Source: Flagellimonas hadalis
Lineage (GTDB): Bacteria; Bacteroidota; Bacteroidia; Flavobacteriales; Flavobacteriaceae
Length of the DNA stretch: 64,000 nucleotides
Direction of reading: 5' to 3'
NCBI RefSeq assembly: GCF_007785775.2
Contig: NZ_VNIK02000003.1
Span: forward strand, 276,902 to 340,901
Position numbers and translations under genes: made by a program. Positions 1 through 64,000 of this stretch are shown piece after piece (the first letter of the stretch is position 1; each line of letters starts with the position of its first letter). The notes beneath the pieces are model-generated. The model did not search any database and was not told the origin of the DNA. It was given only the letters and a program-made list of their open reading frames with translations.

Positions 1-272
1 GGCTGCACAATACGTTGGAACCTGCGGTATATGGCGTTCCCGTCATCATCGGGCCTGATTATCAAAAGTTCAAGGAAGCCAAGGACCTTGTGGAGAAGGG
101 TGGGGTTCTCCCCATTTCGGACCAAATAGGTTTTGACACTTTGATGGACACTTTTTTGACCAATCCCTCCCTCCGTGAAAAAACGGGCAAGATCAATGCT
201 GAATACATCAATGCCAATGTCGGGGCCACCGATTTGATCTTGAATCACCTATCATTAATGAAATTTGGTTAG
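1..272 (+). CDS. waaA: 3-deoxy-D-manno-octulosonic acid (Kdo) transferase, C-terminal part
   Basis: This is the 3' end of a gene that begins before the window; the reading frame is open from base 3. The visible 90 residues begin LHNTLEPAVYGVPVIIGP, followed by KFKEA and a helical tail. That is the glycosyltransferase-B C-terminal nucleotide-sugar binding segment of Kdo transferases (HN-LEPA-G-PV--GP). The enzyme adds Kdo from CMP-Kdo to lipid A on the inner face of the cytoplasmic membrane. The TAG stop is 20 bases before the sugar transporter gene, so the two may be cotranscribed. Family assignment rests on the C-terminal motif only, since the N-terminal domain is not visible. Confidence 0.85.
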   Translation, partial: LHNTLEPAVYGVPVIIGPDYQKFKEAKDLVEKGGVLPISDQIGFDTLMDTFLTNPSLREKTGKINAEYINANVGATDLILNHLSLMKFG

Positions 273-292
273 CTTTAACCAAATTCACATGC

Positions 293-1681
293 ATGGACAA
301 ACGTATTTTCAGGATTTCATTGACTGCGGCCCTTGCGGGCTTTTTGTTTGGATTTGATACCGTGGTCATTTCAGGGGCCAACCAGCCCATCAAGGAACTA
401 TGGGGCACCAATTGGTTCTTGGGCGATTCCATTTTCACCTTCCACGGCATCTTCATCATGTCCATGGCCCTTTGGGGCACCGTGTTGGGATCCCTTTTTG
501 GGGGTATTCCCACCGACCGATTGGGGCGTAAAAAGACCTTGTTCTGGATCGGGGTGTTGTATTTTATCTCGGCAGTGGGTTCCGCGCTTGCTCCTGAAGC
601 CTACAGTTTTTCCTTTTTCAGGTTCATCGGTGGAATCGGCGTAGGGGCATCCTCCGTGGCCGCTCCGGTCTATATTTCCGAAATTTCGACCGCTGCAACC
701 CGGGGTAGGTTGACGGCCATGTACCAGTTCAACATTGTTTTTGGGATACTGGTGGCCTTCATTTCCAATTATTTCATCGGAATGTTTTTTGATGAGGGAG
801 TGGCCTGGCGTTGGATGTTGGGCATTGAGGGCCTTCCCGCCTTGATCTACACCTTCATGGTCCTTAAAATACCGAACAGTCCCCGATGGCTACTTTTGAA
901 AAATCGTGACGATGCTGTAATCATCCGATCCATAACCCTGCTCGGCATCGAAAAGGAGAAAGCCTCACTGCACCTTTCAGAAATCAAAGTGTCCCTTTAC
1001 GAAACCGTCGAAAAGCATAAGGAGAGCCTGTTTTCGGGCAAGTACAACAAACCCTTGGCCCTTGCTTTTCTGATCGCTTTTTTCAACCAGCTTTCCGGGA
1101 TCAATTTTGTGCTCTACTACGCTCCCGAGATCTTGGAACGGGCCGGACTGGCCTCGGGCGAATCCCTTTTCAGCTCCATTTCCATTGGGGTGATCAACTT
1201 GATCTTCACCTTCGTGGGCATCGCCCTCATCGATAAATTGGGCCGAAAGCAATTGATGTACATTGGTTCCATCGGCTACATTTTGAGTTTGGCCATGGTG
1301 GGCTGGTGCTTCTATTCCAATGCAAGTTCCCTGCTGCTCTTGATCTTCATCCTGGTCTTTATCGCTTCCCATGCCATTGGGCAGGGAGCGGTCATCTGGG
1401 TGTTCATTTCGGAAATTTTTCCCAACAAGGTGCGCTCTTACGGACAATCGTGGGGGACGGGTACCCATTGGGTGTTTGCCGCACTGATCACCCTGCTCAC
1501 CCCTACCTTTTTGGATGCGGAAATCGGTATTTTCAAGGACAACCCATGGCCCATTTTCATCTTTTTTGCCTTTATGATGGTACTGCAACTGCTATGGGTC
1601 GCCTTCATGATGCCAGAGACCAAGGGAATCAGTTTGGAGGAACTGGGCAAACTGCTGAGTGGTAAAAATCAAAAAAAATAA
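293..1681 (+). CDS. MFS sugar porter (xylose/glucose:H+ symporter type)
   Basis: A 462-residue, 12-helix inner-membrane protein of the sugar porter branch of the major facilitator superfamily. Signature motifs appear in order: GFLFGFDTVVISGA in helix 1, GGIPTDRLGRKK in the 2-3 loop, a P-SPRWL variant (PNSPRWL) after helix 6, QLSGINFVLYYAPEI in helix 7, DKLGRKQ in the 8-9 loop, and PETKG just before the C-terminus. Proton-coupled uptake of a hexose or pentose is the family role, and the exact sugar cannot be read from sequence. The ATG at 293 was chosen because translation from it gives the usual short N-terminus before helix 1. An overlapping ATG at 289 is out of frame. A ROK sugar kinase lies 3.6 kb downstream and could use the imported sugar. 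Confidence 0.9.
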   Translation: MDKRIFRISLTAALAGFLFGFDTVVISGANQPIKELWGTNWFLGDSIFTFHGIFIMSMALWGTVLGSLFGGIPTDRLGRKKTLFWIGVLYFISAVGSALAPEAYSFSFFRFIGGIGVGASSVAAPVYISEISTAATRGRLTAMYQFNIVFGILVAFISNYFIGMFFDEGVAWRWMLGIEGLPALIYTFMVLKIPNSPRWLLLKNRDDAVIIRSITLLGIEKEKASLHLSEIKVSLYETVEKHKESLFSGKYNKPLALAFLIAFFNQLSGINFVLYYAPEILERAGLASGESLFSSISIGVINLIFTFVGIALIDKLGRKQLMYIGSIGYILSLAMVGWCFYSNASSLLLLIFILVFIASHAIGQGAVIWVFISEIFPNKVRSYGQSWGTGTHWVFAALITLLTPTFLDAEIGIFKDNPWPIFIFFAFMMVLQLLWVAFMMPETKGISLEELGKLLSGKNQKK

Positions 1682-1749
1682 CACTGCTGCACGACATAGT
1701 CTGAAACCATCCGTTAATCGAATATGGCACAGGATGTTATGGCCATTGA

Positions 1750-1763
1750 ACGGATAATTCCGT
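1750..1763. promoter_or_regulatory. Perfect inverted repeat upstream of a small membrane ORF
   Basis: ACGGA-TAAT-TCCGT is a perfect 5-4-5 palindrome. It overlaps a weak -7-like element (TATATTGA at 1763-1770) and ends 23 bases before the ATG of the 48-residue ORF. It could be an operator. No regulator is suggested by the surroundings. Confidence 0.3.
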
Positions 1764-1786
1764 ATATTGAATGAAATTACACTATT

Positions 1787-1933
1787 ATGGCTGAAGAAAT
1801 CTCTTTTGGAAATAGGCTGATGGTCGGTTTCCTGCGGATCATGGTCTTTGTGCTGATCGTTATCCTGATCGCTATCCCCGTTTGTATCCTACTCGACTTC
1901 CTTGGAGTCATGGACGCCATTGGTCTTTCCTAG
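1787..1933 (+). CDS. Small single-span membrane peptide, hypothetical (48 aa)
   Basis: A 48-residue frame begins at ATG 1787 and ends at TAG 1933. It has a polar start (MAEEISFGNRLM), then about 25 strongly hydrophobic residues rich in Val, Ile and Leu with one Cys, and a short tail ending GLS. One transmembrane segment is very likely. The stop codon shares the bases CTAG with the stop of the convergent lipoprotein gene, the same arrangement used by clearly real gene pairs elsewhere in the window, which supports the frame being real. I do not recognise a family. It could be a small regulator or accessory of a membrane complex; nothing in the sequence says which. Confidence 0.5.
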   Translation: MAEEISFGNRLMVGFLRIMVFVLIVILIAIPVCILLDFLGVMDAIGLS

Positions 1934-2556
1934 AAAATCACCTCTTGCTCCCCCATGGCCTTGGTGATCAATTTGATGTAAGTGTCCATGGCCTTTTCGA
2001 TGTTGACAGGCTCAGTGACATCGACATTACCCCTCCAGATGAGTTCCCTTTCCTTGCCGATACAGATGCAGTAGAGCGAAGTCTCTAGGTGGTATATATT
2101 GAAACTGTCGTAATAGGAAGGATCGTAGTAGATTTCTTGGTGCTCCAAGTAGTCGTTGCTGAAACGGACGAACAATTTATCTACGTTGTTCATTCGCTCC
2201 TTTAAGGTCTTTCTGTTCTCCGTGCCCACTACCTTGGTGAAGAGAATGGCATCAAAATCCTTGTCGAGCAATTGCTCTTCCACTTTGGCCAGCTCTTGCT
2301 CCGATCTTTCCGAAGATGTGAATTCCACATCAAAAACATCGATGCTGCGCACGCCATCCACGCCCTGCTTTTTCAATTCTTCCACAAAACGGGTCTCAAA
2401 TTCCATCCGTACGTTGTCGTCCTGGGCCATCCCCACGACAAGCACTTGACTGGCATCGAAAAGAACGATGTCGGGGTTTTTCCATGTCCCTACCAATTTT
2501 GTAGTGGAACACCCCATGAGCAACAATAGACTTAAGGCCAGAAATTTTGGTTTCAT
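1930..2556 (-). CDS. Lipoprotein, DUF4136-like
   Basis: A 208-residue protein starting with a lipoprotein signal peptide. The hydrophobic segment LALSLLLLMGC ends in a lipobox with the acylated Cys at residue 16. The mature part begins STTKLVGTWKNPD, a pattern seen in small Bacteroidota lipoproteins resembling DUF4136, and ends in a mixed alpha/beta domain with several Tyr residues. It should sit in the outer membrane or the periplasmic face of the inner membrane. Function is unknown. The gene lies 44 bases downstream of hpf on the same strand, and its TAG stop overlaps the stop of the convergent small membrane ORF. Confidence 0.6.
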   Translation of the reverse strand: MKPKFLALSLLLLMGCSTTKLVGTWKNPDIVLFDASQVLVVGMAQDDNVRMEFETRFVEELKKQGVDGVRSIDVFDVEFTSSERSEQELAKVEEQLLDKDFDAILFTKVVGTENRKTLKERMNNVDKLFVRFSNDYLEHQEIYYDPSYYDSFNIYHLETSLYCICIGKERELIWRGNVDVTEPVNIEKAMDTYIKLITKAMGEQEVIF

Positions 2557-2600
2557 TGGTATAGGTTTTAGGTCGTGCGCAGCAAAGGTCTTATTTTCCC

Positions 2601-2900
2601 TTAATGGGAAGCAAAGGTGGCTTGTCTTTTTTCAAGTTGCCTTCGGAGTTCCTCAACGGTCTCGGCCATGGATTTTTCAAAATCGTCCGTGCTTGACTTG
2701 GCAAATATCCTGGGGCCTGGGGCACTGAGCTCAATTTCACAGACTTTTCCTTCCCCGGCCTTATCGTTCTCCATTTTGAAGATGACATTGGCCTTGATCA
2801 ACCAACTGTATTTTTTCTCCAGTCCTTCCAGTTTTTTGTTCAAAAGTGCTGTCAACGATTCACTGGTCTTCATTTTCTGATATTGAACATGTATTTCCAT
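2601..2900 (-). CDS. hpf: Ribosome hibernation promoting factor, short form (HPF/YfiA family)
   Basis: A 99-residue protein with the beta-alpha-beta-beta-beta-alpha pattern of the HPF/RaiA family: MEIHVQYQKMKTSESL, then KLEGLEKKYSWLIKANVIF, a central acidic/basic stretch, and the C-terminal helix DDFEKSMAETVEELRRQLEK. These proteins bind the 30S decoding region and silence ribosomes during starvation or energy limitation. There is no long-form C-terminal dimerisation domain, so a partner would be needed for 100S dimers if they form. The gene has its own promoter with an Fnr-like box centred at about -41.5, so induction under low oxygen is predicted. Confidence 0.85.
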   Translation of the reverse strand: MEIHVQYQKMKTSESLTALLNKKLEGLEKKYSWLIKANVIFKMENDKAGEGKVCEIELSAPGPRIFAKSSTDDFEKSMAETVEELRRQLEKRQATFASH

Positions 2901-2953
2901 GGTAATTGTATTTGATTTGTTTCAAAACTATGTCCTAAAAGGACAACTTAATA

Positions 2954-2965
2954 TGACAACCATCA
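2954..2965 (-). promoter_or_regulatory. Fnr-like box of the hpf promoter
   Basis: TGAC-AACC-ATCA lies upstream of hpf. On the minus strand a perfect -7 element TAGTTTTG occupies 2923-2930. If its first T is -12, transcription starts near 2918 and the box is centred at -41.5, the class II activator position. The predicted leader is 18 bases. Confidence 0.7.
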
Positions 2966-2985
2966 GTTCTTGATCGTTTCACTTG

Positions 2986-4299
2986 TCACATGAAAAAAGG
3001 CTGGCCCGTGCTTTGCAGTACCGAGAACCAAAATTCCCCTTCCAGATCTATCTTTTTTCGCTGTTTGGTCACTTCCGATATGGGAATATAGACATAGGTG
3101 TTGTTCACCTTACAGGACACCAACCTGGTCTTTCCTGCCATCGCGGCATGGACGGCATGGTAGGCCAACCTGCTGCAATACACACTATCGCTGGAGTTGG
3201 CGGGCGCGCACCTGATGATATAGCTGGGGTCGATATATTTTATCGAGATTGGGGTATTCTTGAAATGTGCCGCAATTTTTTCCTTTAGGAAAACCCCGAT
3301 ATCCTCATGCTTAACATTGCCCGAAGCATCCTTGATGCCTTTCCTGTCCTTGAACAAATGCTGTCCCGCTCCTTCGGCCACAACGATCACGGCATGCTTT
3401 TTCTGTTGAAGGCGCTGTTCCAGTGCTGCGAGGAAGCCGTTTTCCCCTTCCAACTCAAAATCCATTTCGGGCACCAGCACAAAGTTCACCACGGGCATGG
3501 CCAAGGTTGCCGAAGCCGCTATGAAACCACTGTCGCGGCCCATCAATTTTATAATGGAAATACCATTGTAAGCCCCCGTGGCCTCGTTATGCGCATCCTT
3601 CAAAATGGAACTGGCCACATCAAATGCAGTCCCATAACCGAAAGATTCATCGATCAGGTCAATATCGTTATCGATGGTCTTGGGGATACCGATCACACTG
3701 ATCTTGGCTTTTCTTTTTGCGATTTCTTCACCAATGGCATTCACGCCCTTGAGTGTTCCATCACCTCCTATGGCAAAGAGCATATCGACATGGTTTTCCT
3801 CCAAGGTGTCCACCATCAACGATACCTCTTGGGCACCTCGCGAGGAGCCGAGAAATGTTCCCCCAAACTGATGGACGTCCTTCACCTTATCGGGTGTGAG
3901 CTCCATAAACCCATGCCCTGCGGCAGGATTGAGCCCTTCATACCCATAGGGTATGCCTATGATTTTTTTCACCCCATAGAAATAATGGAGTGCCATGACG
4001 AGTCCTCGGATCACATTGTTGATTCCAGGGCAAAGACCACCACAGGTCACGATGGCCGCAGTGACCTTTTCGGGCTCGAAAAAAATATCCTGCCTTGGCC
4101 CCGCCTTTTCCATACAAAGGGGGCTGTCCCTTGTGGTAAAGCAATGATTGTAGTGCTCCAGGGAAGGATTGAACACCAGTCTTTCCGATTCCCCGATGAA
4201 ATTGAAAATACGGTCCCCTTTGACCGTACTAAGTTGTAAAGGCGATTTGAATCTGGGCTCACCCAGGCTTTCTATTTTAAAGCTGTGCTTTTCGTCCAC
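2986..4299 (-). CDS. pfkA: 6-phosphofructokinase, long group (probably ATP-dependent)
   Basis: A 437-residue phosphofructokinase catalysing the committed step of glycolysis. Motifs in order are CGGLCPGINNVIRG (about 86-99), YGYEGL, GGDGT (178-182), GIPKTIDNDI (204-213), GYGTAFD and MGRDSGFIA (253-261). Gly in GGDGT is the feature linked to ATP rather than pyrophosphate use. The Lys in PKTID is shared by PPi enzymes and by the long ATP enzymes of the trypanosome type, so ATP is likely but not certain. The length fits that long group (bacterial PfkA is about 320). The frame starts with GTG at 4299, since an in-frame stop lies just upstream. It sits 40 bases after a usp gene and probably shares its Fnr-controlled promoter. 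Confidence 0.88.
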   Translation of the reverse strand: MDEKHSFKIESLGEPRFKSPLQLSTVKGDRIFNFIGESERLVFNPSLEHYNHCFTTRDSPLCMEKAGPRQDIFFEPEKVTAAIVTCGGLCPGINNVIRGLVMALHYFYGVKKIIGIPYGYEGLNPAAGHGFMELTPDKVKDVHQFGGTFLGSSRGAQEVSLMVDTLEENHVDMLFAIGGDGTLKGVNAIGEEIAKRKAKISVIGIPKTIDNDIDLIDESFGYGTAFDVASSILKDAHNEATGAYNGISIIKLMGRDSGFIAASATLAMPVVNFVLVPEMDFELEGENGFLAALEQRLQQKKHAVIVVAEGAGQHLFKDRKGIKDASGNVKHEDIGVFLKEKIAAHFKNTPISIKYIDPSYIIRCAPANSSDSVYCSRLAYHAVHAAMAGKTRLVSCKVNNTYVYIPISEVTKQRKKIDLEGEFWFSVLQSTGQPFFM

Positions 4300-4339
4300 A
4301 ATGGTTGTCGATTACAAAGGGTATTGCGCCGTTGTTTTA

Positions 4340-5131
4340 TCAATCCAAGGCCAATACCGGGATTTCGGAATGCAGGGTCAAGAGTTTTGTCAATCGCCCT
4401 TCTGATGCAGTGCTCCTTTCGGTGTGGTTCCTCGGCAAAATGGTCAGCATATCAATGCCTTTCTCTTCGATGTACTCCAAAATACCTTCTTCCACATCCT
4501 GGTTCTTGCTAAAGTTATGTTCTGCATAGAAGTGCTCCAAATAGTATTCCAGTAAATTGTCCGTCTTGTCCCCTACCACTTCTTCTTCGTACACGGATTC
4601 TTTATAAATGGTCAACACATGGACTTTGGAATCGAAAGTTCGGGCAATTTCCAACAGAGTTTTCAGGACTTCCTTGTCCTCAATGGTCTCCCCTCCCATG
4701 ACCAGGGCGATGTTCTTGGGCTCTTTGATAGGACAGCCATAGGGGATCGAGATTACGGGACAGTCGGCATCCAAAACCAATTTGGAGGTGTTGGTGATGG
4801 CCTCATCCGTCACCTTGTCCCCCATAGTGCCCATCATGATCAAATCCGCGCCACTGCTTTGCTGGGTGGACAAAATGGTGCGGGTAACATTTCCTGTGAG
4901 CGTTTTGAATTTTGGGACTTTCTTCAGCCTAACGCTTAGGGATTCCAGGACCTTTTCAAAATCCCTGTCCAATTTTTGTTCATCGACCTCTTCAATTTGC
5001 ATGGTACTCACATAGAGTGCCAAAATTTCCACCGAACGCTCTGTTCCCACAAAGTTGGCCACATACTCCAAGGCATTCAATGATGCTTCTGAAAAATCAA
5101 AAGGTACCAATATTTTATCTAAACCGCCCAT
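4340..5131 (-). CDS. Universal stress protein, tandem UspA domains
   Basis: A 263-residue protein with two UspA folds. The first starts ILVPFDFSEASLNALEYV and contains the ATP-loop-like GTMGDKVTDEAITNTS, followed by CPVISIP; the loop deviates from G-2x-G-9x-G(S/T). The second begins PKNIALVMGGE and ends SEIPVLALD. Usp proteins are cytoplasmic and accumulate on growth arrest or oxygen limitation. This gene is the first of a usp-pfkA operon. It has a TACTTTTG -7 element (5168-5175 on the minus strand) with an Fnr-like box at -41.5. Three usp genes in this island share that arrangement or sit in operons that do. Confidence 0.88.
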   Translation of the reverse strand: MGGLDKILVPFDFSEASLNALEYVANFVGTERSVEILALYVSTMQIEEVDEQKLDRDFEKVLESLSVRLKKVPKFKTLTGNVTRTILSTQQSSGADLIMMGTMGDKVTDEAITNTSKLVLDADCPVISIPYGCPIKEPKNIALVMGGETIEDKEVLKTLLEIARTFDSKVHVLTIYKESVYEEEVVGDKTDNLLEYYLEHFYAEHNFSKNQDVEEGILEYIEEKGIDMLTILPRNHTERSTASEGRLTKLLTLHSEIPVLALD

Positions 5132-5198
5132 AGCTGATATATTTAATGTATTTGAAAGATTCTATTTCAAAAGTAGATTCCCAACATAACCTAAAACA

Positions 5199-5210
5199 TG
5201 ACAGCGGTCA
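5199..5210 (-). promoter_or_regulatory. Fnr-like box of the usp-pfkA promoter
   Basis: TGAC-AGCG-GTCA has perfectly complementary half-sites. The minus-strand -7 element TACTTTTG is at 5168-5175, so the predicted start is near 5163 and the box centre falls at -41.5. No matching -7 element lies at the same distance on the plus strand, so I assign it to usp-pfkA and not to the divergent sugar kinase. The 200-base gap 5132-5331 holds this site and otherwise only a possible -7 element TATATTTA at 5292 for the kinase. Confidence 0.72.
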
Positions 5211-5331
5211 GGTTTCCAATCTTTCTGTGATATTAGTAAAAATTCTCTCTTTTAAAAAATCTGGAAGGCCATTTTTTGGTTCCATATTGTTTATATTTAA
5301 GACCCTTATAAAACAACAAGACCAATAAACC

Positions 5332-6303
5332 ATGGACATAGTGATCGGAGTGGACATAGGCGGGACCAAGACCAAGATCGGACTGGTGGACAAAAACGGT
5401 GTATGCCACGAAAAAACCTTCTTCAGGACCCAGGACTTTCCCAATTTGGAAGAATACCTCAACAAGATAAAGACCACTTCGGATGAGATGATCAGCAATT
5501 TTGGAAAGCCCGTCAACATCCTCGGGTGTGGAATCGGGGCACCAAATGCATCGAGCAAGAACGGCACCATTGAGAATGCCAGCAACCTGATCTGGAAGGG
5601 AAGTGTGCCCTTGGTGGAAAAACTGAAACAGCGGATGGACATGCCCATCCGCATCATGAACGATGCCAGTGCCGCCGCGTTGGGGGAAATGCTCTTCGGC
5701 GGGGCCAAGAACATGACCGACTTCATTGTCATCACCTTGGGCACAGGTTTTGGTGCGGGCATTGTGGCCAACGGTCGTCTCATCGACGGCTATGATGGCT
5801 TTGCGGGCGAACTGGGGCACGTTGACATGACCATGGGCGATGGCCGGTTGACCGGCCTCGGCGTAAGGGGTGGATTGGAAGCCTATGTCTCCGCAACCGG
5901 ACTGAAGCGTACCGTTACCTATATGCAGAGCAAGTACATGGTGAAGAGCCGATTCAGGGATGTGGCCTACAACGACCTGCATGGGGAGGACATTACCAGG
6001 GCTGCCGAGGAGGGCGACGAAATCGCCCTAAAATCCTTTGACTATACCGCGAGGATCATGGCCCAGGCACTGGCCAATTTTACCGCTTTTACCCAGCCCG
6101 AAGCCTTCATCCTGATGGGTGGGCTCACCAATAGCGGCAAATGGATCATGACGCCCTTGGAGAAATATTTCAACGGCTTTTTACTGGATGTGTACAAGGG
6201 AAAGGTAAAACTGCTCCTATCCAGCATGGAGGACAAAACGGCCGCCATTTGCGGGGCCGCGGCGCTGATCTGGGAAAACCACAGAAGCTACCTTGGCCAA
6301 TAA
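5332..6303 (+). CDS. ROK family sugar kinase (glucokinase-like) with degenerate zinc motif
   Basis: A 323-residue ROK protein. The N-terminal phosphate loop is GVDIGGTKTKIGLV (6-19), the catalytic Asp is in MNDASAAALGE (D111), and the sugar-binding GFAGELGHV (157-164) contains E160 and the zinc-ligand position H163. In typical ROK kinases this is followed by a C-x-C-G-x2-G-C cluster. Here the corresponding stretch reads GRLTGLGVRGGLEA (171-184) with Thr, Leu and Gly in place of the three Cys, so structural zinc is probably lost. There is no N-terminal helix-turn-helix, so this is a kinase and not a repressor. Likely reaction: ATP-dependent phosphorylation of glucose or a related sugar. Substrate unproven. 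Confidence 0.82.
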   Translation: MDIVIGVDIGGTKTKIGLVDKNGVCHEKTFFRTQDFPNLEEYLNKIKTTSDEMISNFGKPVNILGCGIGAPNASSKNGTIENASNLIWKGSVPLVEKLKQRMDMPIRIMNDASAAALGEMLFGGAKNMTDFIVITLGTGFGAGIVANGRLIDGYDGFAGELGHVDMTMGDGRLTGLGVRGGLEAYVSATGLKRTVTYMQSKYMVKSRFRDVAYNDLHGEDITRAAEEGDEIALKSFDYTARIMAQALANFTAFTQPEAFILMGGLTNSGKWIMTPLEKYFNGFLLDVYKGKVKLLLSSMEDKTAAICGAAALIWENHRSYLGQ

Positions 6304-6328
6304 AATCCATCACAACCAATTGTAAACC

Positions 6329-6340
6329 TGATATTTATCA
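6329..6340 (+). promoter_or_regulatory. Fnr-like box of the tonB-like gene promoter
   Basis: TGAT-ATTT-ATCA is followed by TATCTTTA at 6364-6371, seven of eight matches to TAnnTTTG counting the free positions. The predicted start is near 6376 and the box centre at -41.5. The leader to the ATG at 6394 is about 18 bases. Confidence 0.65.
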
Positions 6341-6393
6341 TGTTTTTTGATTCGTGACGAGGCTATCTTTAACATAGTCAAATCGCAAAAGTC

Positions 6394-7122
6394 ATGAAAC
6401 CAAAAAAGAACCCAAATGCCGAGATAGGACGCAATAGCAGTCTTTATTTCATGATAGGCCTTACTTCGGTATTGTTTGTGACATGGCAATCCCTTGAAGT
6501 AAAATTCTACGAAAAAGAATCCAAAGCCATCGAAGTGGTCCAAGTGGTGGACGAACTCAAGGAAGATGTCCCCATGACCGAGACCATCCACACCACACCC
6601 CCTCCGCCCCCACCTACCGCACCTGACGTAATCGAGATTGTAGAGGACGTGGAAGATGTAGAGGAGACAGTGATCGAAAGTACAGAAAGTAGTCAGGACA
6701 CCTATATTGAAGATGCCATGGTGAGGATAGAGGATGTGGAAGTGGAGGAAGTGGAAGAGGAAGTCGTGGTTCCCTTTGCCGTCATCGAATATGTGCCCGT
6801 GTTCCCTGGGTGTGAGATCTATGATACACAGGAACAACGAAAGGAGTGTTTCAACCAAAAAGTACAGGAGCATATCAGGGACAATTTCCAATATCCTCCT
6901 GATGCCTTGGAAATGCATATCACCGGAAGGGTCTATGTACAGTTCGTCATCGACTCCCAAGGAAGGATAAGCAATATTGAAAAAAGGGGACCCGACAGAT
7001 TGCTCGAAAAAGAGGCCGTGCGCATCATGTCCCTATTGCCCAAAGTGAAGCCGGGGCAGCAACGCGGCAGGCCTGTCAGTGTAAAATATAGCATTCCTAT
7101 CAATTTTATCATGCAGGAGTGA
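6394..7122 (+). CDS. TonB family energy transducer
   Basis: A 242-residue TonB protein. A short cytoplasmic N-terminus rich in Lys precedes one transmembrane helix (about 17-35, LYFMIGLTSVLFVTW). Then comes a periplasmic linker with PPPPPP and long Glu/Val-rich repeats, and a C-terminal TonB domain containing VPVFPGCE, VQEHIRDNFQYP, ITGRVYVQFVID and VKYSIPINF. It spans the periplasm and passes proton-motive force to outer-membrane receptors. The same VPVFPGCE motif recurs twice in the BlaR-like sensor at 40-42 kb. The promoter carries an Fnr-like box, so this copy is predicted to be made under oxygen limitation. No exbB/exbD neighbours are present. Confidence 0.85.
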   Translation: MKPKKNPNAEIGRNSSLYFMIGLTSVLFVTWQSLEVKFYEKESKAIEVVQVVDELKEDVPMTETIHTTPPPPPPTAPDVIEIVEDVEDVEETVIESTESSQDTYIEDAMVRIEDVEVEEVEEEVVVPFAVIEYVPVFPGCEIYDTQEQRKECFNQKVQEHIRDNFQYPPDALEMHITGRVYVQFVIDSQGRISNIEKRGPDRLLEKEAVRIMSLLPKVKPGQQRGRPVSVKYSIPINFIMQE

Positions 7123-7182
7123 TGAAATGGGCCATTCGAAAAAGTTGGTGAACCATTTCAAGGAACCACACTGGAAGGTTCA

Positions 7183-7194
7183 TGACATTTATCA
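7183..7194 (+). promoter_or_regulatory. Fnr-like box of the hemN-usp promoter
   Basis: TGAC-ATTT-ATCA is followed by a perfect -7 element TACTTTTG at 7218-7225. The predicted start is near 7230, the box is at -41.5 and the leader is 22 bases. Fnr control of hemN is well known in other bacteria, which supports the reading. Confidence 0.75.
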
Positions 7195-7251
7195 TGTTTT
7201 ATGCTGTTCCCCAAAACTACTTTTGACCCCACAACCTAAAGGAATACAGCC

Positions 7252-8610
7252 ATGTGCCATCTAGTTCAAAAATACAACGTTCCCGGCCCCAGGTACACCA
7301 GTTACCCCACAGTACCTTATTGGGACTTGGACAGCTTTTCGGAAAAACAATGGAGATCCAGTATCCTTAGAGCTTTCCAGGAAAGTTCCGATGAAGGGAT
7401 CAGCATTTACATCCATCTTCCTTTTTGCGAAAGCCTTTGCACCTTTTGCGGTTGCCACAAGCGCATCACCAAGAGACACGAACTGGAACTTCCTTATATA
7501 TACAATGTATTGAGGGAATGGGAACTGTACTGCGATATATTGGGTTCCAGACCTCTGATAAAAGAATTGCATTTGGGAGGAGGCACCCCTACTTTTTTCT
7601 CCCCCGAAAATCTGAAGACATTGGTGGAAGGTGTCCTTCGATTGGGCAAAAAAGCCCAAGAAATGGAGTTCAGCTTTGAAGGACATCCCAACAATACGAC
7701 CAAAGCACACCTACAGGCCCTCTATGACGTAGGGTTCAGAAGGGTCTGTTTTGGTGTGCAGGACTACAACCTGACCGTGCAGCGTGCCATAAACCGGATA
7801 CAGCCCTTTGAAAATGTAAAAAATGTGACCGAATGGGCCAGACAGATCGGTTATACCTCGGTAGGGCACGACATCATTTATGGTCTACCCTTTCAGGATT
7901 GTGCCAATGTGGAGGAAACCATTATGAAGACCAACGCGCTGAAACCGGACCGCATCGCTTTTTACAGTTATGCCCATGTTCCTTGGATCAAAGGGAACGG
8001 GCAAAGGGGCTATCAGGAATCCGACCTGCCCTCCTCTGTGGAAAAAAGAGCGCAGTATGAAATGGGCAAGCGAATGTTGTCCCAATTTGGCTACAAGGAT
8101 GTGGGGATGGACCATTTCGCTCTCCCAACCGACGACCTGTACAAAGCTTACCTAAACGGCACCCTGCACAGAAATTTTATGGGATACACCCCTTCCAAGA
8201 CCAAACTAATGATCGGTCTGGGGGTTTCCAGCATCAGTGACAGCTGGTATGGATTTGCCCAGAACGTGAAGAGTGTCGAAGAATATGCAGATTTGGTTTC
8301 GCACGGGGTTATTCCTATCTTTAAAGGACACATCCTGAGCCCTGAAGACCAGATCTTGAGACAGCACATCCTGAACATCATGTGCCAGTTCAACACCCAA
8401 TGGAATCCCGAAGAAATTGCGGTGGTCGATTTTGACGCCATCCTCGAAAACTTATCGGAACTAAAAGTCGATGGTTTGGTGGAACTGGGACAGGACCACA
8501 TCAAAGTGACCGAAAAGGGAAGGCCGTACATCAGGAACATCAGCATGGCCTTCGACTTGAAATTGCAACGAAAACAACCAGATACCCGGATATTTTCCAT
8601 GACCGTTTAA
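7252..8610 (+). CDS. hemN: Oxygen-independent coproporphyrinogen III dehydrogenase
   Basis: A 452-residue radical SAM enzyme that converts coproporphyrinogen III to protoporphyrinogen IX without O2, supplying haem for the cbb3 oxidase encoded nearby. Visible features are YNVPGPRYTSYPTVPYW at the N-terminus (the HemN tunnel motif), the iron-sulfur motif C59-x3-C63-x2-C66-x-C68 (the fourth Cys is typical of true HemN), the GGGTPTFF motif, and the C-terminal HemN domain. Length matches E. coli HemN (457). The second HemN-like gene in the window (36.6 kb) has only C-x3-C-x2-C and is HemW. A usp gene follows after 17 bases, so hemN-usp is probably one transcript. Confidence 0.93.
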   Translation: MCHLVQKYNVPGPRYTSYPTVPYWDLDSFSEKQWRSSILRAFQESSDEGISIYIHLPFCESLCTFCGCHKRITKRHELELPYIYNVLREWELYCDILGSRPLIKELHLGGGTPTFFSPENLKTLVEGVLRLGKKAQEMEFSFEGHPNNTTKAHLQALYDVGFRRVCFGVQDYNLTVQRAINRIQPFENVKNVTEWARQIGYTSVGHDIIYGLPFQDCANVEETIMKTNALKPDRIAFYSYAHVPWIKGNGQRGYQESDLPSSVEKRAQYEMGKRMLSQFGYKDVGMDHFALPTDDLYKAYLNGTLHRNFMGYTPSKTKLMIGLGVSSISDSWYGFAQNVKSVEEYADLVSHGVIPIFKGHILSPEDQILRQHILNIMCQFNTQWNPEEIAVVDFDAILENLSELKVDGLVELGQDHIKVTEKGRPYIRNISMAFDLKLQRKQPDTRIFSMTV

Positions 8611-8627
8611 CCTAAAAAAGCAAAAAA

Positions 8628-9449
8628 ATGAAAAGTATAATCGTACCCGTCGATTTTTCGGACCAATCCGAAAAGGCCCTCAAGGTGGCCGCTTCCCTGG
8701 CCAAGCAGCACAATGCCGAACTATTGGTGCTCCACATGTTGGAACTTTCCCCTGCGATAATGGCAGAATCGGGCTATATTTCCCAAGAGCAGGTGGTGCA
8801 TCTCATCAAAATCGGGGAAAAAAGATTCACCGAATTCTTGGAGAAACCCTATTTAAAAGGGCTTAATATAACCCCTGTCATCAAACATTACAAGGTGTTC
8901 AGTGAAGTGAACGAAGTGGCCCAAAAACACAAAGCCGACCTTATTGTCATGGGATCCCACGGCGCTGATGGACTCCAAGAGATCTTCATCGGCTCCAACA
9001 CAGAGCGCGTGATCCGAACCTCGGATGTCCCCGTTTTGGTCATCAAAGGGGATGTAGAGGATTTCAAGGCCAAGAACTTTGTTTTTGCCTGCGATTTTGA
9101 GGAAGAGAGCATTACAGCCCTCAAAAAGGCCAAAGAGATGGCAGACCTCCTCAATGCAGAGTTCCATTTGGTCTATATCAATACTCCAGGCGATGAATTT
9201 CTGAGCACCGATGATGCATATGCCAAGATCTCAAAGTTCCTGAACGATGCCAAATTGGGTCTCGGCGTCGATATCCACAACGATTATACCGTGGAAAAAG
9301 GCGTGCTCAACTATAGCGAAAAAATACCTGCCGATCTCATCGGCATTCCGACCCATGGCAGAAGGGGGCTATCCCATTTTTTCATGGGCAGCATAGGCGA
9401 AGACATTGCCAATCATTCCAAAACCCCAGTGATAACCTTTAAGATTTAA
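8628..9449 (+). CDS. Universal stress protein, tandem UspA domains
   Basis: A 273-residue double-domain Usp. The first domain (1-140) starts IIVPVDFSDQSEKALKVA and carries the ATP-binding pattern G-2x-G-9x-G-S in GSHGADGLQEIFIGS. The second (about 148-273) has a related loop THGRRGLSHFFMGS and ends TPVITFKI. ATP-binding Usp proteins act as energy-state sensors in the cytoplasm. The 17-base spacing from hemN and the strong terminator at 9491-9510 mark it as the last gene of the hemN-usp operon, putting it under the same Fnr-type promoter. Confidence 0.9.
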   Translation: MKSIIVPVDFSDQSEKALKVAASLAKQHNAELLVLHMLELSPAIMAESGYISQEQVVHLIKIGEKRFTEFLEKPYLKGLNITPVIKHYKVFSEVNEVAQKHKADLIVMGSHGADGLQEIFIGSNTERVIRTSDVPVLVIKGDVEDFKAKNFVFACDFEEESITALKKAKEMADLLNAEFHLVYINTPGDEFLSTDDAYAKISKFLNDAKLGLGVDIHNDYTVEKGVLNYSEKIPADLIGIPTHGRRGLSHFFMGSIGEDIANHSKTPVITFKI

Positions 9450-9484
9450 AGGTTCCACGATTGATTGGTACTACGCAAGCGGAT

Positions 9485-9516
9485 AAAAAAGGGGCAACTA
9501 AAGTTGCCCCTTTTTC
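9485..9516. terminator. Bidirectional intrinsic terminator
   Basis: The perfect 8-bp stem GGGGCAAC/GTTGCCCC (9491-9498 and 9503-9510) with a 4-base loop is flanked by A6 on one side and T5 on the other. It can end the hemN-usp transcript on the plus strand and the long cco operon on the minus strand. Confidence 0.9.
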
Positions 9517-9533
9517 ATATATATTTTTTTGCT

Positions 9534-10802
9534 TTATCCATTGAACCTTTCATAGGCCATTTTTTGCAAGGCTTCCCTATGATCGGGGTGGGCAATGGAG
9601 ATCAAGGCATTGGCCCGTTGCTGTAGGTTTTTTCCATACAGGTCCACCACCCCATGTTCCGTGGCCACATAGTGCACGTGGGCCCTGGTGGTGGTCACGC
9701 CAGCCCCTTTTTGCAGGTAAGGAACTATTTTTGAAACCCCTTTGTTGGTGATGGAAGGCATGGCGAAGATGGGTTTGCCCCCTTCGGAAAGGGAAGCTCC
9801 CCTTATAAAGTCCATTTGTCCACCAACACCCGAAAATTGCCTGCTTCCGATGGTATCGGCACAGACCTGTCCGGTAATATCTATCTCAATGGCACTGTTG
9901 ATGGCCGTTACCTTCGGATTTTTCCGGATCACCGCCGTATCGTTCGTGTAGGCCGCTTCTTTAAAGTCACAAAGGGGATTGTCGTCGATAAAATCATAAA
10001 GTGCCCGGGAGCCCACAGCAAAGCAGCTCACCACCTTACCCTGTTTCACCCTTTTTTCCTCTCCGGTGATCACCCCGCTTTGGATGAGTGGCAATACCCC
10101 ATCGGAGAACATTTCGGTGTGTATGCCCAATCGTTTATGGTTGCCCAGATTGGACAGCACGGCATTGGGAATGTTCCCGATACCCATTTGGAGGGTGGCC
10201 CCATCTTCGATCAAAGAGGCCACATGGCCCCCGATCTGTTGTTCCACTTCCGAGATTTCCGTGGGTTCGTGCTCATGGATGGGCTGGTCCACCTCAACCG
10301 CAAAATGTATCCTATCGATGTGGATGATCCCATCCCCATGGCTCCTTGGCACCTGTGGATTGATCTGCGCCACAACCGTCTTCGCCATTTCAATGGCTGG
10401 CAGGGTCACATCCACCGAAACCCCCAAAGAGCAAAATCCATGTTTGTCGGGCGGTGAAACCTGAATGAACGCAACGTCCAGGGGAAGGATCTTCCTTCGG
10501 AAGAGCAAGTGGATCTCACTCAAAAAAATAGGCACATAATCACCCCTGAACTCATTGACGAACTTGCGGACATTGCCGCCCACGAACAAACTGTTCAATT
10601 TAAAACTGGTATTGCACGGAGCTGTGGCATATCTGGCCTCCCCTTCGGTGTGTATGGACACAATCTCTACATTCCCGAGCTCCTGGTGCCTATCGCAAAG
10701 GGCATCAATAATGATGTTCGGGGTCATGGCCGCTCCTTGGAAAAAAACCCTGTCCCCAGATTTTACAATACGTACCGCTTCTTCAGCTGTTGTTATTTTC
10801 AC
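9534..10802 (-). CDS. Acetyl-CoA hydrolase/transferase family CoA-transferase
   Basis: A 422-residue class I-like CoA-transferase of the Ach1/Cat2/4-hydroxybutyrate CoA-transferase family. Recognisable segments are the N-terminal EEAVRIVKSGDRVFFQGAA, SPPDKHGFCSLGVSVD, GDGATLQMGIGNIPNA (ATLQMGIG), and SAIEIDITGQVCADTIG, where the family's catalytic Glu is expected, followed by FSGVGGQMDF. It could move CoA between acetyl-CoA and another acid such as succinate or butyrate, or hydrolyse acetyl-CoA. Start is GTG at 10802; the previous gene stops 12 bases upstream and no ATG is better placed. It is the last gene of the cco transcript before the shared terminator, which suggests acetate or acid handling when oxygen is low. 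Confidence 0.85.
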   Translation of the reverse strand: MKITTAEEAVRIVKSGDRVFFQGAAMTPNIIIDALCDRHQELGNVEIVSIHTEGEARYATAPCNTSFKLNSLFVGGNVRKFVNEFRGDYVPIFLSEIHLLFRRKILPLDVAFIQVSPPDKHGFCSLGVSVDVTLPAIEMAKTVVAQINPQVPRSHGDGIIHIDRIHFAVEVDQPIHEHEPTEISEVEQQIGGHVASLIEDGATLQMGIGNIPNAVLSNLGNHKRLGIHTEMFSDGVLPLIQSGVITGEEKRVKQGKVVSCFAVGSRALYDFIDDNPLCDFKEAAYTNDTAVIRKNPKVTAINSAIEIDITGQVCADTIGSRQFSGVGGQMDFIRGASLSEGGKPIFAMPSITNKGVSKIVPYLQKGAGVTTTRAHVHYVATEHGVVDLYGKNLQQRANALISIAHPDHREALQKMAYERFNG

Positions 10803-10814
10803 TTTTGATGATTT

Positions 10815-11525
10815 TTAAGGTTGATGGCATTCGATGGCCGCAGTCACCGAATGGGCCGGTGCCGGTTTGGGGGACACATAGGGAATTCCCAGTCCCAGTC
10901 CACGCACAATAAACAAAACACCGATGATCACCACAAATACGGGGACCAATTTTTGCATTTTTGCCCGTATCGAATTTCGGAACAGTCCTTTGGAATAGAC
11001 CACTGCGGACATCAGGGGAACCGTTCCCAGCCCGAAAAGCACCATATAAAGTCCTCCCTGCAACGGAGTCGCCAAGGCCGTGGCCCCCAACAGGGCCATA
11101 TAGACCAATCCACAAGGTAGAAAACCATTCAGAAACCCGATGGTAAGAAAGGCATCCGGGGTCTTTTTCTTGAGCTCTGTCCCGAGTTTGGACTTGGCTT
11201 TTCCCAAAAGGGAATAAATGGGACGGAAAATCCGATGTCCGTTCAAAAAATTGCCCGGCACCAAAACCAATATGATCATAAGGATTCCAATGCCTATGGA
11301 CAGTTTTTGCTGTATGCCGAACAGGGAAAGTCCTTTTCCCAAAAATCCGAAAATCAGCCCTATCGTTCCGTAGGCCAGCAACCTTCCGGTATGGTATATG
11401 GAAAGTTGTGCTGTTTTTTTGATGTTGTTCGTCTGGTCCAAGGGCAGCATAAAAGCAATGGGGCCGCACATGCCCAAGCAGTGCAGGCTTCCCAAAATTC
11501 CCAGAACCAAGGCCGATGTCAACAT
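10815..11525 (-). CDS. Sulfite exporter TauE/SafE-like membrane protein of cbb3 cluster
   Basis: A 236-residue polytopic inner-membrane protein of the TauE/SafE-like type found at the 3' end of cbb3 oxidase clusters in Bacteroidota. The first helix contains GSLHCLGMCGPIAFMLP, with a Cys pair (C-x3-C) often taken as a metal-handling site in this group. About six helices follow, with GFLNGFLPCGLVYMAL in the second half. ATG at 11525 was preferred over an upstream in-frame start at 11597 because ccoH stops with TGA only two bases before it, giving tight translational coupling, and the extra residues are polar. A role in copper supply or assembly of the oxidase is inferred from context. Confidence 0.8.
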   Translation of the reverse strand: MLTSALVLGILGSLHCLGMCGPIAFMLPLDQTNNIKKTAQLSIYHTGRLLAYGTIGLIFGFLGKGLSLFGIQQKLSIGIGILMIILVLVPGNFLNGHRIFRPIYSLLGKAKSKLGTELKKKTPDAFLTIGFLNGFLPCGLVYMALLGATALATPLQGGLYMVLFGLGTVPLMSAVVYSKGLFRNSIRAKMQKLVPVFVVIIGVLFIVRGLGLGIPYVSPKPAPAHSVTAAIECHQP

Positions 11526-11527
11526 GA

Positions 11528-11974
11528 TCAATATATCAATTTCTGTTTGTGAAAAAAGTCTTGTCCATCGTACTGCCATTTCACAATAATGTCCCAACGA
11601 CCGCCCACCAAACGATTGTCAGGTATGAGCAAATGTGTTTTGGTCAAACTTATGGGAAAGTCTGTATCCAAATGCTTGTTGGACGGTCTATACAGGGACA
11701 CTGTTCCCGTAATTTCCTTGGGATCAAAACGTTCGGGGAAATAGACCATCAGGCCTTCATGGGTTTTTTCCACTTTGAGGTCGGCATCCATTTCGGTGGC
11801 TGCCCTCGAAGCGTCCATGTCCTGCTGATAGGTCAATTCCTTTTTATAATATTCTTCGGTCACCAAATCGTGGTTGGCCCTATCATCGGTGCTCATCCTG
11901 ACCACAAAATAGAGTATAAAGGCAATGAAGCCGATAAATGCCAATACGATTCCTGTTCCCCAATTTATTTTCAT
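11528..11974 (-). CDS. ccoH: cbb3 oxidase assembly protein CcoH (FixH family)
   Basis: A 148-residue protein with one N-terminal transmembrane helix (GIVLAFIGFIAFILYFVV) and a periplasmic beta-rich FixH domain including YYKKELTYQQDMDA and the C-terminal WDIIVKWQYDGQDFFHKQ. FixH/CcoH proteins act in late assembly of the cbb3 oxidase. Position between ccoG and the TauE-like gene, with 12- and 2-base gaps, matches the usual ccoNOQP-GH order. Confidence 0.88.
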   Translation of the reverse strand: MKINWGTGIVLAFIGFIAFILYFVVRMSTDDRANHDLVTEEYYKKELTYQQDMDASRAATEMDADLKVEKTHEGLMVYFPERFDPKEITGTVSLYRPSNKHLDTDFPISLTKTHLLIPDNRLVGGRWDIIVKWQYDGQDFFHKQKLIY

Positions 11975-11986
11975 TTCAATAGATTT

Positions 11987-13396
11987 TTAGTTGTAGCTCC
12001 GTGGTGCCAAAAACTGGGTCACCGTTGTTTCGATGAGCTCGTCCCCACTGTATATCCCTATCTTCAATTTGTCTTTGTCCCCAGTCAATGCAGAGCTGTT
12101 GATCTCTATAAAAAGGGTTCCCCCAATAAGCTGTTCCGCCGGAACGGTGAACCGATCCTGGGACACCATTTTTATCTCGCCCTTGTGCGACATCAACTTG
12201 AAGGAAACCTCCTCGATATCCTTGGTGGTCTTGTTCATCAATTTATAGGTGTACACATTGCTGATGATGTTGTTCTCCTTTCGCTCATAGAGCTGTCCAG
12301 GCAACCGCAATACATTGGCTTCCAGTTCATTTCTCAAAAACAGCATGCCAATCAAAATACCGATCAAGACCGTAAGGACGGCGGTATATCCTTTCATGCG
12401 GGGTGTAAACCTGAACTTGGCCTTTTTGGTGATCTCGTCTTCGCTTGCATAGCGAATGAGCCCCCTGGGCTTTTCGATACTGTCCATGATATGGTCGCAC
12501 TCGTCGATACAGGCGGTGCAGTTCACGCACTCCAACTGTGTTCCATTGCGGATGTCTATGCCTGTGGGACAAACGTTGACACATTGAAAGCAATCGATGC
12601 AATCCCCAAAACCAAGGGCCTCGCGGTCCTCATTTTTTCTGAACTTTTTGCGACCGTTTTCGGCCTCCCCTCTCTTGTGGTCATAGGCCACTACAATGGA
12701 TTTGTTGTCCAGCAGCACCCCTTGAAGTCTTCCGTAGGGGCAGGCTATGATGCAGACCTGCTCCCGGAACCATGCAAAAATGAAGTAGAACACCGCTGTA
12801 AAGATCAACAAAGGAACCATGGTGCTGATATGGGCCGCGGGGCCATCGGTGATATATCCGATCAGTTTGTCACTTCCTATCAAATAGGCCAGGAAAATAT
12901 TGGCAATCACAAAGGAGATGATGAAAAAAACGGTCCACTTGAGTGTCCTTTTCATGATCTTTTCCCTATTCCATGGGGCCTTGGCCAATCGCATCTGGGC
13001 GCCCCGGTCCCCATCGATCCAATATTCGATACGGCGGAACACCATTTCCAAAAAGATGGTCTGGGGGCACATCCAGCCGCAAAAAATACGTCCGTAGGCT
13101 ACCGTGAACAGTGCAATGAAAACGACCCCAATGATCATGGACACGACCACCAAGTGAAAATCCTGGGGCCAAAACGGAAGCCCAAATATGTTGAAACGAC
13201 GTTCCAACACATTGAACATCAGAAATTGGTGTCCGTTGATCTTCACGAAGGGGGCCACCACCAAGAAGATGAGCAGGGTGTAACTGACGTACTTTCGATA
13301 GTCGTAAAACCTACCGCTGGGCTTTTTGGGAAATATCCATGCCCTTTTGCCTTCTTTTGTGATGGTTCCTATGGAATCCCTAAAATTCTCTTCCAT
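11987..13396 (-). CDS. ccoG: cbb3 oxidase accessory iron-sulfur membrane protein CcoG
   Basis: A 469-residue membrane ferredoxin of the CcoG/FixG/RdxA family. Four to five helices include the NapH-like segment FCGWMCPQTIFLEMVFRRIE. A cytoplasmic double [4Fe-4S] region follows, reading C-IDC-FQC-VNVCP and then C-VNC-TAC-IDEC, with a last helix and a C-terminal periplasmic Ig-like domain. CcoG has been shown elsewhere to reduce Cu(II) for the oxidase. A 620-codon open frame on the opposite strand across this gene and ccoH is a base-composition shadow. Confidence 0.93.
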   Translation of the reverse strand: MEENFRDSIGTITKEGKRAWIFPKKPSGRFYDYRKYVSYTLLIFLVVAPFVKINGHQFLMFNVLERRFNIFGLPFWPQDFHLVVVSMIIGVVFIALFTVAYGRIFCGWMCPQTIFLEMVFRRIEYWIDGDRGAQMRLAKAPWNREKIMKRTLKWTVFFIISFVIANIFLAYLIGSDKLIGYITDGPAAHISTMVPLLIFTAVFYFIFAWFREQVCIIACPYGRLQGVLLDNKSIVVAYDHKRGEAENGRKKFRKNEDREALGFGDCIDCFQCVNVCPTGIDIRNGTQLECVNCTACIDECDHIMDSIEKPRGLIRYASEDEITKKAKFRFTPRMKGYTAVLTVLIGILIGMLFLRNELEANVLRLPGQLYERKENNIISNVYTYKLMNKTTKDIEEVSFKLMSHKGEIKMVSQDRFTVPAEQLIGGTLFIEINSSALTGDKDKLKIGIYSGDELIETTVTQFLAPRSYN

Positions 13397-13440
13397 TGCT
13401 CTTTTCTATAGATTTCCGGACTGTTTTCCCTATTCGAGGA

Positions 13441-14385
13441 TCACTCCACGCCAACTTCCGTGGAGTCCGACACTTGCTGTCCAGGAGCAGGTTCGGAGGA
13501 TTGTGGTGCATCTGGGTCTACCCAAATGTCACCTTCAGGGGCCTTGGGGTTTGCCGGTGTTGTACCGTTCAATGTGAGCACATAGCTGGCCACTTGGGCG
13601 ATTTCCGCCGGTTTCAGGTTCTGTTTCCAGGCAATCATACCCTTGCCGTCCCTGCCACCTTCGGAAATGGTATTGAACACATTCTTGATGCCTCCTCCCA
13701 AAATCCAATATTGATCGGTCAGGTTGGGGCCGATTCCCCCGCCACCATCGGCCATGTGACAGGCCACACAGTTTGAGGTAAATATCTTTTCACCTGCACT
13801 CAGGTCGGAAGCATCGGACAAAAATTCCACTGTACTGGCATCCACCAGATCTTTCGCTGTTTTCTTGTACTCTTCTATGGCCATTCTTGCCTCGGCCATT
13901 TCCTGCTCAAATTCTTCCTTTTGGGTATAGTCCCCTATGATATGGAACCTCACCAGATAGATGACACTAAAAATGATTGTCCCATAAAAAAGGTACACCC
14001 ACCAAGGCGGCAACACATTGTCCAGCTCTCGGATACCATCGTAATTATGATCCAGGATAACCTCTCCCTCACGCTCCAGCGAACGACTTTTGGTAAGGTT
14101 TTTCATGAGGTTCTTTGCCCATTTCCACTCCATTTTTTTGGTCTTCTTGGCCAAATAGCGCTGCTTGCCCTCTACCGTGAGTGTTTGGAACATCACATTT
14201 TCGATGGAACTCAAAATGAGCTCTATTGCAATGAGTATCATCAAGATCAACAGCAGGAACAGCTGTGTGATCGGGTATGCAATGATGGCCGGTTGGTCGC
14301 CGGAGTCGATAAAATATTCCATCAATCCGAAGATCAAAAAGAAGAGTACGGGTATGCGTATCCACCAAGGTGTTCTTGTGCTCAT
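13441..14385 (-). CDS. ccoP: cbb3 oxidase subunit III CcoP, single-haem form
   Basis: A 314-residue CcoP. The N-terminal half has two long hydrophobic segments (IPVLFFLIFGLMEYFI and a second near 25-45), followed by the conserved WVYLFYGTIIFSVIYLVRFH segment and one cytochrome c domain with C-VAC-H and a downstream Met. Proteobacterial CcoP has two C-x2-C-H motifs, while only one is present here, as is common in Bacteroidota. The tail is Pro/Glu/Ser rich. ATG 14385 was chosen over an upstream start at 14499 because the extra residues are Cys/Gln-rich and overlap ccoQ. It delivers electrons from cytochrome c to CcoO/CcoN. Confidence 0.9.
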   Translation of the reverse strand: MSTRTPWWIRIPVLFFLIFGLMEYFIDSGDQPAIIAYPITQLFLLLILMILIAIELILSSIENVMFQTLTVEGKQRYLAKKTKKMEWKWAKNLMKNLTKSRSLEREGEVILDHNYDGIRELDNVLPPWWVYLFYGTIIFSVIYLVRFHIIGDYTQKEEFEQEMAEARMAIEEYKKTAKDLVDASTVEFLSDASDLSAGEKIFTSNCVACHMADGGGGIGPNLTDQYWILGGGIKNVFNTISEGGRDGKGMIAWKQNLKPAEIAQVASYVLTLNGTTPANPKAPEGDIWVDPDAPQSSEPAPGQQVSDSTEVGVE

Positions 14386-14389
14386 AATA

Positions 14390-14578
14390 TTACGGTTTAT
14401 GTTGTTGGTCGTTGTTATCCAATGGCAGTTCCTCCATTTCCCTGATGTGCTCCTTTGTTGCGGTGAACACCCACCAAAACAGCAGAACGAAGAAAACAAA
14501 GAAGATAAGCAGGGAAATCATGGGGTAATTTGCTACCCCGTCGATGGTCTCCATATGGTTCTTTACAAATTTCAACAT
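14390..14578 (-). CDS. ccoQ: cbb3 oxidase small subunit CcoQ-like
   Basis: A 62-residue single-span membrane peptide between ccoNO and ccoP. It starts MLKFVKNHMETI, then has one helix MISLLIFFVFFVLLFWWVF, then an acidic tail ending DNNDQQHKP. Size, topology and position match CcoQ/FixQ, which stabilises the oxidase complex. ATG at 14578 is preferred over a TTG eight codons upstream. It ends four bases before the ccoP start. Confidence 0.8.
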   Translation of the reverse strand: MLKFVKNHMETIDGVANYPMISLLIFFVFFVLLFWWVFTATKEHIREMEELPLDNNDQQHKP

Positions 14579-14672
14579 GGCTTTATTGTATTTTGGAAAC
14601 AAGAATCAAGACATAGGACTTGAAATGCTTTTTGTACGTCTTGGTTCTTCTATCTTGGTTCATGGTTCCTTT

Positions 14673-16877
14673 TTAGTCTTTATTTTCTGATAGCAGTTCA
14701 CCTGTCTCCTTTATCTTGATGTCCGTGCCCAACCGTTGTAGGTAGGCAATAAGGGCAACAATCTCACGGTCGCGCATCTGCACAAAGTCCAACCCGTTTT
14801 CCTCGGCATATTTCTTGTCCGCCTCGTAGGTCTTGACAAACTCTGGGTCCGCATATAGGCTTTTCTCTATTTTTTCCGCCTGCTCTGCCATCGTCTGCGA
14901 TGCATTGGCGATATCTTCATCGGTATAGGGAACACCCAGTTTCACCATGGCCTCCATCTTGGCCTGTACCTTGCTCCTGTCGTGTTCGTCCTTCACCAAC
15001 CATTCGTAGGAAGGCATAATGGAGCCTGCGGATGTACTCTGGGGATCGTACATGTGGTTCAGGTGCCAGTTGTCCGAATATTTGCCCCCTACCCTGAGCA
15101 AATCGGGGCCCGTACGTTTACTTCCCCAAAGGAAGGGGTGATCATACACAAACTCTCCTGCTTTGGCATATTCCCCGTACCGTTCCACCTCACTTCGGAA
15201 AGGTCTGATCATTTGGGAATGGCATCCCACACAGCCTTCACGGATATAGAGATCTCGTCCTTCCAGTTCCAGGGGAGTATAGGGTTTCACACTGGAAATG
15301 GTCGGGATATTGGATTTTACCAATATGGTGGGAACGATCTGTACGATTCCCCCAATCAAGATGGCAATGGTGGCTAAAATGGTCAGCTGCACCGGTTTTC
15401 TCTCCAACCAATTGTGGAAGGTTTCGCCGGCAACCCTTCTTTTGGAAACACGTGTCAATGCAGGTGCTTCCACCAATTCGTCTTCTACCTTACTACCGGA
15501 TTTGATGGTCCGTACCACATTGTACAGCATCACGAACACCCCTAGAATATAAAGACTGCCCCCAATCGCCCTCATCCAGTACATCGGGATGATCTGGGAT
15601 ACAGTTTCCAAAAAGTTACCGTACACCAAGGTACCATCGGGATTAAAATCTTTCCACATCAAGGCTTGGGTGAACCCGGCCACATACATGGGCAGTGCAT
15701 AGAGCACGATACCCAAGGTGCCGATCCAGAAATGGAAATTGGCCAGTCCTTTGGAGTGCAGGTCCGTCTTGAACATTCTGGGTACCAACCAATAGACCAT
15801 ACCAAAGGTAAGGAAGCCGTTCCAGGCCAAGGCACCTACGTGTACGTGGGCAATGATCCAGTCACTGAAGTGGGCAATGGCATTCACGTTCTTCAACGAG
15901 AGCATAGGGCCTTCAAAAGTGGCCATTCCGTATCCTGTGATGGCAACCACCATAAATTTCAAGGTGGCATCGGTACGTACCTTGTCCCATACCCCTCGAA
16001 GGGTCAACAATCCATTGATCATACCACCCCATGAAGGCGCGATCAACATCACGGAGAACACAACCCCCAAGTTCTGTGCCCAATCGGGCAGGGAAGAATA
16101 GAGAAGGTGGTGCGGTCCTGCCCAGATATAAATGAATATGAGGGACCAAAAGTGGACGATGGACAACCTATAGGAGTAAATGGGCCTGTTCGCCGCTTTG
16201 GGCACGAAGTAGTACATCAACCCCAAGAAAGGTGTGGTCAAGAAAAAGGCCACGGCATTGTGTCCGTACCACCATTGTACCAGTGCATCCTGCACCCCGG
16301 CATAGACCGAATAACTTTTCAGGGCCGTGACGGGAAGCTCCAAACTGTTGAAAATATGGAGTACCGCAACGGTAACAAAGGTCGCCAGATAGAACCAAAT
16401 GGCCACATAAAGGTGCCTTTGCCTCCTTTTGAGGATGGTGCCGATAAGGTTCCATCCAAAGACTACCCAGACCACGGCGATGGCGAGATCTATGGGCCAT
16501 TCCAGCTCGGCATACTCCTTGGATGTGGTGTACCCCAAGGGCAATGTGATGGCCGCGGCCACGATGATCAACTGCCAGCCCCAGAAATTGAAATTGCTCA
16601 GAAAATCACTGAACATCCGGGCCTTGAGCAGGCGTTGGGTGGAGTAATAGACTCCCGCGAAGATGGCGTTGCCCACGAACGCAAAGATCACCGCATTGGT
16701 GTGTAGGGGACGCAAACGTCCAAAACTCAACCACGGGATGCCCTCCGTAACATTCGGGAACAAGAACATGAAGGCCAGTAAAAGCCCCACGGCCATACCT
16801 ACCACGCCCCATAGCATGGTGGCGTACAAGAACTTTTGCACGATTTTGTTATCGTAGCGGAACTGCTGTATTTCCAT
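14673..16877 (-). CDS. ccoNO: cbb3 cytochrome c oxidase subunits I and II fused (CcoN-CcoO)
   Basis: A 734-residue fusion. Residues 1 to about 460 are CcoN, the haem-copper catalytic subunit: haem ligand H59 (RPLHTNAV), CuB ligands H206 (GHNAVAFF) and H256-H257 (AGPHHLLY), and the haem ligand pair in AHVHVGALAWN (H344, H346). After a linker and one more helix (about 497-520) the CcoO part begins KPYTPLELEGRDLY and carries the haem c motif C549-VGC-H553, then the Pro-rich CcoO signature TGPDLLRVGGKYSDNWH. The enzyme reduces O2 at low concentration and pumps protons. Fusion of the two subunits is a Bacteroidota trait. It begins two bases after the ccoS stop. Confidence 0.96.
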   Translation of the reverse strand: MEIQQFRYDNKIVQKFLYATMLWGVVGMAVGLLLAFMFLFPNVTEGIPWLSFGRLRPLHTNAVIFAFVGNAIFAGVYYSTQRLLKARMFSDFLSNFNFWGWQLIIVAAAITLPLGYTTSKEYAELEWPIDLAIAVVWVVFGWNLIGTILKRRQRHLYVAIWFYLATFVTVAVLHIFNSLELPVTALKSYSVYAGVQDALVQWWYGHNAVAFFLTTPFLGLMYYFVPKAANRPIYSYRLSIVHFWSLIFIYIWAGPHHLLYSSLPDWAQNLGVVFSVMLIAPSWGGMINGLLTLRGVWDKVRTDATLKFMVVAITGYGMATFEGPMLSLKNVNAIAHFSDWIIAHVHVGALAWNGFLTFGMVYWLVPRMFKTDLHSKGLANFHFWIGTLGIVLYALPMYVAGFTQALMWKDFNPDGTLVYGNFLETVSQIIPMYWMRAIGGSLYILGVFVMLYNVVRTIKSGSKVEDELVEAPALTRVSKRRVAGETFHNWLERKPVQLTILATIAILIGGIVQIVPTILVKSNIPTISSVKPYTPLELEGRDLYIREGCVGCHSQMIRPFRSEVERYGEYAKAGEFVYDHPFLWGSKRTGPDLLRVGGKYSDNWHLNHMYDPQSTSAGSIMPSYEWLVKDEHDRSKVQAKMEAMVKLGVPYTDEDIANASQTMAEQAEKIEKSLYADPEFVKTYEADKKYAEENGLDFVQMRDREIVALIAYLQRLGTDIKIKETGELLSENKD

Positions 16878-16879
16878 AT

Positions 16880-17089
16880 TTATTGGTTTGTACTATTTTC
16901 TGTTTGATTTTTTCCTTTGATCTGATCGGTTCCGTTGGCCTCCCCCACTACCTCATCCTCAAAGAGCATGCGTACCGAAGGGGTATAGGTGTCATCATAT
17001 TGTCCTTTTCTGACCGATAGGACAAATGCTGCAAAAAAGACCACTGCCACTAAGATGCTGATGGCCAACAACACATAAATAACACTCAT
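16880..17089 (-). CDS. ccoS: cbb3 oxidase maturation protein CcoS
   Basis: A 69-residue protein with one N-terminal helix (VIYVLLAISILVAVVFFAAFVLSV) followed by RKGQYDDTYTPSVRML, the CcoS hallmark, then an acidic hydrophilic tail. CcoS is needed for cofactor insertion into CcoN. It is the first gene of the operon. Its ATG lies about 15 bases from the predicted start of transcription, so the mRNA leader is very short. Confidence 0.92.
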   Translation of the reverse strand: MSVIYVLLAISILVAVVFFAAFVLSVRKGQYDDTYTPSVRMLFEDEVVGEANGTDQIKGKNQTENSTNQ

Positions 17090-17139
17090 ACCTGCCTTAA
17101 TTTGAGGGTAAAACTACTGTGATGGTACGTTGAAAAGAA

Positions 17140-17151
17140 TGATATATATCA
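17140..17151 (-). promoter_or_regulatory. Fnr-like box of the cco operon, overlapping the ccoI stop codon
   Basis: TGAT-ATAT-ATCA is a perfect palindrome. The -7 element TAGTTTTA occupies 17109-17116 on the minus strand, giving a start near 17104 and the box centre at -41.5. The last three bases of the box (17149-17151) are the complement of the ccoI TGA stop, so the operator is partly coding. Confidence 0.75.
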
Positions 17152-19536
17152 GCTTTTAGGATTTTTTAATCCGTTGCCCAAAAAATTGGTCGCCACAGTG
17201 GTAAAGACCACAATACTGATGGAGCTCAAAGGCATCAATATAGCCGCAATGACGGGTTGCAACTGGCCCGTTACGGCAAAGTACACCCCGACCACATTGT
17301 AGCACAGGGAGAGCAAAAAGCTCATTTTGATGACCCGGATGGATTTTTGCGAGAGGTGGATGAACTTGGGCAACAGGGACATCCGTGAAGCATCCAATAT
17401 GCCATCACAGGCCGGCGAGAACACATTGATGTTCTCCGATATGGCAATGCCCACATTGCTCTGCGCCAAAGCCCCGGCATCGTTCAGCCCATCGCCCACC
17501 ATGAGCACATTGTGCCCCTCCTGCAATCCTTTGATATATTCCAGTTTATCCTCAGGTTTTTGGTTGAACAGCATTTGGGTCTTTTGCGGGAGCAGTTCTT
17601 GCAGTTGGTGTCGTTCACCATCATTGTCCCCGGAAAGTATGCCCAGTTCCAAATGCTGCCCAAGCGTTTCAAAAACTCGGTCTATGCCTTCCCTGTAGGT
17701 GTTCTTGAACACAAAACGCCCTTTGATGTCCTCGTCCGCACGCACATAGACCGAGGTGTCGGCCACATGGATGGACGGTTCTTTCCCCACATAGATAGCA
17801 GACCCCACTTTAATGGAATGTTCCTTGGCCCTTCCCTCCAGACCTTTGCCTGTATGTTCCTGGAATTCATCCAAGGTCATAATGGCATTCGACTTGAGTA
17901 TATCGTACAGTGATCGGCTCAAGGGATGGTTGGATGCCCTGAGCGTGGTTTTCAGTAGGGCTGTTTCCTCCTGGGTCAATTCCACCCCTTCATAGAGGAT
18001 GGTGTCCTTTTTATTGGTGGTCAATGTGCCCGTTTTATCAAAAATGGCCATATCGATTTTGGCCAAGCGTTCTATAACACTTGCATTTTTCAGGTAGAAT
18101 TTGTGCTTCCCAAAGATGCGGAGCATATTGCCCAGCGTGAAGGGTGCTGCCAACGCAATGGCACAGGGACAGGCAATGATCAAAACGGAAGTGAACACAT
18201 TAAGGGCCATACCGGGCCTATAGACCAGCCAAAAAACAGTGGCCAATAGGGCTATGGTGAGAACGGCGGCGGTGAAACGCTTCCCGATACTGTCCGTCAA
18301 GGTTTGGAACTGGCTTGCCCTGTCCTTGGAAAAAACGGAATTGCCCCACAATTGGGTCAGGTAGCTCTGCGAAACGGACTTCAGCACCTCTACTTCCAAA
18401 ATTCCGGCCATTTGCCTTCCCCCAGCGAACAGCTTATCGCCAGATTGTTTGTGGACCGCATCGGACTCCCCTGTCACAAAACTGTAGTCTATCTGGGCCG
18501 CTCCCTTGATCAACACACAATCCACGGGTATGATCTCGTGGCTTCGGATCAGGATCCGATCCCCCACATCCACTTTATAGACCTGTACGTTCTCCTCTTT
18601 GCCGTCCTGCATCAAACGGGTCACCGCCATAGGGAAATAGGATTTGTAGTCCCGCTCAAAAGAAAGGTAGGCATAGGTTTTCTGCTGAAAGAATTTCCCC
18701 AACAACAGAAAGAACACCAAACCGGTAAGACTATCAAAAAACCCGGAACCCAAATCGAAGATGATATCGACAGTGCTTCGTATGAAAAGTGCCAGAATGC
18801 CCAATGCGATGGGCACATCGATATTGAGCAGCTTGGTCCGAAGCCCTTTATAAGCTGCTGTAAAGTAATCCTGACCTGCATAGAAGACCACAGGCAGGGA
18901 AAAGGCGAACATCAACCAGCGGAAAACCGGTTTGTATTGGTCCAGCCAGAATTCCTCCACCTCAAAATATTCCGGGAAGGAAAGCAGCATCACATTGCCA
19001 AAGGCAAAACCTGCGACCCCCAACTTGTAGATGAGCGAGCGGTCCACCCTATGGCTTTTCTTGTTGTATTCTTCCAAAGAGATATAGGGCTCGTACCCTA
19101 TGCTCCCCAACAAGAGCACCAAGGTCTTCAGGGAAAAATCGGCTGTCCTGTAGGTGACACGGATGGTCTTTTTGGGAAAATCCACTTGGGACGCTGTGAT
19201 GGACTTGTGCAAACGGTTCAGGTTTTCCAATACCCAGATGCAAGAGCTACAGTGAATGGTGGGAATGCCCAGGTTCACCACCTGCACGCCTTCTTCATTG
19301 AACTCCACCAACTGTCCCACGATTTCCTGATTGTCCAGAAAATCATATTTCTTGGTGATCTCATTGGGCGTGGTCCCGGCCTTGGCCTCTATCTCATAAT
19401 AGGCGGATAGGCCGTTGGAAGTGAAAATTTCGTACACGGTCTTGCAGCCATTGCAACAAAAATCCTTTTCATCATAGTGCACCGTGCCATTTCCACACTC
19501 ATCCCCACAATGGTAACAGGTCGTGTTTGCCATCAT
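17149..19536 (-). CDS. ccoI: Copper-transporting P-type ATPase for cbb3 oxidase assembly (CcoI/FixI)
   Basis: A 795-residue P1B-type ATPase. The N-terminus has a Cys-rich zinc-finger-like region (C7, C10, C14, C27, C28, C31). A heavy-metal-associated domain with CSSC at 96-99 follows, then eight helices with the metal site CPC in IIACPCAIALAAPF (about 455), the phosphorylation motif DKTGTLT (about 497) and the hinge GDGLNDAGAL (about 680). This Cys-rich N-terminus plus context assigns it to CcoI/FixI, which exports copper for CuB of the oxidase, and not to detoxifying CopA. Two ATGs are adjacent (19536, 19533). Its promoter shares one Fnr-like box with the divergent regulator gene. Confidence 0.93.
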   Translation of the reverse strand: MMANTTCYHCGDECGNGTVHYDEKDFCCNGCKTVYEIFTSNGLSAYYEIEAKAGTTPNEITKKYDFLDNQEIVGQLVEFNEEGVQVVNLGIPTIHCSSCIWVLENLNRLHKSITASQVDFPKKTIRVTYRTADFSLKTLVLLLGSIGYEPYISLEEYNKKSHRVDRSLIYKLGVAGFAFGNVMLLSFPEYFEVEEFWLDQYKPVFRWLMFAFSLPVVFYAGQDYFTAAYKGLRTKLLNIDVPIALGILALFIRSTVDIIFDLGSGFFDSLTGLVFFLLLGKFFQQKTYAYLSFERDYKSYFPMAVTRLMQDGKEENVQVYKVDVGDRILIRSHEIIPVDCVLIKGAAQIDYSFVTGESDAVHKQSGDKLFAGGRQMAGILEVEVLKSVSQSYLTQLWGNSVFSKDRASQFQTLTDSIGKRFTAAVLTIALLATVFWLVYRPGMALNVFTSVLIIACPCAIALAAPFTLGNMLRIFGKHKFYLKNASVIERLAKIDMAIFDKTGTLTTNKKDTILYEGVELTQEETALLKTTLRASNHPLSRSLYDILKSNAIMTLDEFQEHTGKGLEGRAKEHSIKVGSAIYVGKEPSIHVADTSVYVRADEDIKGRFVFKNTYREGIDRVFETLGQHLELGILSGDNDGERHQLQELLPQKTQMLFNQKPEDKLEYIKGLQEGHNVLMVGDGLNDAGALAQSNVGIAISENINVFSPACDGILDASRMSLLPKFIHLSQKSIRVIKMSFLLSLCYNVVGVYFAVTGQLQPVIAAILMPLSSISIVVFTTVATNFLGNGLKNPKS

Positions 19537-19592
19537 TGAACATTTGCTTTATACCTGGGCACAAAGTTGTAATACGATTCCTCATAAAAATA

Positions 19593-19604
19593 TGATATTT
19601 ATCA
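19593..19604. promoter_or_regulatory. Shared Fnr-like box between ccoI and the fnr-like gene
   Basis: TGAT-ATTT-ATCA lies in the 122-base divergent gap. On the plus strand TAAATTTG (19628-19635) and on the minus strand CAACTTTG (19562-19569) both have their first base 29.5 bases from the box centre. One site therefore sits at -41.5 for both promoters, with starts near 19640 and 19557. Confidence 0.75.
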
Positions 19605-19658
19605 GTTTATACCCAATTACCAACCCTTAAATTTGTCCTCTCAGGTAAACTAATCCAC

Positions 19659-20348
19659 ATGGAAAGCAGATGTGAAAATTGTATCATAAGACAGTTCAAT
19701 TCGCTCCGGGCCATGAGCAAGGAAGAATTGAAGACGGTATCCGACTCCAAGACCACAAAGATCATTAAAAAAGGCCAGCCCCTTTTTGAGGAGGGCGACA
19801 AGCTCAATGGGGTCTATTGTGTTCGCAACGGGGTCTCCAAACTTTCCAAACTAAGCGCAAACGGCAAAGACCAGATCGTAAAATTGGCCACCAAAGGTGA
19901 AGTTCTTGGCCAGCGCTCGGTAATAGCCGAGGAGAGCACCAATCTTTCCGCGATTGCCGTAAGTGATATGGAAGTCTGTTTTATTCCAAAGGAAAGCATT
20001 ACCCACACCCTTCAAAGGAACCCCAATTTCACCTTGGAAGTGTTGAGGCACATGGCACACGACCTGAAGGAAGCGGACGATGTGATTGTGAACATCTCCC
20101 AAAAAACCGTGAAACAGCGGGTAGCCGAGGCCTTTCTATATCTAAGGAACAACTTTGGGGAGGACAAGGACGGCTTTTTGGCCCTTACCCTGTCCCGGGA
20201 GGACATCTCCAATGTAGTGGGCACGGCAACGGAATCTGCCATCAGGATCATTTCGGAATTCAAGAAAAAAGGGCTTATCCATACCTCTGGCAAAAAAATA
20301 GGCATTAAAGATGAGCGCAAACTCATCGAAATGGTGGAAGGCTTCTAA
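19659..20348 (+). CDS. Crp/Fnr family transcriptional regulator, Fnr-like
   Basis: A 229-residue regulator with an N-terminal C5-x2-C8 pair, a cyclic-nucleotide-binding-type beta roll (about 30-120), a dimer helix (VLRHMAHDLKEADDVIV) and a C-terminal winged helix-turn-helix (about 165-225). The recognition helix reads GTATESAIRIISEF. Glu and Arg at the spacing E-x3-R correspond to the Fnr/Crp contacts with the TGA core. C107 in MEVCFIP aligns with the fourth cluster Cys of E. coli Fnr (MVCEIP) and C54 is an extra Cys, but the third N-terminal Cys is absent. Oxygen or redox sensing is likely but the cluster type is unclear. It probably controls its own promoter and the neighbouring boxes. Confidence 0.88.
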   Translation: MESRCENCIIRQFNSLRAMSKEELKTVSDSKTTKIIKKGQPLFEEGDKLNGVYCVRNGVSKLSKLSANGKDQIVKLATKGEVLGQRSVIAEESTNLSAIAVSDMEVCFIPKESITHTLQRNPNFTLEVLRHMAHDLKEADDVIVNISQKTVKQRVAEAFLYLRNNFGEDKDGFLALTLSREDISNVVGTATESAIRIISEFKKKGLIHTSGKKIGIKDERKLIEMVEGF

Positions 20349-20363
20349 GGGACTTCCAAAACC

Positions 20364-20375
20364 TGACAATTGTCA
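20364..20375 (+). promoter_or_regulatory. Fnr-like box of the third usp promoter
   Basis: TGAC-AATT-GTCA is fully symmetric. The -7 element TAATTTTA is at 20399-20406, giving a start near 20411 and the box centre at -41.5. Confidence 0.7.
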
Positions 20376-20428
20376 TAGTATCCCCATCGCCGCAAGGCTA
20401 ATTTTATCGCATCTAAAAATTTCGTCAG

Positions 20429-21343
20429 ATGCAAAGGATTCTCATACCCACGGATTTTTCGGAAAATGCCTGGAACGCCATTGATTATGCGATGCAGCTT
20501 TTCCGCAACAAGCGTTGTACTTTTTATCTGCTGAACACCTATACGCCCGTGATTCCGAGCAGTCGTTTCATGGCCAAAATGATCGATGGCGTTCGCATAG
20601 TGGATGCCGTGAGGGACACTTCTGAGAGGGGACTGCAAAAAACGGTGGCACGAATCAAGGACAAGTACAGGAATCCCAACCACAGTTTTGAAACGATTTC
20701 TTCCTTCAATCTTTTGGCGGAAGAGGTCAAGGACATTGTGGCCTCTTTCGGCATCCATTTGGTGATTACGGGAACCAAGGGAGCTTCCGGAGCGGATGAG
20801 GTTTTTATGGGGAGCAACACGGTCCGCATGATAAAAAGTGCCAAAAAATGCCCCATCTTGGCCATTCCCCATCATTTTGAGTTCGTTACGCCCACCGAAA
20901 TCGCTTTTGCAACGGATTTTACCCGGTTCTATACTACCTCGGAACTATCGCCCCTCATCGAAATTGCAAAAATGTTCCGGGCCACCGTTCGGATCGTGCA
21001 TGTTCAGTACAGTATCAAGGCTTTGACGGAACTCCAACAGTTCAACCTGAACATGTTGCGGAGGTATTTGGGTGGTGTGGAACACTATGTGCACACGGTC
21101 TCTGAGCTCAACTCGATTTCACAGACACTGGAAATGTTCTCCCAAGAACTGGACATCCACTTGCTGGCCATGCTGAACTACCAGCACAGTTATATGGAAA
21201 AAATGACCCGTGAGCCCATTGTGAAACGAACTGCTTTCCATACGCAGATCCCCCTGTTGGTCATTCCTGAATTGAGCATGGAGGGAATCTCTTCCGAGAA
21301 GGAGGAAGAGGAAGAAGAACAGAGTATACAGGCACATAATTGA
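20429..21343 (+). CDS. Universal stress protein, tandem UspA domains with acidic tail
   Basis: A 304-residue Usp. Domain one starts RILIPTDFSENAWNAIDYA and has the ATP loop GTKGASGADEVFMGS, then CPILAIP. Domain two (about 155-285) starts EIAFATDFTRFYTTSEL and lacks a clear ATP loop (MLNYQHSYMEKMTREP). The C-terminus is a run of Glu (EKEEEEEE). The gene stands alone behind an Fnr-box promoter directly after the regulator gene, making it the third usp of the low-oxygen island. Confidence 0.87.
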   Translation: MQRILIPTDFSENAWNAIDYAMQLFRNKRCTFYLLNTYTPVIPSSRFMAKMIDGVRIVDAVRDTSERGLQKTVARIKDKYRNPNHSFETISSFNLLAEEVKDIVASFGIHLVITGTKGASGADEVFMGSNTVRMIKSAKKCPILAIPHHFEFVTPTEIAFATDFTRFYTTSELSPLIEIAKMFRATVRIVHVQYSIKALTELQQFNLNMLRRYLGGVEHYVHTVSELNSISQTLEMFSQELDIHLLAMLNYQHSYMEKMTREPIVKRTAFHTQIPLLVIPELSMEGISSEKEEEEEEQSIQAHN

Positions 21344-21370
21344 TCATCTTGTCCTTATCTTTATGTTTTC

Positions 21371-21385
21371 CCCGATACCATCGGG
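21371..21385 (+). other. Short perfect hairpin in the leader of the dehydratase gene
   Basis: CCCGAT-ACC-ATCGGG can form a 6-bp stem with a 3-base loop ending 12 bases before the start codon of the threonine dehydratase gene. It may affect translation initiation. It is too small to be called a riboswitch. Confidence 0.3.
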
Positions 21386-21397
21386 CCCAATAAGACT

Positions 21398-22345
21398 ATG
21401 GACAAACAACAACTTATTGACTGTCACGAGCGGATAAAGCCTTTTATCCACAATACACCAGTGCTAACTTCCCATTTGATGGATGAGATGGCAGGGGCCC
21501 AATTGTTCTTCAAATGTGAAAATTTTCAAAGGATGGGTGCCTTTAAGATGCGGGGAGCGGCCAATGCCATCATGCAATTGACCGAAGGACAAAAACGGAA
21601 CGGGGTGGTCACCCACTCCTCCGGAAACTTTGCACAGGCACTTTCCCTAGCGGCCCAAAGCCTTGGCGTAAAGGCCCATATTGTGATGCCCAAAAATGCG
21701 CCACAGGTGAAGAAAGATGCAGTTCGGGGCTATGGGGGCATCATTGTGGAATGCGAACCTACCCTACAGGCCCGGGAACACGAATCCAAACAAATTGAAG
21801 AAAAATACGGGGCCACCTTTATCCACCCTTCCAATGACGATGCGGTCATTTTGGGACAAGGGACCGCAGGCAAGGAGTTATTGGAACTACATCCAGACCT
21901 CGATTACGTAATCACCCCTGTTGGTGGTGGCGGGTTGATTGCGGGTACCGCCCTTGCTGTTGCCTATTTTGGGAAAAATTGCAAAACGATCGGTGGGGAA
22001 CCTTTTGAAGTGGATGACGCCTACAGGTCGCTCCTGAGTGGGACCATTGAGGGGAACACGACCATCAACACTACTGCCGATGGACTTAAGACCCAATTGG
22101 GGGACCGAAATTTTCCCATCATCCAAAAGCATGTGGAGCGAATCATCCGGGTAACGGAAGAGGAAATTGTATCTGCCATGCGATTGATCTGGGAACGGTT
22201 GAAAATAGTCTGTGAACCATCAAGTGCCGTCGCCCTGGCCGCCATCCTCAGGGAAAAAGAAGCGTTTAAGAACCAAAAACTCGGGGTTATCATTTCCGGC
22301 GGAAATGTGGATCTGGACCATTTGCCCTTCCAAAAGAATTTTTAG
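21398..22345 (+). CDS. PLP-dependent threonine/serine dehydratase (ammonia-lyase)
   Basis: A 315-residue fold-type II PLP enzyme. The PLP lysine is in FQRMGAFKMRGAANA and the phosphate-binding glycine loop is TPVGGGGLIAGTA. THSSGNFAQALSLAA is the substrate Ser/Asn loop, and the C-terminus has ISGGNVDL. It lacks the ACT regulatory domain of biosynthetic IlvA, so it is a catabolic-type threonine dehydratase or a serine racemase/dehydratase. Products are 2-oxobutyrate or pyruvate plus ammonia. It converges on the histidine kinase gene and their stops share TTAG. Confidence 0.88.
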   Translation: MDKQQLIDCHERIKPFIHNTPVLTSHLMDEMAGAQLFFKCENFQRMGAFKMRGAANAIMQLTEGQKRNGVVTHSSGNFAQALSLAAQSLGVKAHIVMPKNAPQVKKDAVRGYGGIIVECEPTLQAREHESKQIEEKYGATFIHPSNDDAVILGQGTAGKELLELHPDLDYVITPVGGGGLIAGTALAVAYFGKNCKTIGGEPFEVDDAYRSLLSGTIEGNTTINTTADGLKTQLGDRNFPIIQKHVERIIRVTEEEIVSAMRLIWERLKIVCEPSSAVALAAILREKEAFKNQKLGVIISGGNVDLDHLPFQKNF

Positions 22346-23799
22346 TGGTGCTTCTCGAAGTGAACAATAAAAGTGGTACCGACCTCCTTCTCGCTCAACA
22401 CCCCAATTTTTCCGTTCATGGCTTCTACTTGTGTCTTTACCAGATAAAGTCCCAGGCCCTTTCCTTCGGTAGCTCCACTGAGCCTTCCATACATGTTGAA
22501 GATTTTGCGTTCCTTCTCGGGGGTGAGCTCCATACCGATCCCGTTGTCCGACACCCTTAGGATGATGTAACCACTGTTCTCTTCAGTGACCAATTGGATG
22601 ATGGGCGGCACGCCTTCCTTGGCATAGTGGATGGCGTTCAGGATCAGGTTATAGAAAATGTTCACCATATAGCTCTTAAGGCCGAATATGGTTTCTGCTT
22701 CGGAAAAATCGGTATTGACGGTTGCCTTTGCACGAATGATCTCCTCGGAGAGCAGACCATCCACATCTTTCATCACATCGGTCAATTTAATCTCCCTGAA
22801 CCGCTCCCTGTCGGCATTTTTAAGGGATAAGGAAAGATTGAGGTCCTTTATGGTCTGGTCCAATGCCTCAGTGGTATTTTCTATCTTTCTTACAATGTCA
22901 TCGTTCATTGGGTCCTTGCCCCAATCGTATATTTTGGACAACATCAACAGATTGGATATGGGTCCCCGCAAATTGTGCGATATGATCCTTACAAAGTTTT
23001 GGAGCTCATTGTTTTGTTGCACTACCTGTTGCTTGGTCATTACTTCCAAGGTGACATCCTGGGTAGTGCCCGCCATTCGCACGGGATTGCCAAGCTCATC
23101 ATAAAATGTTCGCCCTTTTTGGTGTACATATCTTATTTCGCCATCACCAACAATGACCCTGTGCACAATATCGTGTATGGCGTTTTTCTGTATGCTCGTA
23201 TCCACATCCTTTTGAAAAGCCTCCCTATCCTCTGGATGGATAATTTCCATCAGCGAGGCAAAGCTGGCCTTGAATTCCTTCGGGTTCTGATGAAAAATGT
23301 GGTACAGTTGATTGGACCAAATAATTTCGTCCTTGATCATGTCCCATTCCCAGTGCCCCACATTTGCGATGCGCTGTGCTTCCCTATACTTCCGCTCGCT
23401 GTCCCATAACTTATGGATATTGCTCACCTCATCCGTAATATCCTTCTGCCAAATGCAACATCCGGCCACTTCTCCAGATACATCGATAAAAGGCTGGAAC
23501 GAAAATTCGTGCACATAGGTATGGCCCTCTTCCTCAAAAGTGTGCTTGGCAGTGGTGGCGTAACGGTTGAGTGCTTTCTCGCACCCCTTATTGCAGGGAT
23601 TGAAAAAGACCCCGTTTTGGTATATGGACCTAAGGTCCATTCCTTTTATGGGTTTCCCCAATTGCTCTTTTTTGAACTTTTCCTCAAAAGAGGCATTATA
23701 GGCTGTTAGCTTATAGTCTTGGTCCATCGCCCAGACGACATCACCTCGATCTTCCACATTTTCGGCCTTGTTGTGTATGAGAACCTGTTTCCGCTTCAC
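22342..23799 (-). CDS. PAS-domain sensor histidine kinase
   Basis: A soluble histidine kinase of about 485 residues. An N-terminal PAS domain (VVWAMDQDYKLTAYNASF) contains a Cys-rich stretch NPCNKGCEKAL and GCCIW. A second PAS/PAC domain follows (RIANVGHWEWDMIKDEIIW through the GTTQDVT motif). The dimerisation helix has the phospho-accepting His in IISHNLRGPISNLL, and the catalytic domain shows N (FYNLILNAIHYA), G1 (DNGIGM) and G2 (GKGLGLYLV). No transmembrane segment is evident, so it senses a cytoplasmic signal. Start codon is uncertain: GTG 23799 was taken, with TTG 23817 an alternative and no good ATG. The response regulator gene just upstream is the natural partner. Confidence 0.87.
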   Translation of the reverse strand: MKRKQVLIHNKAENVEDRGDVVWAMDQDYKLTAYNASFEEKFKKEQLGKPIKGMDLRSIYQNGVFFNPCNKGCEKALNRYATTAKHTFEEEGHTYVHEFSFQPFIDVSGEVAGCCIWQKDITDEVSNIHKLWDSERKYREAQRIANVGHWEWDMIKDEIIWSNQLYHIFHQNPKEFKASFASLMEIIHPEDREAFQKDVDTSIQKNAIHDIVHRVIVGDGEIRYVHQKGRTFYDELGNPVRMAGTTQDVTLEVMTKQQVVQQNNELQNFVRIISHNLRGPISNLLMLSKIYDWGKDPMNDDIVRKIENTTEALDQTIKDLNLSLSLKNADRERFREIKLTDVMKDVDGLLSEEIIRAKATVNTDFSEAETIFGLKSYMVNIFYNLILNAIHYAKEGVPPIIQLVTEENSGYIILRVSDNGIGMELTPEKERKIFNMYGRLSGATEGKGLGLYLVKTQVEAMNGKIGVLSEKEVGTTFIVHFEKHH

Positions 23800-23893
23800 T
23801 GCTAAAATTTTGACCAAGTAAACTTGTCCCGGCAGATTGGGGGTGGGTCGCCAAGATGGATTGAATGTTCAGGGAATGATTTGTTTAAGGATT

Positions 23894-24283
23894 TTACTTG
23901 TATGAGCTTTGAAGATAGTCCTCCAAATGCTCTATACGCAAAGGCTTGGTTATAAATTCCTTGACGTACTTATTGAACTTCTTGGCCTCCAGCCTATCTT
24001 CATCGGATTCAGAGGAAGTCACGAGCAACACCTCATTGGTCCTTGGAAAATTTTCGAGTGTCATAAATTCCAAAAACTCGAAACCACTCATCTCGGGCAT
24101 GTTGATGTCCAATAGGATCAATGTTTTCACATTAGGGTTATCCCTATATCGTAGATCATCGAGGGCCAATTCAGGATTGGTAAAAGTTTTTACCCGATCC
24201 TCCATTCCCATTCTCCTGAAGTGTATGGTGTTTACAGTGTTCACCAAATCTTCATCATCGACTAGATAAATTTCCTTGTACAT
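23894..24283 (-). CDS. Single-domain response regulator (CheY-like)
   Basis: A 129-residue receiver domain without an output domain. The acidic pair is in YLVDDEDLV, the phosphorylated Asp is D59 in LLLDINMPEMSG-like LILLDINMPEMSG, the switch Thr/Ser is in LLVTSSESDED, and the conserved Lys is in FITKPL. It probably takes phosphate from the PAS kinase encoded next and passes it on by protein contact. Both genes run the same way with a 94-base gap that shows no terminator. Confidence 0.9.
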   Translation of the reverse strand: MYKEIYLVDDEDLVNTVNTIHFRRMGMEDRVKTFTNPELALDDLRYRDNPNVKTLILLDINMPEMSGFEFLEFMTLENFPRTNEVLLVTSSESDEDRLEAKKFNKYVKEFITKPLRIEHLEDYLQSSYK

Positions 24284-24420
24284 AATCTGTGTAATACTCC
24301 TTTAGTTGATTTTTGGTTTGTTTCACGCAAGGTCGAAATAAATTAAACATTTTTTGGCATACAGCATCCTTTTCTTTCAAAAAATATTGTTTATCCCCTT
24401 CATGAAACATGTATAAAAAC

Positions 24421-24452
24421 AAAAGAGCTTCCATTGGGGGAAGCTCTTTTTG
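24421..24452. terminator. Intrinsic terminator after tRNA-Leu
   Basis: A 12-bp perfect stem (24421-24432 with 24439-24450) around the 6-base loop ATTGGG, with T-rich flanks on both sides. It lies 11 bases beyond the tRNA 3' end and would end minus-strand transcription of the tRNA. Confidence 0.85.
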
Positions 24453-24462
24453 TCTTTTGAAG

Positions 24463-24544
24463 TGCGGATGACAGGAATCGAACCTGCACACCTTGCGGCA
24501 CTAGATCCTAAGTCTAGCGTGTCTACCAGTTCCACCACATCCGC
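24463..24544 (-). tRNA. tRNA-Leu (anticodon UAG)
   Basis: An 82-base tRNA on the minus strand. The acceptor stem is GCGGATG with CATCCGC, and the D arm contains AACTGGTAGACAC. The anticodon stem-loop CTAGA-CTTAGGA-TCTAG gives anticodon TAG. A class II variable arm follows (TGCCGCAAGGTGT), and the T arm carries GGTTCGATTCC. The long variable arm confirms Leu. CCA is not encoded. A promoter TTTG-N18-TATATTTG lies just upstream (24556-24585). Confidence 0.96.
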
Positions 24545-24555
24545 GGAAAGGAGTG

Positions 24556-24585
24556 CAAATATAAATCAATTTTCCGATTTGCAAA
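24556..24585 (-). promoter_or_regulatory. Promoter of tRNA-Leu
   Basis: On the minus strand the -33 element TTTG (24582-24585) and -7 element TATATTTG (24556-24563) are separated by 18 bases, an excellent match to the Bacteroidota sigma factor consensus. The predicted start is near 24551. Confidence 0.75.
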
Positions 24586-24641
24586 TCCGATACCTTGAAA
24601 AACTTGTTTTTTGTACTTTTAGTGTCCTTTTTAAAATCTAT

Positions 24642-26030
24642 ATGGAAGAAATCAACGATTACATCAACACCCACAAAGACAGATTTATCAGCGAACTTAT
24701 CGAGCTACTCAAACTCCCCTCCATCAGTGCAGACCCTGCCTATTCACAAGATGTGCTGGAAACCGCAAAGGTCGTCCAAAAGTCACTCATCGATGCAGGT
24801 TGCGAGAACACGGAAATTTGTGAGACCACAGGTTACCCAGTGGTGTACGGCGAAAAGATCATCGCCCCGAACCTACCCACGGTCCTAGTCTATGGCCACT
24901 ACGATGTGCAGCCACCGGATCCCATGAACCTATGGGACTCCCCTCCTTTTGAACCCGTCATCAAAAAAACCGACAGGCACCCTGATGGGGCTATTTTTGC
25001 ACGTGGTGCCTGCGATGATAAAGGCCAGTTTTTCATGCACGTCAAGGCCGTGGAGTTCATGATCAAGAACAATGTCCTGCCCTGCAATGTGAAGTTCATG
25101 ATAGAGGGAGAAGAGGAAGTAGGCAGCGACAGTCTTCCCAATTTTCTTAGGGAAAACAGTGAAAAATTCAAGAACGACATCATTTTGATTTCGGATACGG
25201 GCATGATTTCCAACGACACACCTTCCATAACCACTGGCCTGCGTGGACTGAGCTATGTGGAAGTGGAAGTGACCGGGGCCAACAGGGACCTTCATTCCGG
25301 GATTTATGGCGGCGCGGCACCCAATCCCATCAATGTGCTGGCCAAAATGATCGCTGCCCTGCACGATGAAAACAACCACATCACCATTCCCGGGTTTTAC
25401 GATAAGGTACAGGTCATCTCCGATGCCGAGCGTGCCGAAATGGCCAAAGCACCGTTCAATCTGGAAAAATACAAGGAAGCCTTGGATATCGGCGATGTCC
25501 ATGGTGAAAAAGGATATACCACTACGGAACGATTTGGAATACGGCCCACTTTGGATGTCAATGGTATTTGGGGTGGTTATACTGGCGAAGGTGCCAAAAC
25601 CGTAATTGCAAGTAAGGCCTATGCGAAAATATCCATGCGATTGGTCCCTGATCAAGATTGGCATGAGATCACCGACCTTTTCACCAAATATTTTACCTCA
25701 TTGGCCCCCAAAAGCGTGAAGGTAAAGGTAAAGCCACATCATGGTGGGCAAGCCTACGTGACCCCGATCGACGGTATTGGCTATCAAGCCGCCGCAAAGG
25801 CCATCGAGAAGACGTTTGGAAAAAGCCCCGTTCCGCAGCGCACTGGTGGAAGTATTCCCATTGTGGCCCTTTTTGAAGAGGTTTTTGACAGTAAGACCAT
25901 TCTGTTGGGATTTGGTCTGGACAGCGATGCCATCCACTCACCCAATGAGCATTTTGGGGTCTTTAACTTCTTGAAAGGAATTGAGACCATTCCGTATTTC
26001 TACAAATATTATGCGGAGATGAAGGCCTAG
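24642..26030 (+). CDS. M20 family metallo-dipeptidase
   Basis: A 462-residue M20 zinc peptidase (dipeptidase/CNDP type). Metal ligands are His and Asp in VLVYGHYDVQPPDP, the bridging Asp in GACDDKGQ, and Glu pairs in IEGEEEVGSDSL. The lid domain contains DLHSGIYGGAAPNP, and the last ligand His is in IHSPNEHF. It hydrolyses dipeptides or related amides in the cytoplasm. ATG 24642 is used; the frame stays open upstream through the tRNA but no tRNA-overlapping start makes sense. Its TAG stop shares CTAG with the convergent phnA gene. Confidence 0.9.
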   Translation: MEEINDYINTHKDRFISELIELLKLPSISADPAYSQDVLETAKVVQKSLIDAGCENTEICETTGYPVVYGEKIIAPNLPTVLVYGHYDVQPPDPMNLWDSPPFEPVIKKTDRHPDGAIFARGACDDKGQFFMHVKAVEFMIKNNVLPCNVKFMIEGEEEVGSDSLPNFLRENSEKFKNDIILISDTGMISNDTPSITTGLRGLSYVEVEVTGANRDLHSGIYGGAAPNPINVLAKMIAALHDENNHITIPGFYDKVQVISDAERAEMAKAPFNLEKYKEALDIGDVHGEKGYTTTERFGIRPTLDVNGIWGGYTGEGAKTVIASKAYAKISMRLVPDQDWHEITDLFTKYFTSLAPKSVKVKVKPHHGGQAYVTPIDGIGYQAAAKAIEKTFGKSPVPQRTGGSIPIVALFEEVFDSKTILLGFGLDSDAIHSPNEHFGVFNFLKGIETIPYFYKYYAEMKA

Positions 26031-26605
26031 AGCTTCTTCACGTATTTGGTTAGGATGACGATCTGTTGACCGTCCACCTTGCCTTCAATATATTCGGCAT
26101 TTTCGCGATCCAGGGAAATCCGTCGCACGGCGGTTCCCTGTTTTGCGACCATGCTGGAACCCTTCACCTTCAAATCCTTGACGAGCACCACGCTGTCGCC
26201 GTTTTCCAATACAACCCCGTTGGAATCACGATGAACCACCATATCCGTGGCATCCTGACCTTCCCCGGTCGCCTTGGCCCAGGCCAAGACCTCATCATCC
26301 AAGTACATCATGTCCAACAGATCTTGGGGCCATCCTTCGGATTTTAGACGATTCAACATTCGCCAAGCCACTACCTTGACGGCATCGTGCTCGCTCCACA
26401 TGCTATCGTTCAAACAACGCCAATGGTTGGAATCCATGGTTTCAGGATTCTCTATTTGGTTTTTACAAGTGGCACTTATCAAAATACTGCCATCCAATCC
26501 TCCTGTAGAAACAGGTGGAACCTCATAAATAACCAAGTCGTCGGCAGCCCCGCTTAGTTCGCATTGGTTTCCGCTCCTGTTCTGTAAATCTTCCAATAAT
26601 CCCAT
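26027..26605 (-). CDS. PhnA family protein (YjdM-like)
   Basis: A 192-residue protein of the PhnA family. An N-terminal zinc-ribbon-like part (NRSGNQCELSGAADDLVIYEVPP) and a middle WRCLNDSMWSEHDAVKVVAWRML segment precede the C-terminal PhnA SH3-like domain with DSNGVVLENGDSVVLVKDLKVKGS. The name comes from E. coli; members elsewhere have no settled role in phosphonate use, and none of the phn genes is present here. Stop overlaps that of the M20 gene in CTAG. Confidence 0.85.
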   Translation of the reverse strand: MGLLEDLQNRSGNQCELSGAADDLVIYEVPPVSTGGLDGSILISATCKNQIENPETMDSNHWRCLNDSMWSEHDAVKVVAWRMLNRLKSEGWPQDLLDMMYLDDEVLAWAKATGEGQDATDMVVHRDSNGVVLENGDSVVLVKDLKVKGSSMVAKQGTAVRRISLDRENAEYIEGKVDGQQIVILTKYVKKL

Positions 26606-26675
26606 GTTGTTGTATTTGTCGGCAAACTTAACATTTTTGGAAAGTAAAACATCCCATTATCAATTTTAACAAACT

Positions 26676-26715
26676 CTACATTTGTAGAATTAAAATATTT
26701 GTTCTATGTTTGTAG
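26676..26715. promoter_or_regulatory. Pair of BlaI-type operators upstream of blaI/blaR pair 1
   Basis: CTACATTTGTAG (26676-26687) and CTATGTTTGTAG (26704-26715) are two palindromes 28 bases apart, matching the BlaI/MecI core TACA-N2-TGTA. They lie 23-62 bases upstream of the BlaI-type gene and fit autorepression. Confidence 0.75.
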
Positions 26716-26737
26716 AGCAAAGTTAAAAATACCACAG

Positions 26738-27103
26738 ATGCAATTGTCAAAAGCAGAAGAAGAATTGATGAACATTGTTTGGATGTTAAAGAAGGCCTAC
26801 ATGAAAGACCTGCTGGATGCCTACCCGGAACCCAAACCGGCCACCACCACCGTGGCGACCCTTTTAAAACGGATGGCAGACAAAGGTTTTGTGGCTTATA
26901 AGACCATTGGCAGAAGTAGGGAATACTATCCTTTGGTGAAAAAACAGGATTATTTTTCCAAGCACGTGAACGGGCTCATCAAAAACTTTTTTAACGATAG
27001 CGCCAGCCAATTTGCTTCCTTCTTTGCCAAAGAAACGAACCTGAGCAAAGCTGAATTGGAAGAATTGAGAAAATTGATTGACAACGAAATCAAAAAGAAG
27101 TAA
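26738..27103 (+). CDS. BlaI/MecI family repressor (pair 1)
   Basis: A 121-residue penicillinase-repressor-type protein. The winged-helix domain starts QLSKAEEELMNIVWMLKKAYMKDLLDAYPEPKPATTTVATLLKRM and continues with GFVAYKTIGRSREYYPLV. A C-terminal dimerisation helix follows, where family members are cleaved by their BlaR partner. ATG 26738 gives the standard family N-terminus; upstream in-frame codons overlap the second operator. The M56 peptidase gene follows after two bases, the usual two-gene sensor-repressor unit. No beta-lactamase gene is nearby, so the signal is probably not a beta-lactam. Confidence 0.9.
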   Translation: MQLSKAEEELMNIVWMLKKAYMKDLLDAYPEPKPATTTVATLLKRMADKGFVAYKTIGRSREYYPLVKKQDYFSKHVNGLIKNFFNDSASQFASFFAKETNLSKAELEELRKLIDNEIKKK

Positions 27104-27105
27104 CT

Positions 27106-29313
27106 ATGTTGGTCTTCCTATTAAAATCCACCGCATGCCTAGTCATTTTCTTGGCCTTTTATAAACTGGTACTGGAAAAGGAAAGCATCCACCAGTTCAA
27201 GCGATTCTTTCTGTTGGGCGCATTGATTGCTTCCTTTTTGATCCCTGCCGTGGTCTTTACCGAATATGTGGACGTGCCGGAGCAAATAGTTCTTTCAGCA
27301 TCCCCTATTGCCGGGGAGATACCGAACACCACAACTGAACAAGTAGTTGCAGAAGAGTCCTATTTTGATTGGGAAATTGGATTGTGGACAGTTTACATTA
27401 TTGGTGTTATCGGATTTGGATTTCGATTTTTAAGGAACCTGGCGCAAATCACGCTACGCATCCGTAAGAATCCCAAATTCAAGGAAAATTTTATCACTCG
27501 GGTCCTTTTAAGACAATCCCTACCTCCACATACCTTCTTCAACTATGTCTTTTTGAACCAAAGGCAGTTTGAGGAAAAACATATTCCCCAAGAAGTGCTT
27601 TTACATGAGGAGACCCATGCGAAGCAACGACATAGTTTGGATATCCTGCTCATTGAACTGGCACAGGTTTTTTTGTGGTTCAACCCTATCATTTATTTGT
27701 TCAAATCGTCCATAAAGCTGAACCACGAATTTTTGGCGGACAGGGCCGTGATCAGCAAGAATTGTGACCATTCGCATTATCAGAATACCATCTTATCGTA
27801 CTTATCACACGATAGTTTTGAAAAATATCAGTCGACCGGCATTGCCAATGCCATTAATTATTCATCAATCAAAAAACGTTTTACAGTCATGAAAACAAAC
27901 ACATCAAGAAAATCATTTGTATTGAGGAGCCTGCTCGTGCTTCCGCTTACAGCCCTGTTATTGTTCGGGTTTAGCGAAAAACGACAAATTGAAAAAGAGA
28001 CTTCCATTGACAAAGTCATTAGATTAGATCTTTTGGAAAATGGAAGCGTTCAATTGGGAAATGAAATCGTGCAATTGAATGAACTCTCAAAAATTTTAAA
28101 ACAAGATTACTTACAAACATTTGATGCCAAAAAAACCAAGGTTGAAATGAATGTTGTGCAGCCGATACATTACAACGTCATAAGCGCTGTGGCAGAAGAA
28201 ATAAGAACAACAGGAGTAGACCAAATTAATGTGTTTGCAAATGAGGTGATTATGGATAAAGGCCAATTCAAGGAAAATATTCCCATTACTCCCACCACAA
28301 CTATGTTGAATGCCAACATGATGACGGTGGTCGGTAATAGCACAGAAAAAGGCGTCTCCCAATCCGACCTTAAGGTCTATAATGAATTGGCGAAAAAATA
28401 CAACGCCATCCCGATTGAAAAAAGGACAATCCCTTTGGAAGATTTGAAAGAATTGGAGCGCATCTATCGAGAAATGGACGAAACACAAAAGGAGCATGCA
28501 CTACCTTTCCCAGAATGTTTGCCAAAACAGGATAGTCAAAAAGCCATCGATTTCATTGAAATCCACATCAATAATAACGGTAAATTGTTATTTCAAGGCA
28601 AGATAGTTCCCTTGGAAGATTTAAAGGAAATGCTTTCCAAAGTCAACGAACATCTTTCCTATGATCAACGTAAAAAAACGGTCCGTTCGGTCATATACGT
28701 AGAGGCCAAGACTCCAAAAGATGTCATCCAAAAGGTGGATAAAATCATTGCGGAATACGGTTCTGCCACCATCAACATTGTGGGTCCAGAAACTTCCATG
28801 CAATCCAGTGCCTCCCGTGAGGAAATGAAGGAATACAATGCCTTGGCCAAAAAGTACAATGCCATGGACCAGAACCATATGATCATCAAAAAACAAGAGG
28901 TAAAACGATTGAAGGAAATCTATGGCAAAATGTCCAAAAAGCAACAGGAAGATGCCGAACCCTTCCCCAATTTTCCACCGCCACCACCGGCTCCCGATGC
29001 ACCTGAACCTCCTAAAAATGTTCCAGCAATAGAGGCGGCTGTTCCTTCTCCTCCCAGTGTTGCGCCAGTTGAGGAACCAACTTCCGCACTACCTGCACCT
29101 CCTGCCCCACCAGAACCAAAGTCTCCATTGGAGCATATCAAGGAAATGGCTGCCAAGGGGGCAACTTTTACCTTTAACGGAAAAGAAATATCCAGCAAGA
29201 AAGCCATTGAGGTGGTTAAAGAGAACAAATTCATATATATCTTATCAATGACATCCGAAGGAGACCACCCTGTGGTGAAACTAGGTGCCAAGCCCATTGA
29301 AATAGAAAGCTAG
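27106..29313 (+). CDS. BlaR1-like M56 peptidase sensor with two ExbD-like periplasmic domains
   Basis: A 735-residue membrane protein. The N-terminal M56 domain has helices at about 5-22, 34-52 and 93-108, and the zinc motif HEETH at 167-171 with downstream NHEFLADR. A further helix follows (about 271-290). The periplasmic part has two segments resembling the ExbD periplasmic domain (302-384 and 482-562; for example IHINNNGKLLFQGKIVPLED), alternating with two related repeats around EYNALAKKYNA (421-470 and 573-623). A Pro-rich stretch (624-672) comes before the C-terminal domain. No penicillin-binding sensor domain is present, unlike BlaR1. It presumably cleaves the adjacent BlaI protein after an envelope signal. 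Confidence 0.8.
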   Translation: MLVFLLKSTACLVIFLAFYKLVLEKESIHQFKRFFLLGALIASFLIPAVVFTEYVDVPEQIVLSASPIAGEIPNTTTEQVVAEESYFDWEIGLWTVYIIGVIGFGFRFLRNLAQITLRIRKNPKFKENFITRVLLRQSLPPHTFFNYVFLNQRQFEEKHIPQEVLLHEETHAKQRHSLDILLIELAQVFLWFNPIIYLFKSSIKLNHEFLADRAVISKNCDHSHYQNTILSYLSHDSFEKYQSTGIANAINYSSIKKRFTVMKTNTSRKSFVLRSLLVLPLTALLLFGFSEKRQIEKETSIDKVIRLDLLENGSVQLGNEIVQLNELSKILKQDYLQTFDAKKTKVEMNVVQPIHYNVISAVAEEIRTTGVDQINVFANEVIMDKGQFKENIPITPTTTMLNANMMTVVGNSTEKGVSQSDLKVYNELAKKYNAIPIEKRTIPLEDLKELERIYREMDETQKEHALPFPECLPKQDSQKAIDFIEIHINNNGKLLFQGKIVPLEDLKEMLSKVNEHLSYDQRKKTVRSVIYVEAKTPKDVIQKVDKIIAEYGSATINIVGPETSMQSSASREEMKEYNALAKKYNAMDQNHMIIKKQEVKRLKEIYGKMSKKQQEDAEPFPNFPPPPPAPDAPEPPKNVPAIEAAVPSPPSVAPVEEPTSALPAPPAPPEPKSPLEHIKEMAAKGATFTFNGKEISSKKAIEVVKENKFIYILSMTSEGDHPVVKLGAKPIEIES

Positions 29314-29337
29314 TGGTCCAAGAAGTCTAATTATGTT

Positions 29338-29361
29338 AAAAGCCCCTTAATTGGGGCTTTT
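29338..29361. terminator. Intrinsic terminator after BlaR-like pair 1
   Basis: AAAAGCCCC-TTAATT-GGGGCTTTT is a perfect 9-bp stem with a 6-base loop, 25 bases after the stop codon. Confidence 0.88.
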
Positions 29362-29421
29362 CATGTAACAATAGTTCCAAAATCACGTTCTAATACCCTA
29401 TCAATCAAAGAGAACACGAAC

Positions 29422-30522
29422 ATGCTACAACGTTTTTTTATTTTTTGCTCTGGAGCCGACACTGAAATCTTAAAAACCTGCTCCAATGGCGAACAGAACA
29501 AATATGCCGGAATTGGTGCTACGGTATTCTTCACCGCCGTTATGGCGTTCATTGCCAGCGGTTATGCCCTTTACACGGTTTTTGACAATATTTACACGTC
29601 CATCTTTTTTGGATTGATCTGGGGGCTTTTGATCTTCAATCTGGACCGATATATCGTTTCCACCATTAAAAAGAGGGACAATTTTAAAAATGAGCTGCTC
29701 CAAGCTGCTCCACGTATCGTTTTGGCTTTGATCATTGCCGTGGTCATCTCCAAACCCTTGGAAATGAAAATCTTTGAGAAGGAAATCAACCAAGTACTTC
29801 TGGAAGAAAAAAATGCCATGACCTTGGACAACAAGGAGCAGTTGGCGCTTCAATACACCCCAAAAATGGCGAGCCTTAACCAAGACATTGCCAACCTGAA
29901 AGGGGAAATTGCCGCCAAAGAAGCAGAGACCAATGCATTGTACGACACCTATATTTCCGAGGCTGAAGGCACTGCGGGAACAGGTCTTTTGGGTAAAGGA
30001 CCCGTCTATAAGGAAAAACGTGATAAACACGATGCCGCCTTGGCGGAACTCAACACCTTGAAAGAAACCAACGCAACCAAAATTACAGGCCTAGAAGCCC
30101 AAATTGCGGCCTTGGAAACGGATTACAATACGGCGGTGACCAATTCCCAACCCATCATCGATGGTTTTGACGGACTCATGGCGCGCATCAACGCCTTGGG
30201 CAAATTGCCTTGGTTCCCTTCCTTTTTTATCTTTTTGTTGTTCTTGGCCATTGAAACGGCACCTATCATTGCCAAACTGTTGGCCCCCAAAGGGGAATAC
30301 GACTTCAAGTTTGAAGAGCAGGAAAGTGTGGTGTCCACTTGGGTGACCCAAAAAGTGGAGCAACGCAAACTGCTGTTGACCACCGATGGGGAAATCAATC
30401 AGCAAATCTATACCGACATCAAGAACGAGGAGGAATTGTACCAATACAAAAAGAAGAAAGCCGAGGAGCTGCTACGCTTGCAGGCCGACTCTTTCCACAA
30501 CGTCCAAGTGAAGGGGCTTTAG
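29422..30522 (+). CDS. DUF4407 membrane protein
   Basis: A 366-residue DUF4407 protein. Two helices at the start (ATVFFTAVMAFIASGYALY and SIFFGLIWGLLIFNLD) are followed by DRYIVSTIKKRD and another helix. A long coiled-coil-like segment rich in Lys, Glu and Ala (about 125-240) precedes a last helix WFPSFFIFLLFLAIETAPII and a charged C-terminus. Members are widespread in Bacteroidota and have no assigned function. Its TAG stop shares TTAG with the convergent MutS-like gene. Confidence 0.85.
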   Translation: MLQRFFIFCSGADTEILKTCSNGEQNKYAGIGATVFFTAVMAFIASGYALYTVFDNIYTSIFFGLIWGLLIFNLDRYIVSTIKKRDNFKNELLQAAPRIVLALIIAVVISKPLEMKIFEKEINQVLLEEKNAMTLDNKEQLALQYTPKMASLNQDIANLKGEIAAKEAETNALYDTYISEAEGTAGTGLLGKGPVYKEKRDKHDAALAELNTLKETNATKITGLEAQIAALETDYNTAVTNSQPIIDGFDGLMARINALGKLPWFPSFFIFLLFLAIETAPIIAKLLAPKGEYDFKFEEQESVVSTWVTQKVEQRKLLLTTDGEINQQIYTDIKNEEELYQYKKKKAEELLRLQADSFHNVQVKGL

Positions 30523-32288
30523 TCCACAATCCCCATTTTTTTCAGGAGGAAAGAGGCATTCATGTTCTGGCAGATGCCTTCCTTAAAACGGTAGTCAAAA
30601 TAGAGTTCCCCGTTTACGATCTGGGCATCAAAATAATGGTTTTCCACTTGGGGGAGTTCATTGGCCAAGGTGCATAGGCTCAAATCGTGGGTGGCGACCA
30701 AACCTGTGGCTCCCGAGCGCACCAATCGTTCCACAAACTTTTTGGAACCCTCGGCCTTGTCCACGCTATTGGTACCTTTGAGGATTTCATCCAAGACCAC
30801 AAAACATTCTCCCTTTTCCAGTTCGTCCACAATGTATTTCAATCGCTTCAGCTCCGCATAGAAATACGAGGTCTCATCGGTCAAGGAATCCGAGGAACGC
30901 ATACTGGTCAGCAGTCGAACAGGTTTGTATTTTACTTCTTTTCCATTGACGGGCAGTCCCATATTGGCCATTACAATTTGAAGGGAAACGGCCCGAAGGA
31001 AGGTACTCTTCCCGGCCATATTGGCCCCGGTCACAATACAAAATCGACCTTTACCTATGGTAAAATCATTTAAGACGTTCTTTTTTGAATCGACCAAAGG
31101 GTGTCCCATTTCCTTTCCGCTCAAAACAACTTCACCTTGCACCAGCGTTGGGTAGGTGTGCGTCGGATGGTTAAAAGCATAAGTACCCAGACTGTTGTAG
31201 GCATCGAACTGGGCCATGGCGAAAAACCACTCTTCCACCTCCTTTCCGTATTTTGTGATCCAAGATTCCACTCGATGGGCAAAATATAAGCTCCAGAGCA
31301 GTAAACCCTGTCCGAACATCAACACCAAAAGGTTGTTCTGCTGATCAAAAAGATCCAATCGTTGACCAAAGCTTTTCAATATTTGGGAAGTCCTTTTCCC
31401 CTCTGTCTCCAATTTTTTCTGAAGATCTTGCAAGAGCTCCGAGGTAAAGGTCTGCTCCTCCAGTTCAGAGATGAGTCGTTGGTGTTGCTGGATGGTTTCC
31501 TGCGCTTGGGACACATGGGAGGCAAACTTGAGAATGTTTTTGGAGAAACGTCCAACAACCCCAATTCCCAAAAAGTACCACATCAAAACCAAAATTTCGG
31601 GCACTATGCCCAAAATGGCCAGAACGATCCACAGCATGGAACCCAGCGCAAAAAGGGGCGCCACTATGCCGACCCATTTTGGGGTGAAGGGTTTGTGGTT
31701 TTTCATCCAGTTCGCTACCACCGCAGGAGCTATTTTGGGCTTGGTTTCCCCTGCCAGGGAAGAAAAATGTTGGCACCATTCCGGCAATCGTGCCAATTCT
31801 TGGATGGCTTTCTGCTTTTGGGCAATATCCTTTGGATATCCGTCCAACAAAAGCCCCGCAAAAACTTCACGCCCTTGCGGCAAGGTGGTCCGGTTTGCGT
31901 ATTGATAAAAAGAGCCTCTTCCAAAAAGATCGAGATCCTGTGCATAGGGATGGTCCGGTTGTAAAAACTCCTTTCCATCCGGCAAATGATAGTAGCGCCG
32001 GTCCAAGACCTCCAATTCGTTCGTATTGATGTCGATGAGTCTTTGCAGATAGGCTTTATGGCGTTTAACGTCACTAAAACTGGTCACCAAATACAGAAAC
32101 AGCACCATGCCCAAAGGCAACACCACGAAAACCATCTGGGTGTCCCACAGGAAATATCCCGCAACTGCCATGCCCACGAAAACGGACAAACGCAAAGTGG
32201 CCAAAAGGGACAATCGCTTTTTTGTCCTTTGAAGTGACTGTCTATGCTTTTCCCTTTGGGAAGTATAAAATTCTTTTAAATCTTGCAT
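30519..32288 (-). CDS. Membrane-anchored MutS-family ATPase
   Basis: A 589-residue MutS-like protein. It has two N-terminal helices (about 30-70), two more near 215-255, a MutS core-like helical region, and a C-terminal ATPase domain. Walker A is in GANMAGKSTFLRAV, followed by the MutS-specific TSMRSSDSLTDETSYFYAEL, Walker B CFVVLDEILKGTNS and the H-loop ATHDLSLCTL. It lacks the mismatch-binding and connector domains, so it is unlikely to be repair MutS. Members of this membrane type are common in Bacteroidota and uncharacterised. ATG 32288 was chosen over TTG 32297, which would overlap the previous stop. Last gene of a six-gene run starting at 34779. Confidence 0.85.
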   Translation of the reverse strand: MQDLKEFYTSQREKHRQSLQRTKKRLSLLATLRLSVFVGMAVAGYFLWDTQMVFVVLPLGMVLFLYLVTSFSDVKRHKAYLQRLIDINTNELEVLDRRYYHLPDGKEFLQPDHPYAQDLDLFGRGSFYQYANRTTLPQGREVFAGLLLDGYPKDIAQKQKAIQELARLPEWCQHFSSLAGETKPKIAPAVVANWMKNHKPFTPKWVGIVAPLFALGSMLWIVLAILGIVPEILVLMWYFLGIGVVGRFSKNILKFASHVSQAQETIQQHQRLISELEEQTFTSELLQDLQKKLETEGKRTSQILKSFGQRLDLFDQQNNLLVLMFGQGLLLWSLYFAHRVESWITKYGKEVEEWFFAMAQFDAYNSLGTYAFNHPTHTYPTLVQGEVVLSGKEMGHPLVDSKKNVLNDFTIGKGRFCIVTGANMAGKSTFLRAVSLQIVMANMGLPVNGKEVKYKPVRLLTSMRSSDSLTDETSYFYAELKRLKYIVDELEKGECFVVLDEILKGTNSVDKAEGSKKFVERLVRSGATGLVATHDLSLCTLANELPQVENHYFDAQIVNGELYFDYRFKEGICQNMNASFLLKKMGIVD

Positions 32289-32293
32289 TAAAT

Positions 32294-32653
32294 TCAACCT
32301 AAGTCTTTCAGCTCCTGTTGCAATTTCTTGGTCAATCCGGATACGACCAAATCATAGGAATGGTTAGTCAACTCCACTATCAATTGGAGCGGTAATTGTT
32401 CCAGGAACAGTGTGTTCCAATGGGTTTTGCTCATATGGTAACCGGGGACGATGCTTCCATCATAGGTTTCACGAAGCTCTTCGGACCGTTCAGGATCACA
32501 TTTCAGGTTGCATTGGGAAGGAATGCGCTCCAAGGGCACCAAAGCGAACATTTTCCCCATTACTTTGAAAACCAAGGTATCGGGACCAAAGGGAAGTTCC
32601 TCGGTCACTCCTTTTTTGGCCAAGCAAAGTTCACGGAACGCTTCAATGTCCAT
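32294..32653 (-). CDS. MmcQ/YjbR family DNA-binding-like protein
   Basis: A 119-residue MmcQ/YjbR protein. It opens MDIEAFRELCLAKKGVTEELPFG, has the central FKVMGKMFALVPLE, and ends with the CyaY-like fold segment MSKTHWNTLFLEQLPLQLI and SYDLVVSGLTKK. The fold was proposed to bind DNA; the true role is unknown. Two bases separate it from the preceding gene and it overlaps none. Confidence 0.88.
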   Translation of the reverse strand: MDIEAFRELCLAKKGVTEELPFGPDTLVFKVMGKMFALVPLERIPSQCNLKCDPERSEELRETYDGSIVPGYHMSKTHWNTLFLEQLPLQLIVELTNHSYDLVVSGLTKKLQQELKDLG

Positions 32654-32655
32654 GG

Positions 32656-33051
32656 TCAGATGCCTTCAGAATCGTAAACGATGACCTTTTCCCAAAGGTC
32701 CTTACACTCCCCGATGAACACCAAATGCGGCGGCTCTGTCTGATAGGCCGCTTGATCTTCGGCAGATTCGAACGAAAGGATCAAGGAGTAGGTAAATGAA
32801 TCGTCCACCACATCACGGATCGCTTTGGGCGGTTTGCCGATAAATTTGGTCTTGGCGTACTGGGAATTGTCCAGAAACTTCTTCAACGATGCTTCAAAAG
32901 TGGCCCTGTCGGCCTGACTGTCGGGGTTCTTGAACCAGAAATAGACCACGTGGGCAAAGGTGTGGTCAAAAGTTGCTTTGTCGGATTCCTGTGCGTTGCT
33001 CATAACAGATATCATCCCTACCAAGAGCAGGGTCAAAATTTTGGTTTTCAT
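32656..33051 (-). CDS. Secreted Dabb (stress-responsive A/B barrel) protein
   Basis: A 131-residue protein with a clear signal peptide (MKTKILTLLLVGMISVMSNA, cleavage after A20) and one Dabb domain: FAHVVYFWFKNPDS, the conserved F-LDNSQYAKT segment and the ending YQTEPPHLVFIGECKDLWEKVIVYD. Dabb domains form ferredoxin-like dimeric barrels. Periplasmic location is inferred from the signal peptide. Confidence 0.85.
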   Translation of the reverse strand: MKTKILTLLLVGMISVMSNAQESDKATFDHTFAHVVYFWFKNPDSQADRATFEASLKKFLDNSQYAKTKFIGKPPKAIRDVVDDSFTYSLILSFESAEDQAAYQTEPPHLVFIGECKDLWEKVIVYDSEGI

Positions 33052-33054
33052 TGT

Positions 33055-33678
33055 TTACTGTTCTATAAATTGTTTTTCCCTATTTGAAATCTCCAAGGCG
33101 GAATAGTCCAGCTTCCAACCGATGGTCTCCACGATCTTTTCCACCAAAAGTACGGCTTGGAGCGCTTCTTTCCTAGCTGTTTCCATCAGTCCACTTTCCG
33201 GTATCTTTTCTTTGATATGGTGTATGGCCTCTTGGTTGAGTTGGGTAAGGTCTGTGGGTGAAAAACTGTTAAATATCCCGTTCTTGATGTCGTAAAATTG
33301 CAGGTCGGGCTCAATGGACAAGACTTCGGGCTGTGGAAAATGGCTTAGGATGATCCGTTTGGTCTCGGTGTCCGCCTTCAGGTCCAACTTGCTCAAATCA
33401 TATCCGATATGCGCCTTGGCCTTGATCACGATCAGTGCCTTCTTCTTGCTCCGGAACAGGCTCATAAAACTGTCCTTGGTATTCTCGTAGTGGTAAATCT
33501 CTGCAAAATCGCCTTCCACGGAGACCAGTTTGCACACGCTCCTGATCTTGTCCAGAAGTACGGTGGACTGGTGCTCGGTAATTTCCTTGCTCCGTTTTTT
33601 TCGGAACAGGGAAAAAAGCCAATACATCAATATGGCTCCCAAGATCAGTCCCAGAACGGAATCGAATACTTCACCCAT
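33055..33678 (-). CDS. DUF4230 membrane-anchored protein
   Basis: A 207-residue DUF4230 protein with one N-terminal helix (VLGLILGAILMYWLFSLF) followed by RKKRSKE and the family core (LVSVEGDFAEIYHYE through KALIVIKAKAHIGYDLSKL). A helical C-terminus ends IGWKLDY. Function is unknown. It overlaps the next upstream gene by eight bases. Confidence 0.82.
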   Translation of the reverse strand: MGEVFDSVLGLILGAILMYWLFSLFRKKRSKEITEHQSTVLLDKIRSVCKLVSVEGDFAEIYHYENTKDSFMSLFRSKKKALIVIKAKAHIGYDLSKLDLKADTETKRIILSHFPQPEVLSIEPDLQFYDIKNGIFNSFSPTDLTQLNQEAIHHIKEKIPESGLMETARKEALQAVLLVEKIVETIGWKLDYSALEISNREKQFIEQ

Positions 33679-34030
33679 TGTCTTTGCCTATTTCCCCCAA
33701 GTGGGTAAACTTAAATCCTTTGTCATATTTTAATCCATAGCCCAAGGCCCTGTCCAAAGCGGAGTGCGAGAACAGGATCACCCCGGCCAACTGGCATAAA
33801 GGTATTGAAAAGTAGCTCCCCAAGAGGTATATAATGATCGCCATTCCCTTGTGGTGGAATAAATTGTAGGTAAAGGCCCCTGCCCTGTTCCCAAAAAGAT
33901 AGCCCAGCATCCCTATATCCGGCGCCAAGATCAGCACCAGAAACCACCACCACGCATAGTCCAATTGGTTGAACAGGTATATGCCCAACACAAGCATGAG
34001 GATTTCCTCCAATTTTAGAACGGTCTTCAT
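33671..34030 (-). CDS. DUF4260 family membrane protein
   Basis: A 119-residue protein with about four helices. It contains the DUF4260 marks LKLEEILMLVLGIYLF, APDIGMLGYL, NLFHHKGMA and HSALDRALGYGLKY. The last includes the conserved His-Asp-Arg that ends most members. It overlaps the cyclase gene by four bases (stop/start). No function is known. Confidence 0.88.
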   Translation of the reverse strand: MKTVLKLEEILMLVLGIYLFNQLDYAWWWFLVLILAPDIGMLGYLFGNRAGAFTYNLFHHKGMAIIIYLLGSYFSIPLCQLAGVILFSHSALDRALGYGLKYDKGFKFTHLGEIGKDNG

Positions 34031-34779
34031 TTTTCTTCAATTTTATACAGCACGGGGCGACTGGGGCTGGCATCATTTTCAAAAGGGGCCACTTGAAGGT
34101 TCAAAAAATACGTGCCGTCCTTCACTTTGTTCGGCACATAGATCAGTTCGGTGATGGTTGCCTTTTCCCGAGGTTTTCCTTTGATGTTCCAAAAGGCATT
34201 ATGGCACAAAAGTGCCCCACCGTCCCGTTCCTTGTCCACCGAAGGCAGGTCGATCAGCAAGTGCTCCACCCCTTTTTTTACCAAAAAGTTCACGGCCTCT
34301 TCCAACAGATAGGGCGGATTGGTATCGGAATAGTTTCGGGAGCGTTTCTCCTTGGTGTTGGGCAGGGTGCGGATGACCACGGCTTCCCTTTTTTTATTGC
34401 CCAAAGCATATTTCAACTGTTTTTCGGAAATGACAAAGTCATCGCCCTCTTGCTCGGGGGCCACGGTGACCACTTCGGCCAAAAAGAAGAACTTTTTTAG
34501 TTTTTGGTTGATGGAATGGAACCCTTCGGTGATGTGGCCCAAGCATTCCGTGTGGGTCACATGCGAATGCGGATTGAACCACACATCATTGAAATTGGTG
34601 GATGCCCCTTCCGTGACCTTGCCCACAAATCCATCCTCGGTATGGGGCTCAATCTTGGGTGGAGGCAAATACCAAGCGTTCACATTTTTGTCGCCACCGT
34701 GCAGGGCAATGGAAATGTCAAGAGGTTTGGACAGGTCTATGGTATAGTTTCTGGAGTTATGTTTTAGGGTCACGATCAT
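34027..34779 (-). CDS. Cyclase family metal-dependent hydrolase (kynurenine formamidase-like)
   Basis: A 250-residue member of the putative cyclase family (PF04199). The metal-binding His cluster appears as FNPHSHVTHTECLGH near residues 70-85, a variant of H-x-G-T-H-x-D-x-P-x-H. Later conserved parts are IRTLPN, DLPSVDKERDGG and CHNAFW. The family includes kynurenine formamidase and cyclic imide hydrolases; the changes in the core motif make the substrate uncertain. First gene of the run ending with the MutS-like gene. Confidence 0.8.
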   Translation of the reverse strand: MIVTLKHNSRNYTIDLSKPLDISIALHGGDKNVNAWYLPPPKIEPHTEDGFVGKVTEGASTNFNDVWFNPHSHVTHTECLGHITEGFHSINQKLKKFFFLAEVVTVAPEQEGDDFVISEKQLKYALGNKKREAVVIRTLPNTKEKRSRNYSDTNPPYLLEEAVNFLVKKGVEHLLIDLPSVDKERDGGALLCHNAFWNIKGKPREKATITELIYVPNKVKDGTYFLNLQVAPFENDASPSRPVLYKIEEK

Positions 34780-34885
34780 GTAATTGGTCTTGTTGCAGTA
34801 ATAAACTCAATTCCGTTGAGAAATGCAATACTAGGCAACCAGAACTTTTGATTAAAATCCCGTATCTTCACTATTAGGTTAGTGT

Positions 34886-34905
34886 ATTTCATTAAAAAAT
34901 GAAAT
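34886..34905. other. Perfect hairpin near left edge of AT-rich insertion
   Basis: ATTTCATT-AAAA-AATGAAAT is an 8-bp stem. A second palindrome CATTG-TGAT-CAATG follows directly at 34906-34919. Both are between the cyclase gene and the AlbA-type gene, in sequence much richer in A+T than the flanks. Neither has a T-tract that would make a good terminator. Confidence 0.4.
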
Positions 34906-34968
34906 CATTGTGATCAATGGCCTCCCATTTATTTCAGAACTCTTTATCAGAAAATAATGTACATTTGG

Positions 34969-34990
34969 TTATGTGACTGTTATGTGACTA
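34969..34990. repeat. Left direct repeat bracketing the AlbA-type gene (two tandem copies)
   Basis: TTATGTGACTG at 34969-34979 is followed immediately by TTATGTGACTA at 34980-34990. The same 11-mer TTATGTGACTG recurs at 36564-36574 beyond the gene, as expected for an insertion that duplicated or recombined at a short target. Confidence 0.5.
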
Positions 34991-35048
34991 TGTACTAAAA
35001 CCACAAAAACAAAAGCCTATAAATCAATATATTAATAAATATATTAAT

Positions 35049-36497
35049 GTGACAAATGATGATTTAAAAATACTGCTAAGTGAGTTACGTTCACTTCCAA
35101 ATGAGACTGAATGGTTAGAATTTAAAAGTAACAATGCCCAGGAAATTGGCGAGTATATTTCTGCTTTATCCAATTCTGCATGTATTCATGAAAAGGAATT
35201 TGGTTATATCGTTTATGGCATAGATGATAGTACTCACAGAATTGTTGGCACCAATTTTTCTCCATTTCAAAAAGGCAAAGGAAATGAAGATTTAATCCCT
35301 TGGATTACTCGATTATTGAATCCACGAGTACATTTTGATCATTTTGAATTCGAGGTTGAAGGAGAACAAATTGTACTCTTCAGAATAAGAGCAGCTAATG
35401 GAATACCCGTCAAATTCTCAGGTGAAGCCTATATAAGAATTGGGTCTTATAAAAAGAAACTTTCTGAGCATCCAGAAAAAGAAAGACTAATTTGGACTAA
35501 GGAACCATCAAATACATTTGAAAAAGGATTAGCCTATTTTGGTGCAACTGCTGATGAAGTTTTAAAATTAATAGATTATCCATCTTATTTTGATTTGATG
35601 GGAATCCCACTTCCTGACAATCGGGCTGCAATTTTTGAAAAATTAAAACAGGAAAAAATAATTTTTAGTAAGGGCCAAAATTATGATATAACTAACTTGG
35701 GAGCTATTCTATTTGCCAGAGAGTTAGATGCATTTGAAACAATAAGCAGAAAAGCTATTCGTGTAATTATTTACCAAGGAAAAACTAAATTAAAAACCAA
35801 GAAAGAGCAAGAAGGAAAGAAAGGATATGCAACAGGCTTTAAAGGTTTAATCGGATATATTAACGACCAACTTCCTGTCAACGAAGAAATTGGAAAAGCA
35901 TTTAGGAAAGAGGTCCGTATGTTTCCCGAACTTGCAATTCGTGAACTTGTTGCAAACGCAATCATTCATCAAGATTTTTCAGAAAAAGGAACAGGACCAA
36001 TGATAGAAATATTTGATGATAGAATCGATATTTCAAACCCTGGCAAGCCTTTAATAAGCACTATGCGCTTTGTTGATCATAATCCACAGTCTAGAAATGA
36101 AAAATTAGCTCACTTTATGAGACGTCTTAATATTTGCGAAGAACGAGGTAGCGGAATTGATAAAGTAATTTTTGAGTGTGAATATTATCAGCTCCCAGCT
36201 CCTAAAATAATTGAAGGAGACAACTATACCCGAGTTACACTATTCGCACATAAATCACTTAGAAAAATGGATAAAGAAGATAAAATTAGAGCATGTTATC
36301 TTCATGCATGTCTTAAATATGTTTCAGGAGAATATATGACGAATGCATCATTGCGGGATAGATTCGGTATTGAAGAAAAAAATTACTCAATTGCTTCTAG
36401 AATCATTGCGGAGGGAATTAAGTCAGGTCTAATCAAAGATCAAGACCCTGAGAGTAACTCAAAAAAACACGCCAAATACATTCCATTTTGGGCTTAA
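35049..36497 (+). CDS. AlbA_2 (Schlafen-type) domain protein with ATPase-like C-terminal half
   Basis: A 482-residue protein. The N-terminal AlbA_2 domain shows ETEWLEFKSN (about 19-28), IGEYISALSN, FGYIVYGIDD, and a later GEAYIRIGSYKKKL. The C-terminal half has the GHKL-like segment ELAIRELVANAIIHQDFS with IFDDRIDISNPG and RGSGIDKVIFE, then a winged-helix tail. Such proteins are called ATP-binding or helicase-related regulators and are common in islands, some with defence links. The start is GTG 35049; ATG at 35047 is followed at once by TGA. Codons are strikingly A/T-rich compared with neighbours, which suggests transfer. Function not established. Confidence 0.8.
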   Translation: MTNDDLKILLSELRSLPNETEWLEFKSNNAQEIGEYISALSNSACIHEKEFGYIVYGIDDSTHRIVGTNFSPFQKGKGNEDLIPWITRLLNPRVHFDHFEFEVEGEQIVLFRIRAANGIPVKFSGEAYIRIGSYKKKLSEHPEKERLIWTKEPSNTFEKGLAYFGATADEVLKLIDYPSYFDLMGIPLPDNRAAIFEKLKQEKIIFSKGQNYDITNLGAILFARELDAFETISRKAIRVIIYQGKTKLKTKKEQEGKKGYATGFKGLIGYINDQLPVNEEIGKAFRKEVRMFPELAIRELVANAIIHQDFSEKGTGPMIEIFDDRIDISNPGKPLISTMRFVDHNPQSRNEKLAHFMRRLNICEERGSGIDKVIFECEYYQLPAPKIIEGDNYTRVTLFAHKSLRKMDKEDKIRACYLHACLKYVSGEYMTNASLRDRFGIEEKNYSIASRIIAEGIKSGLIKDQDPESNSKKHAKYIPFWA

Positions 36498-36563
36498 TCC
36501 TATGTGATCTAACTTCATAAATATCTCAAAGATTCAGAAAATACTGGTGGTTTCATAATGCCT

Positions 36564-36574
36564 TTATGTGACTG
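36564..36574. repeat. Right direct repeat bracketing the AlbA-type gene
   Basis: TTATGTGACTG, identical to 34969-34979. The AT-rich character ends shortly after this site, before hemW stops at 36645. Confidence 0.5.
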
Positions 36575-36644
36575 AATGAGATTAACACAATCTACTCTTC
36601 AAAAAAGATAAGCCCAGCACATCTATTTAGGAACTTACTTTAAA

Positions 36645-37790
36645 CTATTCCAAAAAAAACAAATCTGCCGCAATCCCATCCGCCAAAAACTTGCCTTGCT
36701 GGGTGGTGCGCAAAATGGCATCTTCCCAAAACAGCAATTGCCGATCAATGAATTTTTCCGATTGGTGCTCCAAATAGTTCGCGTAGTCCTGTCCAAATTC
36801 CTTGGCAATCTTATCCTTGGAAACTCCCCAAATGGTCCGGAGGCCCGTCATCACATATTCGTTGTAACGGTCCGTCACGGTCAAGGTTTCCTTTTCACTG
36901 GGCAGGACCCCTTGCTGGATCTGTTTGATATAGATGGAATTGTTCCGGATGTTCCAAGCGCGAGAAAGTCCATCATAGGAATGTGCAGATGGACCAATGC
37001 CCAAATAGGTTTTGCCTTGCCAATAAGCCGTATTGTTTTGGGAAAAATAGCCCGGTTTCCCAAAGTTGGAGATTTCATAATTCACAAACCCTTGTTCCTC
37101 CAATAGTTCCACCAAAATATGGAACTGCTCCTGTGCCTGATCGTCATCCACCTGGGGCACGGTTCCTTTCTGGATCAGTTTTTCCAGTGCGGTTTTGGGT
37201 TCCACCGTTAAGGCATAGCTGGAGATATGGGGCAACCCGAAATCCAAGGCTTTTTGGATGTTCGCCTTCCATCGGTCATGATCCATCCCCGGGATACCAT
37301 AGATCAGGTCGATGGTGATGTTATCAAAATGCTTCACGGCTTCCTCAATACAATGTTCAGACTCTTGGGCATTGTGGGCACGGTTCATCAACTTCAAATC
37401 TTCCTCAAAAAAAGATTGGATGCCGATGCTGAGACGGTTCACCCCAATTTTCCTAAAATCCTTGAAAATATCTCTCGACTGCGCTCGAGATGACACCAAA
37501 TCATCGGGGTTGGCCTCCAGCGTGATTTCTGGATTATCCATTACTTTGTAATGGTCATATACGGCTTGGATCAAACGCTCCAATTCATGTAACTCCAAAA
37601 CCGAAGGGGTGCCTCCGCCAAAATATATGGTCTCGACAACCTCATCGCCCAACTCATTTTTACGGAGTTCCATTTCCCTCACCAAGGCATCCACCATGGC
37701 GCCCTTCTTCTTCATTTGGGTAGAAAAATGAAAATCGCAGTAATGGCAAGCTTGTTTGCAAAACGGCACGTGAATGTAAACGCCAGCCAT
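36645..37790 (-). CDS. hemW: Radical SAM haem chaperone HemW, carrying an in-frame palindromic repeat
   Basis: A 381-residue HemW. The radical SAM motif is C11-x3-C15-x2-C18 without the extra Cys of HemN. GGGTPSVLE, ANPDDL, NRLSIGIQSF and the C-terminal domain follow. HemW inserts or carries haem for respiratory proteins and lacks coproporphyrinogen activity. Residues 99-106 (VSSRAQSR), between NPDDL and the NRLSIG motif, are encoded by a 23-base arm of the intergenic palindromic repeat. They lengthen this loop by roughly six residues compared with what I expect for the family. The frame is intact, so the protein probably still works. It ends a block with ruvC three bases upstream. Confidence 0.9.
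   Translation of the reverse strand: MAGVYIHVPFCKQACHYCDFHFSTQMKKKGAMVDALVREMELRKNELGDEVVETIYFGGGTPSVLELHELERLIQAVYDHYKVMDNPEITLEANPDDLVSSRAQSRDIFKDFRKIGVNRLSIGIQSFFEEDLKLMNRAHNAQESEHCIEEAVKHFDNITIDLIYGIPGMDHDRWKANIQKALDFGLPHISSYALTVEPKTALEKLIQKGTVPQVDDDQAQEQFHILVELLEEQGFVNYEISNFGKPGYFSQNNTAYWQGKTYLGIGPSAHSYDGLSRAWNIRNNSIYIKQIQQGVLPSEKETLTVTDRYNEYVMTGLRTIWGVSKDKIAKEFGQDYANYLEHQSEKFIDRQLLFWEDAILRTTQQGKFLADGIAADLFFLE
37473..37495. repeat. Single arm of palindromic repeat inside hemW
   Basis: These 23 bases contain the core TCTCGACTGCGCTCGAGA followed by TGACA. They match the right arms of the four intergenic hairpins at 21 of 23 positions against the copy at 42790-42813. Here there is only one arm and it keeps the hemW frame. 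Confidence 0.8.
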
Positions 37791-37793
37791 ATT

Positions 37794-38345
37794 TTAACGA
37801 AGTTTGTCCGGATTCTGTTTGATGAACGCCTCCCAACCGGTGTAGCTCTTGCCCAATTCCACTTTCCCATCATTATAAAAATGACAAACGGCCGCAGCCA
37901 GTCCATCGGTGCTGTCTAGGTTTTTGGGCAGGGTCTTCAGTTTCAGCACGCTTTGCAGCATTTTGGCCACTTGTTCCTTGCTGGCATTGCCATTGCCGGT
38001 GATGGACATCTTGATCTTCTTGGGCATGTACTCGGTAATGGGCACCTGTCTGGAGAGTCCGGCCGCCATGGCCACGCCCTGCGCACGGCCCAGTTTCAGC
38101 ATGGATTGCACGTTCTTCCCATAAAAAGGGGCCTCAATGGCAATTTCATCGGGGTGGTAGGTATCGATGAGTTCCAAGGTCCGCTCAAAAATCAGCTTAA
38201 GTTTGATGTAGGGATCATCATACTTTTTCAGCATGAGTTCGTTCATCTGCACAAAGTGCATCTGCTTGTTCACCACCTTGATAATGCCAAAACCCATAAC
38301 GGTCGTTCCGGGGTCTATTCCCAATATGATCTTTTCTGTAGCCAA
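37794..38345 (-). CDS. ruvC: Holliday junction endodeoxyribonuclease RuvC
   Basis: A 183-residue RuvC. The catalytic acids are in ILGIDPGTTVMGFG, AIEAPFYGKN and DSTDGLAAAVCH, with the conserved GRAQGVAM between. It resolves Holliday junctions with RuvAB. The only plausible start is TTG at 38345: the previous gene's stop is three bases upstream in the same frame and no ATG or GTG precedes the IDPG motif. Translation is probably coupled to the lipoprotein gene. Confidence 0.93.
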   Translation of the reverse strand: MATEKIILGIDPGTTVMGFGIIKVVNKQMHFVQMNELMLKKYDDPYIKLKLIFERTLELIDTYHPDEIAIEAPFYGKNVQSMLKLGRAQGVAMAAGLSRQVPITEYMPKKIKMSITGNGNASKEQVAKMLQSVLKLKTLPKNLDSTDGLAAAVCHFYNDGKVELGKSYTGWEAFIKQNPDKLR

Positions 38346-38348
38346 ATT

Positions 38349-38828
38349 CTAATGGGTGTTTAGTACCAATGGCAGCCTGAACCGAAGACCTACCGGATTC
38401 CCTCTTTTCAACGCGGGCGCCACCGTGGTCAGGTCGTTCAACCGCTCGGATATCTTGGTGTTGAAATCCGAGATCTCATTGAGCACGGCGGTTTTTTCCT
38501 CCACGTTGATCACGGATATGAAACCATGCTCGTCAATCATGAAATCGATGTACACGGTGTCGTTCAGGTCGCTGTCCACTTGGAACTGGAGGCCCGACAA
38601 GGCTTCGGAAAAATAGTCGGCCATCACGTTCTGGAAACATTCCCTTTGCGCTGCCTTGGTCGCTGTTTCATCACAGCTATCAAAAAGGGGGTATTGGTCC
38701 ACATCGTTCCAATCGATGGCCATAAGTTCCTCATTGACCAGTTTTTGGGTCTTGTCCTCCTTGGACTCGAACAGTTCGCAGGAAACGAACAATCCCATAA
38801 AAATGATCCACAAAACATACTTTTGCAT
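38349..38828 (-). CDS. Lipoprotein with degenerate TonB C-terminal-like domain
   Basis: A 159-residue lipoprotein. The signal is MQKYVLWIIFMGLFVSC with the lipobox Cys at 17. The mature part has YPLFDSCDETATKAAQRECFQNV, which parallels VPVFPGCE and the ECFxxKVQEHI segment of the TonB proteins in this window, and VYIDFMIDEHGFISVINVEEKT, which parallels the TonB core strand. It ends VGLRFRLPLVLN. I infer a TonB_C-like fold without the proline motif. Role unknown. Confidence 0.65.
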   Translation of the reverse strand: MQKYVLWIIFMGLFVSCELFESKEDKTQKLVNEELMAIDWNDVDQYPLFDSCDETATKAAQRECFQNVMADYFSEALSGLQFQVDSDLNDTVYIDFMIDEHGFISVINVEEKTAVLNEISDFNTKISERLNDLTTVAPALKRGNPVGLRFRLPLVLNTH

Positions 38829-38872
38829 GGCAGCCCCTATAATTTGGCTGAAATTACAATATTTTGAAGAAA

Positions 38873-40021
38873 TCAGTTGCCCGCGTAGTGTATTTCCTCC
38901 TTGATCTCCGATATGCGCTTTTGGACACGCTCGGCTATGAAAGGAGCCAGATCGGGATACATTTCCAATAACCTTTCATAATATCCCAACTTTGTGTTGG
39001 CGTCTTTGTAGTACTCGTCCGCCAGGATACAGACCTGATAATAGTTGTACGGATTATCCTTGTTCTCTTCCCAGGCCTTGGTGTAGAGATCCAGCGCTGT
39101 TTTGGTCTTTCCCTGTATGCGCGCTATGCGGCCAAGGTCGGCATATTCCTTATCAAAGGTTACGGTGCGCTCTTTTATGGATTTTTGGATGTAGTATTGG
39201 GCACTGTCCAATTGTTGTTCCTTTAGGAACACCTCACCAAGGCCAGAGTAGGCATCCGCCAAATACTCTGGAAATTTCATGAGTTGATGATAGGTTTTTT
39301 GGGCCTTTTCCAACTCCAAGTCCCTGAAGTAACTATGGGCAAGCCTGTTATATACAAAAGGTACTTCCTCCCCAAGTTCCAACAATCTTTCAAAGTGTGG
39401 AATGGCCATCCCAAACTGTCCGTTGTTGAAAAAGGCCAGCGCTTTCAGGTTGATCATGGAAACATCGTCTTCATAAAACCGAAGGCCCATATCCACATAC
39501 TTGAGCACGGAATCCTTTTCTTTTTTCGATACAAAAGATCTGGCCAACGAATATAAACTCCGCAAATGGGTGCTGTCTTTTTGAACAGCATTTCTAAAGG
39601 CTTCATCTGCCCTTTTTTGGTTGTTCAAGGATTCCCATACCCTGCCCAAGTAATAGTAGTATTCAGGATTTTCCTGTTCTTTGGAGACCAACACATCGAT
39701 AGTTGCCAGTGCTAGGTCATATTTTTTGGTCTTGAGGAGCAATTTGCCCAATTCGAAACGGGCAATGTCCAGGTTGGGGTCCATGCCCAGCGTTTCCTGG
39801 TATTGGACAATGGCCTTATCGTAATTCCCAATGGCATTGTAGGCCCGGGCTATCTGTAGGGATGACGCTGTGTTGTTCTGCTTCGCATAGGCATTGATGG
39901 CCGCAGCATAGTTGCCCAAGGCATACAGACTGTCGGCAACGGGCAAAGCCGATGACTGTGCACCGGCTTGGAATGAAAACAAAATCAAACAGCTATACCA
40001 AATGGATTTTATTCCCATCAT
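38873..40021 (-). CDS. Periplasmic TPR-repeat protein
   Basis: A 382-residue protein with a signal peptide (IKSIWYSCLILFSFQAGAQ) followed by nine or ten tetratricopeptide repeats, for example ALGNYAAAINAYAKQN, AIGNYDKAIVQYQETLGMDP and SLNNQKRADEAFRNAVQKD. It is likely a periplasmic scaffold. Two ATGs are adjacent at 40021 and 40018. The BlaR-like gene ends 23 bases upstream on the same strand, so it may be cotranscribed with pair 2. Confidence 0.8.
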   Translation of the reverse strand: MMGIKSIWYSCLILFSFQAGAQSSALPVADSLYALGNYAAAINAYAKQNNTASSLQIARAYNAIGNYDKAIVQYQETLGMDPNLDIARFELGKLLLKTKKYDLALATIDVLVSKEQENPEYYYYLGRVWESLNNQKRADEAFRNAVQKDSTHLRSLYSLARSFVSKKEKDSVLKYVDMGLRFYEDDVSMINLKALAFFNNGQFGMAIPHFERLLELGEEVPFVYNRLAHSYFRDLELEKAQKTYHQLMKFPEYLADAYSGLGEVFLKEQQLDSAQYYIQKSIKERTVTFDKEYADLGRIARIQGKTKTALDLYTKAWEENKDNPYNYYQVCILADEYYKDANTKLGYYERLLEMYPDLAPFIAERVQKRISEIKEEIHYAGN

Positions 40022-40044
40022 CTACTCTATTTCCAATGACATTG

Positions 40045-42192
40045 CTATCGGGTTACTTCGATTGTTTTTGTTGGCAGTCCCTTGTATTGAAAACTCAAGA
40101 CCTGTCCTTCTTCGACCGCAATGGCAAAATTGCCATCAAAATCGGTGACCGCGCCTTTTTCAGTGCCTTGGATGGATATGTTCACTCCGGGAAGACCGAG
40201 TGGTTCACTGTCCGTGACCTTGCCTTTATAATGACTGGACCCGTTCCCATGCTGTAGCCCTCCGGCCACTTGTATATAATCTTTGGCTTGGCGCGTTGCA
40301 TCCGATGTTCCACTCGTTTTTCCAGCCAATTTAAAGGTAATGGGTATGGAGAAAGGAACTTCCACCACCTTCCCTTTTTGTTTTCCAGGTTGCATTTGGG
40401 GCAAACGTTCTATGATGCGAACTGCCTCATTTTCCAACAATTCATGTGGTCCCCGTTTGCGAATGTCCGCAATGGTCCCATCCTCCCCGATAGTGAAAAT
40501 CACACTTACCCTACCTTGGATACCCTGCTCTTGGGCCACTTGGGGATACCTGAAATGTTTGCGAATGTGCTCCTGCACTTTTTCTGTAAAACAGGCTTTT
40601 TTGTCAGCGGCATCCTCACAGCCCGGAAAAACGGGCACTTCCTCCACAACTGCGAAGGGCACACCAATACCTCCCCTTTGTGGACTGATCACATTTTCCA
40701 CATTCCCTTGAAGTCGGAAGGTGATAGGGATGGAAAAGGGAACCTTCACCATCTCTCCGTCCTGCTTTCCAGGTTGCATTTGGGGCAAGCGTTCTATGAT
40801 CCGTACCGCTTCATTTTCCAATAATTCGTGTGGCCCACGTTTCCTGATACCTGTAATGGTCCCATCTGTATCGATGGTGAAAATTAGGCTCACCCTCCCT
40901 TGGATGCCCTGCGCTTGGGCTTCTTCTGGATATCTAAAGTGTTTGCGGATATGTTCCTGTATCTTTTCTTGAAAACAGGTCCTCTTATCCATTGCATCCT
41001 CGCACCCTGGAAAAACGGGCACTTCATCTATCTCTCCAAATGGCACCGAAACGCCATTCTGATTTTGCTTATCCACACTTATACTTTTAATAGCCCCGCT
41101 TTCGACTTGCATTTTTATGGATCTTTGTTGTTGGTCCATCATATGGACAATAACACCTGTTTCGCTGTTTTCTGCCAGTTTTTCCATTAACTCATCCCGT
41201 GCGCTTTCTTCTTCTGCGGTAAGTGCATCCAAATCCTTCACGTTCAATGTGTAGGTTTTAAAATCCCCATTATACCCTACAATCACAATTTCATCCAAAA
41301 GAACAGCTTCCAATTCTTCATTTTTCTTTTCGCTTTCACTCTCGCAGGAAGTATACACCAACATCCCCAAGACCAAGGGCAGCAACAATACATACTTCAA
41401 CTGCCAAATGGCTTTTGATCGTTTCTTTTGTAACATGACTATTCGTTTTTTGATTAATGATTTATTGAAAAATTGGTTCACAAAACTGATGTGCTGCGTC
41501 TTGAACGCTTCGGACAACAGCATTTCAAAGTGTTCCCTTTTGTTGTCCTTCACCGCATGCGCATCGGCAATGAACTCGTGCAGTTCCGCCACCCGGGCTT
41601 GATACACATAGACCAAGGGATTGAACCAGAACACGATCCGGGCCAACTCAAAAAAGAGCAGGTCCAAGGTGTGTTTTTGTTTTACATGCACCAGTTCGTG
41701 TGCAATGATCTTGGCCTCTTTTTCCTTTTGGATCTCGGCCCCCATGAAAATGTTCCGGAAGAAGGAAAAGGCCAAACTGCTCCTTTGTACGGTGACCTTG
41801 ACAAAATCCGGGTACCTGACCACTTTTCCTTGTCGTTTCAGTTTCAGGATCTGCAACAGCTTGTAGCCAAACCAAAGAGCGGACATGATGCTTCCCACGC
41901 CCAATACCCAATAGTACCATGGCAATGTGGTCCAAAAATTCGTTTCGGGGCCATGCGGGGTCAAGACCACCCCATCCAATTGCGTCAAAAAGACGGTGAC
42001 ACCGCCCAATTCCTGCGGCATGCTGATCCGCAACATTTCCAGCTTGACCCAGGGCAACACCAACGAGAGTAAAAAAGTGACCAAGAGATAAAACCTGTTC
42101 CATTGGAAAAAGGTCTCTTTCTTTAGAAAGAGGTCGTAGGTCAACAAAAAGACCAACTGAAAGACGAGTGTTTCCAAGATATAGACAATCAT
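40045..42192 (-). CDS. BlaR1-like M56 peptidase sensor with tandem TonB C-terminal domains
   Basis: A 715-residue membrane protein. The M56 domain has helices at about 3-20, 32-48 and 92-112, and the zinc motif HELVH at 165-169. A further helix spans 266-281, followed by a long periplasmic part. Residues 391-494 and 519-622 are two near-identical TonB_C domains (VPVFPGCEDA, VQEHIRKHFRYP, GIQGRV, PHELLENEAVRIIERLPQM). Residues 655-715 form a carboxypeptidase-regulatory-like beta domain (YKGKVTDSEPLGLPGVNISI) like the plug-preceding domain of TonB-dependent receptors. It overlaps the BlaI-type gene by four bases and presumably controls that repressor by proteolysis. Confidence 0.82.
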   Translation of the reverse strand: MIVYILETLVFQLVFLLTYDLFLKKETFFQWNRFYLLVTFLLSLVLPWVKLEMLRISMPQELGGVTVFLTQLDGVVLTPHGPETNFWTTLPWYYWVLGVGSIMSALWFGYKLLQILKLKRQGKVVRYPDFVKVTVQRSSLAFSFFRNIFMGAEIQKEKEAKIIAHELVHVKQKHTLDLLFFELARIVFWFNPLVYVYQARVAELHEFIADAHAVKDNKREHFEMLLSEAFKTQHISFVNQFFNKSLIKKRIVMLQKKRSKAIWQLKYVLLLPLVLGMLVYTSCESESEKKNEELEAVLLDEIVIVGYNGDFKTYTLNVKDLDALTAEEESARDELMEKLAENSETGVIVHMMDQQQRSIKMQVESGAIKSISVDKQNQNGVSVPFGEIDEVPVFPGCEDAMDKRTCFQEKIQEHIRKHFRYPEEAQAQGIQGRVSLIFTIDTDGTITGIRKRGPHELLENEAVRIIERLPQMQPGKQDGEMVKVPFSIPITFRLQGNVENVISPQRGGIGVPFAVVEEVPVFPGCEDAADKKACFTEKVQEHIRKHFRYPQVAQEQGIQGRVSVIFTIGEDGTIADIRKRGPHELLENEAVRIIERLPQMQPGKQKGKVVEVPFSIPITFKLAGKTSGTSDATRQAKDYIQVAGGLQHGNGSSHYKGKVTDSEPLGLPGVNISIQGTEKGAVTDFDGNFAIAVEEGQVLSFQYKGLPTKTIEVTR
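40327..40638 (-). repeat. TonB_C tandem duplication, copy 2
   Basis: Encodes residues 519-622 of the BlaR-like protein; roughly four fifths of residues are identical to copy 1 by eye, including an unbroken GPHELLENEAVRIIERLPQM. Confidence 0.85.
40711..41022 (-). repeat. TonB_C tandem duplication, copy 1
   Basis: Encodes residues 391-494. The two copies are separated by a 24-residue linker. Near identity argues for a recent in-gene duplication. Confidence 0.85.
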
Positions 42193-42551
42193 TTTTCCTC
42201 GTTTTTGATGTTCTTCATGATCTCTTCCAATTCTTTCAGGCTGATGTCGTTCTTCTTCATAAAAAAGGACACCATGCTGGTGAAGGAGCCTTGGAAATAC
42301 CCATCGACCAAGGTGTTCAAACGTTGGTTGCTGTACTCCTCCCTTTTCACCAAAGGAAAGTACACATGGCCCTTCCCTACCTTCTCATGGGACACAAAAC
42401 CTTTGTCTTCCAATATCCTGACAATGGTGGAAACCGTATTATAGGCTGGTTTGGGTTCGGGCAATTCCTCCAGAATTGCGGCCACATTGGCCTTTTTCAA
42501 TTCCCAGAGCAATTGCATTACCTCTTCTTCTGCTTTGGTGAGCTGTTTCAT
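42189..42551 (-). CDS. BlaI/MecI family repressor (pair 2)
   Basis: A 120-residue BlaI-type repressor: QLTKAEEEVMQLLWELKKANVAAILEELPEPKPAYNTVSTIVRILEDKGFVSHEKVG is the winged-helix domain, and the C-terminal helix ends EEIMKNIKNEEK. It resembles the pair 1 repressor over most of its length but differs in the recognition helix region (YNTVSTIVRI versus TTTVATLLKR). ATG 42551 was chosen over a TTG two codons upstream that falls in operator 1. Stop and BlaR start overlap (ATGA-type). Confidence 0.9.
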   Translation of the reverse strand: MKQLTKAEEEVMQLLWELKKANVAAILEELPEPKPAYNTVSTIVRILEDKGFVSHEKVGKGHVYFPLVKREEYSNQRLNTLVDGYFQGSFTSMVSFFMKKNDISLKELEEIMKNIKNEEK

Positions 42552-42555
42552 TTTC

Positions 42556-42622
42556 AACTAACTTTTTAGTTCAATACGAAACAAATATAACTAAATATTT
42601 AGTTTAAACTAATTTTTTAGTT
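42556..42622. promoter_or_regulatory. Three palindromic operators upstream of BlaI/BlaR pair 2
   Basis: AACTAACTTTTTAGTT (42556-42571), AACTAAATATTTAGTT (42589-42604, perfect) and AACTAATTTTTTAGTT (42607-42622) share half-sites AACTAA/TTAGTT. They directly precede the BlaI gene. Their centres are 33 and 18 bases apart. They differ from the TACA-N2-TGTA operators of pair 1. Confidence 0.75.
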
Positions 42623-42633
42623 GAAAAATGGAT

Positions 42634-42665
42634 AAAAAATCCGCCAGCGTAGTTTACTGGCGGAT
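42634..42665 (-). terminator. Intrinsic terminator of the TonB-dependent receptor transcript
   Basis: ATCCGCCAG (42639-42647) pairs with CTGGCGGAT (42657-42665) in a perfect 9-bp stem. On the minus strand a run of T follows. It sits beyond the palindromic repeat downstream of the receptor stop, so that repeat would be in the 3' untranslated region. Confidence 0.8.
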
Positions 42666-42733
42666 AATTGTTTGACTTGAATACTACTTTTCACTAAAAA
42701 TCAGAATGTTATATAAATGAAGTCAGGTCGAGC

Positions 42734-42814
42734 TGTCATATCGAGCGCAGTCGAGATGCGAGACCTCATTCAAAAACAGAACACCAAAGCATCTCGACTG
42801 CGCTCGATATGACA
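42734..42814. repeat. Palindromic repeat, copy R1 (REPIN-like)
   Basis: Two 26-base arms (42734-42759 and 42789-42814) are perfect reverse complements around a 29-base spacer. Each contains the core TCGAGCGCAGTCGAGA or its complement and the outer TGTCA. This repeat, the operators and the terminator fill the 312-base gap between the BlaI and receptor genes. Confidence 0.88.
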
Positions 42815-42863
42815 ATTGCCAAAATCAACATCTTAAATTCATTTATACATCCAACTCTGTTAT

Positions 42864-45092
42864 TTAAAAAGTAACCGTAACCTTTCCTCTTAAATAGAAT
42901 GGCGTTCCCGGTGTAAAATGGATTTCCTCAAAAGAAGTCGGCTCATTGAACAAACGGCTTTCGGTTGCAAATTGGGTCTCGTTCCATTCCGTATCGAACA
43001 GGTTCTCCACAATCAACCCAAACGTCCAATTCTTCACACTATAATTAAGGGTGGCGTCGGTAACAAAATAGCCTTCCGCCACGATGGAATTGTCTTCATT
43101 GGCCGGCCTATCATCAATATACCTGTAGTTCAATCCTCCCGAAAAGCCTTGATTGCTATTGCCCAACGTAACTCCGCCCACCATGGTAAAATCGGGTGCC
43201 AGAGGAATATAATCTTCGCCATCGGCCTCTTCGGTGCTTCGGGCATGGGTGTAATTGGCATCGGTGTAGAGATAAAGCCAATCCAAGGGTTGGTACCTCA
43301 CCCCTACCTCAAGGCCCATTCTTCGGGTCTTTCCACTAGGTTCCACAATTCCGGCATCACCCACGTATACAAACTCCTGGTCCAGAAACAAGGTCCACAA
43401 AGTGGCGTTCAGCACCAATTTGTCCACAGGTTTGATGATCGTTCCCAAATCCACGCCATAAGCCGCGGGCAGGATGTCCTCCCCATTGTTGGCCACCACG
43501 ACCCGAGTGTCGTTGGAGTGAAAGCCGATGCCCGTTTTCAAGAAGAATTGTGTGTTTTCCGTGGGGCTGTAAATGGTATTGAACTTGGGGCTGAAAGCCA
43601 CCTTTTCCTCACTGCCGCTATCGTACAACTCGCTCATCTTGTTGATGTAATCGAACCGGAAATAATCCAGACGAACAGCAGGTTCAAAGGTAAATTTTCC
43701 TGATTTGAAAGCCGCTCCCGCAAACGCGTAGCCGTTCATCTCATCCACGTCACCATAGGCCAAACGCTCCAGCAATTCCTGGCGGTTCAAGGTGTGCGAT
43801 AACTGGTTGTCGTCCACATTATCGTACCGAAAACCAATTCCCGCATTGTATTTGAACTCCATTCCGCCCAAATTGGCCGAATTGTCCTGATAAACCGTCT
43901 TGACACCTGCCATCAATCGGTCTTCAAACTGTTTGATCTGATCTCCGTTCACCGGGTCATCCAAGAAAAAGGTAAAATTGGAATAGAGCTCAAAATCGTA
44001 ATGGGACACAAACGCCATGGTATTGAGGGATTTTCCCGTCCCCAGATTTTTGCTGTGGTCCAAAACAAAGTTGGTTCGGCTGGTCTGCCCACCCTCGGTG
44101 TCATCAATCGCCCCGAAACGACCAATAAATCCTTGGTCCACAGCCCTTTGGGGAATCTGCCCCGAAGCATCCCATTTGCTGGAAAAGTGTGAAGCGGTCA
44201 ACACCAATTCCTGTTCCCCGGGCAGCGCGTATCGGTATCTTCCCAAAACGTTGATGCGATTGAAGTTCTGCGGTGAATCAAAAGGACCATCCGTCAAATA
44301 CAGTTCGGAGGCCAGATAAGCATTGCTGTTCTCGCTGTCGATCACATTGAGCATGCCCATAAACCTTCTGGTGCCAAATTGGCCCACTTCTGTGGACAGC
44401 ATGCTCTTGTCCAAACTTTTTCTCAGCTTCAGGTCCACATAACCGGCTGTATTGAAGTTGCCCTGTTCCGCATAGTAAGGCCCCTTTCCAAAGTTGACAT
44501 TCTCGATGGTCTCCGGAATCACAAAGTGAAGGTCGGCATATCCCTGCCCGTGGGCATGGGAAACCATGTTCACCGGCATTCCGTCCACACTGATGGCCAC
44601 GTCGGTACCGTGGTCCACATCAAATCCACGCAAGAAAATCTGTTCGGCCTTTCCTCCACCCGCGTGTTGACCAATGATCAGGCCCGGTACCTTTCTCAAA
44701 ATCTCTTGGGAAGATTTCACGGGATTGGTTTTCACGTCCACATCCACTACCCTGCTCAGGGCATTCACTTCCGACACCAAAACCACTTGGTCCAAAGAAA
44801 TGGAGCTCTCTTGAAGAACAATGGTCAGTGGATTTTGAAAGTCGGATGCACTCACCACCCGCGTCTGGGTGGCATATCCCAATCGTGAAAAGTAAATCGT
44901 GTCGTTTACCGAAGTCCTGTCCAGCACAAAATGTCCTGTCCCGTCGGTGTGGCTGTGTTGGCCGCTGGTTTTGTTAAAAATTCCAGCGTCTTCCAATGGG
45001 GAACCCGATTCGTCAACCAGTTTTCCCTTGATGTTTTGTGCGGCAGCAATGCCCATGAACAGCATGCACAATGCCGCCATAAAATATTTCAT
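42864..45092 (-). CDS. TonB-dependent outer-membrane receptor with carboxypeptidase-like N-terminal domain
   Basis: A 742-residue receptor. The signal peptide is MKYFMAALCMLFMGIAAAQ. A carboxypeptidase-regulatory-like domain follows (NIKGKLVDESGSPLEDAGIF, to about residue 95), then the plug domain (SQEILRKVPGLIIGQHAGGGKAEQIFLRGFDVDHGTD and SHAHGQGYADLHFVIPE), then the beta barrel ending in Phe (YLRGKVTVTF). There is no SusD partner, so it is not a glycan SusCD system. A His/Asp-rich plug segment and a His-rich neighbour suggest a metal or metal chelate as cargo, which is an inference. Confidence 0.88.
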   Translation of the reverse strand: MKYFMAALCMLFMGIAAAQNIKGKLVDESGSPLEDAGIFNKTSGQHSHTDGTGHFVLDRTSVNDTIYFSRLGYATQTRVVSASDFQNPLTIVLQESSISLDQVVLVSEVNALSRVVDVDVKTNPVKSSQEILRKVPGLIIGQHAGGGKAEQIFLRGFDVDHGTDVAISVDGMPVNMVSHAHGQGYADLHFVIPETIENVNFGKGPYYAEQGNFNTAGYVDLKLRKSLDKSMLSTEVGQFGTRRFMGMLNVIDSENSNAYLASELYLTDGPFDSPQNFNRINVLGRYRYALPGEQELVLTASHFSSKWDASGQIPQRAVDQGFIGRFGAIDDTEGGQTSRTNFVLDHSKNLGTGKSLNTMAFVSHYDFELYSNFTFFLDDPVNGDQIKQFEDRLMAGVKTVYQDNSANLGGMEFKYNAGIGFRYDNVDDNQLSHTLNRQELLERLAYGDVDEMNGYAFAGAAFKSGKFTFEPAVRLDYFRFDYINKMSELYDSGSEEKVAFSPKFNTIYSPTENTQFFLKTGIGFHSNDTRVVVANNGEDILPAAYGVDLGTIIKPVDKLVLNATLWTLFLDQEFVYVGDAGIVEPSGKTRRMGLEVGVRYQPLDWLYLYTDANYTHARSTEEADGEDYIPLAPDFTMVGGVTLGNSNQGFSGGLNYRYIDDRPANEDNSIVAEGYFVTDATLNYSVKNWTFGLIVENLFDTEWNETQFATESRLFNEPTSFEEIHFTPGTPFYLRGKVTVTF

Positions 45093-45206
45093 GTCGTTGT
45101 CTTTTAATTTGATTTGTGTAAATAAGTCTGAACAATACGTAAGCTAGACCTTGCTTCATTGAAGTATTGATGAAGCCTGTTCGTTAAAATTTTGGTCTGG
45201 CCGATT

Positions 45207-45647
45207 TCAGCTATGCCGTGGAGGAGGTGTAGTCACACTTTGTGACCAAAAAGAAGTTATGCATTGATAAACCCAATTGCTATCACTAATTGGCAAGGTT
45301 TTCACTTCGGATGTACTACGGGCTTTTTGAACAAAATGTTTGTCCAACTTTAGACTGATCCCGCCCTTGGACCCTTGTTCATCAGGCTGATTGGCCTCAA
45401 GCAAATCCTTTAAAGCTTCCAACGCTTCGTGGGAGTGGCCCGCCATGGCCTCCAAAGAAGAATAATCAATGGCTTCATGGTCAGAGGCAAAACTATGGTG
45501 GTGCGTTTCTGGGGACATTATGTGGGAGACCTCGTGCAGCATTTCCAACACCAATCCGTTAAAAAGTCCGAGCAAATAAAACAGGCATAGGGAAACACAT
45601 CCCATTTGGATGAGCCCTTTTTTCACCTGTGGTTTGCTTCTTTTCAC
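45207..45647 (-). CDS. Histidine-rich membrane-anchored or secreted protein, unrecognised
   Basis: A protein of up to 146 residues with one hydrophobic segment (GCVSLCLFYLLGLFNGLVLEML) followed by a His-rich stretch: HEVSH, THHHSFASDHEA and AGHSHEALEAL. The rest is charged, ending VTTPPPRHS. It starts with GTG 45647; ATG 45605 is an alternative that would make the hydrophobic segment N-terminal like a signal anchor. It lies 114 bases upstream of the TonB-dependent receptor on the same strand and is probably cotranscribed. His clusters suggest metal binding. A TAGATTTG -7 element lies at 45664-45671. Confidence 0.6.
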   Translation of the reverse strand: MKRSKPQVKKGLIQMGCVSLCLFYLLGLFNGLVLEMLHEVSHIMSPETHHHSFASDHEAIDYSSLEAMAGHSHEALEALKDLLEANQPDEQGSKGGISLKLDKHFVQKARSTSEVKTLPISDSNWVYQCITSFWSQSVTTPPPRHS

Positions 45648-45705
45648 CTTTGGAAATTGTCCTCAAATCTACTTATGAAATTTTAAAAGTCAGGGATTTA
45701 TTTCA

Positions 45706-45735
45706 TTTGTTTGTAACATTTCTCAGCTACATTTG
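45706..45735 (+). promoter_or_regulatory. Promoter of the DUF456 gene
   Basis: TTTG at 45706-45709 and TACATTTG at 45728-45735 are 18 bases apart, matching the Bacteroidota consensus. The ATG is 21 bases beyond. Confidence 0.65.
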
Positions 45736-45755
45736 TCTAACTGTAAAACAAGACC

Positions 45756-46268
45756 ATGGATATTGTTTTGCTCATTTTAGGGTTTCTGTTGATGTTGGTC
45801 GGGATATTGGGCAGTTTTTTGCCCGTGCTTCCCGGTCCTCCCTTGAGTTGGGTCGGACTGCTGTTGCTCTATTTGACCAAAGCAGTACCCGATAATTGGT
45901 GGGTACTTGGCATCACCTTGGCCATTGCCTTGACCATCACCGTTTTGGACTATGTAATTCCTGCCATGGGCACCAAACGGTTCGGGGGTAGCAAAGCAGG
46001 CATGTGGGGTACGATTGTGGGCCTGCTCGTCGCCATTTTTGTTCCCATTTTTGGCCCATTCGGAATCATCATTTGGCCATTTATCGGAGCTTTGGTGGGC
46101 GAATTGCTGAACAAGGCCAATAAAGAAACTGCCTTGAAGGCGGCTTTTGGTTCTTTTTTGGGATTTTTGACAGGCACCTTTATGAAATTGGTGCTGACCA
46201 TCGTCTATGCCATTTTCTACGTGTACATTGCCGTGAAATATGCGGGCGACCTGTTCACGTTTAGTTAG
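45756..46268 (+). CDS. DUF456 family membrane protein
   Basis: A 170-residue hydrophobic protein with about five helices and Gly-zipper-like segments (GSLLPVLPGPPLSWVG-like FLPVLPGPPLSWVGLLLLYLT and the C-terminal GSFLGFLTGTFMKL). The LPGPPLSWVG and GMWGTIVG segments are the DUF456 marks. Function unknown. Stop shares TTAG with the convergent nitroreductase gene. Confidence 0.88.
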   Translation: MDIVLLILGFLLMLVGILGSFLPVLPGPPLSWVGLLLLYLTKAVPDNWWVLGITLAIALTITVLDYVIPAMGTKRFGGSKAGMWGTIVGLLVAIFVPIFGPFGIIIWPFIGALVGELLNKANKETALKAAFGSFLGFLTGTFMKLVLTIVYAIFYVYIAVKYAGDLFTFS

Positions 46269-46819
46269 TCGAACCACTCCACTTTTTCATCGATGGGCGT
46301 TCTTTCGGATGGGATTACCTCTCCATCAAAATAACCCATATAGAAAAAGCCCAAACATCGTTCGCCCTCCTTCAAATCGAAAAACTCACCCATAAACTTG
46401 ATGAGTCCGGGCGAAGACCAATAACTCCCAATCCCCAGCTCGGTACAGCACAACCACATATTTTGTACCGCCATGGCTGTTGAAGCAATTTCTTCCCATT
46501 CGGGCAAACTTTCTTTGGGATCTCGCTGCATGCAGATGGCAATCACTGCAGCGGAACGTGCAGGGTTCTCCTGTAATTTATTGATGGTGACCTGTTTCGG
46601 TTTGGGGTCCACCTCCTGATACTTTTCGGAAAGGAACACGCCCATTTCATCCTTTTTTTTGCCCGTCAACACCTTAAAACGCCAGGGCTCCGTTTTCTTA
46701 TGGGTCGGGGCCCAATTGGCCGCTTCCAAAATTTTTTCCAAATCTTCCTTGGCAATGGGTTTATCGTTGTATTGAACGGGAAAAATACTTCTCCGTTCCT
46801 TGATGAGATTAAAAATCAT
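46265..46819 (-). CDS. Nitroreductase family flavoprotein
   Basis: A 184-residue FMN-binding nitroreductase of the small YdjA-like type. It begins FNLIKERRSIFPVQY (phosphate-contact Arg-Arg-Ser), has LEAANWAPTHKKTEPWRFKV, and continues with the central STAMAVQNMWLCCTELGIGSYWSS and the ending GERCLGFFYMGYFDG. It reduces nitro or quinone-like compounds with NAD(P)H. The LysR gene starts on the same strand upstream and reads away through its own stop, so the two may share a message. Confidence 0.88.
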   Translation of the reverse strand: MIFNLIKERRSIFPVQYNDKPIAKEDLEKILEAANWAPTHKKTEPWRFKVLTGKKKDEMGVFLSEKYQEVDPKPKQVTINKLQENPARSAAVIAICMQRDPKESLPEWEEIASTAMAVQNMWLCCTELGIGSYWSSPGLIKFMGEFFDLKEGERCLGFFYMGYFDGEVIPSERTPIDEKVEWFD

Positions 46820-46867
46820 ACTGCTTCTTTACGTTGAATTCCAAAGTTACGCCCCAAAACCTTGCCG

Positions 46868-47755
46868 TCATAATTTTTGAAGCAAGTCCATACATTTTTG
46901 AAGCGCAGGATTCCGATTATCGGTCTTCCAGACCATGCTCAAGATGGCTCGTTGCTTTATGTTTTTCATTTCGATGAACTTCACCTTCATCTGAAACCCA
47001 TACTGAAGTGTGGTGGGTACAATGGCAATGCCCAATTTATTCTCCACCAGTTTAAAAATGGTCTGCGCATGTACCGACTTGTGTGACACTTTCGGAACAA
47101 ACCCACTATCCTCACAAATACTAAGCACCGTATCGTAGTACATGGGACTATAATCTTGGGAAAACAGGATAAAATCCTCATCCGCCACTTGCTTGATGCC
47201 CTTAAAATTCACTTCATCCAAAGGATGGTTCTCCGGCAGCACCAAGGAAAAGGTGTCCTCAAAAACGGGTTTTACCTCCAGCCCTGTGGGCACGCGTGAC
47301 AATCGGACAAAACCCAAATCCAATCGATCCGCCAAGATGGCATTGATTTGTGCCCGGTTGGAAAGTTCCTCCAAAGTCGTATGAACCGTTGGAAACTTTT
47401 TCTTCAATTCCAGCAATAAATTGGGCACCACATTTTGCATGGCCGAACCCAAAAAACCGATACGCACCTCTCCCAATTGTCCCTCTCCGATAAGTTTCAC
47501 CTGCTTTTTGGTCTGTTCCAGATGGTTCAATATAAATTCCACCTCTTTCTTTAAAAACTCACCCGCTGGAGTTAGGCTAACCTTTTTCTTGTCCCTCACA
47601 AACAGTTGTGTCTCCAAAATCTCCTCCATCTGTTTGATCTGTGTGCTCAAACCCGGTTGGGAAATAAAAAGTTTTTCAGCCGCCTTTCTATAGTGAAGCT
47701 CTTCAGCGACGGCCAAAAAATAGATGAAGTGTCGAAGTTCTATTTGATAATTCAT
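46868..47755 (-). CDS. LysR family transcriptional regulator
   Basis: A 295-residue LysR protein. The N-terminal winged helix is LRHFIYFLAVAEELHYRKAAEKLFISQPGLSTQIKQME, followed by the linker helix and the periplasmic-binding-protein-like effector domain (GEVRIGFLGSAMQNVVPNLL). It is divergent from hutHIUG, 216 bases away, and upstream of the nitroreductase gene; either could be its target. An inverted repeat overlaps its own start codon. Confidence 0.9.
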   Translation of the reverse strand: MNYQIELRHFIYFLAVAEELHYRKAAEKLFISQPGLSTQIKQMEEILETQLFVRDKKKVSLTPAGEFLKKEVEFILNHLEQTKKQVKLIGEGQLGEVRIGFLGSAMQNVVPNLLLELKKKFPTVHTTLEELSNRAQINAILADRLDLGFVRLSRVPTGLEVKPVFEDTFSLVLPENHPLDEVNFKGIKQVADEDFILFSQDYSPMYYDTVLSICEDSGFVPKVSHKSVHAQTIFKLVENKLGIAIVPTTLQYGFQMKVKFIEMKNIKQRAILSMVWKTDNRNPALQKCMDLLQKL

Positions 47756-47783
47756 ACTTATTGATTATTACAAAAATAAGTAT
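47754..47783. promoter_or_regulatory. Inverted repeat over the LysR start, possible LysR operator
   Basis: ATACTTATT (47754-47762) and AATAAGTAT (47775-47783) are perfect reverse complements with a 12-base spacer. One arm overlaps the ATG of the LysR gene, which fits autorepression. Confidence 0.5.
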
Positions 47784-47846
47784 TGGTAATTATTAAACCT
47801 AATTGATACTTTTGAATAACCGTGATTAATCATCTAAGCGAAAAGC

Positions 47847-47921
47847 TGTCAGGTCGAGCGCAGTCGAGACCCATTTTGAAACTTTGAGTCCATTAACTTC
47901 TCGACTCCGCTCGAAGTGACA
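47847..47921. repeat. Palindromic repeat, copy R2
   Basis: The left arm 47847-47869 (core GTCGAGCGCAGTCGAGA) and right arm 47898-47921 (TCTCGACTCCGCTCGAAG and TGACA) form an imperfect inverted repeat. It lies in the divergent LysR/hutH control region. Confidence 0.8.
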
Positions 47922-47931
47922 ATTTACCGTG

Positions 47932-47951
47932 ATTGATTGCGAACAATCAAT
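47932..47951 (+). promoter_or_regulatory. Perfect hairpin or operator in the hutH leader
   Basis: ATTGATTG-CGAA-CAATCAAT has 8-bp arms and ends 20 bases before the hutH ATG. It could be a repressor site for histidine or urocanate control, or a leader hairpin. The half-site spacing differs from the Fnr-like boxes. Confidence 0.45.
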
Positions 47952-47971
47952 TAAGAAACTAATCTAAAAAC

Positions 47972-49549
47972 ATGGCTACAGACCGAACATTTCACTTTGG
48001 CGAAGACCATTTGACCGCAAGCATAGCTTTGGGCATGGCCCATCGCACCATCAAAGGTATGTTTTCCGATGAATGCCTCAAAAATGTAAATGCCAGTCAC
48101 CAACGCGTTCAGCGTATCGTGGAAAGAGGAGATACAGTATACGGCATCAACACTGGATTTGGTCCTTTGTGCAATACCAAGATTTCCAAAGCCGACACCA
48201 AAATTTTGCAATCCAACATATTAAAAAGCCATAGCGTAGGGGTGGGCGAACCTATTTCCACCGAATTGGCCAAAATCATGCTGATCCTGAAAATCCATGC
48301 CTTGGCAAAAGGCTACTCGGGTATTGCCGAAACCACTTTGCAGCGCATGCTATGGCATTTGGAAAACGATGCCATTCCTGTGGTTCCTTCGCAAGGCTCG
48401 GTTGGAGCATCAGGGGATTTGGCCCCGCTGTCCCATTTGTTTTTGCCTTTGATAGGTTTGGGGAAAGTAAAATATCAAGGAAAAACCATCACCACCCAAG
48501 AATTATTTCAAAAAATGGGATTGAACCCATTGGAATTGGGGCCCAAGGAAGGTCTCGCTTTGATCAACGGAACCCAATTTATCGCTGCACACGGCGTGAT
48601 GGTCGTCCACAAATTACAGCATTGCCTTCGACAGGCAGACATTATCGGTGCCATGATGCTCGAAGGACTGCAAGGTTCCATGAAGCCTTTTTTTGAGGAA
48701 TTGCACCAACTTCGTCCGTTCAAAGGGAACCAACATGTCGCGGGAAGAATTCGAACCCTACTGCAAGGTTCCGAGATTTTGGAAGACCATATCGATTGCG
48801 AACGGGTGCAAGATCCCTACTCTTTGCGCTGTATGCCACAAGTGCACGGTGCATCCCGAAATGCTTGGCTCCATCTAAAAGAATTGTTGGAAATCGAACT
48901 CAACTCTGTGACCGATAACCCCGTGATCATTGATGACGAACTCACCATCAGTGGCGGAAATTTCCACGGGCAACCCTTGGCCATGGCCTTGGATTATGCT
49001 GCTTTGGCCGCTTCGGAAATTGGAAACATATCAGACCGGCGTATCTATCTGGCCCTCGAAGGCAATAGCCCTGGTGTTCCCAAGTTGTTGATGAACGATA
49101 CCGGAATCAATTCGGGCTATATGATCTTACAATACACCTCCGCAGCATTGGCCAGTGAAAACAAAAGTTTGTGTTTTCCAGCTAGCGCCGATAGCATTCC
49201 CACCTCATTGGGACAGGAAGACCATGTGAGCATGGGTTCCATCAGCGGTAGAAAGGCATTACAGATCATCGAAAATGTGGAAAAGATATTGGCCATCGAA
49301 TTGTTGACGGCAGCCCAGGCCTTCGAGTACAGAAAACCCTTAAAATCGGGGATTCTGTTGGATGAAATCCATACCTTCCTGAGAACCAAGGTTGCTTTTG
49401 CCGAAAACGACCGTGTCTTTGCCGATGACATTGAAACAGGAATTGAAATCATCCAAAATGGGGAAATCATCAATTTGGTAGACCGGATTATGGAGGAGAA
49501 ACAACTGAAGTGGAACACCCCACATCTTGATGAATTTGAAACATACTAG
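47972..49549 (+). CDS. hutH: Histidine ammonia-lyase
   Basis: A 525-residue lyase converting L-histidine to trans-urocanate and ammonia, the first step of the Hut pathway. The self-processed Ala-Ser-Gly that forms the MIO electrophile is in GSVGASGDLAPLSHL (about 142-156). Other conserved parts are the NTGFGPL loop, LSHNLRPF-like LRPFKGNQHVAGRIR, and SVTDNPVI. First gene of hutHIUG; hutI starts two bases after its stop. Confidence 0.95.
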   Translation: MATDRTFHFGEDHLTASIALGMAHRTIKGMFSDECLKNVNASHQRVQRIVERGDTVYGINTGFGPLCNTKISKADTKILQSNILKSHSVGVGEPISTELAKIMLILKIHALAKGYSGIAETTLQRMLWHLENDAIPVVPSQGSVGASGDLAPLSHLFLPLIGLGKVKYQGKTITTQELFQKMGLNPLELGPKEGLALINGTQFIAAHGVMVVHKLQHCLRQADIIGAMMLEGLQGSMKPFFEELHQLRPFKGNQHVAGRIRTLLQGSEILEDHIDCERVQDPYSLRCMPQVHGASRNAWLHLKELLEIELNSVTDNPVIIDDELTISGGNFHGQPLAMALDYAALAASEIGNISDRRIYLALEGNSPGVPKLLMNDTGINSGYMILQYTSAALASENKSLCFPASADSIPTSLGQEDHVSMGSISGRKALQIIENVEKILAIELLTAAQAFEYRKPLKSGILLDEIHTFLRTKVAFAENDRVFADDIETGIEIIQNGEIINLVDRIMEEKQLKWNTPHLDEFETY

Positions 49550-49550
49550 C

Positions 49551-50777
49551 ATGAACAGACCACTATTGATAGGACCCTTTGCCCAATTACTCCCCATGAC
49601 GGGACTCCCATTAAAAGGAGCGCTCAAAGATGAGCAACTGCCCATCATTGAACGTGGGGGCATTTTGGTTTCCGAAGGAAAAATTCTCAAACTCGGTGTT
49701 TTTGACGAGTTGAAATCCGATGATGTCGACATCCACCCAATCGAAAGAGCACAGGTTTGCCTGCCCGGATTTGTAGACTCGCACACCCATATCTGTTTTG
49801 GGGGCACACGCGCTCGGGATTACGCCTATCGGAATGCTGGAAAAACCTATTTGGAGATTGCCAAAGCCGGTGGCGGTATCTGGGACACCGTTACCCAGAC
49901 CCGAAAAGCATCACAAGATGAATTGGTTGAAGGGATTGTTTCCAGAAGTAAAAAGCATCTGAAAAATGGTGTCACCACCATCGAGGTAAAAAGTGGTTAC
50001 GGTCTTTCTGTGGATGAAGAATTGAAAATGCTACGCGCTATCCAACACGCCAATGCAATTATTAACGCCTCTTTGATACCGACCTGTTTAGCTGCCCACA
50101 TGAAACCCAAAGATTGGAATAAGGACAAAAGTTATTTGGACGTAATCATCAATGAATTGTTTCCCATCATCAAGGCTGAAAACTTGGCCCGCCGTGTGGA
50201 TGCCTTTGTGGAGGAAAGTGCTTTTTCCCCAGAGGAAATCAAACCCTATTTCCAAAAAGCCAAAGAAATGGGCTTCGACATTACCGTGCACGCAGACCAA
50301 TTTACCACGGGCGGCAGTCAGGTTGCAGTAGATTTTGGAGCAGTAAGCGCCGACCATTTGGAAGCCAGTACCGAAAAAGAGATTCAATTGCTAGCCAAGA
50401 GCAATACCATTGCCACAGCTTTGCCCGGGGCATCCATTGGTTTGGGATGCGCCTACACGCCAGCACGGAAAATTTTGGATGCCGGTGGCGCATTGTCCAT
50501 CGCCAGCGACCATAATCCAGGTTCTGCCCCCATGGGTGACCTATTGACCCAAGCCAGTATTTTGGGCACTTTTGAAAAATTGTCCAACACCGAGGTTTTG
50601 GCTGGCATCACTTATAGGGCCGCAGCAGCTTTGCGTTTGACAGACAGAGGAAAACTAGAAACCGGCGCACAGGCCGACTTTGCTATTTTCCCAACGGATA
50701 ACTACCAAGAAATCACCTATCATCAGGGGCAAATGAAACCCAGTGAAGTCTGGAAAAAAGGAACGCCCATCCATTAA
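49551..50777 (+). CDS. hutI: Imidazolonepropionase
   Basis: A 408-residue amidohydrolase that opens 4-imidazolone-5-propionate to N-formimidoyl-L-glutamate. Metal-binding HTH is in VDSHTHICFGGTRA. AGGGIWDTV, EVKSGYGLSVDEELKML, the metal His in VHADQF and the Asp in SIASDHNPGS follow. ATG 49551 gives the usual N-terminus; a frame start at 49527 would overlap hutH. Third step of the pathway. Confidence 0.95.
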   Translation: MNRPLLIGPFAQLLPMTGLPLKGALKDEQLPIIERGGILVSEGKILKLGVFDELKSDDVDIHPIERAQVCLPGFVDSHTHICFGGTRARDYAYRNAGKTYLEIAKAGGGIWDTVTQTRKASQDELVEGIVSRSKKHLKNGVTTIEVKSGYGLSVDEELKMLRAIQHANAIINASLIPTCLAAHMKPKDWNKDKSYLDVIINELFPIIKAENLARRVDAFVEESAFSPEEIKPYFQKAKEMGFDITVHADQFTTGGSQVAVDFGAVSADHLEASTEKEIQLLAKSNTIATALPGASIGLGCAYTPARKILDAGGALSIASDHNPGSAPMGDLLTQASILGTFEKLSNTEVLAGITYRAAAALRLTDRGKLETGAQADFAIFPTDNYQEITYHQGQMKPSEVWKKGTPIH

Positions 50778-50788
50778 AACATTGCATC

Positions 50789-52792
50789 ATGACTGAATTT
50801 CAGCAACAAATACGACAAGGCATCCCCCAACAACTTCCACCTAAAAAGCCATATCCGAAAAACGGCAACCCTGCCCCAAAACGGAAAGACATCCTTTCCA
50901 AAGACGAGAAAAAATTGGCCGTTCAGAATGCACTGCGCTATTTTCCTGAAGCTTGGCATAAAGAGCTTGCCCCAGAATTTGCGGAGGAGCTGAAAACTTA
51001 CGGTCGCATCTACATGCATCGGTTCAAGCCCGATTATGAAATGTACGCACGGCCCATTTCGGAATATCCTGCCAAAACACATCAGGCAGCGGCCATTATG
51101 CTCATGATCCAGAACAATTTGGATCCTGCCGTGGCACAACATCCCGAGGAACTTATTACCTACGGCGGCAATGGGGCGGTTTTCCAAAACTGGGCGCAAT
51201 ACCTGCTCACGATGAAATATTTGGCAGAAATGAGCGAAGAACAGACGCTCCATATGTATTCTGGACACCCGATGGGCCTTTTCCCATCGTCCAAGGAAGC
51301 GCCACGAGTGGTGGTCACCAACGGCATGATGATTCCCAACTACTCCAAACCCGATGATTGGGAAAAATACAACGCACTTGGCGTAACACAATACGGGCAG
51401 ATGACGGCTGGTTCCTATATGTACATTGGTCCACAAGGCATTGTCCACGGAACGGCGATTACGGTCATGAATGCATTCCGTAAAGTATTGAAGCCAAACG
51501 AATCGCCCGAAGGCAAGATCTTTTTGACCGCTGGATTGGGAGGCATGAGCGGTGCACAACCCAAAGCGGGAAATATTGCCGGAGGCATCACCATTTGTGC
51601 CGAAGTCAATCCCGAAGCTGCCAAAAAACGCCACGACCAAGGTTGGGTTGATGAATTGTTGGTGGATTTAGATCTGTTGGTGGTTCGCACCAAAGAAGCC
51701 GTGGCAAACAAAGAAGTGGTTTCCTTGGCCTATATCGGCAACGTAGTGGATGTTTGGGAACGTTTTTATGAGGAAGATATTTTCATTCATTTAGGTTCCG
51801 ACCAAACCTCCTTGCACAATCCTTGGGCGGGTGGATATTATCCTGTTGGACTTTCGTTTGAGGAGTCCAATGCTTTGATGGTAGAAAATCCAGAAGCTTT
51901 TAAGGAAAAAGTGCAGGAATCGCTTCGGAGACAAATTAATACCATCAACAAACACACGGCAAAGGGCACCTACTTTTTTGATTATGGCAATGCCTTTTTA
52001 TTGGAAGTTTCCCGAGCGGGAGGCGATGTGATGGCCGAAAACAACATCGACTTCAGGTATCCGTCCTACGTCCAAGATATTTTGGGCCCGATGTGTTTCG
52101 ATTATGGTTTTGGTCCGTTCCGATGGGTCTGTACCTCGGGCGACCCGAAAGACCTTCAAAAAACGGATGACATTGCCCTTGAAGTGATGAAAAAGATAAA
52201 ATCCGAAGCACCGGAAGAAATCCAACAGCAGATGCAGGACAATATCAAATGGATATCCGAAGCGGAACAGAACAAATTGGTGGTAGGTTCACAGGCCCGT
52301 ATTCTTTACGCCGATGCCGAGGGTCGAAGCAAGATTGCCGATGCCTTCAACACGGCCATTGCCAAGGGGGAAATCAGTGCTCCTGTGGTATTGGGACGCG
52401 ACCATCACGATGTAAGCGGTACGGACTCTCCCTTTAGGGAGACCAGCAATATTTATGACGGTAGCAAGTTCACCGCAGATATGGCCATTCAAAATGTGAT
52501 AGGCGATAGTTTTCGAGGGGCCACTTGGGTTTCCATTCATAACGGTGGAGGCGTTGGCTGGGGAGAAGTGATCAATGGTGGATTTGGAATGGTACTCGAC
52601 GGTTCCGAGGAAGCCTCCAATCGACTGAAAAAGATGCTGTTCTTTGATGTGAACAATGGCATTTCACGAAGAAGTTGGGCTAGAAACAAAGAAGCCCGCT
52701 TTGCCATTGAACGAGAAATGAAGCGTACCCCAGATTTAAAAGTAACTTTGCCGTATCTTGTAGCATCCGATATTTTGGACCATCTTTTTTGA
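50789..52792 (+). CDS. hutU: Urocanate hydratase
   Basis: A 667-residue protein that adds water to urocanate using tightly bound NAD+. Conserved blocks are TYGGNGAVFQNWAQYLL, LYMYSGHPMGLFPS-like TLHMYSGHPMGLFPSSK, YMYIGPQGIVHGT, and AGLGGMSGAQPKAGNIAGG for NAD binding. The C-terminal LGRDHHDVSGTDSPFRET and HNGGGVGWGEVINGG complete the set. It is longer than the proteobacterial enzyme (about 555); the longer form is seen in Bacteroidota. Second step of the pathway. Confidence 0.95.
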   Translation: MTEFQQQIRQGIPQQLPPKKPYPKNGNPAPKRKDILSKDEKKLAVQNALRYFPEAWHKELAPEFAEELKTYGRIYMHRFKPDYEMYARPISEYPAKTHQAAAIMLMIQNNLDPAVAQHPEELITYGGNGAVFQNWAQYLLTMKYLAEMSEEQTLHMYSGHPMGLFPSSKEAPRVVVTNGMMIPNYSKPDDWEKYNALGVTQYGQMTAGSYMYIGPQGIVHGTAITVMNAFRKVLKPNESPEGKIFLTAGLGGMSGAQPKAGNIAGGITICAEVNPEAAKKRHDQGWVDELLVDLDLLVVRTKEAVANKEVVSLAYIGNVVDVWERFYEEDIFIHLGSDQTSLHNPWAGGYYPVGLSFEESNALMVENPEAFKEKVQESLRRQINTINKHTAKGTYFFDYGNAFLLEVSRAGGDVMAENNIDFRYPSYVQDILGPMCFDYGFGPFRWVCTSGDPKDLQKTDDIALEVMKKIKSEAPEEIQQQMQDNIKWISEAEQNKLVVGSQARILYADAEGRSKIADAFNTAIAKGEISAPVVLGRDHHDVSGTDSPFRETSNIYDGSKFTADMAIQNVIGDSFRGATWVSIHNGGGVGWGEVINGGFGMVLDGSEEASNRLKKMLFFDVNNGISRRSWARNKEARFAIEREMKRTPDLKVTLPYLVASDILDHLF

Positions 52793-52796
52793 TGTG

Positions 52797-53768
52797 ATGA
52801 AACATTATGACCCCCCGAAAAAAGACCTTTGGACAGGCAGAATCTCCAATAAATGGCTGTACCTGCACGAAAAAGTGCATTGCACCCCTTTGGAAGAAAT
52901 TCCCGAAGCACAGAAAAAATCCATTGCCCTTTTGGGCTATGCCTGCGACGAGGGTGTTCGCCGAAACCAAGGTCGGGTCGGTGCAGCAGATGGGCCAGAT
53001 GCCATAAAAAGTAGTTTCGGAAAAATGCCCAACCATTTGGGCAGCAATGTGTTGTTGCACGATGTAGGCTCGGTCGTTTGTAGCAATGGCGATATGGAAT
53101 CGGCCCAGGAACAACTTGCCGAAGCCGTGGCCACGCTGTTGGAGAGAAAACAATTCCCCATTGTTTTGGGTGGTGGACACGATATGGCCTATGGCCATTA
53201 TAACGGCATCAAAAAGTATCTGGACGCCAAAAAAGAAGGACAAACCATCGGCATCATTAATTTTGATGCCCATTTCGACCTTCGGAAAAATACAGAACAG
53301 AGCAATTCCGGCACCCCATTTTATCAGATTGTCCAAGATTGCCAGAAAGAAGGCATCGATTTCAATTACCTCTGCCTCGGCATCCGAAAAGATGCCAACG
53401 ACCGCCATCTTTTTGAAACGGCGAAGGACCTCAACGTTATTTATGTGATGTGCGAAACGTTTCAGCCTGCTTTTTTGCAAGAGATCACTACCTTCATCAA
53501 TGCCTTTACCAAAAATGTGGACCAGGTGTACGTCACCATCGATTTGGATGGATTTTCATCAGCCTTTGCTCCCGGAGTCAGTGCCGCCTCACCCATGGGC
53601 TTTACACCCCACATGGTTTTGGAATGCCTGAAGACCATTATTACTTCGGGCAAACTGATAAGTCTGGATATCGCCGAAATGAACCCCAAATATGACATTG
53701 ATGGGCAAACGGCCAAGCTGGCCGCTTCTTTGGTGCACCATGTGGCGCATGCCGTTTCGGGGAGTTGA
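52797..53768 (+). CDS. hutG: Formimidoylglutamase
   Basis: A 323-residue arginase-family Mn hydrolase that splits N-formimidoyl-L-glutamate into glutamate and formamide. Metal ligands are in VLGGGHDMAYGH, INFDAHFDLR and TIDLDGFSSAFAPG. GYACDEGVRRNQGRVGAADGP in the N-terminal half is the family substrate loop. ATG 52797 is chosen over GTG 52794, four bases after the hutU stop. The last acidic motif reads DLDGF where most ureohydrolases have D-x-D-x2-DP, but Asp pairs are kept. Confidence 0.93.
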   Translation: MKHYDPPKKDLWTGRISNKWLYLHEKVHCTPLEEIPEAQKKSIALLGYACDEGVRRNQGRVGAADGPDAIKSSFGKMPNHLGSNVLLHDVGSVVCSNGDMESAQEQLAEAVATLLERKQFPIVLGGGHDMAYGHYNGIKKYLDAKKEGQTIGIINFDAHFDLRKNTEQSNSGTPFYQIVQDCQKEGIDFNYLCLGIRKDANDRHLFETAKDLNVIYVMCETFQPAFLQEITTFINAFTKNVDQVYVTIDLDGFSSAFAPGVSAASPMGFTPHMVLECLKTIITSGKLISLDIAEMNPKYDIDGQTAKLAASLVHHVAHAVSGS

Positions 53769-53776
53769 TTTACTTA

Positions 53777-53835
53777 TCAGGTCGAGCGCAGTCGAGACCG
53801 TAGACCGTAAGACCTCTCGACTGCGCTCGAGGTGA
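53777..53835. repeat. Palindromic repeat, copy R3
   Basis: Left arm 53777-53797 and right arm 53815-53835 share the core GTCGAGCGCAGTCGAGA and its complement, with two mismatched bases between arms and a 17-base spacer. It lies eight bases after the hutG stop. Confidence 0.85.
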
Positions 53836-53861
53836 CACTATTCCCAATTCATAAAGGTAAG

Positions 53862-53881
53862 ATTCCGCCCTGCAGCGGAAT
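53862..53881 (+). terminator. Possible terminator of the hut operon
   Basis: ATTCCGC-CCTGCA-GCGGAAT is a 7-bp stem followed by TTGTT. The T tract is short, so the call is tentative. It is the only candidate between hutG and the small RNA region. Confidence 0.4.
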
Positions 53882-53930
53882 TTGTTCAACCATCAATTTT
53901 GAATTATGTTCAAATTTGGGTTTCGCAAAC

Positions 53931-54025
53931 AAAAAAAGCCTTCCAAAAGGAAAGCCTTTCATTGGCGAGCATCGGTTTGATGCTTCAACCTGATTCCAAT
54001 CATCGCGACTGGAATCCAACACAAC
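53931..54025 (-). ncRNA. Putative small structured RNA of about 95 nt
   Basis: On the minus strand a perfect -7 element TATCTTTG (54030-54037) predicts a start near 54025. The transcript would contain the hairpin GATTCCA/TGGAATC (7 bp, 11-base loop; arms 54010-54016 and 53992-53998), then AGCATC/GATGCT (6 bp, 5-base loop; 53968-53984), then an 11-pair stem including two G-U pairs (53934-53959) followed by T residues as a terminator. No clear -33 element is visible. A 14-codon frame starting ATGATTGGAATC fits inside, so a tiny peptide cannot be excluded. The Bacteroidota Flavo-1 motif should be checked first. Confidence 0.55.
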
Positions 54026-54107
54026 GTTGCAAAGATAACAAAGGTTTTGGATTTATATGTTTCTAAAGCTCCTTTTTGAAATCACGTCTTTTAAATTCGC
54101 TGTTTAT

Positions 54108-54196
54108 TGTCAGGTCGAGCGCAGTCGAGACCTCTTAAAATTGCCACTCCCTAAACTATCTCTCGACTGCGCTCAGGATGACAGCTCGAGATGACA
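54108..54196. repeat. Palindromic repeat, copy R4 with partial third arm
   Basis: Left arm 54108-54130 and right arm 54161-54183 carry the core TCGAGCGCAGTCGAGA and a slightly altered complement. A 13-base fragment GCTCGAGATGACA follows at 54184-54196, as if part of another arm was added. It ends 20 bases before the umuD stop. Together with R3 and the small RNA it fills the 447-base gap between hutG and umuD. Confidence 0.8.
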
Positions 54197-54215
54197 TTGA
54201 CACATTTTTGAAAAA

Positions 54216-54665
54216 TCAAAGTGCCTTGATGACATAAGTGACCACCCCCCAAATCAACAGATCACTGTCCTTGGATACTTTGATGGGTTTGTAGTTCTCA
54301 TTTTCAGGCATCAATGTGATGGTATTTTTTCCCATATGCAGTCGTTTCACCGTGAATTCCCCGTCCAAAAAACAAACGGCTATTTTGCCATGTTCTGCCT
54401 CCAAGCTGCGGTCAATGACCAAAAGATCCCCATCATCAAGTCCGGCCCCGATCATCGATTTTCCGCTTACCCTTGCATAGAAGGTCGCCTCCTTGTTCTT
54501 GATCAACGTTCGGTCAAGACTGATCCGTTTTTCCTTAAAATCATCCGCAGGGGAGGGAAATCCTGCAGAAACGGTGTTGTTGGATATGGGAACGCCTTTT
54601 TTCTTTTCCTCATCTGGTGTAAAAAAAGTGAGCGGTTCGGTATGCATCGGTTTTTTAGGGGTCAT
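54216..54665 (-). CDS. umuD: DNA polymerase V autoproteolytic subunit UmuD-like (LexA-type peptidase)
   Basis: A 149-residue S24 self-cleaving protein. The cleavage pair A34-G35 lies in NTVSAGFPSPADDF, the nucleophile is S70 in VSGKSMIGAGLDDGDLL, and the general base is K107 in GEFTVKRLHM. There is no N-terminal DNA-binding domain, which separates it from LexA. After RecA-stimulated cleavage it would partner UmuC in translesion synthesis. Its ATG overlaps the umuC stop by four bases, so it is translated after umuC, the reverse of E. coli umuDC. Confidence 0.9.
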   Translation of the reverse strand: MTPKKPMHTEPLTFFTPDEEKKKGVPISNNTVSAGFPSPADDFKEKRISLDRTLIKNKEATFYARVSGKSMIGAGLDDGDLLVIDRSLEAEHGKIAVCFLDGEFTVKRLHMGKNTITLMPENENYKPIKVSKDSDLLIWGVVTYVIKAL

Positions 54666-55921
54666 TTTACCGTAATGATTTCATTGATGTTTGTGGTATA
54701 TCTTGGGGAAAGGTGTTCTTGTCGCATCTTCCAGGTCCTTTCCAGATCCTGATTGGCAATCTTCATCTTATGGCCCCCGTACTTGTCATTGATGCCATCC
54801 ATCACCTGCATGAGCTTTTGATGTTTTGGGTTCTCGGACAGAAACAGATCCAATTGCCTTGTGTTGGTGGGCACCAGTCCTGACACAATCACCCCGGCTT
54901 TCTTGTATTTGATCGCAGGCTTGAAAAGTGCAATTGCCGCCTTGACGGCATAGTTGCTTATGGTAAGGCTGGAATCCGTGGTGTAGGGTAAGGTAACGAT
55001 AAGGCTGCCCCTATCCTGTGGTTCATCCTTCTTATGTCTGTCGCTTCGCAAAAACACCACAATGTGGTTGCAACTACTGCCCTGGCTTCTTAATTTTTCG
55101 GCACAACTGCTGGCAAAGGTGGAGATGCGTTCCTTTATATTTTCGATATCGGAATAGGTACTTTCAAAGCTTCTTGTGGTGGCTATGGCCTTTTTATCGC
55201 GGGTATCATCATCCAAGTCCAATGTGGGGATTCCCTGCAGGTCTTTTTTCAATCGCAGCCCAATGACCGCCATTTGTTTCCGCACCCATTCATCTGACAA
55301 TTGGGTAAAATCGTAGGCCGTTTTTACATTTTGGGTCTGAACACGTTTCAAGTTTCCATGCCCAATGCCCCAAACACTCTCAATTTTGGTCCATTTCAAT
55401 GCTTTTATACGCCTTTCCTCGGACTGGATGACATATACGCCTCCCGTCCTTGACTTCAACTTTTTGGCAATCTTGTTGGCAACCTTGGCCAAGGCCTTTG
55501 TGGGAGCAATGCCTATGCTGATGGGAATGCCGGTACATTTTTGTACAGTTCGTTGAATTTCTCTTCCATAAGCTTCAAAATCGCAGTTATTAAATCCTTC
55601 AAACTTTAAAAAGGCCTCGTCCACACTGTACACCTCCAAATCGGGCGTAAATGTGCCCAAAATGTTCATCACCCGGGTGCTCATATCACCATATAGGGGA
55701 TAATTGGAGGAAAAGACCTTGATTCCCTTCTCCTTACAAAAATGTCTATATTTAAATTCTGGGGCGGCCATCGGCAATCCAAGTGCTTTTGCCTCATCGC
55801 TACGCGAAATGAAACAACCATCGTTATTGGACAAAATGGCCACGGGAACGTTATTGAACTGGGGCTGAAAGGCCCGTTCACACGAAGCATAGAAGTTATT
55901 GCAATCCACCAAGGCAAACAT
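54662..55921 (-). CDS. umuC: Y-family DNA polymerase V catalytic subunit UmuC-like
   Basis: A 419-residue Y-family polymerase. The active-site acids are in FALVDCNNFYASCERAF and EVYSVDEAFL, with the steric-gate region near the first. PISIGIAPTKALAKVANKIAKK, the HhH region and VWGIGHGNLKRVQ follow, and the little finger region has CNHIVVFLRSD. It copies past damaged bases. The short 24-base gap upstream to the acyl-CoA dehydrogenase gene leaves little room for a separate promoter, so readthrough from that gene is possible. Confidence 0.93.
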   Translation of the reverse strand: MFALVDCNNFYASCERAFQPQFNNVPVAILSNNDGCFISRSDEAKALGLPMAAPEFKYRHFCKEKGIKVFSSNYPLYGDMSTRVMNILGTFTPDLEVYSVDEAFLKFEGFNNCDFEAYGREIQRTVQKCTGIPISIGIAPTKALAKVANKIAKKLKSRTGGVYVIQSEERRIKALKWTKIESVWGIGHGNLKRVQTQNVKTAYDFTQLSDEWVRKQMAVIGLRLKKDLQGIPTLDLDDDTRDKKAIATTRSFESTYSDIENIKERISTFASSCAEKLRSQGSSCNHIVVFLRSDRHKKDEPQDRGSLIVTLPYTTDSSLTISNYAVKAAIALFKPAIKYKKAGVIVSGLVPTNTRQLDLFLSENPKHQKLMQVMDGINDKYGGHKMKIANQDLERTWKMRQEHLSPRYTTNINEIITVK

Positions 55922-55945
55922 GCCTAAAAGTAGTGAAATAGCAGG

Positions 55946-57124
55946 TTACTTAAAAGCAGGAATACCGGTAATATCAGCCCCTGTTATCAACAAATGGATG
56001 TCGTGTGTCCCTTCATATGTGATCACACTTTCGAGGTTCATCATGTGGCGCATAATGCTGTATTCGCCAGTGATGCCCATACCTCCCAACATCTGTCGCG
56101 CTTCCCGGGCAATCTTGATGGCCATTTCCACGTTGTTTCGTTTCGCCATGGAAATTTGGGCCGTAGTTGCCCTTCCTTCATTCTTCAATTGCCCCAAACG
56201 AAACGCCAACAATTGTGCTTTGGTAATTTCCGTGATCATTTCGGCCAATTTTTTCTGCTGAAGTTGAAACGCCGCAATGGGTTTCCCAAACTGGATGCGT
56301 TCCTTGGCATAGCGCAAAGCGGTATCATAGCAATCCATGGCAGCGCCAATGGCTCCCCAAGCGATACCGTAGCGAGCAGAATCGAGACAACCCAATGGGG
56401 CACCCAATCCGCTTTTGTTGGGCAAGAGGTTTTCCTTGGGCACTTTTACGTTGTCGAAAATCAGTTCTCCCGTGGCGGATGCGCGCAACGACCATTTGTT
56501 GTGGGTTTCCGGAGTTGAAAATCCTTCCATACCTCGTTCCACGATCAGACCGTGGATCCTACCTTCTTCATTCTTGGCCCAAACTACCGCTACATCAGCA
56601 AAGGGCGAATTGGAAATCCAGAGTTTGGCCCCGTTCAAAAGGTAATGATTGCCCATATCCTTGAACTTGGTTTCCATGCCGCCAGGATTGGACCCGTGAT
56701 TGGGTTCGGTCAAACCGAAACAGCCCATCCATTCACCAGAGGCCAATTTGGGCAAATATTTTTTCCGTTGCTCCTCGTTGCCATACGCAAAAATGGGGTA
56801 CATCACCAAAGAAGATTGAACGGATGCCGTGGATCGGACCCCACTGTCACCACGTTCAATTTCTTGCATGATCAGTCCGTAACTGATCTGATCCAATCCG
56901 GCACCTCCATATTGTTCGGGAATATACGGCCCGAAGGCTCCGATCTCTGCCAAGCCACCAATAATCTGTTTGGGGAATTCCGCCTTTTGGGCAAATTCCT
57001 CAATGATGGGGGATATGTCCCGCTTTACCCACTGACGGGCCGCATCACGGACCAGTTTATGTTCTTCGGAAAGCAGGTCATCCAAATTGTAGTAATCCGG
57101 GGCTTCAAATAAATCGGGCTTCAT
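55946..57124 (-). CDS. Glutaryl-CoA dehydrogenase-type acyl-CoA dehydrogenase
   Basis: A 392-residue FAD enzyme. FGLTEPNHGSNPGGMET is the FAD/substrate segment, LRASATGELIFDNVKVP the beta domain, and the catalytic Glu is in ESVITYEGTHDIHLLITG. The N-terminal DYYNLDDLLSEEHKLVRD and VRSTASVQSSLVMYPI with Arg and Ser near the substrate pocket are typical of glutaryl-CoA dehydrogenase, which converts glutaryl-CoA to crotonyl-CoA in lysine and tryptophan breakdown. No other gene of that pathway is in the window. Confidence 0.87.
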   Translation of the reverse strand: MKPDLFEAPDYYNLDDLLSEEHKLVRDAARQWVKRDISPIIEEFAQKAEFPKQIIGGLAEIGAFGPYIPEQYGGAGLDQISYGLIMQEIERGDSGVRSTASVQSSLVMYPIFAYGNEEQRKKYLPKLASGEWMGCFGLTEPNHGSNPGGMETKFKDMGNHYLLNGAKLWISNSPFADVAVVWAKNEEGRIHGLIVERGMEGFSTPETHNKWSLRASATGELIFDNVKVPKENLLPNKSGLGAPLGCLDSARYGIAWGAIGAAMDCYDTALRYAKERIQFGKPIAAFQLQQKKLAEMITEITKAQLLAFRLGQLKNEGRATTAQISMAKRNNVEMAIKIAREARQMLGGMGITGEYSIMRHMMNLESVITYEGTHDIHLLITGADITGIPAFK

Positions 57125-57180
57125 TCGGTTTATTTTTAATCAAATATACTGACGAAATATAACATTTCATTGGGACATTG

Positions 57181-57894
57181 TTACATTTTCAAATAAAATG
57201 CTTCGGTCAATCTGATGTATTCTTTGGTGTATTGGTGTCTTCCTTCCTCGATGACCAATTCATCAATGTACGTTTCAACTTCTTGGAAACCCAATTCCAT
57301 GAGGCTCCTTTTGAATTCGACCTTGGGATTTCCCTTGACCCGAGTGATACGGATTGGGTGCAAACCTGAAGTTGCCGCCAGTTCCAAGAACCTCTGCTCT
57401 TCTTTGTAAGGTATGATAACGGAAAATAGGCCTCTTTCGGACAACAGTTTCGAAACGCCTTTCAACAGTTCATCAAACGGAAGGGAGCTGCTTTGCCTTG
57501 CCTGATCGCGTAGGCTGTCGCCACTAGCCATTTCCTCGGAATAAAAGGGTGGGTTGGAAACGATCAAATCGTATCGATCCTCGATTTCATCAACAAACTC
57601 ATCAAAACCGGCATGGTAACAAAACAAACGGTCCGCCCAAGGCGAGCCCTCAAAATTGGCGACACATTGTTCATAGGCGTTTTCATCCAACTCAATGGCA
57701 TCAATGGTTTCCGCCGTTGACCGCTGTGCCAACTGGAGTGCGATGAGTCCAGTTCCTGCGCCAATGTCCAAAATGGAATTGGGTTGATGGACCAAAGAGG
57801 CCCAGGCACCCAAAAGCACCCCATCGGTGCCCACTTTCATGGCGCATTGATCTTGGCGGACAGTAAACTGTTTAAAGTGAAAAGTGTTTTTCAC
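57181..57894 (-). CDS. tRNA1(Val) (adenine(37)-N6)-methyltransferase
   Basis: A 237-residue SAM-dependent methyltransferase of the TrmN6/YfiC type. The start KNTFHFKQFTVRQDQCAMKVGTDGVLLGAW is the family N-terminus. Motif I is ILDIGAGTGLIALQLAQRS, the acid after strand 2 is in IDAIELDENAY, and the adenine-N6 motif NPPFY is in LIVSNPPFYSE. GTG 57894 is preferred to TTG 57903 because the homologous N-termini begin at this Lys-Asn-Thr-Phe. Confidence 0.9.
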   Translation of the reverse strand: MKNTFHFKQFTVRQDQCAMKVGTDGVLLGAWASLVHQPNSILDIGAGTGLIALQLAQRSTAETIDAIELDENAYEQCVANFEGSPWADRLFCYHAGFDEFVDEIEDRYDLIVSNPPFYSEEMASGDSLRDQARQSSSLPFDELLKGVSKLLSERGLFSVIIPYKEEQRFLELAATSGLHPIRITRVKGNPKVEFKRSLMELGFQEVETYIDELVIEEGRHQYTKEYIRLTEAFYLKM

Positions 57895-57928
57895 AAATTT
57901 CAATAATTAAATTCCAAATTCCATTGAA

Positions 57929-58276
57929 CTATTGGGCCTTATAAATAATCGCTGACAAAATTTTTCGCAACTCATCCGCCTCAACGATTAGCTTTTCAAA
58001 GTCTCCTTCAAAGTGTTTATTTTGATCTTTTAGAAGTCTGAGCCAATATTTGGCTTCCTTAGCTTCTTTTCTAGCAATTTTCAATCGAAAGATAAGATCC
58101 TTGTCTCCTAATTTTTCGTTCGCCTCTATATAATTTGCTCCGACAGAACCAGAAGAACGAACCAATTGTTTTCCATCCTGGATATTTGAAATAGTTTTAG
58201 GAAGTTCTTTTACAGTTAAACGACAGGACTTAGCAAACAAAAAGGTCCTTTCTTCCAAATCATACACTTTCTCCAT
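57929..58276 (-). CDS. Four-helix bundle protein (23S rRNA intervening-sequence family)
   Basis: A 115-residue all-helical protein. Marks are LEERTFLFAKSCRLTVKELPKT, GKQLVRSSGSVGANYIEANE and the third and fourth helices with KEAKYWLRLLKDQN. The family was first found in intervening sequences of 23S rRNA genes but most members, like this one, stand alone. They form pentamers and have no firm function. Its codons are more A/T-rich than the flanking genes. A TTG-N17-TATATTTG promoter lies at 58318-58345. Confidence 0.88.
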   Translation of the reverse strand: MEKVYDLEERTFLFAKSCRLTVKELPKTISNIQDGKQLVRSSGSVGANYIEANEKLGDKDLIFRLKIARKEAKEAKYWLRLLKDQNKHFEGDFEKLIVEADELRKILSAIIYKAQ

Positions 58277-58317
58277 TAATTTTTTGGAATTTGGTATTTG
58301 GAGGTTGCTGATTTGCT

Positions 58318-58345
58318 CAAATATAAATTAACAAAACCACTTCAA
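58318..58345 (-). promoter_or_regulatory. Promoter of the four-helix bundle gene
   Basis: On the minus strand TTG (58343-58345) and TATATTTG (58318-58325) are 17 bases apart; predicted start near 58313. Confidence 0.6.
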
Positions 58346-58359
58346 CTAACAAAATGAGC

Positions 58360-59787
58360 TTACTCATTTAATCGTCCTGGTTCCCGGTTTTCACTTCCTT
58401 CGATTTCCAGCAGTGAATCTCCCAATCGCTGCCGCATACGATTGGCCAAAACTTTTATCTCTGCTACGATTTCTGGATTTTCTTCCGCAACATTATGGGT
58501 CTCACCCACATCGTTCACTACATCATAGAGTTCCATCTCCTCCATATCGACCATTCTATACTCGCCCGGCATGCCATCTTTTCCGGGTTTTTGCCCATCC
58601 ATGGTTCGATATCGGTGTGGGAAATATAATTTCCACTTTCCATAGCGTACCCCAAATAGTTCGTTCACTCTATAATAAAAGAAATAAGCATCTTGAACGG
58701 GAACCGTCCGCTCCCCGCTGAGAATGTCCCACACACTTTTTCCATCAATAGTGGTTTGTGGCAATTCCGCCTCTGTAAGCTCCGCAATCGTAGGCAGCAG
58801 GTCAATGGCCATCATCGGCACATCAATGACCTTTCCTCCTTTGAGTTTTTTTGGATATTTGATGATACAGGGTTCTCGTTGTCCTCCCTCCCAAGCAGTA
58901 CCTTTCCCCTCGCGAAGGGGCAACGCACTCCCAGCATGGTTTCCATAAGAAAGCCAAGGACCGTTGTCCGAAGTAAAGATGACCATGGTGTCGTCCTCCA
59001 ACCCATTATCCTTGAGTGCTTTGATGATTTGTCCCACGGACCAGTCAATCTCCATGATGACATCACCGTACAACCCCCTTTCCGACTTGCCCTTGAACTT
59101 ATCTGACACGAACAATGGCACATGGGGCTGTGGATGTGGCACATATAGAAAAAACGGACGGTCTTTGTTCCTTTTGATAAAATCGACGCTTCTTTCGGTA
59201 ATTTGTGTCGTCAGTTGGGATTGGTCGATCAAGGTATCGATTACCGTTTCATTTTCATAGAGCGGTAGGTCTGGAAAATTGAAAATGGTTCCCTGTTGGG
59301 GGTGGTAAGGCCACATATCATTCGAGTATGGAATCCCAAACCATTCGTCGAAACCGTGTCGGGTGGGTAAAAACTCTTTATGGTGCCCCAAATGCCATTT
59401 ACCGTAAATGGCAGTGGCATACCCTTTTTTCTTCAACATTTCGGCAATGGTGGTTTCCGAAGCGTTGATTCCATGTGTATTATCGGGGCCCAAAGCATTG
59501 TGGATGCCAATTCGATTGGGATAACACCCTGTCAGGATCCCTGCCCTTGATGCCGAGCAGACTGCCTGGGCGGCATAGTAATGGGTCAATTGCAGTCCAT
59601 CTGCTGCCATTTGGTCCAAATTAGGGGTCTTTATGTCCGGAGAGCCAAAAACCCCCACATCCTGATAGCCCTGATCATCCGTGAAAATCAGTATAATGTT
59701 TGGGGTACGTTCTGTTACAGTGGGCTGTGTTTTCTTATCACCACATGAGGTTAAGCCAATGGCTATAAGAAGAAGATATATACGCAT
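58360..59787 (-). CDS. Secreted sulfatase (type I, lipoprotein)
   Basis: A 475-residue alkaline-phosphatase-fold sulfatase. The lipoprotein signal is MRIYLLLIAIGLTSC, acylated at C15. Metal ligands begin in NIILIFTDDQGYQDVG, and the formylglycine motif is C77-SASR81 followed by GILTGCYPNR. IYGKWHLGHH, HPQPHVPL and VIFTSDNGP complete the active site. It needs Cys-to-formylglycine conversion by an enzyme not encoded here. It resembles arylsulfatase A/N-acetylgalactosamine-6-sulfatase-like members that act on sulfated glycans, in line with a marine lifestyle. It stands alone, without SusCD or glycosidase genes. Confidence 0.88.
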   Translation of the reverse strand: MRIYLLLIAIGLTSCGDKKTQPTVTERTPNIILIFTDDQGYQDVGVFGSPDIKTPNLDQMAADGLQLTHYYAAQAVCSASRAGILTGCYPNRIGIHNALGPDNTHGINASETTIAEMLKKKGYATAIYGKWHLGHHKEFLPTRHGFDEWFGIPYSNDMWPYHPQQGTIFNFPDLPLYENETVIDTLIDQSQLTTQITERSVDFIKRNKDRPFFLYVPHPQPHVPLFVSDKFKGKSERGLYGDVIMEIDWSVGQIIKALKDNGLEDDTMVIFTSDNGPWLSYGNHAGSALPLREGKGTAWEGGQREPCIIKYPKKLKGGKVIDVPMMAIDLLPTIAELTEAELPQTTIDGKSVWDILSGERTVPVQDAYFFYYRVNELFGVRYGKWKLYFPHRYRTMDGQKPGKDGMPGEYRMVDMEEMELYDVVNDVGETHNVAEENPEIVAEIKVLANRMRQRLGDSLLEIEGSENREPGRLNE

Positions 59788-59834
59788 AGTGCAATCTAAA
59801 ATAATCCTCTTAAATATAGGCTTAAATCTACTAT

Positions 59835-60365
59835 CTACGAATTCAGGTAAAGGTCGACCAAACCTTCGGGGGTATTCACATGGATGGTCTTGGTTTTCCG
59901 ATCCACCTTGGTGATGATCTCGTCACTGATGGGCACCAAAAGCTCCTTCCCGTTTTTGTCCACCTCAAAAAGTTCTTGCGAAGCACTGTCATTGATGGCC
60001 TTTATTACCCCAATATCGCCATGGACCTCATCCATCATCGTGAACCCTATGACCTCATGGAAGTAAAACTTGTTGCCCGAAAGTGGTGGCAACAGGGTCA
60101 AGGGCAAATAAAGTTCCGCGCCTATAAGTTTGTCCGCCGTTGGCTCGTCCTTTACCTCTTCGAAATCGATTCGAAGCAGATTGGATTTGTGGAGGCGGCA
60201 ACGGTCAATAAAAAATGGAACCAGATTGTTTCCCAACGAAACAAATACTGATTCCATATTTTCGTATATCTCAGGTTCATCGGTATCGAGCTTGACCAAT
60301 ACCTCCCCCTTGAAACTATATTTTGAAACGACTTTGCCCAGGTAGAAGCAATCTTCCTTGCGCAT
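59835..60365 (-). CDS. rimM: 16S rRNA processing protein RimM
   Basis: A 176-residue RimM. The N-terminal barrel starts DCFYLGKVVSKYSFKGEVLVK and the C-terminal PRC barrel has FYFHEVIGFTMMDEVHGDIGVI, ELFEVDKNGKELLVPISDEII and the ending NTPEGLVDLYLN. It assists 30S head assembly and binds near S19. ATG 60365 gives the family N-terminus; the open frame extends upstream only as a shadow of the rpsP tail. It follows rpsP by ten bases, the standard order. Confidence 0.95.
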   Translation of the reverse strand: MRKEDCFYLGKVVSKYSFKGEVLVKLDTDEPEIYENMESVFVSLGNNLVPFFIDRCRLHKSNLLRIDFEEVKDEPTADKLIGAELYLPLTLLPPLSGNKFYFHEVIGFTMMDEVHGDIGVIKAINDSASQELFEVDKNGKELLVPISDEIITKVDRKTKTIHVNTPEGLVDLYLNS

Positions 60366-60375
60366 CGTCCGATTC

Positions 60376-60942
60376 TTATTCTTCTTCTTTGGCAGCTTCT
60401 TCAGCAGCAGGAGCCTCGGCAGTTTCCTCAACTGGAGCTTCTTCTGCAGCAACTTCCGCTGTTTCCTCGGCAACTTCTTCCACTACTTCCTCAACAGGGG
60501 CAGCGGCAGCGATCCTTTTTTCATTGGCTTCCTTCTCGGCTTCCAATGCTTTGGCCTTCGCTTCGGCATCAGCTTTGCTCAAACCATCTTTCTTGGCCTG
60601 GATCGTATTGGTCTTTTCATCCAACCAAGCGTTGAATTTCTCCTCTACTTGCTCTTCGGTAAGTGCACCTTTGCGTACACCGCCCAACAAGTGGTGCTTC
60701 AACAATACTCCTTTGTAAGATAGGATGGCCCTGGCAGTATCGGTAGGCTGCGCACCGTTCTGCAACCATTTTACGGAAGTGTCCACATCCAATTCGATGG
60801 TAGCAGGATTGGTATTGGGGTTGTAGATACCCAATTTTTCCAAAAATTTACCGTCTCTTTTTGATCTGGAATCTGCGGCAACCACCCAATAAAATGGTTT
60901 ACCTTTTTTACCGTGTCTCTGAAGTCTGATTCTAACTGGCAT
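60376..60942 (-). CDS. rpsP: 30S ribosomal protein bS16 with long acidic C-terminal extension
   Basis: A 188-residue protein. Residues 1 to about 85 are the S16 domain (PVRIRLQRHGKKGKPFYWVVAADSRSKRDG-type start, and GAQPTDTARAILSYKGVLLK). The extension continues with a basic helical stretch containing KKDGLSKADAEAKAKALEAE and ends with about 45 residues almost entirely of Ala, Glu, Val and Pro. E. coli S16 has 82 residues. Long acidic tails on S16 are known in Bacteroidota. Its promoter has a TATATTTG -7 element at 61016-61023. Confidence 0.95.
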   Translation of the reverse strand: MPVRIRLQRHGKKGKPFYWVVAADSRSKRDGKFLEKLGIYNPNTNPATIELDVDTSVKWLQNGAQPTDTARAILSYKGVLLKHHLLGGVRKGALTEEQVEEKFNAWLDEKTNTIQAKKDGLSKADAEAKAKALEAEKEANEKRIAAAAPVEEVVEEVAEETAEVAAEEAPVEETAEAPAAEEAAKEEE

Positions 60943-60957
60943 ATCACATTAATTTGT

Positions 60958-61023
60958 AGGGTGCCCGACCCTGGTTATTAATTCTTTCAATAATCGCTTT
61001 TCGTATAAGCGGGTGCAAATATA
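60958..61023 (-). promoter_or_regulatory. rpsP promoter and leader
   Basis: TATATTTG (minus strand, 61016-61023) predicts a start near 61011 and a leader of nearly 70 bases. The leader contains the hairpin AGGGT-CGGGC-ACCCT (60958-60972), a candidate for autoregulation of the rpsP-rimM message. No good -33 element is seen. The rest of the gap up to 61198 shows nothing else firm. Confidence 0.5.
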
Positions 61024-61162
61024 CACTTATTTGTTTATAGCACAGCGATAAATCAAAAAAAGTTAAATGGCTTAACAATTGGCCCACATCCCGTTAAACC
61101 CATCATAAACCATGGCGGAAATTTTGGAAAGGGACTGACATTCTTTACATTATATATACAAG

Positions 61163-61179
61163 TTGTCGAAAGTCGACAA
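61163..61179. other. Inverted repeat upstream of the DUF2383-like gene
   Basis: TTGTCGA-AAG-TCGACAA is a perfect 7-3-7 inverted repeat that ends 19 bases before the chosen ATG. It may be an operator or a leader hairpin. Confidence 0.45.
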
Positions 61180-61198
61180 TCAGAACCTAAAAAATGAA

Positions 61199-61657
61199 AT
61201 GATGAAGTACACCGTAGAAATGTCGAACAAACTGAATGAACTTTTGGAACGAACCTATGACGCAGAAAAAGGGTTTAAGCAAGTCGCCGAAAAGGTAGAT
61301 AACAAAACACTCAAGGAATTTTTCTTGGACAGAGCCAAGCAGCGGTTCAATTTTGGACAGGAACTGAAGTCCGAAATATTGTCATTTGGGCAAGCTCCCG
61401 ACAAAGGGGGAAGTACCAAGGGAACCCTGCACCGTTCATGGATAGACTTTAAATCCCTGTTCACTTCCAACAATGAGGAGGCCGTGCTAAAAGAGGTACA
61501 CCGAGGTGAAAAGGAGGCCATAGCCACTTACAATGATATCTTACAAGACAAGGACTTTGTATTGCCCCCATCCACAGAAGGCCTATTGATGCGCCACCGA
61601 AACGCCATCAGGGAGACCTTGGAAACAGCCGAAATTTTTGAATCAGCAGTTTCATAG
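61199..61657 (+). CDS. DUF2383 / PA2169-type ferritin-like four-helix protein
   Basis: A 152-residue helical protein of the PA2169 family. The marks are VEMSNKLNELLERTYDAEKGFKQVAEKV, helix two with RFNFGQELKSEI, the loop GGSTKGTLHRSWIDFKSLF, and EVHRGEKEAIATYNDIL near the end. The fold is ferritin-like and members respond to stress in several phyla, with function not settled. ATG 61199 (or the next ATG 61202) is chosen. An upstream TTG frame start at 61163 lies in the inverted repeat and is unlikely. A strong terminator follows. Confidence 0.82.
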   Translation: MMKYTVEMSNKLNELLERTYDAEKGFKQVAEKVDNKTLKEFFLDRAKQRFNFGQELKSEILSFGQAPDKGGSTKGTLHRSWIDFKSLFTSNNEEAVLKEVHRGEKEAIATYNDILQDKDFVLPPSTEGLLMRHRNAIRETLETAEIFESAVS

Positions 61658-61683
61658 GCAAAATGCAGACATCAAAATCAAGG

Positions 61684-61710
61684 AAAGTCGGGAAACCCCC
61701 GACTTTTTTT
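61684..61710 (+). terminator. Intrinsic terminator
   Basis: AAAGTCGGG-AAACC-CCCGACTTT, a perfect 9-bp stem followed by T4, 26 bases after the stop of the DUF2383-like gene. Confidence 0.9.
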
Positions 61711-61799
61711 GGTTGATAAATCATGAAAACTCGATTTTCCCGTGACTGTCTTCTTCCGTATTTTTATCCATTGCTTTTTTTCACCGAGAACCATAGCTT

Positions 61800-64000
61800 A
61801 TGTACCTGATCTTTGATACGGAGACCACTGGATTACCCAAACGTTGGGACGCACCCATCACCGACACCGACAACTGGCCAAGGTGCGTGCAGATTGCATG
61901 GCAATTGCATGATGAAATGGGTAGATTGGTGGAGCACCAAGACTTCTTGGTCAAACCCGAAGGGTTCAACATCCCCTACGAATCGGAACAGATCCATGGT
62001 ATCTCCACAGCCTTGGCGGAAGAAAAAGGCACCCCTTTCCATGAAGTGTTGCAAGCGTTCAACAAAGCTTTGGAGCAGACCAAATTTGTGGTGGGCCAGA
62101 ACGTGGGGTTCGATATCAACGTGATGGGATGCGAGTTCCATCGAGGGAGCGTCGGGAGTCCTTTGACCCAGCTTCCCGTTTTGGACACCTGTACCGAATA
62201 TACCGCAGAGCTTTGCAAGATTCCTGGTGGACGTGGGGGCAAGTTCAAGCTACCCACCTTGACCGAGCTGCATGAGTTCCTGTTCGGCGAACCCTTTGCC
62301 GAAGCACACAATGCCACCGCGGATGTGGAAGCCACTACGCGATGCTTTTTGGAACTGGTCCGGAAGAAGCATTTCACTTCCGAGGAACTGGACGTGCAAC
62401 CCGATTATTTTGAGCGTTTTTCCGAGGCCAATCCGCAGGAAATACAACTCATCGGGCTCAAACACATCAACCTAAAGGCCGCCTCCAAAAAAATTGCCGA
62501 TGCACTTTGGGCCAAGGACACCGGTGAAATTTCGGCAGAAGAAATCCAGGAAAACATCGAGACCCTGGAAGATGCGCCCTTTGCCCATCTGCACAACCAC
62601 TCCCAATTTTCCGTGCTCCAGTCCACCATTGACATCAAGGATTTGGTAAAGGCCACTGCGGAAAATGGCATGCCAGCCGTTGCCTTGACCGACCACGCCA
62701 ACATGATGGGGGCCTTTCACTTTGTGAAAGAGGTCATGGCGCACAACAAAAGTGTCAAGGAAAAGAACAAGGAACTCGAGGAAAAGGGCGAGCAGCCCAC
62801 CGAAAAAGAAATTACCCCCATAGTCGGCTGTGAATTCTTCGTGTGTGAGGACCATACCAATAAAAATGTGAAGGACTACGGTTATCAGATCGTACTATTG
62901 GCCAAGAACAAGAAAGGCTACCACAATCTGGCCAAAATGTCCTCCATCGCCTACACCAATGGTTTCTATTACGTCCCCCGAATAGACAGAAAGGTCGTGG
63001 AGCAATACAAAGAGGATGTCATCGCCCTCACCGGAAACCTCTACGGGGAAGTCCCCCACAAAATCCTGAACGTGGGCGAAAAACAGGCCGAAGAAGCCCT
63101 TTTATGGTGGAAAGAACTGTTCGGTGACGATTTGTACATCGAAATCATGCGCCACGGACAGGAAGATGAGGATCGTGTGAACCAAGTGTTGATGCAAATG
63201 GCCAAGGACCATAATGTCAAATTGGTGGCCACCAACAACACCTATTACTGCGCTAAAGAAGACGCCGAGGCCCATGACATTCTCCTGTGCGTGAAGGATG
63301 GCGAAAAACGCTCCACTCCCATTGGAAGGGGGCGTGGGTATCGTTATGGTCTTCCCAACCAGGAATACTACTTCAAGTCCTCGGATGAAATGAAGGAACT
63401 CTTCAAGGATATTCCAGAAGCCATTTTGAACATCCATGAGATCATTGACAAAGTGGAGCCTTACGATCTGGCCAGTGACATCCTGCTGCCCAAATTTGGC
63501 ATTCCCGAGGAGTTCAAGGTAAAGGAAGATGACGAAGATGGGGGCAAACGTGGGGAAAATGCCTATTTAAGACACATCACCTACAAAGGAGCGGAAAAAC
63601 GGTACAAAGAAATCACTCCCGAAATCAGTGAGCGTATCGATTTTGAGTTGGAGACCATCAAAAACTCCGGTTATCCAGGCTATTTTTTGATTGTGGAGGA
63701 TTTTATCCGCGAAGCCCGGAACATGGATGTTTCGGTCGGTCCAGGACGGGGTTCCGCAGCGGGATCTGTGGTGGCCTATTGTTTGGGCATTACCAACATC
63801 GATCCCCTCAAATACGACCTTCTTTTTGAGCGTTTCCTGAATCCGGACAGGGTGTCCATGCCCGATATCGATATTGATTTTGATGATGAGGGCCGTGGCA
63901 GGGTCATGGAATACGTGATCAATAAATATGGGGCCAATCAAGTGGCACAGATCATCACCTACGGCACCATGGCCGCCAAATCCTCCATTCGGGACACGGC
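61800..64000 (+). CDS. dnaE: DNA polymerase III alpha subunit with N-terminal 3'-5' exonuclease domain (5' part)
   Basis: The frame is open from ATG 61800 to the window end (733 codons, incomplete). Residues 1 to about 185 are a DEDDh exonuclease: LIFDTETTG, VVGQNVGFDIN and EAHNATADVEAT with the catalytic His and Asp. From about residue 261 the PHP domain begins (FAHLHNHSQFSVLQSTIDI, AVALTDHANMMG), then the polymerase palm with PGRGSAAGSVVAY and the catalytic Asp pair in MPDIDIDFDDEGRG. It is the replicative polymerase, carrying its own proofreading-type domain at the N-terminus; in E. coli this is the separate DnaQ protein. The finger and C-terminal domains lie outside the window. Confidence 0.93.
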   Translation, partial: MYLIFDTETTGLPKRWDAPITDTDNWPRCVQIAWQLHDEMGRLVEHQDFLVKPEGFNIPYESEQIHGISTALAEEKGTPFHEVLQAFNKALEQTKFVVGQNVGFDINVMGCEFHRGSVGSPLTQLPVLDTCTEYTAELCKIPGGRGGKFKLPTLTELHEFLFGEPFAEAHNATADVEATTRCFLELVRKKHFTSEELDVQPDYFERFSEANPQEIQLIGLKHINLKAASKKIADALWAKDTGEISAEEIQENIETLEDAPFAHLHNHSQFSVLQSTIDIKDLVKATAENGMPAVALTDHANMMGAFHFVKEVMAHNKSVKEKNKELEEKGEQPTEKEITPIVGCEFFVCEDHTNKNVKDYGYQIVLLAKNKKGYHNLAKMSSIAYTNGFYYVPRIDRKVVEQYKEDVIALTGNLYGEVPHKILNVGEKQAEEALLWWKELFGDDLYIEIMRHGQEDEDRVNQVLMQMAKDHNVKLVATNNTYYCAKEDAEAHDILLCVKDGEKRSTPIGRGRGYRYGLPNQEYYFKSSDEMKELFKDIPEAILNIHEIIDKVEPYDLASDILLPKFGIPEEFKVKEDDEDGGKRGENAYLRHITYKGAEKRYKEITPEISERIDFELETIKNSGYPGYFLIVEDFIREARNMDVSVGPGRGSAAGSVVAYCLGITNIDPLKYDLLFERFLNPDRVSMPDIDIDFDDEGRGRVMEYVINKYGANQVAQIITYGTMAAKSSIRDT

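Follow-up and report, generated by a model that had tools for sequence, protein, structure and literature searches.

Flavobacteriaceae abound in marine waters and in soil, and no paper naming a regulator of their low-oxygen response was found in the open-access literature among the matches listed. In Proteobacteria, class II promoters activated by FNR carry TTGAT-N4-ATCAA at -41.5, and the cluster of the E. coli protein is held by three N-terminal cysteines and C122. In rhizobia, FixL is a haem-PAS kinase and FixJ a response regulator with a LuxR/GerE-type output. According to the transcription start map of Flavobacterium psychrophilum (PMC9723704), the -7 box spans -12 to -5, and cbb3 and haem genes are up in oxygen limitation; the words Crp and Fnr are absent from the main text of that paper, and no activator is named there.

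The locus studied here shares with Proteobacterial FNR promoters the TGA-N6-TCA core, a predicted centre at -41.5 and oxidase and anaerobic-metabolism targets. However, those promoters use sigma-70 hexamers, whereas here we find the Bacteroidetes -7 element TAnnTTTG with a conserved TnTTTT in the -33 region, and a regulator whose cysteine set differs from that of Proteobacterial FNR. The rhizobial FixL-FixJ-FixK system resembles ours in having a FixL-like PAS kinase, a response regulator, a Crp/Fnr DNA-binding domain and cbb3 (fixNOQP) targets. Here, in contrast, receiver and Crp/Fnr domains form one protein, so the two FixJ/FixK steps would collapse into one, and unlike in that system the fusion probably acts on operators that a separate FNR-like protein also uses. 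With F. psychrophilum sigma-A promoters our sites share the -7 box and an association with cbb3 and haem genes, which in F. psychrophilum are induced by oxygen limitation (PMC9723704). Herbaspirillum, Dinoroseobacter and Rhodocyclaceae (PMC8510549, available part) likewise have several Crp/Fnr proteins with related or overlapping targets, but none of these regulators is a two-component response regulator among the matches listed. We think it probable that the sites described below are class II promoters distributed genome-wide, with operators shared by what are probably two regulators and with low oxygen as the signal.

Operators and promoter geometry

The window, meaning the whole 64,000-nucleotide stretch analyzed, had been described in a sequence-only reading as holding seven TGAY-N4-RTCA palindromes in intergenic DNA, and all seven are present. 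On the minus strand, the palindrome at 2954-2965, with a -7 box TAGTTTTG at 2923-2930, precedes hpf (2601-2900; S30AE, PF02482), and that at 5199-5210, with TACTTTTG at 5168-5175, precedes genes for a universal stress protein (usp, 4340-5131; PF00582) and phosphofructokinase (pfkA, 2986-4299; PF00365). Plus-strand operators at 6329-6340 (TATCTTTA at 6364-6371), 7183-7194 (TACTTTTG at 7218-7225) and 20364-20375 (TAATTTTA at 20399-20406) stand before a gene for a TonB C-terminal domain protein (6394-7122; PF03544), hemN (7252-8610; TIGR00538 above cut-off) with a second usp (8628-9449; PF00582), and a third usp (20429-21343; PF00582), respectively. The predicted promoter of the cbb3 oxidase operon, on the minus strand, has its operator at 17140-17151 and TAGTTTTA at 17109-17116; downstream are a 69-residue translation, presumably ccoS (16880-17089), and a fused ccoN/ccoO (14673-16877) identified by NF011053 (bifunctional cbb3 subunit I/II), TIGR00780 and TIGR00781, all above cut-offs. 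The operator at 19593-19604 is common to the fnr-like gene (19659-20348, plus strand; TAAATTTG at 19628-19635) and to an open reading frame that we take, following the earlier reading, to be ccoI (17149-19536, minus strand; CAACTTTG at 19562-19569). Since the palindrome at 17140-17151 overlaps the end of the ccoI frame by three bases, this one site is not purely intergenic. The proposed hypoxia-like character of the gene set holds, with cbb3 oxidase, hemN, hpf and usp here and nosZ, nirK, pflB and ompW elsewhere.

Read in the direction of the gene, each of the seven sites is followed by TAnnTTT(G/A) exactly 35 bases past its first base, in agreement with the proposed 29.5 bases from the centre to the T of the box; the gap is 23 bases, not the 22 given earlier. 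The box ends in TTTG at four sites (2954, 5199, 7183 and, rightwards, 19593) and in TTTA at three (6329, 17140 and 20364). Eight TAnnTTTG-like promoters had been counted, but the eighth, leftwards from 19593 towards ccoI, reads CAACTTTG rather than TAnnTTTG, a variant conserved among relatives. When the -7 position published for another species is adopted (PMC9723704, available part), the palindromes are centred at -41.5, as had been suggested. A TGA-N6-TCA palindrome, a fixed distance and a centre near -41.5 are thus all found, which supports the prediction that these are class II Crp/Fnr-dependent promoters of fixed geometry.

Palindrome counts were dropped as evidence in themselves: the window holds nine against 5.2 expected by chance (about four in the earlier estimate), and the count alone is not significant because 10 of 100 shuffles reach at least nine. 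What decides the matter is the spacing. The chance that at least seven of nine palindromes have a -7 box so spaced is about 2e-14, computed with the -7 density of DNA left non-coding by the frame-caller; the remaining two, at 33423 and 53991, have no -7 box at the fixed distance. A scan of the whole genome, counting gaps of 10-40 bases, gave a gap of 23 in 12 of 20 matches, eight of them outside the window. The regulon is therefore genome-wide and not compact as first described, the exact unit occurring 12 times in the genome and only four times in the window. For one site in this genome the next frame is 264 bases away, and this match may be due to chance.

Conservation across the Flavobacteriaceae

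The same scan of eight other genera, which we picked ourselves, gave a gap of 23 in 76 of 140 matches; every other gap between 10 and 40 had at most five, with no second peak. Across 149 Flavobacteriaceae genomes we counted 1156 copies of the exact unit and 21 of a reversed control. This rigid promoter design is present across most of the family. In 13 genomes, 124 of 127 exact sites have a start codon within 350 bases, and the median distance from -7 box to start codon is 20-24 bases. Alignment of ccoS promoters from 73 named relatives on the palindrome alone gave 2 bits at TGA and TCA, 0.1-0.9 bits in the spacer, and a -7 box of the same design with 1.5-2.0 bits at seven of eight positions and 1.06 at the other. 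A T-tract after the palindrome (offsets 12-17), in the place of the -33 element, is also conserved in these promoters.

The FNR-like protein and a receiver-Crp/Fnr fusion

The product of 19659-20348 belongs to the Crp/Fnr superfamily, with cNMP_binding (PF00027) and HTH_Crp_2 (PF13545) domains above cut-off. Its similarity justifies the name "Fnr-like", but its cysteines are not the canonical set of FNR. NF008365 (NCBIfam Fnr) gives the highest family score, 108.4 bits, below its cut-off of 228. All 30 orthologs of a wider set and all 80 named ones carry C5, C8, C54 and C107; aligned to E. coli FNR, C5 and C8 correspond to C20 and C23 and C107 to C122, while N14 is found at C29 and the fourth invariant cysteine, C54, lies opposite an alanine. 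These cysteines are at most compatible with an oxygen-labile [4Fe-4S] cluster of the kind that governs dimerisation and binding in FNR.

The same genome, with seven cNMP-binding proteins, encodes both this protein and a receiver-Crp/Fnr fusion. The fusion's output consists of cNMP_binding and HTH_Crp_2 domains, not the LuxR/GerE type of FixJ. A kinase gene adjoins the fusion in 29 of 30 loci. Among the PDB matches of the kinase PAS domains, DosP (as which we count 1v9y and 1s66) or FixL accounted for 13 of 16 sequences in one comparison and for 13 of 14 in another. Haem and oxygen are bound in FixL and DosP by His and Arg residues; both residues of FixL (1d06) are matched in the kinase of one relative (G027), and the F. 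hadalis kinase matches the His of DosP with Leu in place of its Arg.

The recognition helices of the two regulators are nearly the same. By script, 75 of the 80 named FNR-like proteins were found to carry the octamer TATES(A/C)IR, and 21 of 30 fusions IATESLIR (one of the 80 and two of the 30 escaped the expression and were counted as misses); in a wider set, TATESxIR was seen by eye in 25 of 30 FNR-like proteins, the other five having altered helices. This type of octamer was not seen in the other five cNMP-binding proteins of the genome, whose helices are different or absent. A neighboring paralog, L027, near the nos sites, was rejected as reader on account of its different helix.

Regulators and sites in 149 genomes

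Median site numbers were 0 in genomes with neither regulator, 6 with only the FNR-like protein, 8 with only the fusion and 15 with both (149 genomes, kinship ignored). An additive fit describes them, the interaction being 0.30 +- 1.41; genome size also predicts sites, with 1.55 +- 0.45 per Mb. The E-value cut-offs, 1e-49 for FNR-like orthologs and 1e-45, were our own choice, and fusion absences are less sure than presences because only 14 first-look candidates per genome were scored. Lifestyle could drive both regulators and sites, since 27 of the 29 genomes with neither regulator are also without cbb3 at E<=1e-100; limited to genomes no smaller than 2.5 Mb and no less than 90% complete, this class comprises only nine, with a median of one site and zero sites in three. 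A strict one-to-one link between operator and FNR-like protein was ruled out by site-rich genomes without the ortholog.

The sequence-only reading had assigned control to the 19659-20348 protein, which remains a candidate reader, though not the sole one. That it reads all operators alone, the fusion having another operator and only an indirect correlation with the sites, seems rather unlikely to us, even though its gene is part of the cbb3 island and itself follows one of the sites, and every one of the 90 genomes with an ortholog has sites. Against it stand the 30 fusion-only genomes, none of them without sites, the near-identity of the two recognition helices, and the positions that persist: in four fusion-only genomes read in detail, a site precedes hemN in all four and ccoS in three. 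Nor do we expect the main reader to be a different Crp/Fnr protein, such as a carbon-sensing CRP-like one, a quite improbable reading. Seven cNMP-binding proteins are encoded here, Flavobacteriales Crp/Fnr homologs are assigned a MalR-like, carbon-sensing role in the available part of PMC8510549, and three genomes with neither candidate at our cut-offs bear sites (G048 nine, G147 seven and G138 five, at 82%, 73% and 99% assembly completeness). Yet the targets are oxygen-related, the helices of the other five paralogs differ or are lacking, and a control paralog (L025 type), present in 118 of 149 genomes, hardly predicts sites (term 1.46 +- 1.01); in the 11 genomes that carry it without either candidate, the median is 0 sites (range 0-9), and this generic paralog was rejected.

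The palindromes could also be real but bind a repressor, act from a class I position, or just form part of the -33 region in strong promoters, where the conserved T-tract sits as a -33 element would. We hold this to be very improbable: a single exact spacing, complete palindromes and their near-absence from genomes without the regulators fit an activator overlapping -35, and class I sites should also occur at other helical phases, which the gap counts do not show.

Proposed mechanism

In the reading that we prefer, a Crp/Fnr-type dimer would bind TGA-N6-TCA at -41.5, replacing a good -33 element, and recruit sigma-A polymerase to the TAnnTTT(G/A) box. The operators are probably common to both regulators. 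The FNR-like protein may sense oxygen through a cysteine-ligated cluster, and the fusion may be phosphorylated by the neighboring kinase with its FixL/DosP-like PAS domain; low oxygen would activate one or both, and so induce the genes for cbb3 oxidase and its copper loader, for haem synthesis without oxygen, for ribosome hibernation, and for Usp proteins and denitrification. Operators, spacing, conservation, co-occurrence and the common helix are read from sequence; binding, activation, the oxygen signal and the division of labor are what we infer from them.

We give about even chances to a broader picture, of one hypoxia regulon with one rigid unit and two oxygen inputs. One would be a variant FNR in which a cluster ligand has moved, the other a protein that joins the roles of FixJ and FixK under a FixL-like kinase. 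The sensor would have been exchanged under a conserved regulon, because lineages keep either or both regulators and retain the operators of hemN and cco. If both proteins read these operators, this would be a clear case of such an exchange, and two kinds of probably oxygen-sensing regulators would explain the low-oxygen response of these common marine bacteria. The question of low-oxygen regulation becomes directly testable, since the promoter code fits on one line (TGAY-N4-RTCA, 23 bases, TAnnTTT), the candidate regulators number two, and the targets, N2O reductase among them, can be listed.

Target genes among relatives

Among genomes with a single regulator, a site lies before hemN in 10 of 11 and before cco in 10 of 11, and hpf, hemN and cco sites occur in both classes (seven FNR-only and four fusion-only genomes). 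Some targets lean to the fusion (FNR-only versus fusion-only: usp 2 vs 9, TerB-like 0 vs 3, MlaE-like 0 vs 4) and others to the FNR-like protein (ompW 3 vs 0, pflB 2 vs 0), all in numbers too small to weigh. In the set of 13 genomes, sites precede hemN in 12, hpf in eight and the tonB-like homolog in two, including G143. The ccoI gene is divergent to fnr in 78 of 80 relatives' loci, all those where ccoI was found, and the palindrome between them is present in 78 of 78. In the fnr direction, only 55 of 78 relatives have an exact -7 box when anchored at the first palindrome and in 49 of 80 when anchored on the last 260 bases upstream, two counts with different anchors. Downstream of fnr, a site of the same design, comparable to 20364-20375, was found in 73 of 79 relatives.

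Operator geometry and spacing

All seven TGAY-N4-RTCA palindromes described in the sequence-only reading were found, at 2954, 5199, 6329, 7183, 17140, 19593 and 20364 of the window. The number of palindromes proves little, since the nine observed (5.2 expected) were equaled or exceeded in 10 of 100 shuffles. The proposed fixed spacing was found as well: at 7/7 sites, reading towards the gene, a -7 box, TAnnTTT(G/A), starts 35 bases past the palindrome's first base and 29.5 bases from its centre, leaving a gap of 23 bases and not the 22 given originally. No -7 box was found when this spacing was inspected at the other two palindromes. Given the -7 box density of DNA called non-coding by a frame-caller, the chance of at least seven of nine palindromes having such a box is about 2e-14. 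Eight like promoters had been proposed; seven carry TAnnTTT(G/A), and the set is seven plus one because the ccoI promoter at site 19593 has CAACTTTG. Site 17140 is not wholly intergenic, since it shares bases with the 3' end of ccoI. The observation as a whole is confirmed and is stronger than originally thought.

Since the spacing had been picked within the window, we examined it elsewhere. When the gap was allowed to range from 10 to 40 bases, the Flagellimonas hadalis genome (4.07 Mb) gave 20 matches, 12 with a gap of 23 and four of these inside the window, while eight other genera of our choosing gave 140 matches, 76 with a gap of 23 and at most five with any other gap. Permitting one mismatch, 31 complete units (palindrome, 23-base gap and -7 box) were matched in F. 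hadalis versus 0 for the reversed control. Exact units, with TAnnTTTG, totaled 1156 versus 21 for the reversed pattern across 149 Flavobacteriaceae genomes, one per genus, and 134 of these genomes had at least one. A wider draw of 198 genomes, each at least 90% complete, contained at least one unit in 84: 19/19 in the family, 2/2 in the remaining order, 25/28 in the remaining class (up to 11 sites, mostly 1-5) and 38/149 in the remaining phylum.

Promoter anatomy

Promoters of ccoS from 73 of 80 named relatives (Flagellimonas, Allomuricauda, Maribacter and others) were aligned on the palindrome alone, with no -7 box required. TGA and TCA reach 2 bits, a TnTTTT tract follows at offsets 12-17 (0.9-1.9 bits), and conservation falls to 0.1-0.9 bits in the spacer (offsets 18-34) before rising to 1.1-2.0 bits in the -7 box (offsets 35-42). 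Conservation also extends to an AAA run directly 5' of the palindrome and, close to the start codon, to offsets 43 and 49-52. The AAA run (offsets -5 to -3) and TnTTTT (12-17, the -33 region) extend the ccoS and ccoI palindromes into a longer near-palindrome; these flanks may be DNA-bending or substitute for a -33 element. The ccoI promoters show a like pattern with a conserved CAnnTTTG as -7 box, present in F. hadalis (19562-19569) and most relatives, and this departure from TAnnTTTG may set a weaker promoter. The shared fnr/ccoI palindrome is kept in 78/78 loci with ccoI beside fnr, and 55 of these loci have an exact -7 box in the fnr direction. Two relatives (G017:C2:256994-257067 and G032:C1:3596686-3596759) each have one palindrome flanked on either side by an exact -7 box, predicted to form fully divergent class II promoter pairs. 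The portion of PMC9723704 on F. psychrophilum promoters places the sigma-A -7 box at -12 to -5. By that placement the palindrome centre falls at -41.5, the class II position proposed earlier, and the class II reading of the predicted promoters is well supported by sequence.

Predicted target genes

We read the next gene after each of 127 exact sites in 13 genomes: 69 in seven genomes with only the FNR-like gene, 38 in four with only a receiver-Crp/Fnr fusion and 20 in two with both. Of these sites, 124 have a start codon no more than 350 bases away, with medians of 20-24 bases from -7 box to start codon. Including 20 TTTA-ending sites from the same stretches, a site precedes hemN and the ccoS-ccoN operon in 12/13 genomes each, a cytochrome c lipoprotein gene in 9/13, hpf in 8/13 and usp in 6/13. 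The lipoprotein gene precedes a nosZ-like gene in both clusters read through (G000 and G101). In F. hadalis, an exact operator stands before cytochrome c lipoprotein and Sec-dependent nitrous oxide reductase genes (L077:12769-15926, contig C2), so N2O reduction is probably part of the regulon. Another (C12:248243-248285, L012) lies 115 bases 5' of a ribonucleotide reductase small chain with an N-terminal ATP-cone domain, and OmpW, thioredoxin-like and CBS proteins are further targets. A site on contig C54 is separated from the next frame by 264 bases and may be a chance match. Targets in relatives include formate acetyltransferase, phosphate acetyltransferase, copper nitrite reductase, quinolinate synthase and 2-oxoacid:acceptor oxidoreductase; many target clusters consist of one gene whose function is either unknown or unrelated.

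These genes fit the expected contents of a low-oxygen regulon, as had been claimed for the window's gene set, and the hypoxia reading is well supported by sequence. According to PMC9723704, oxygen limitation strongly induces cbb3 oxidase, as well as haem synthesis, in F. psychrophilum. Among the open-access matches listed, no paper named either this regulon or the receiver-Crp fusion for Flavobacteriaceae. One section of PMC8510549 assigns Flavobacteriales Crp/Fnr homologs a role in carbon sensing and finds no sign of Crp/Fnr control of denitrification in the organisms it treats; for Flavobacteriaceae, the opposite is indicated by predicted sites upstream of nosZ clusters and nirK. Downstream of the cco genes, and sharing their strand, is a CoA-transferase-like gene (9534-10802); its best NCBIfam match is butyryl-CoA:acetate CoA-transferase, at a score below the cut-off.

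Candidate regulators

The FNR-like protein (19659-20348) has a cNMP-binding fold and a Crp helix-turn-helix, and its best solved relatives are the Crp/Fnr protein 2gau (1e-25) and 'FNR type regulator' chains (2e-24 on). C5, C8, C54 and C107 are invariant in 30/30 orthologs of a wider set and 80/80 named relatives, and are kept in one ortholog at 46% identity. Taking the FNR ligands to be C20, C23, C29 and C122, C5, C8 and C107 match C20, C23 and C122, C29 is unmatched and C54 aligns with alanine. The NCBIfam Fnr cut-off was not reached (108.4 vs 228). By these cysteine-set and NCBIfam tests the protein is not an FNR member, though it may work like one.

Among seven cNMP-binding proteins in F. 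hadalis, a second candidate is a 349-aa fusion of receiver, cNMP-binding and Crp helix-turn-helix domains adjoining a PAS histidine kinase (contig C55, L076:6135-8693). Beside it lie several usp genes and a gene we take to be TerB-like; one usp and the latter each stand behind an operator of this design ending in TTTA. A kinase is adjacent in 29/30 loci by script and, read by eye, in the remaining one (G027). Kinase PAS domains match mainly DosP and FixL structures (13/16 and 13/14 sequences). The G027 kinase has one His and one Arg in common with FixL; that of F. hadalis shares the His of DosP but has Leu where DosP has Arg. The recognition helix is IATESLIR in 21/30 fusion loci, and in FNR-like proteins TATES(A/C)IR in 75/80 named relatives and TATESxIR in 25/30 of the wider set; in the other five F. 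hadalis cNMP-binding proteins it is different or absent.

Regulator presence in the 149 genomes was called at cut-offs of our choice (1e-49 for the FNR-like protein; 1e-45 for the fusion, with 14 candidates scored per genome). Median site numbers were 0 with neither gene (n=29), 6 with the FNR-like gene only (n=54), 8 with the fusion only (n=30) and 15 with both (n=36); when genomes were limited to those 2.5 Mb or larger and at least 90% complete, the medians were 1 (n=9), 6 (n=41), 8.5 (n=28) and 15 (n=35). A linear fit (R2 0.56; genomes not phylogenetically independent) gave 3.9 ± 1.1 sites for the FNR-like gene, 6.6 ± 1.2 for the fusion, 0.3 ± 1.4 for their interaction, 1.5 ± 1.0 for a control paralog, 1.6 ± 0.5 per Mb of genome and -0.15 ± 0.06 per percent completeness. 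Against a regulator-site link, 27 of the 29 genomes with neither gene also lack cbb3. G020 carries cbb3 and a single site, and a protein of 40% identity in it falls just under the cut-off; three genomes with neither gene have 9 (G048), 7 (G147) and 5 (G138) sites, two of these assemblies being incomplete. Control by the FNR-like protein alone, as proposed from the sequence, conflicts with the median of 8 in fusion-only genomes, and a single regulator is probably an incorrect or incomplete account. Sites precede hemN in 10/11 single-regulator genomes (6/7 FNR-only, 4/4 fusion-only) and ccoS likewise in 10/11 (7/7 and 3/4), which suggests that the regulon stays while its reader differs.
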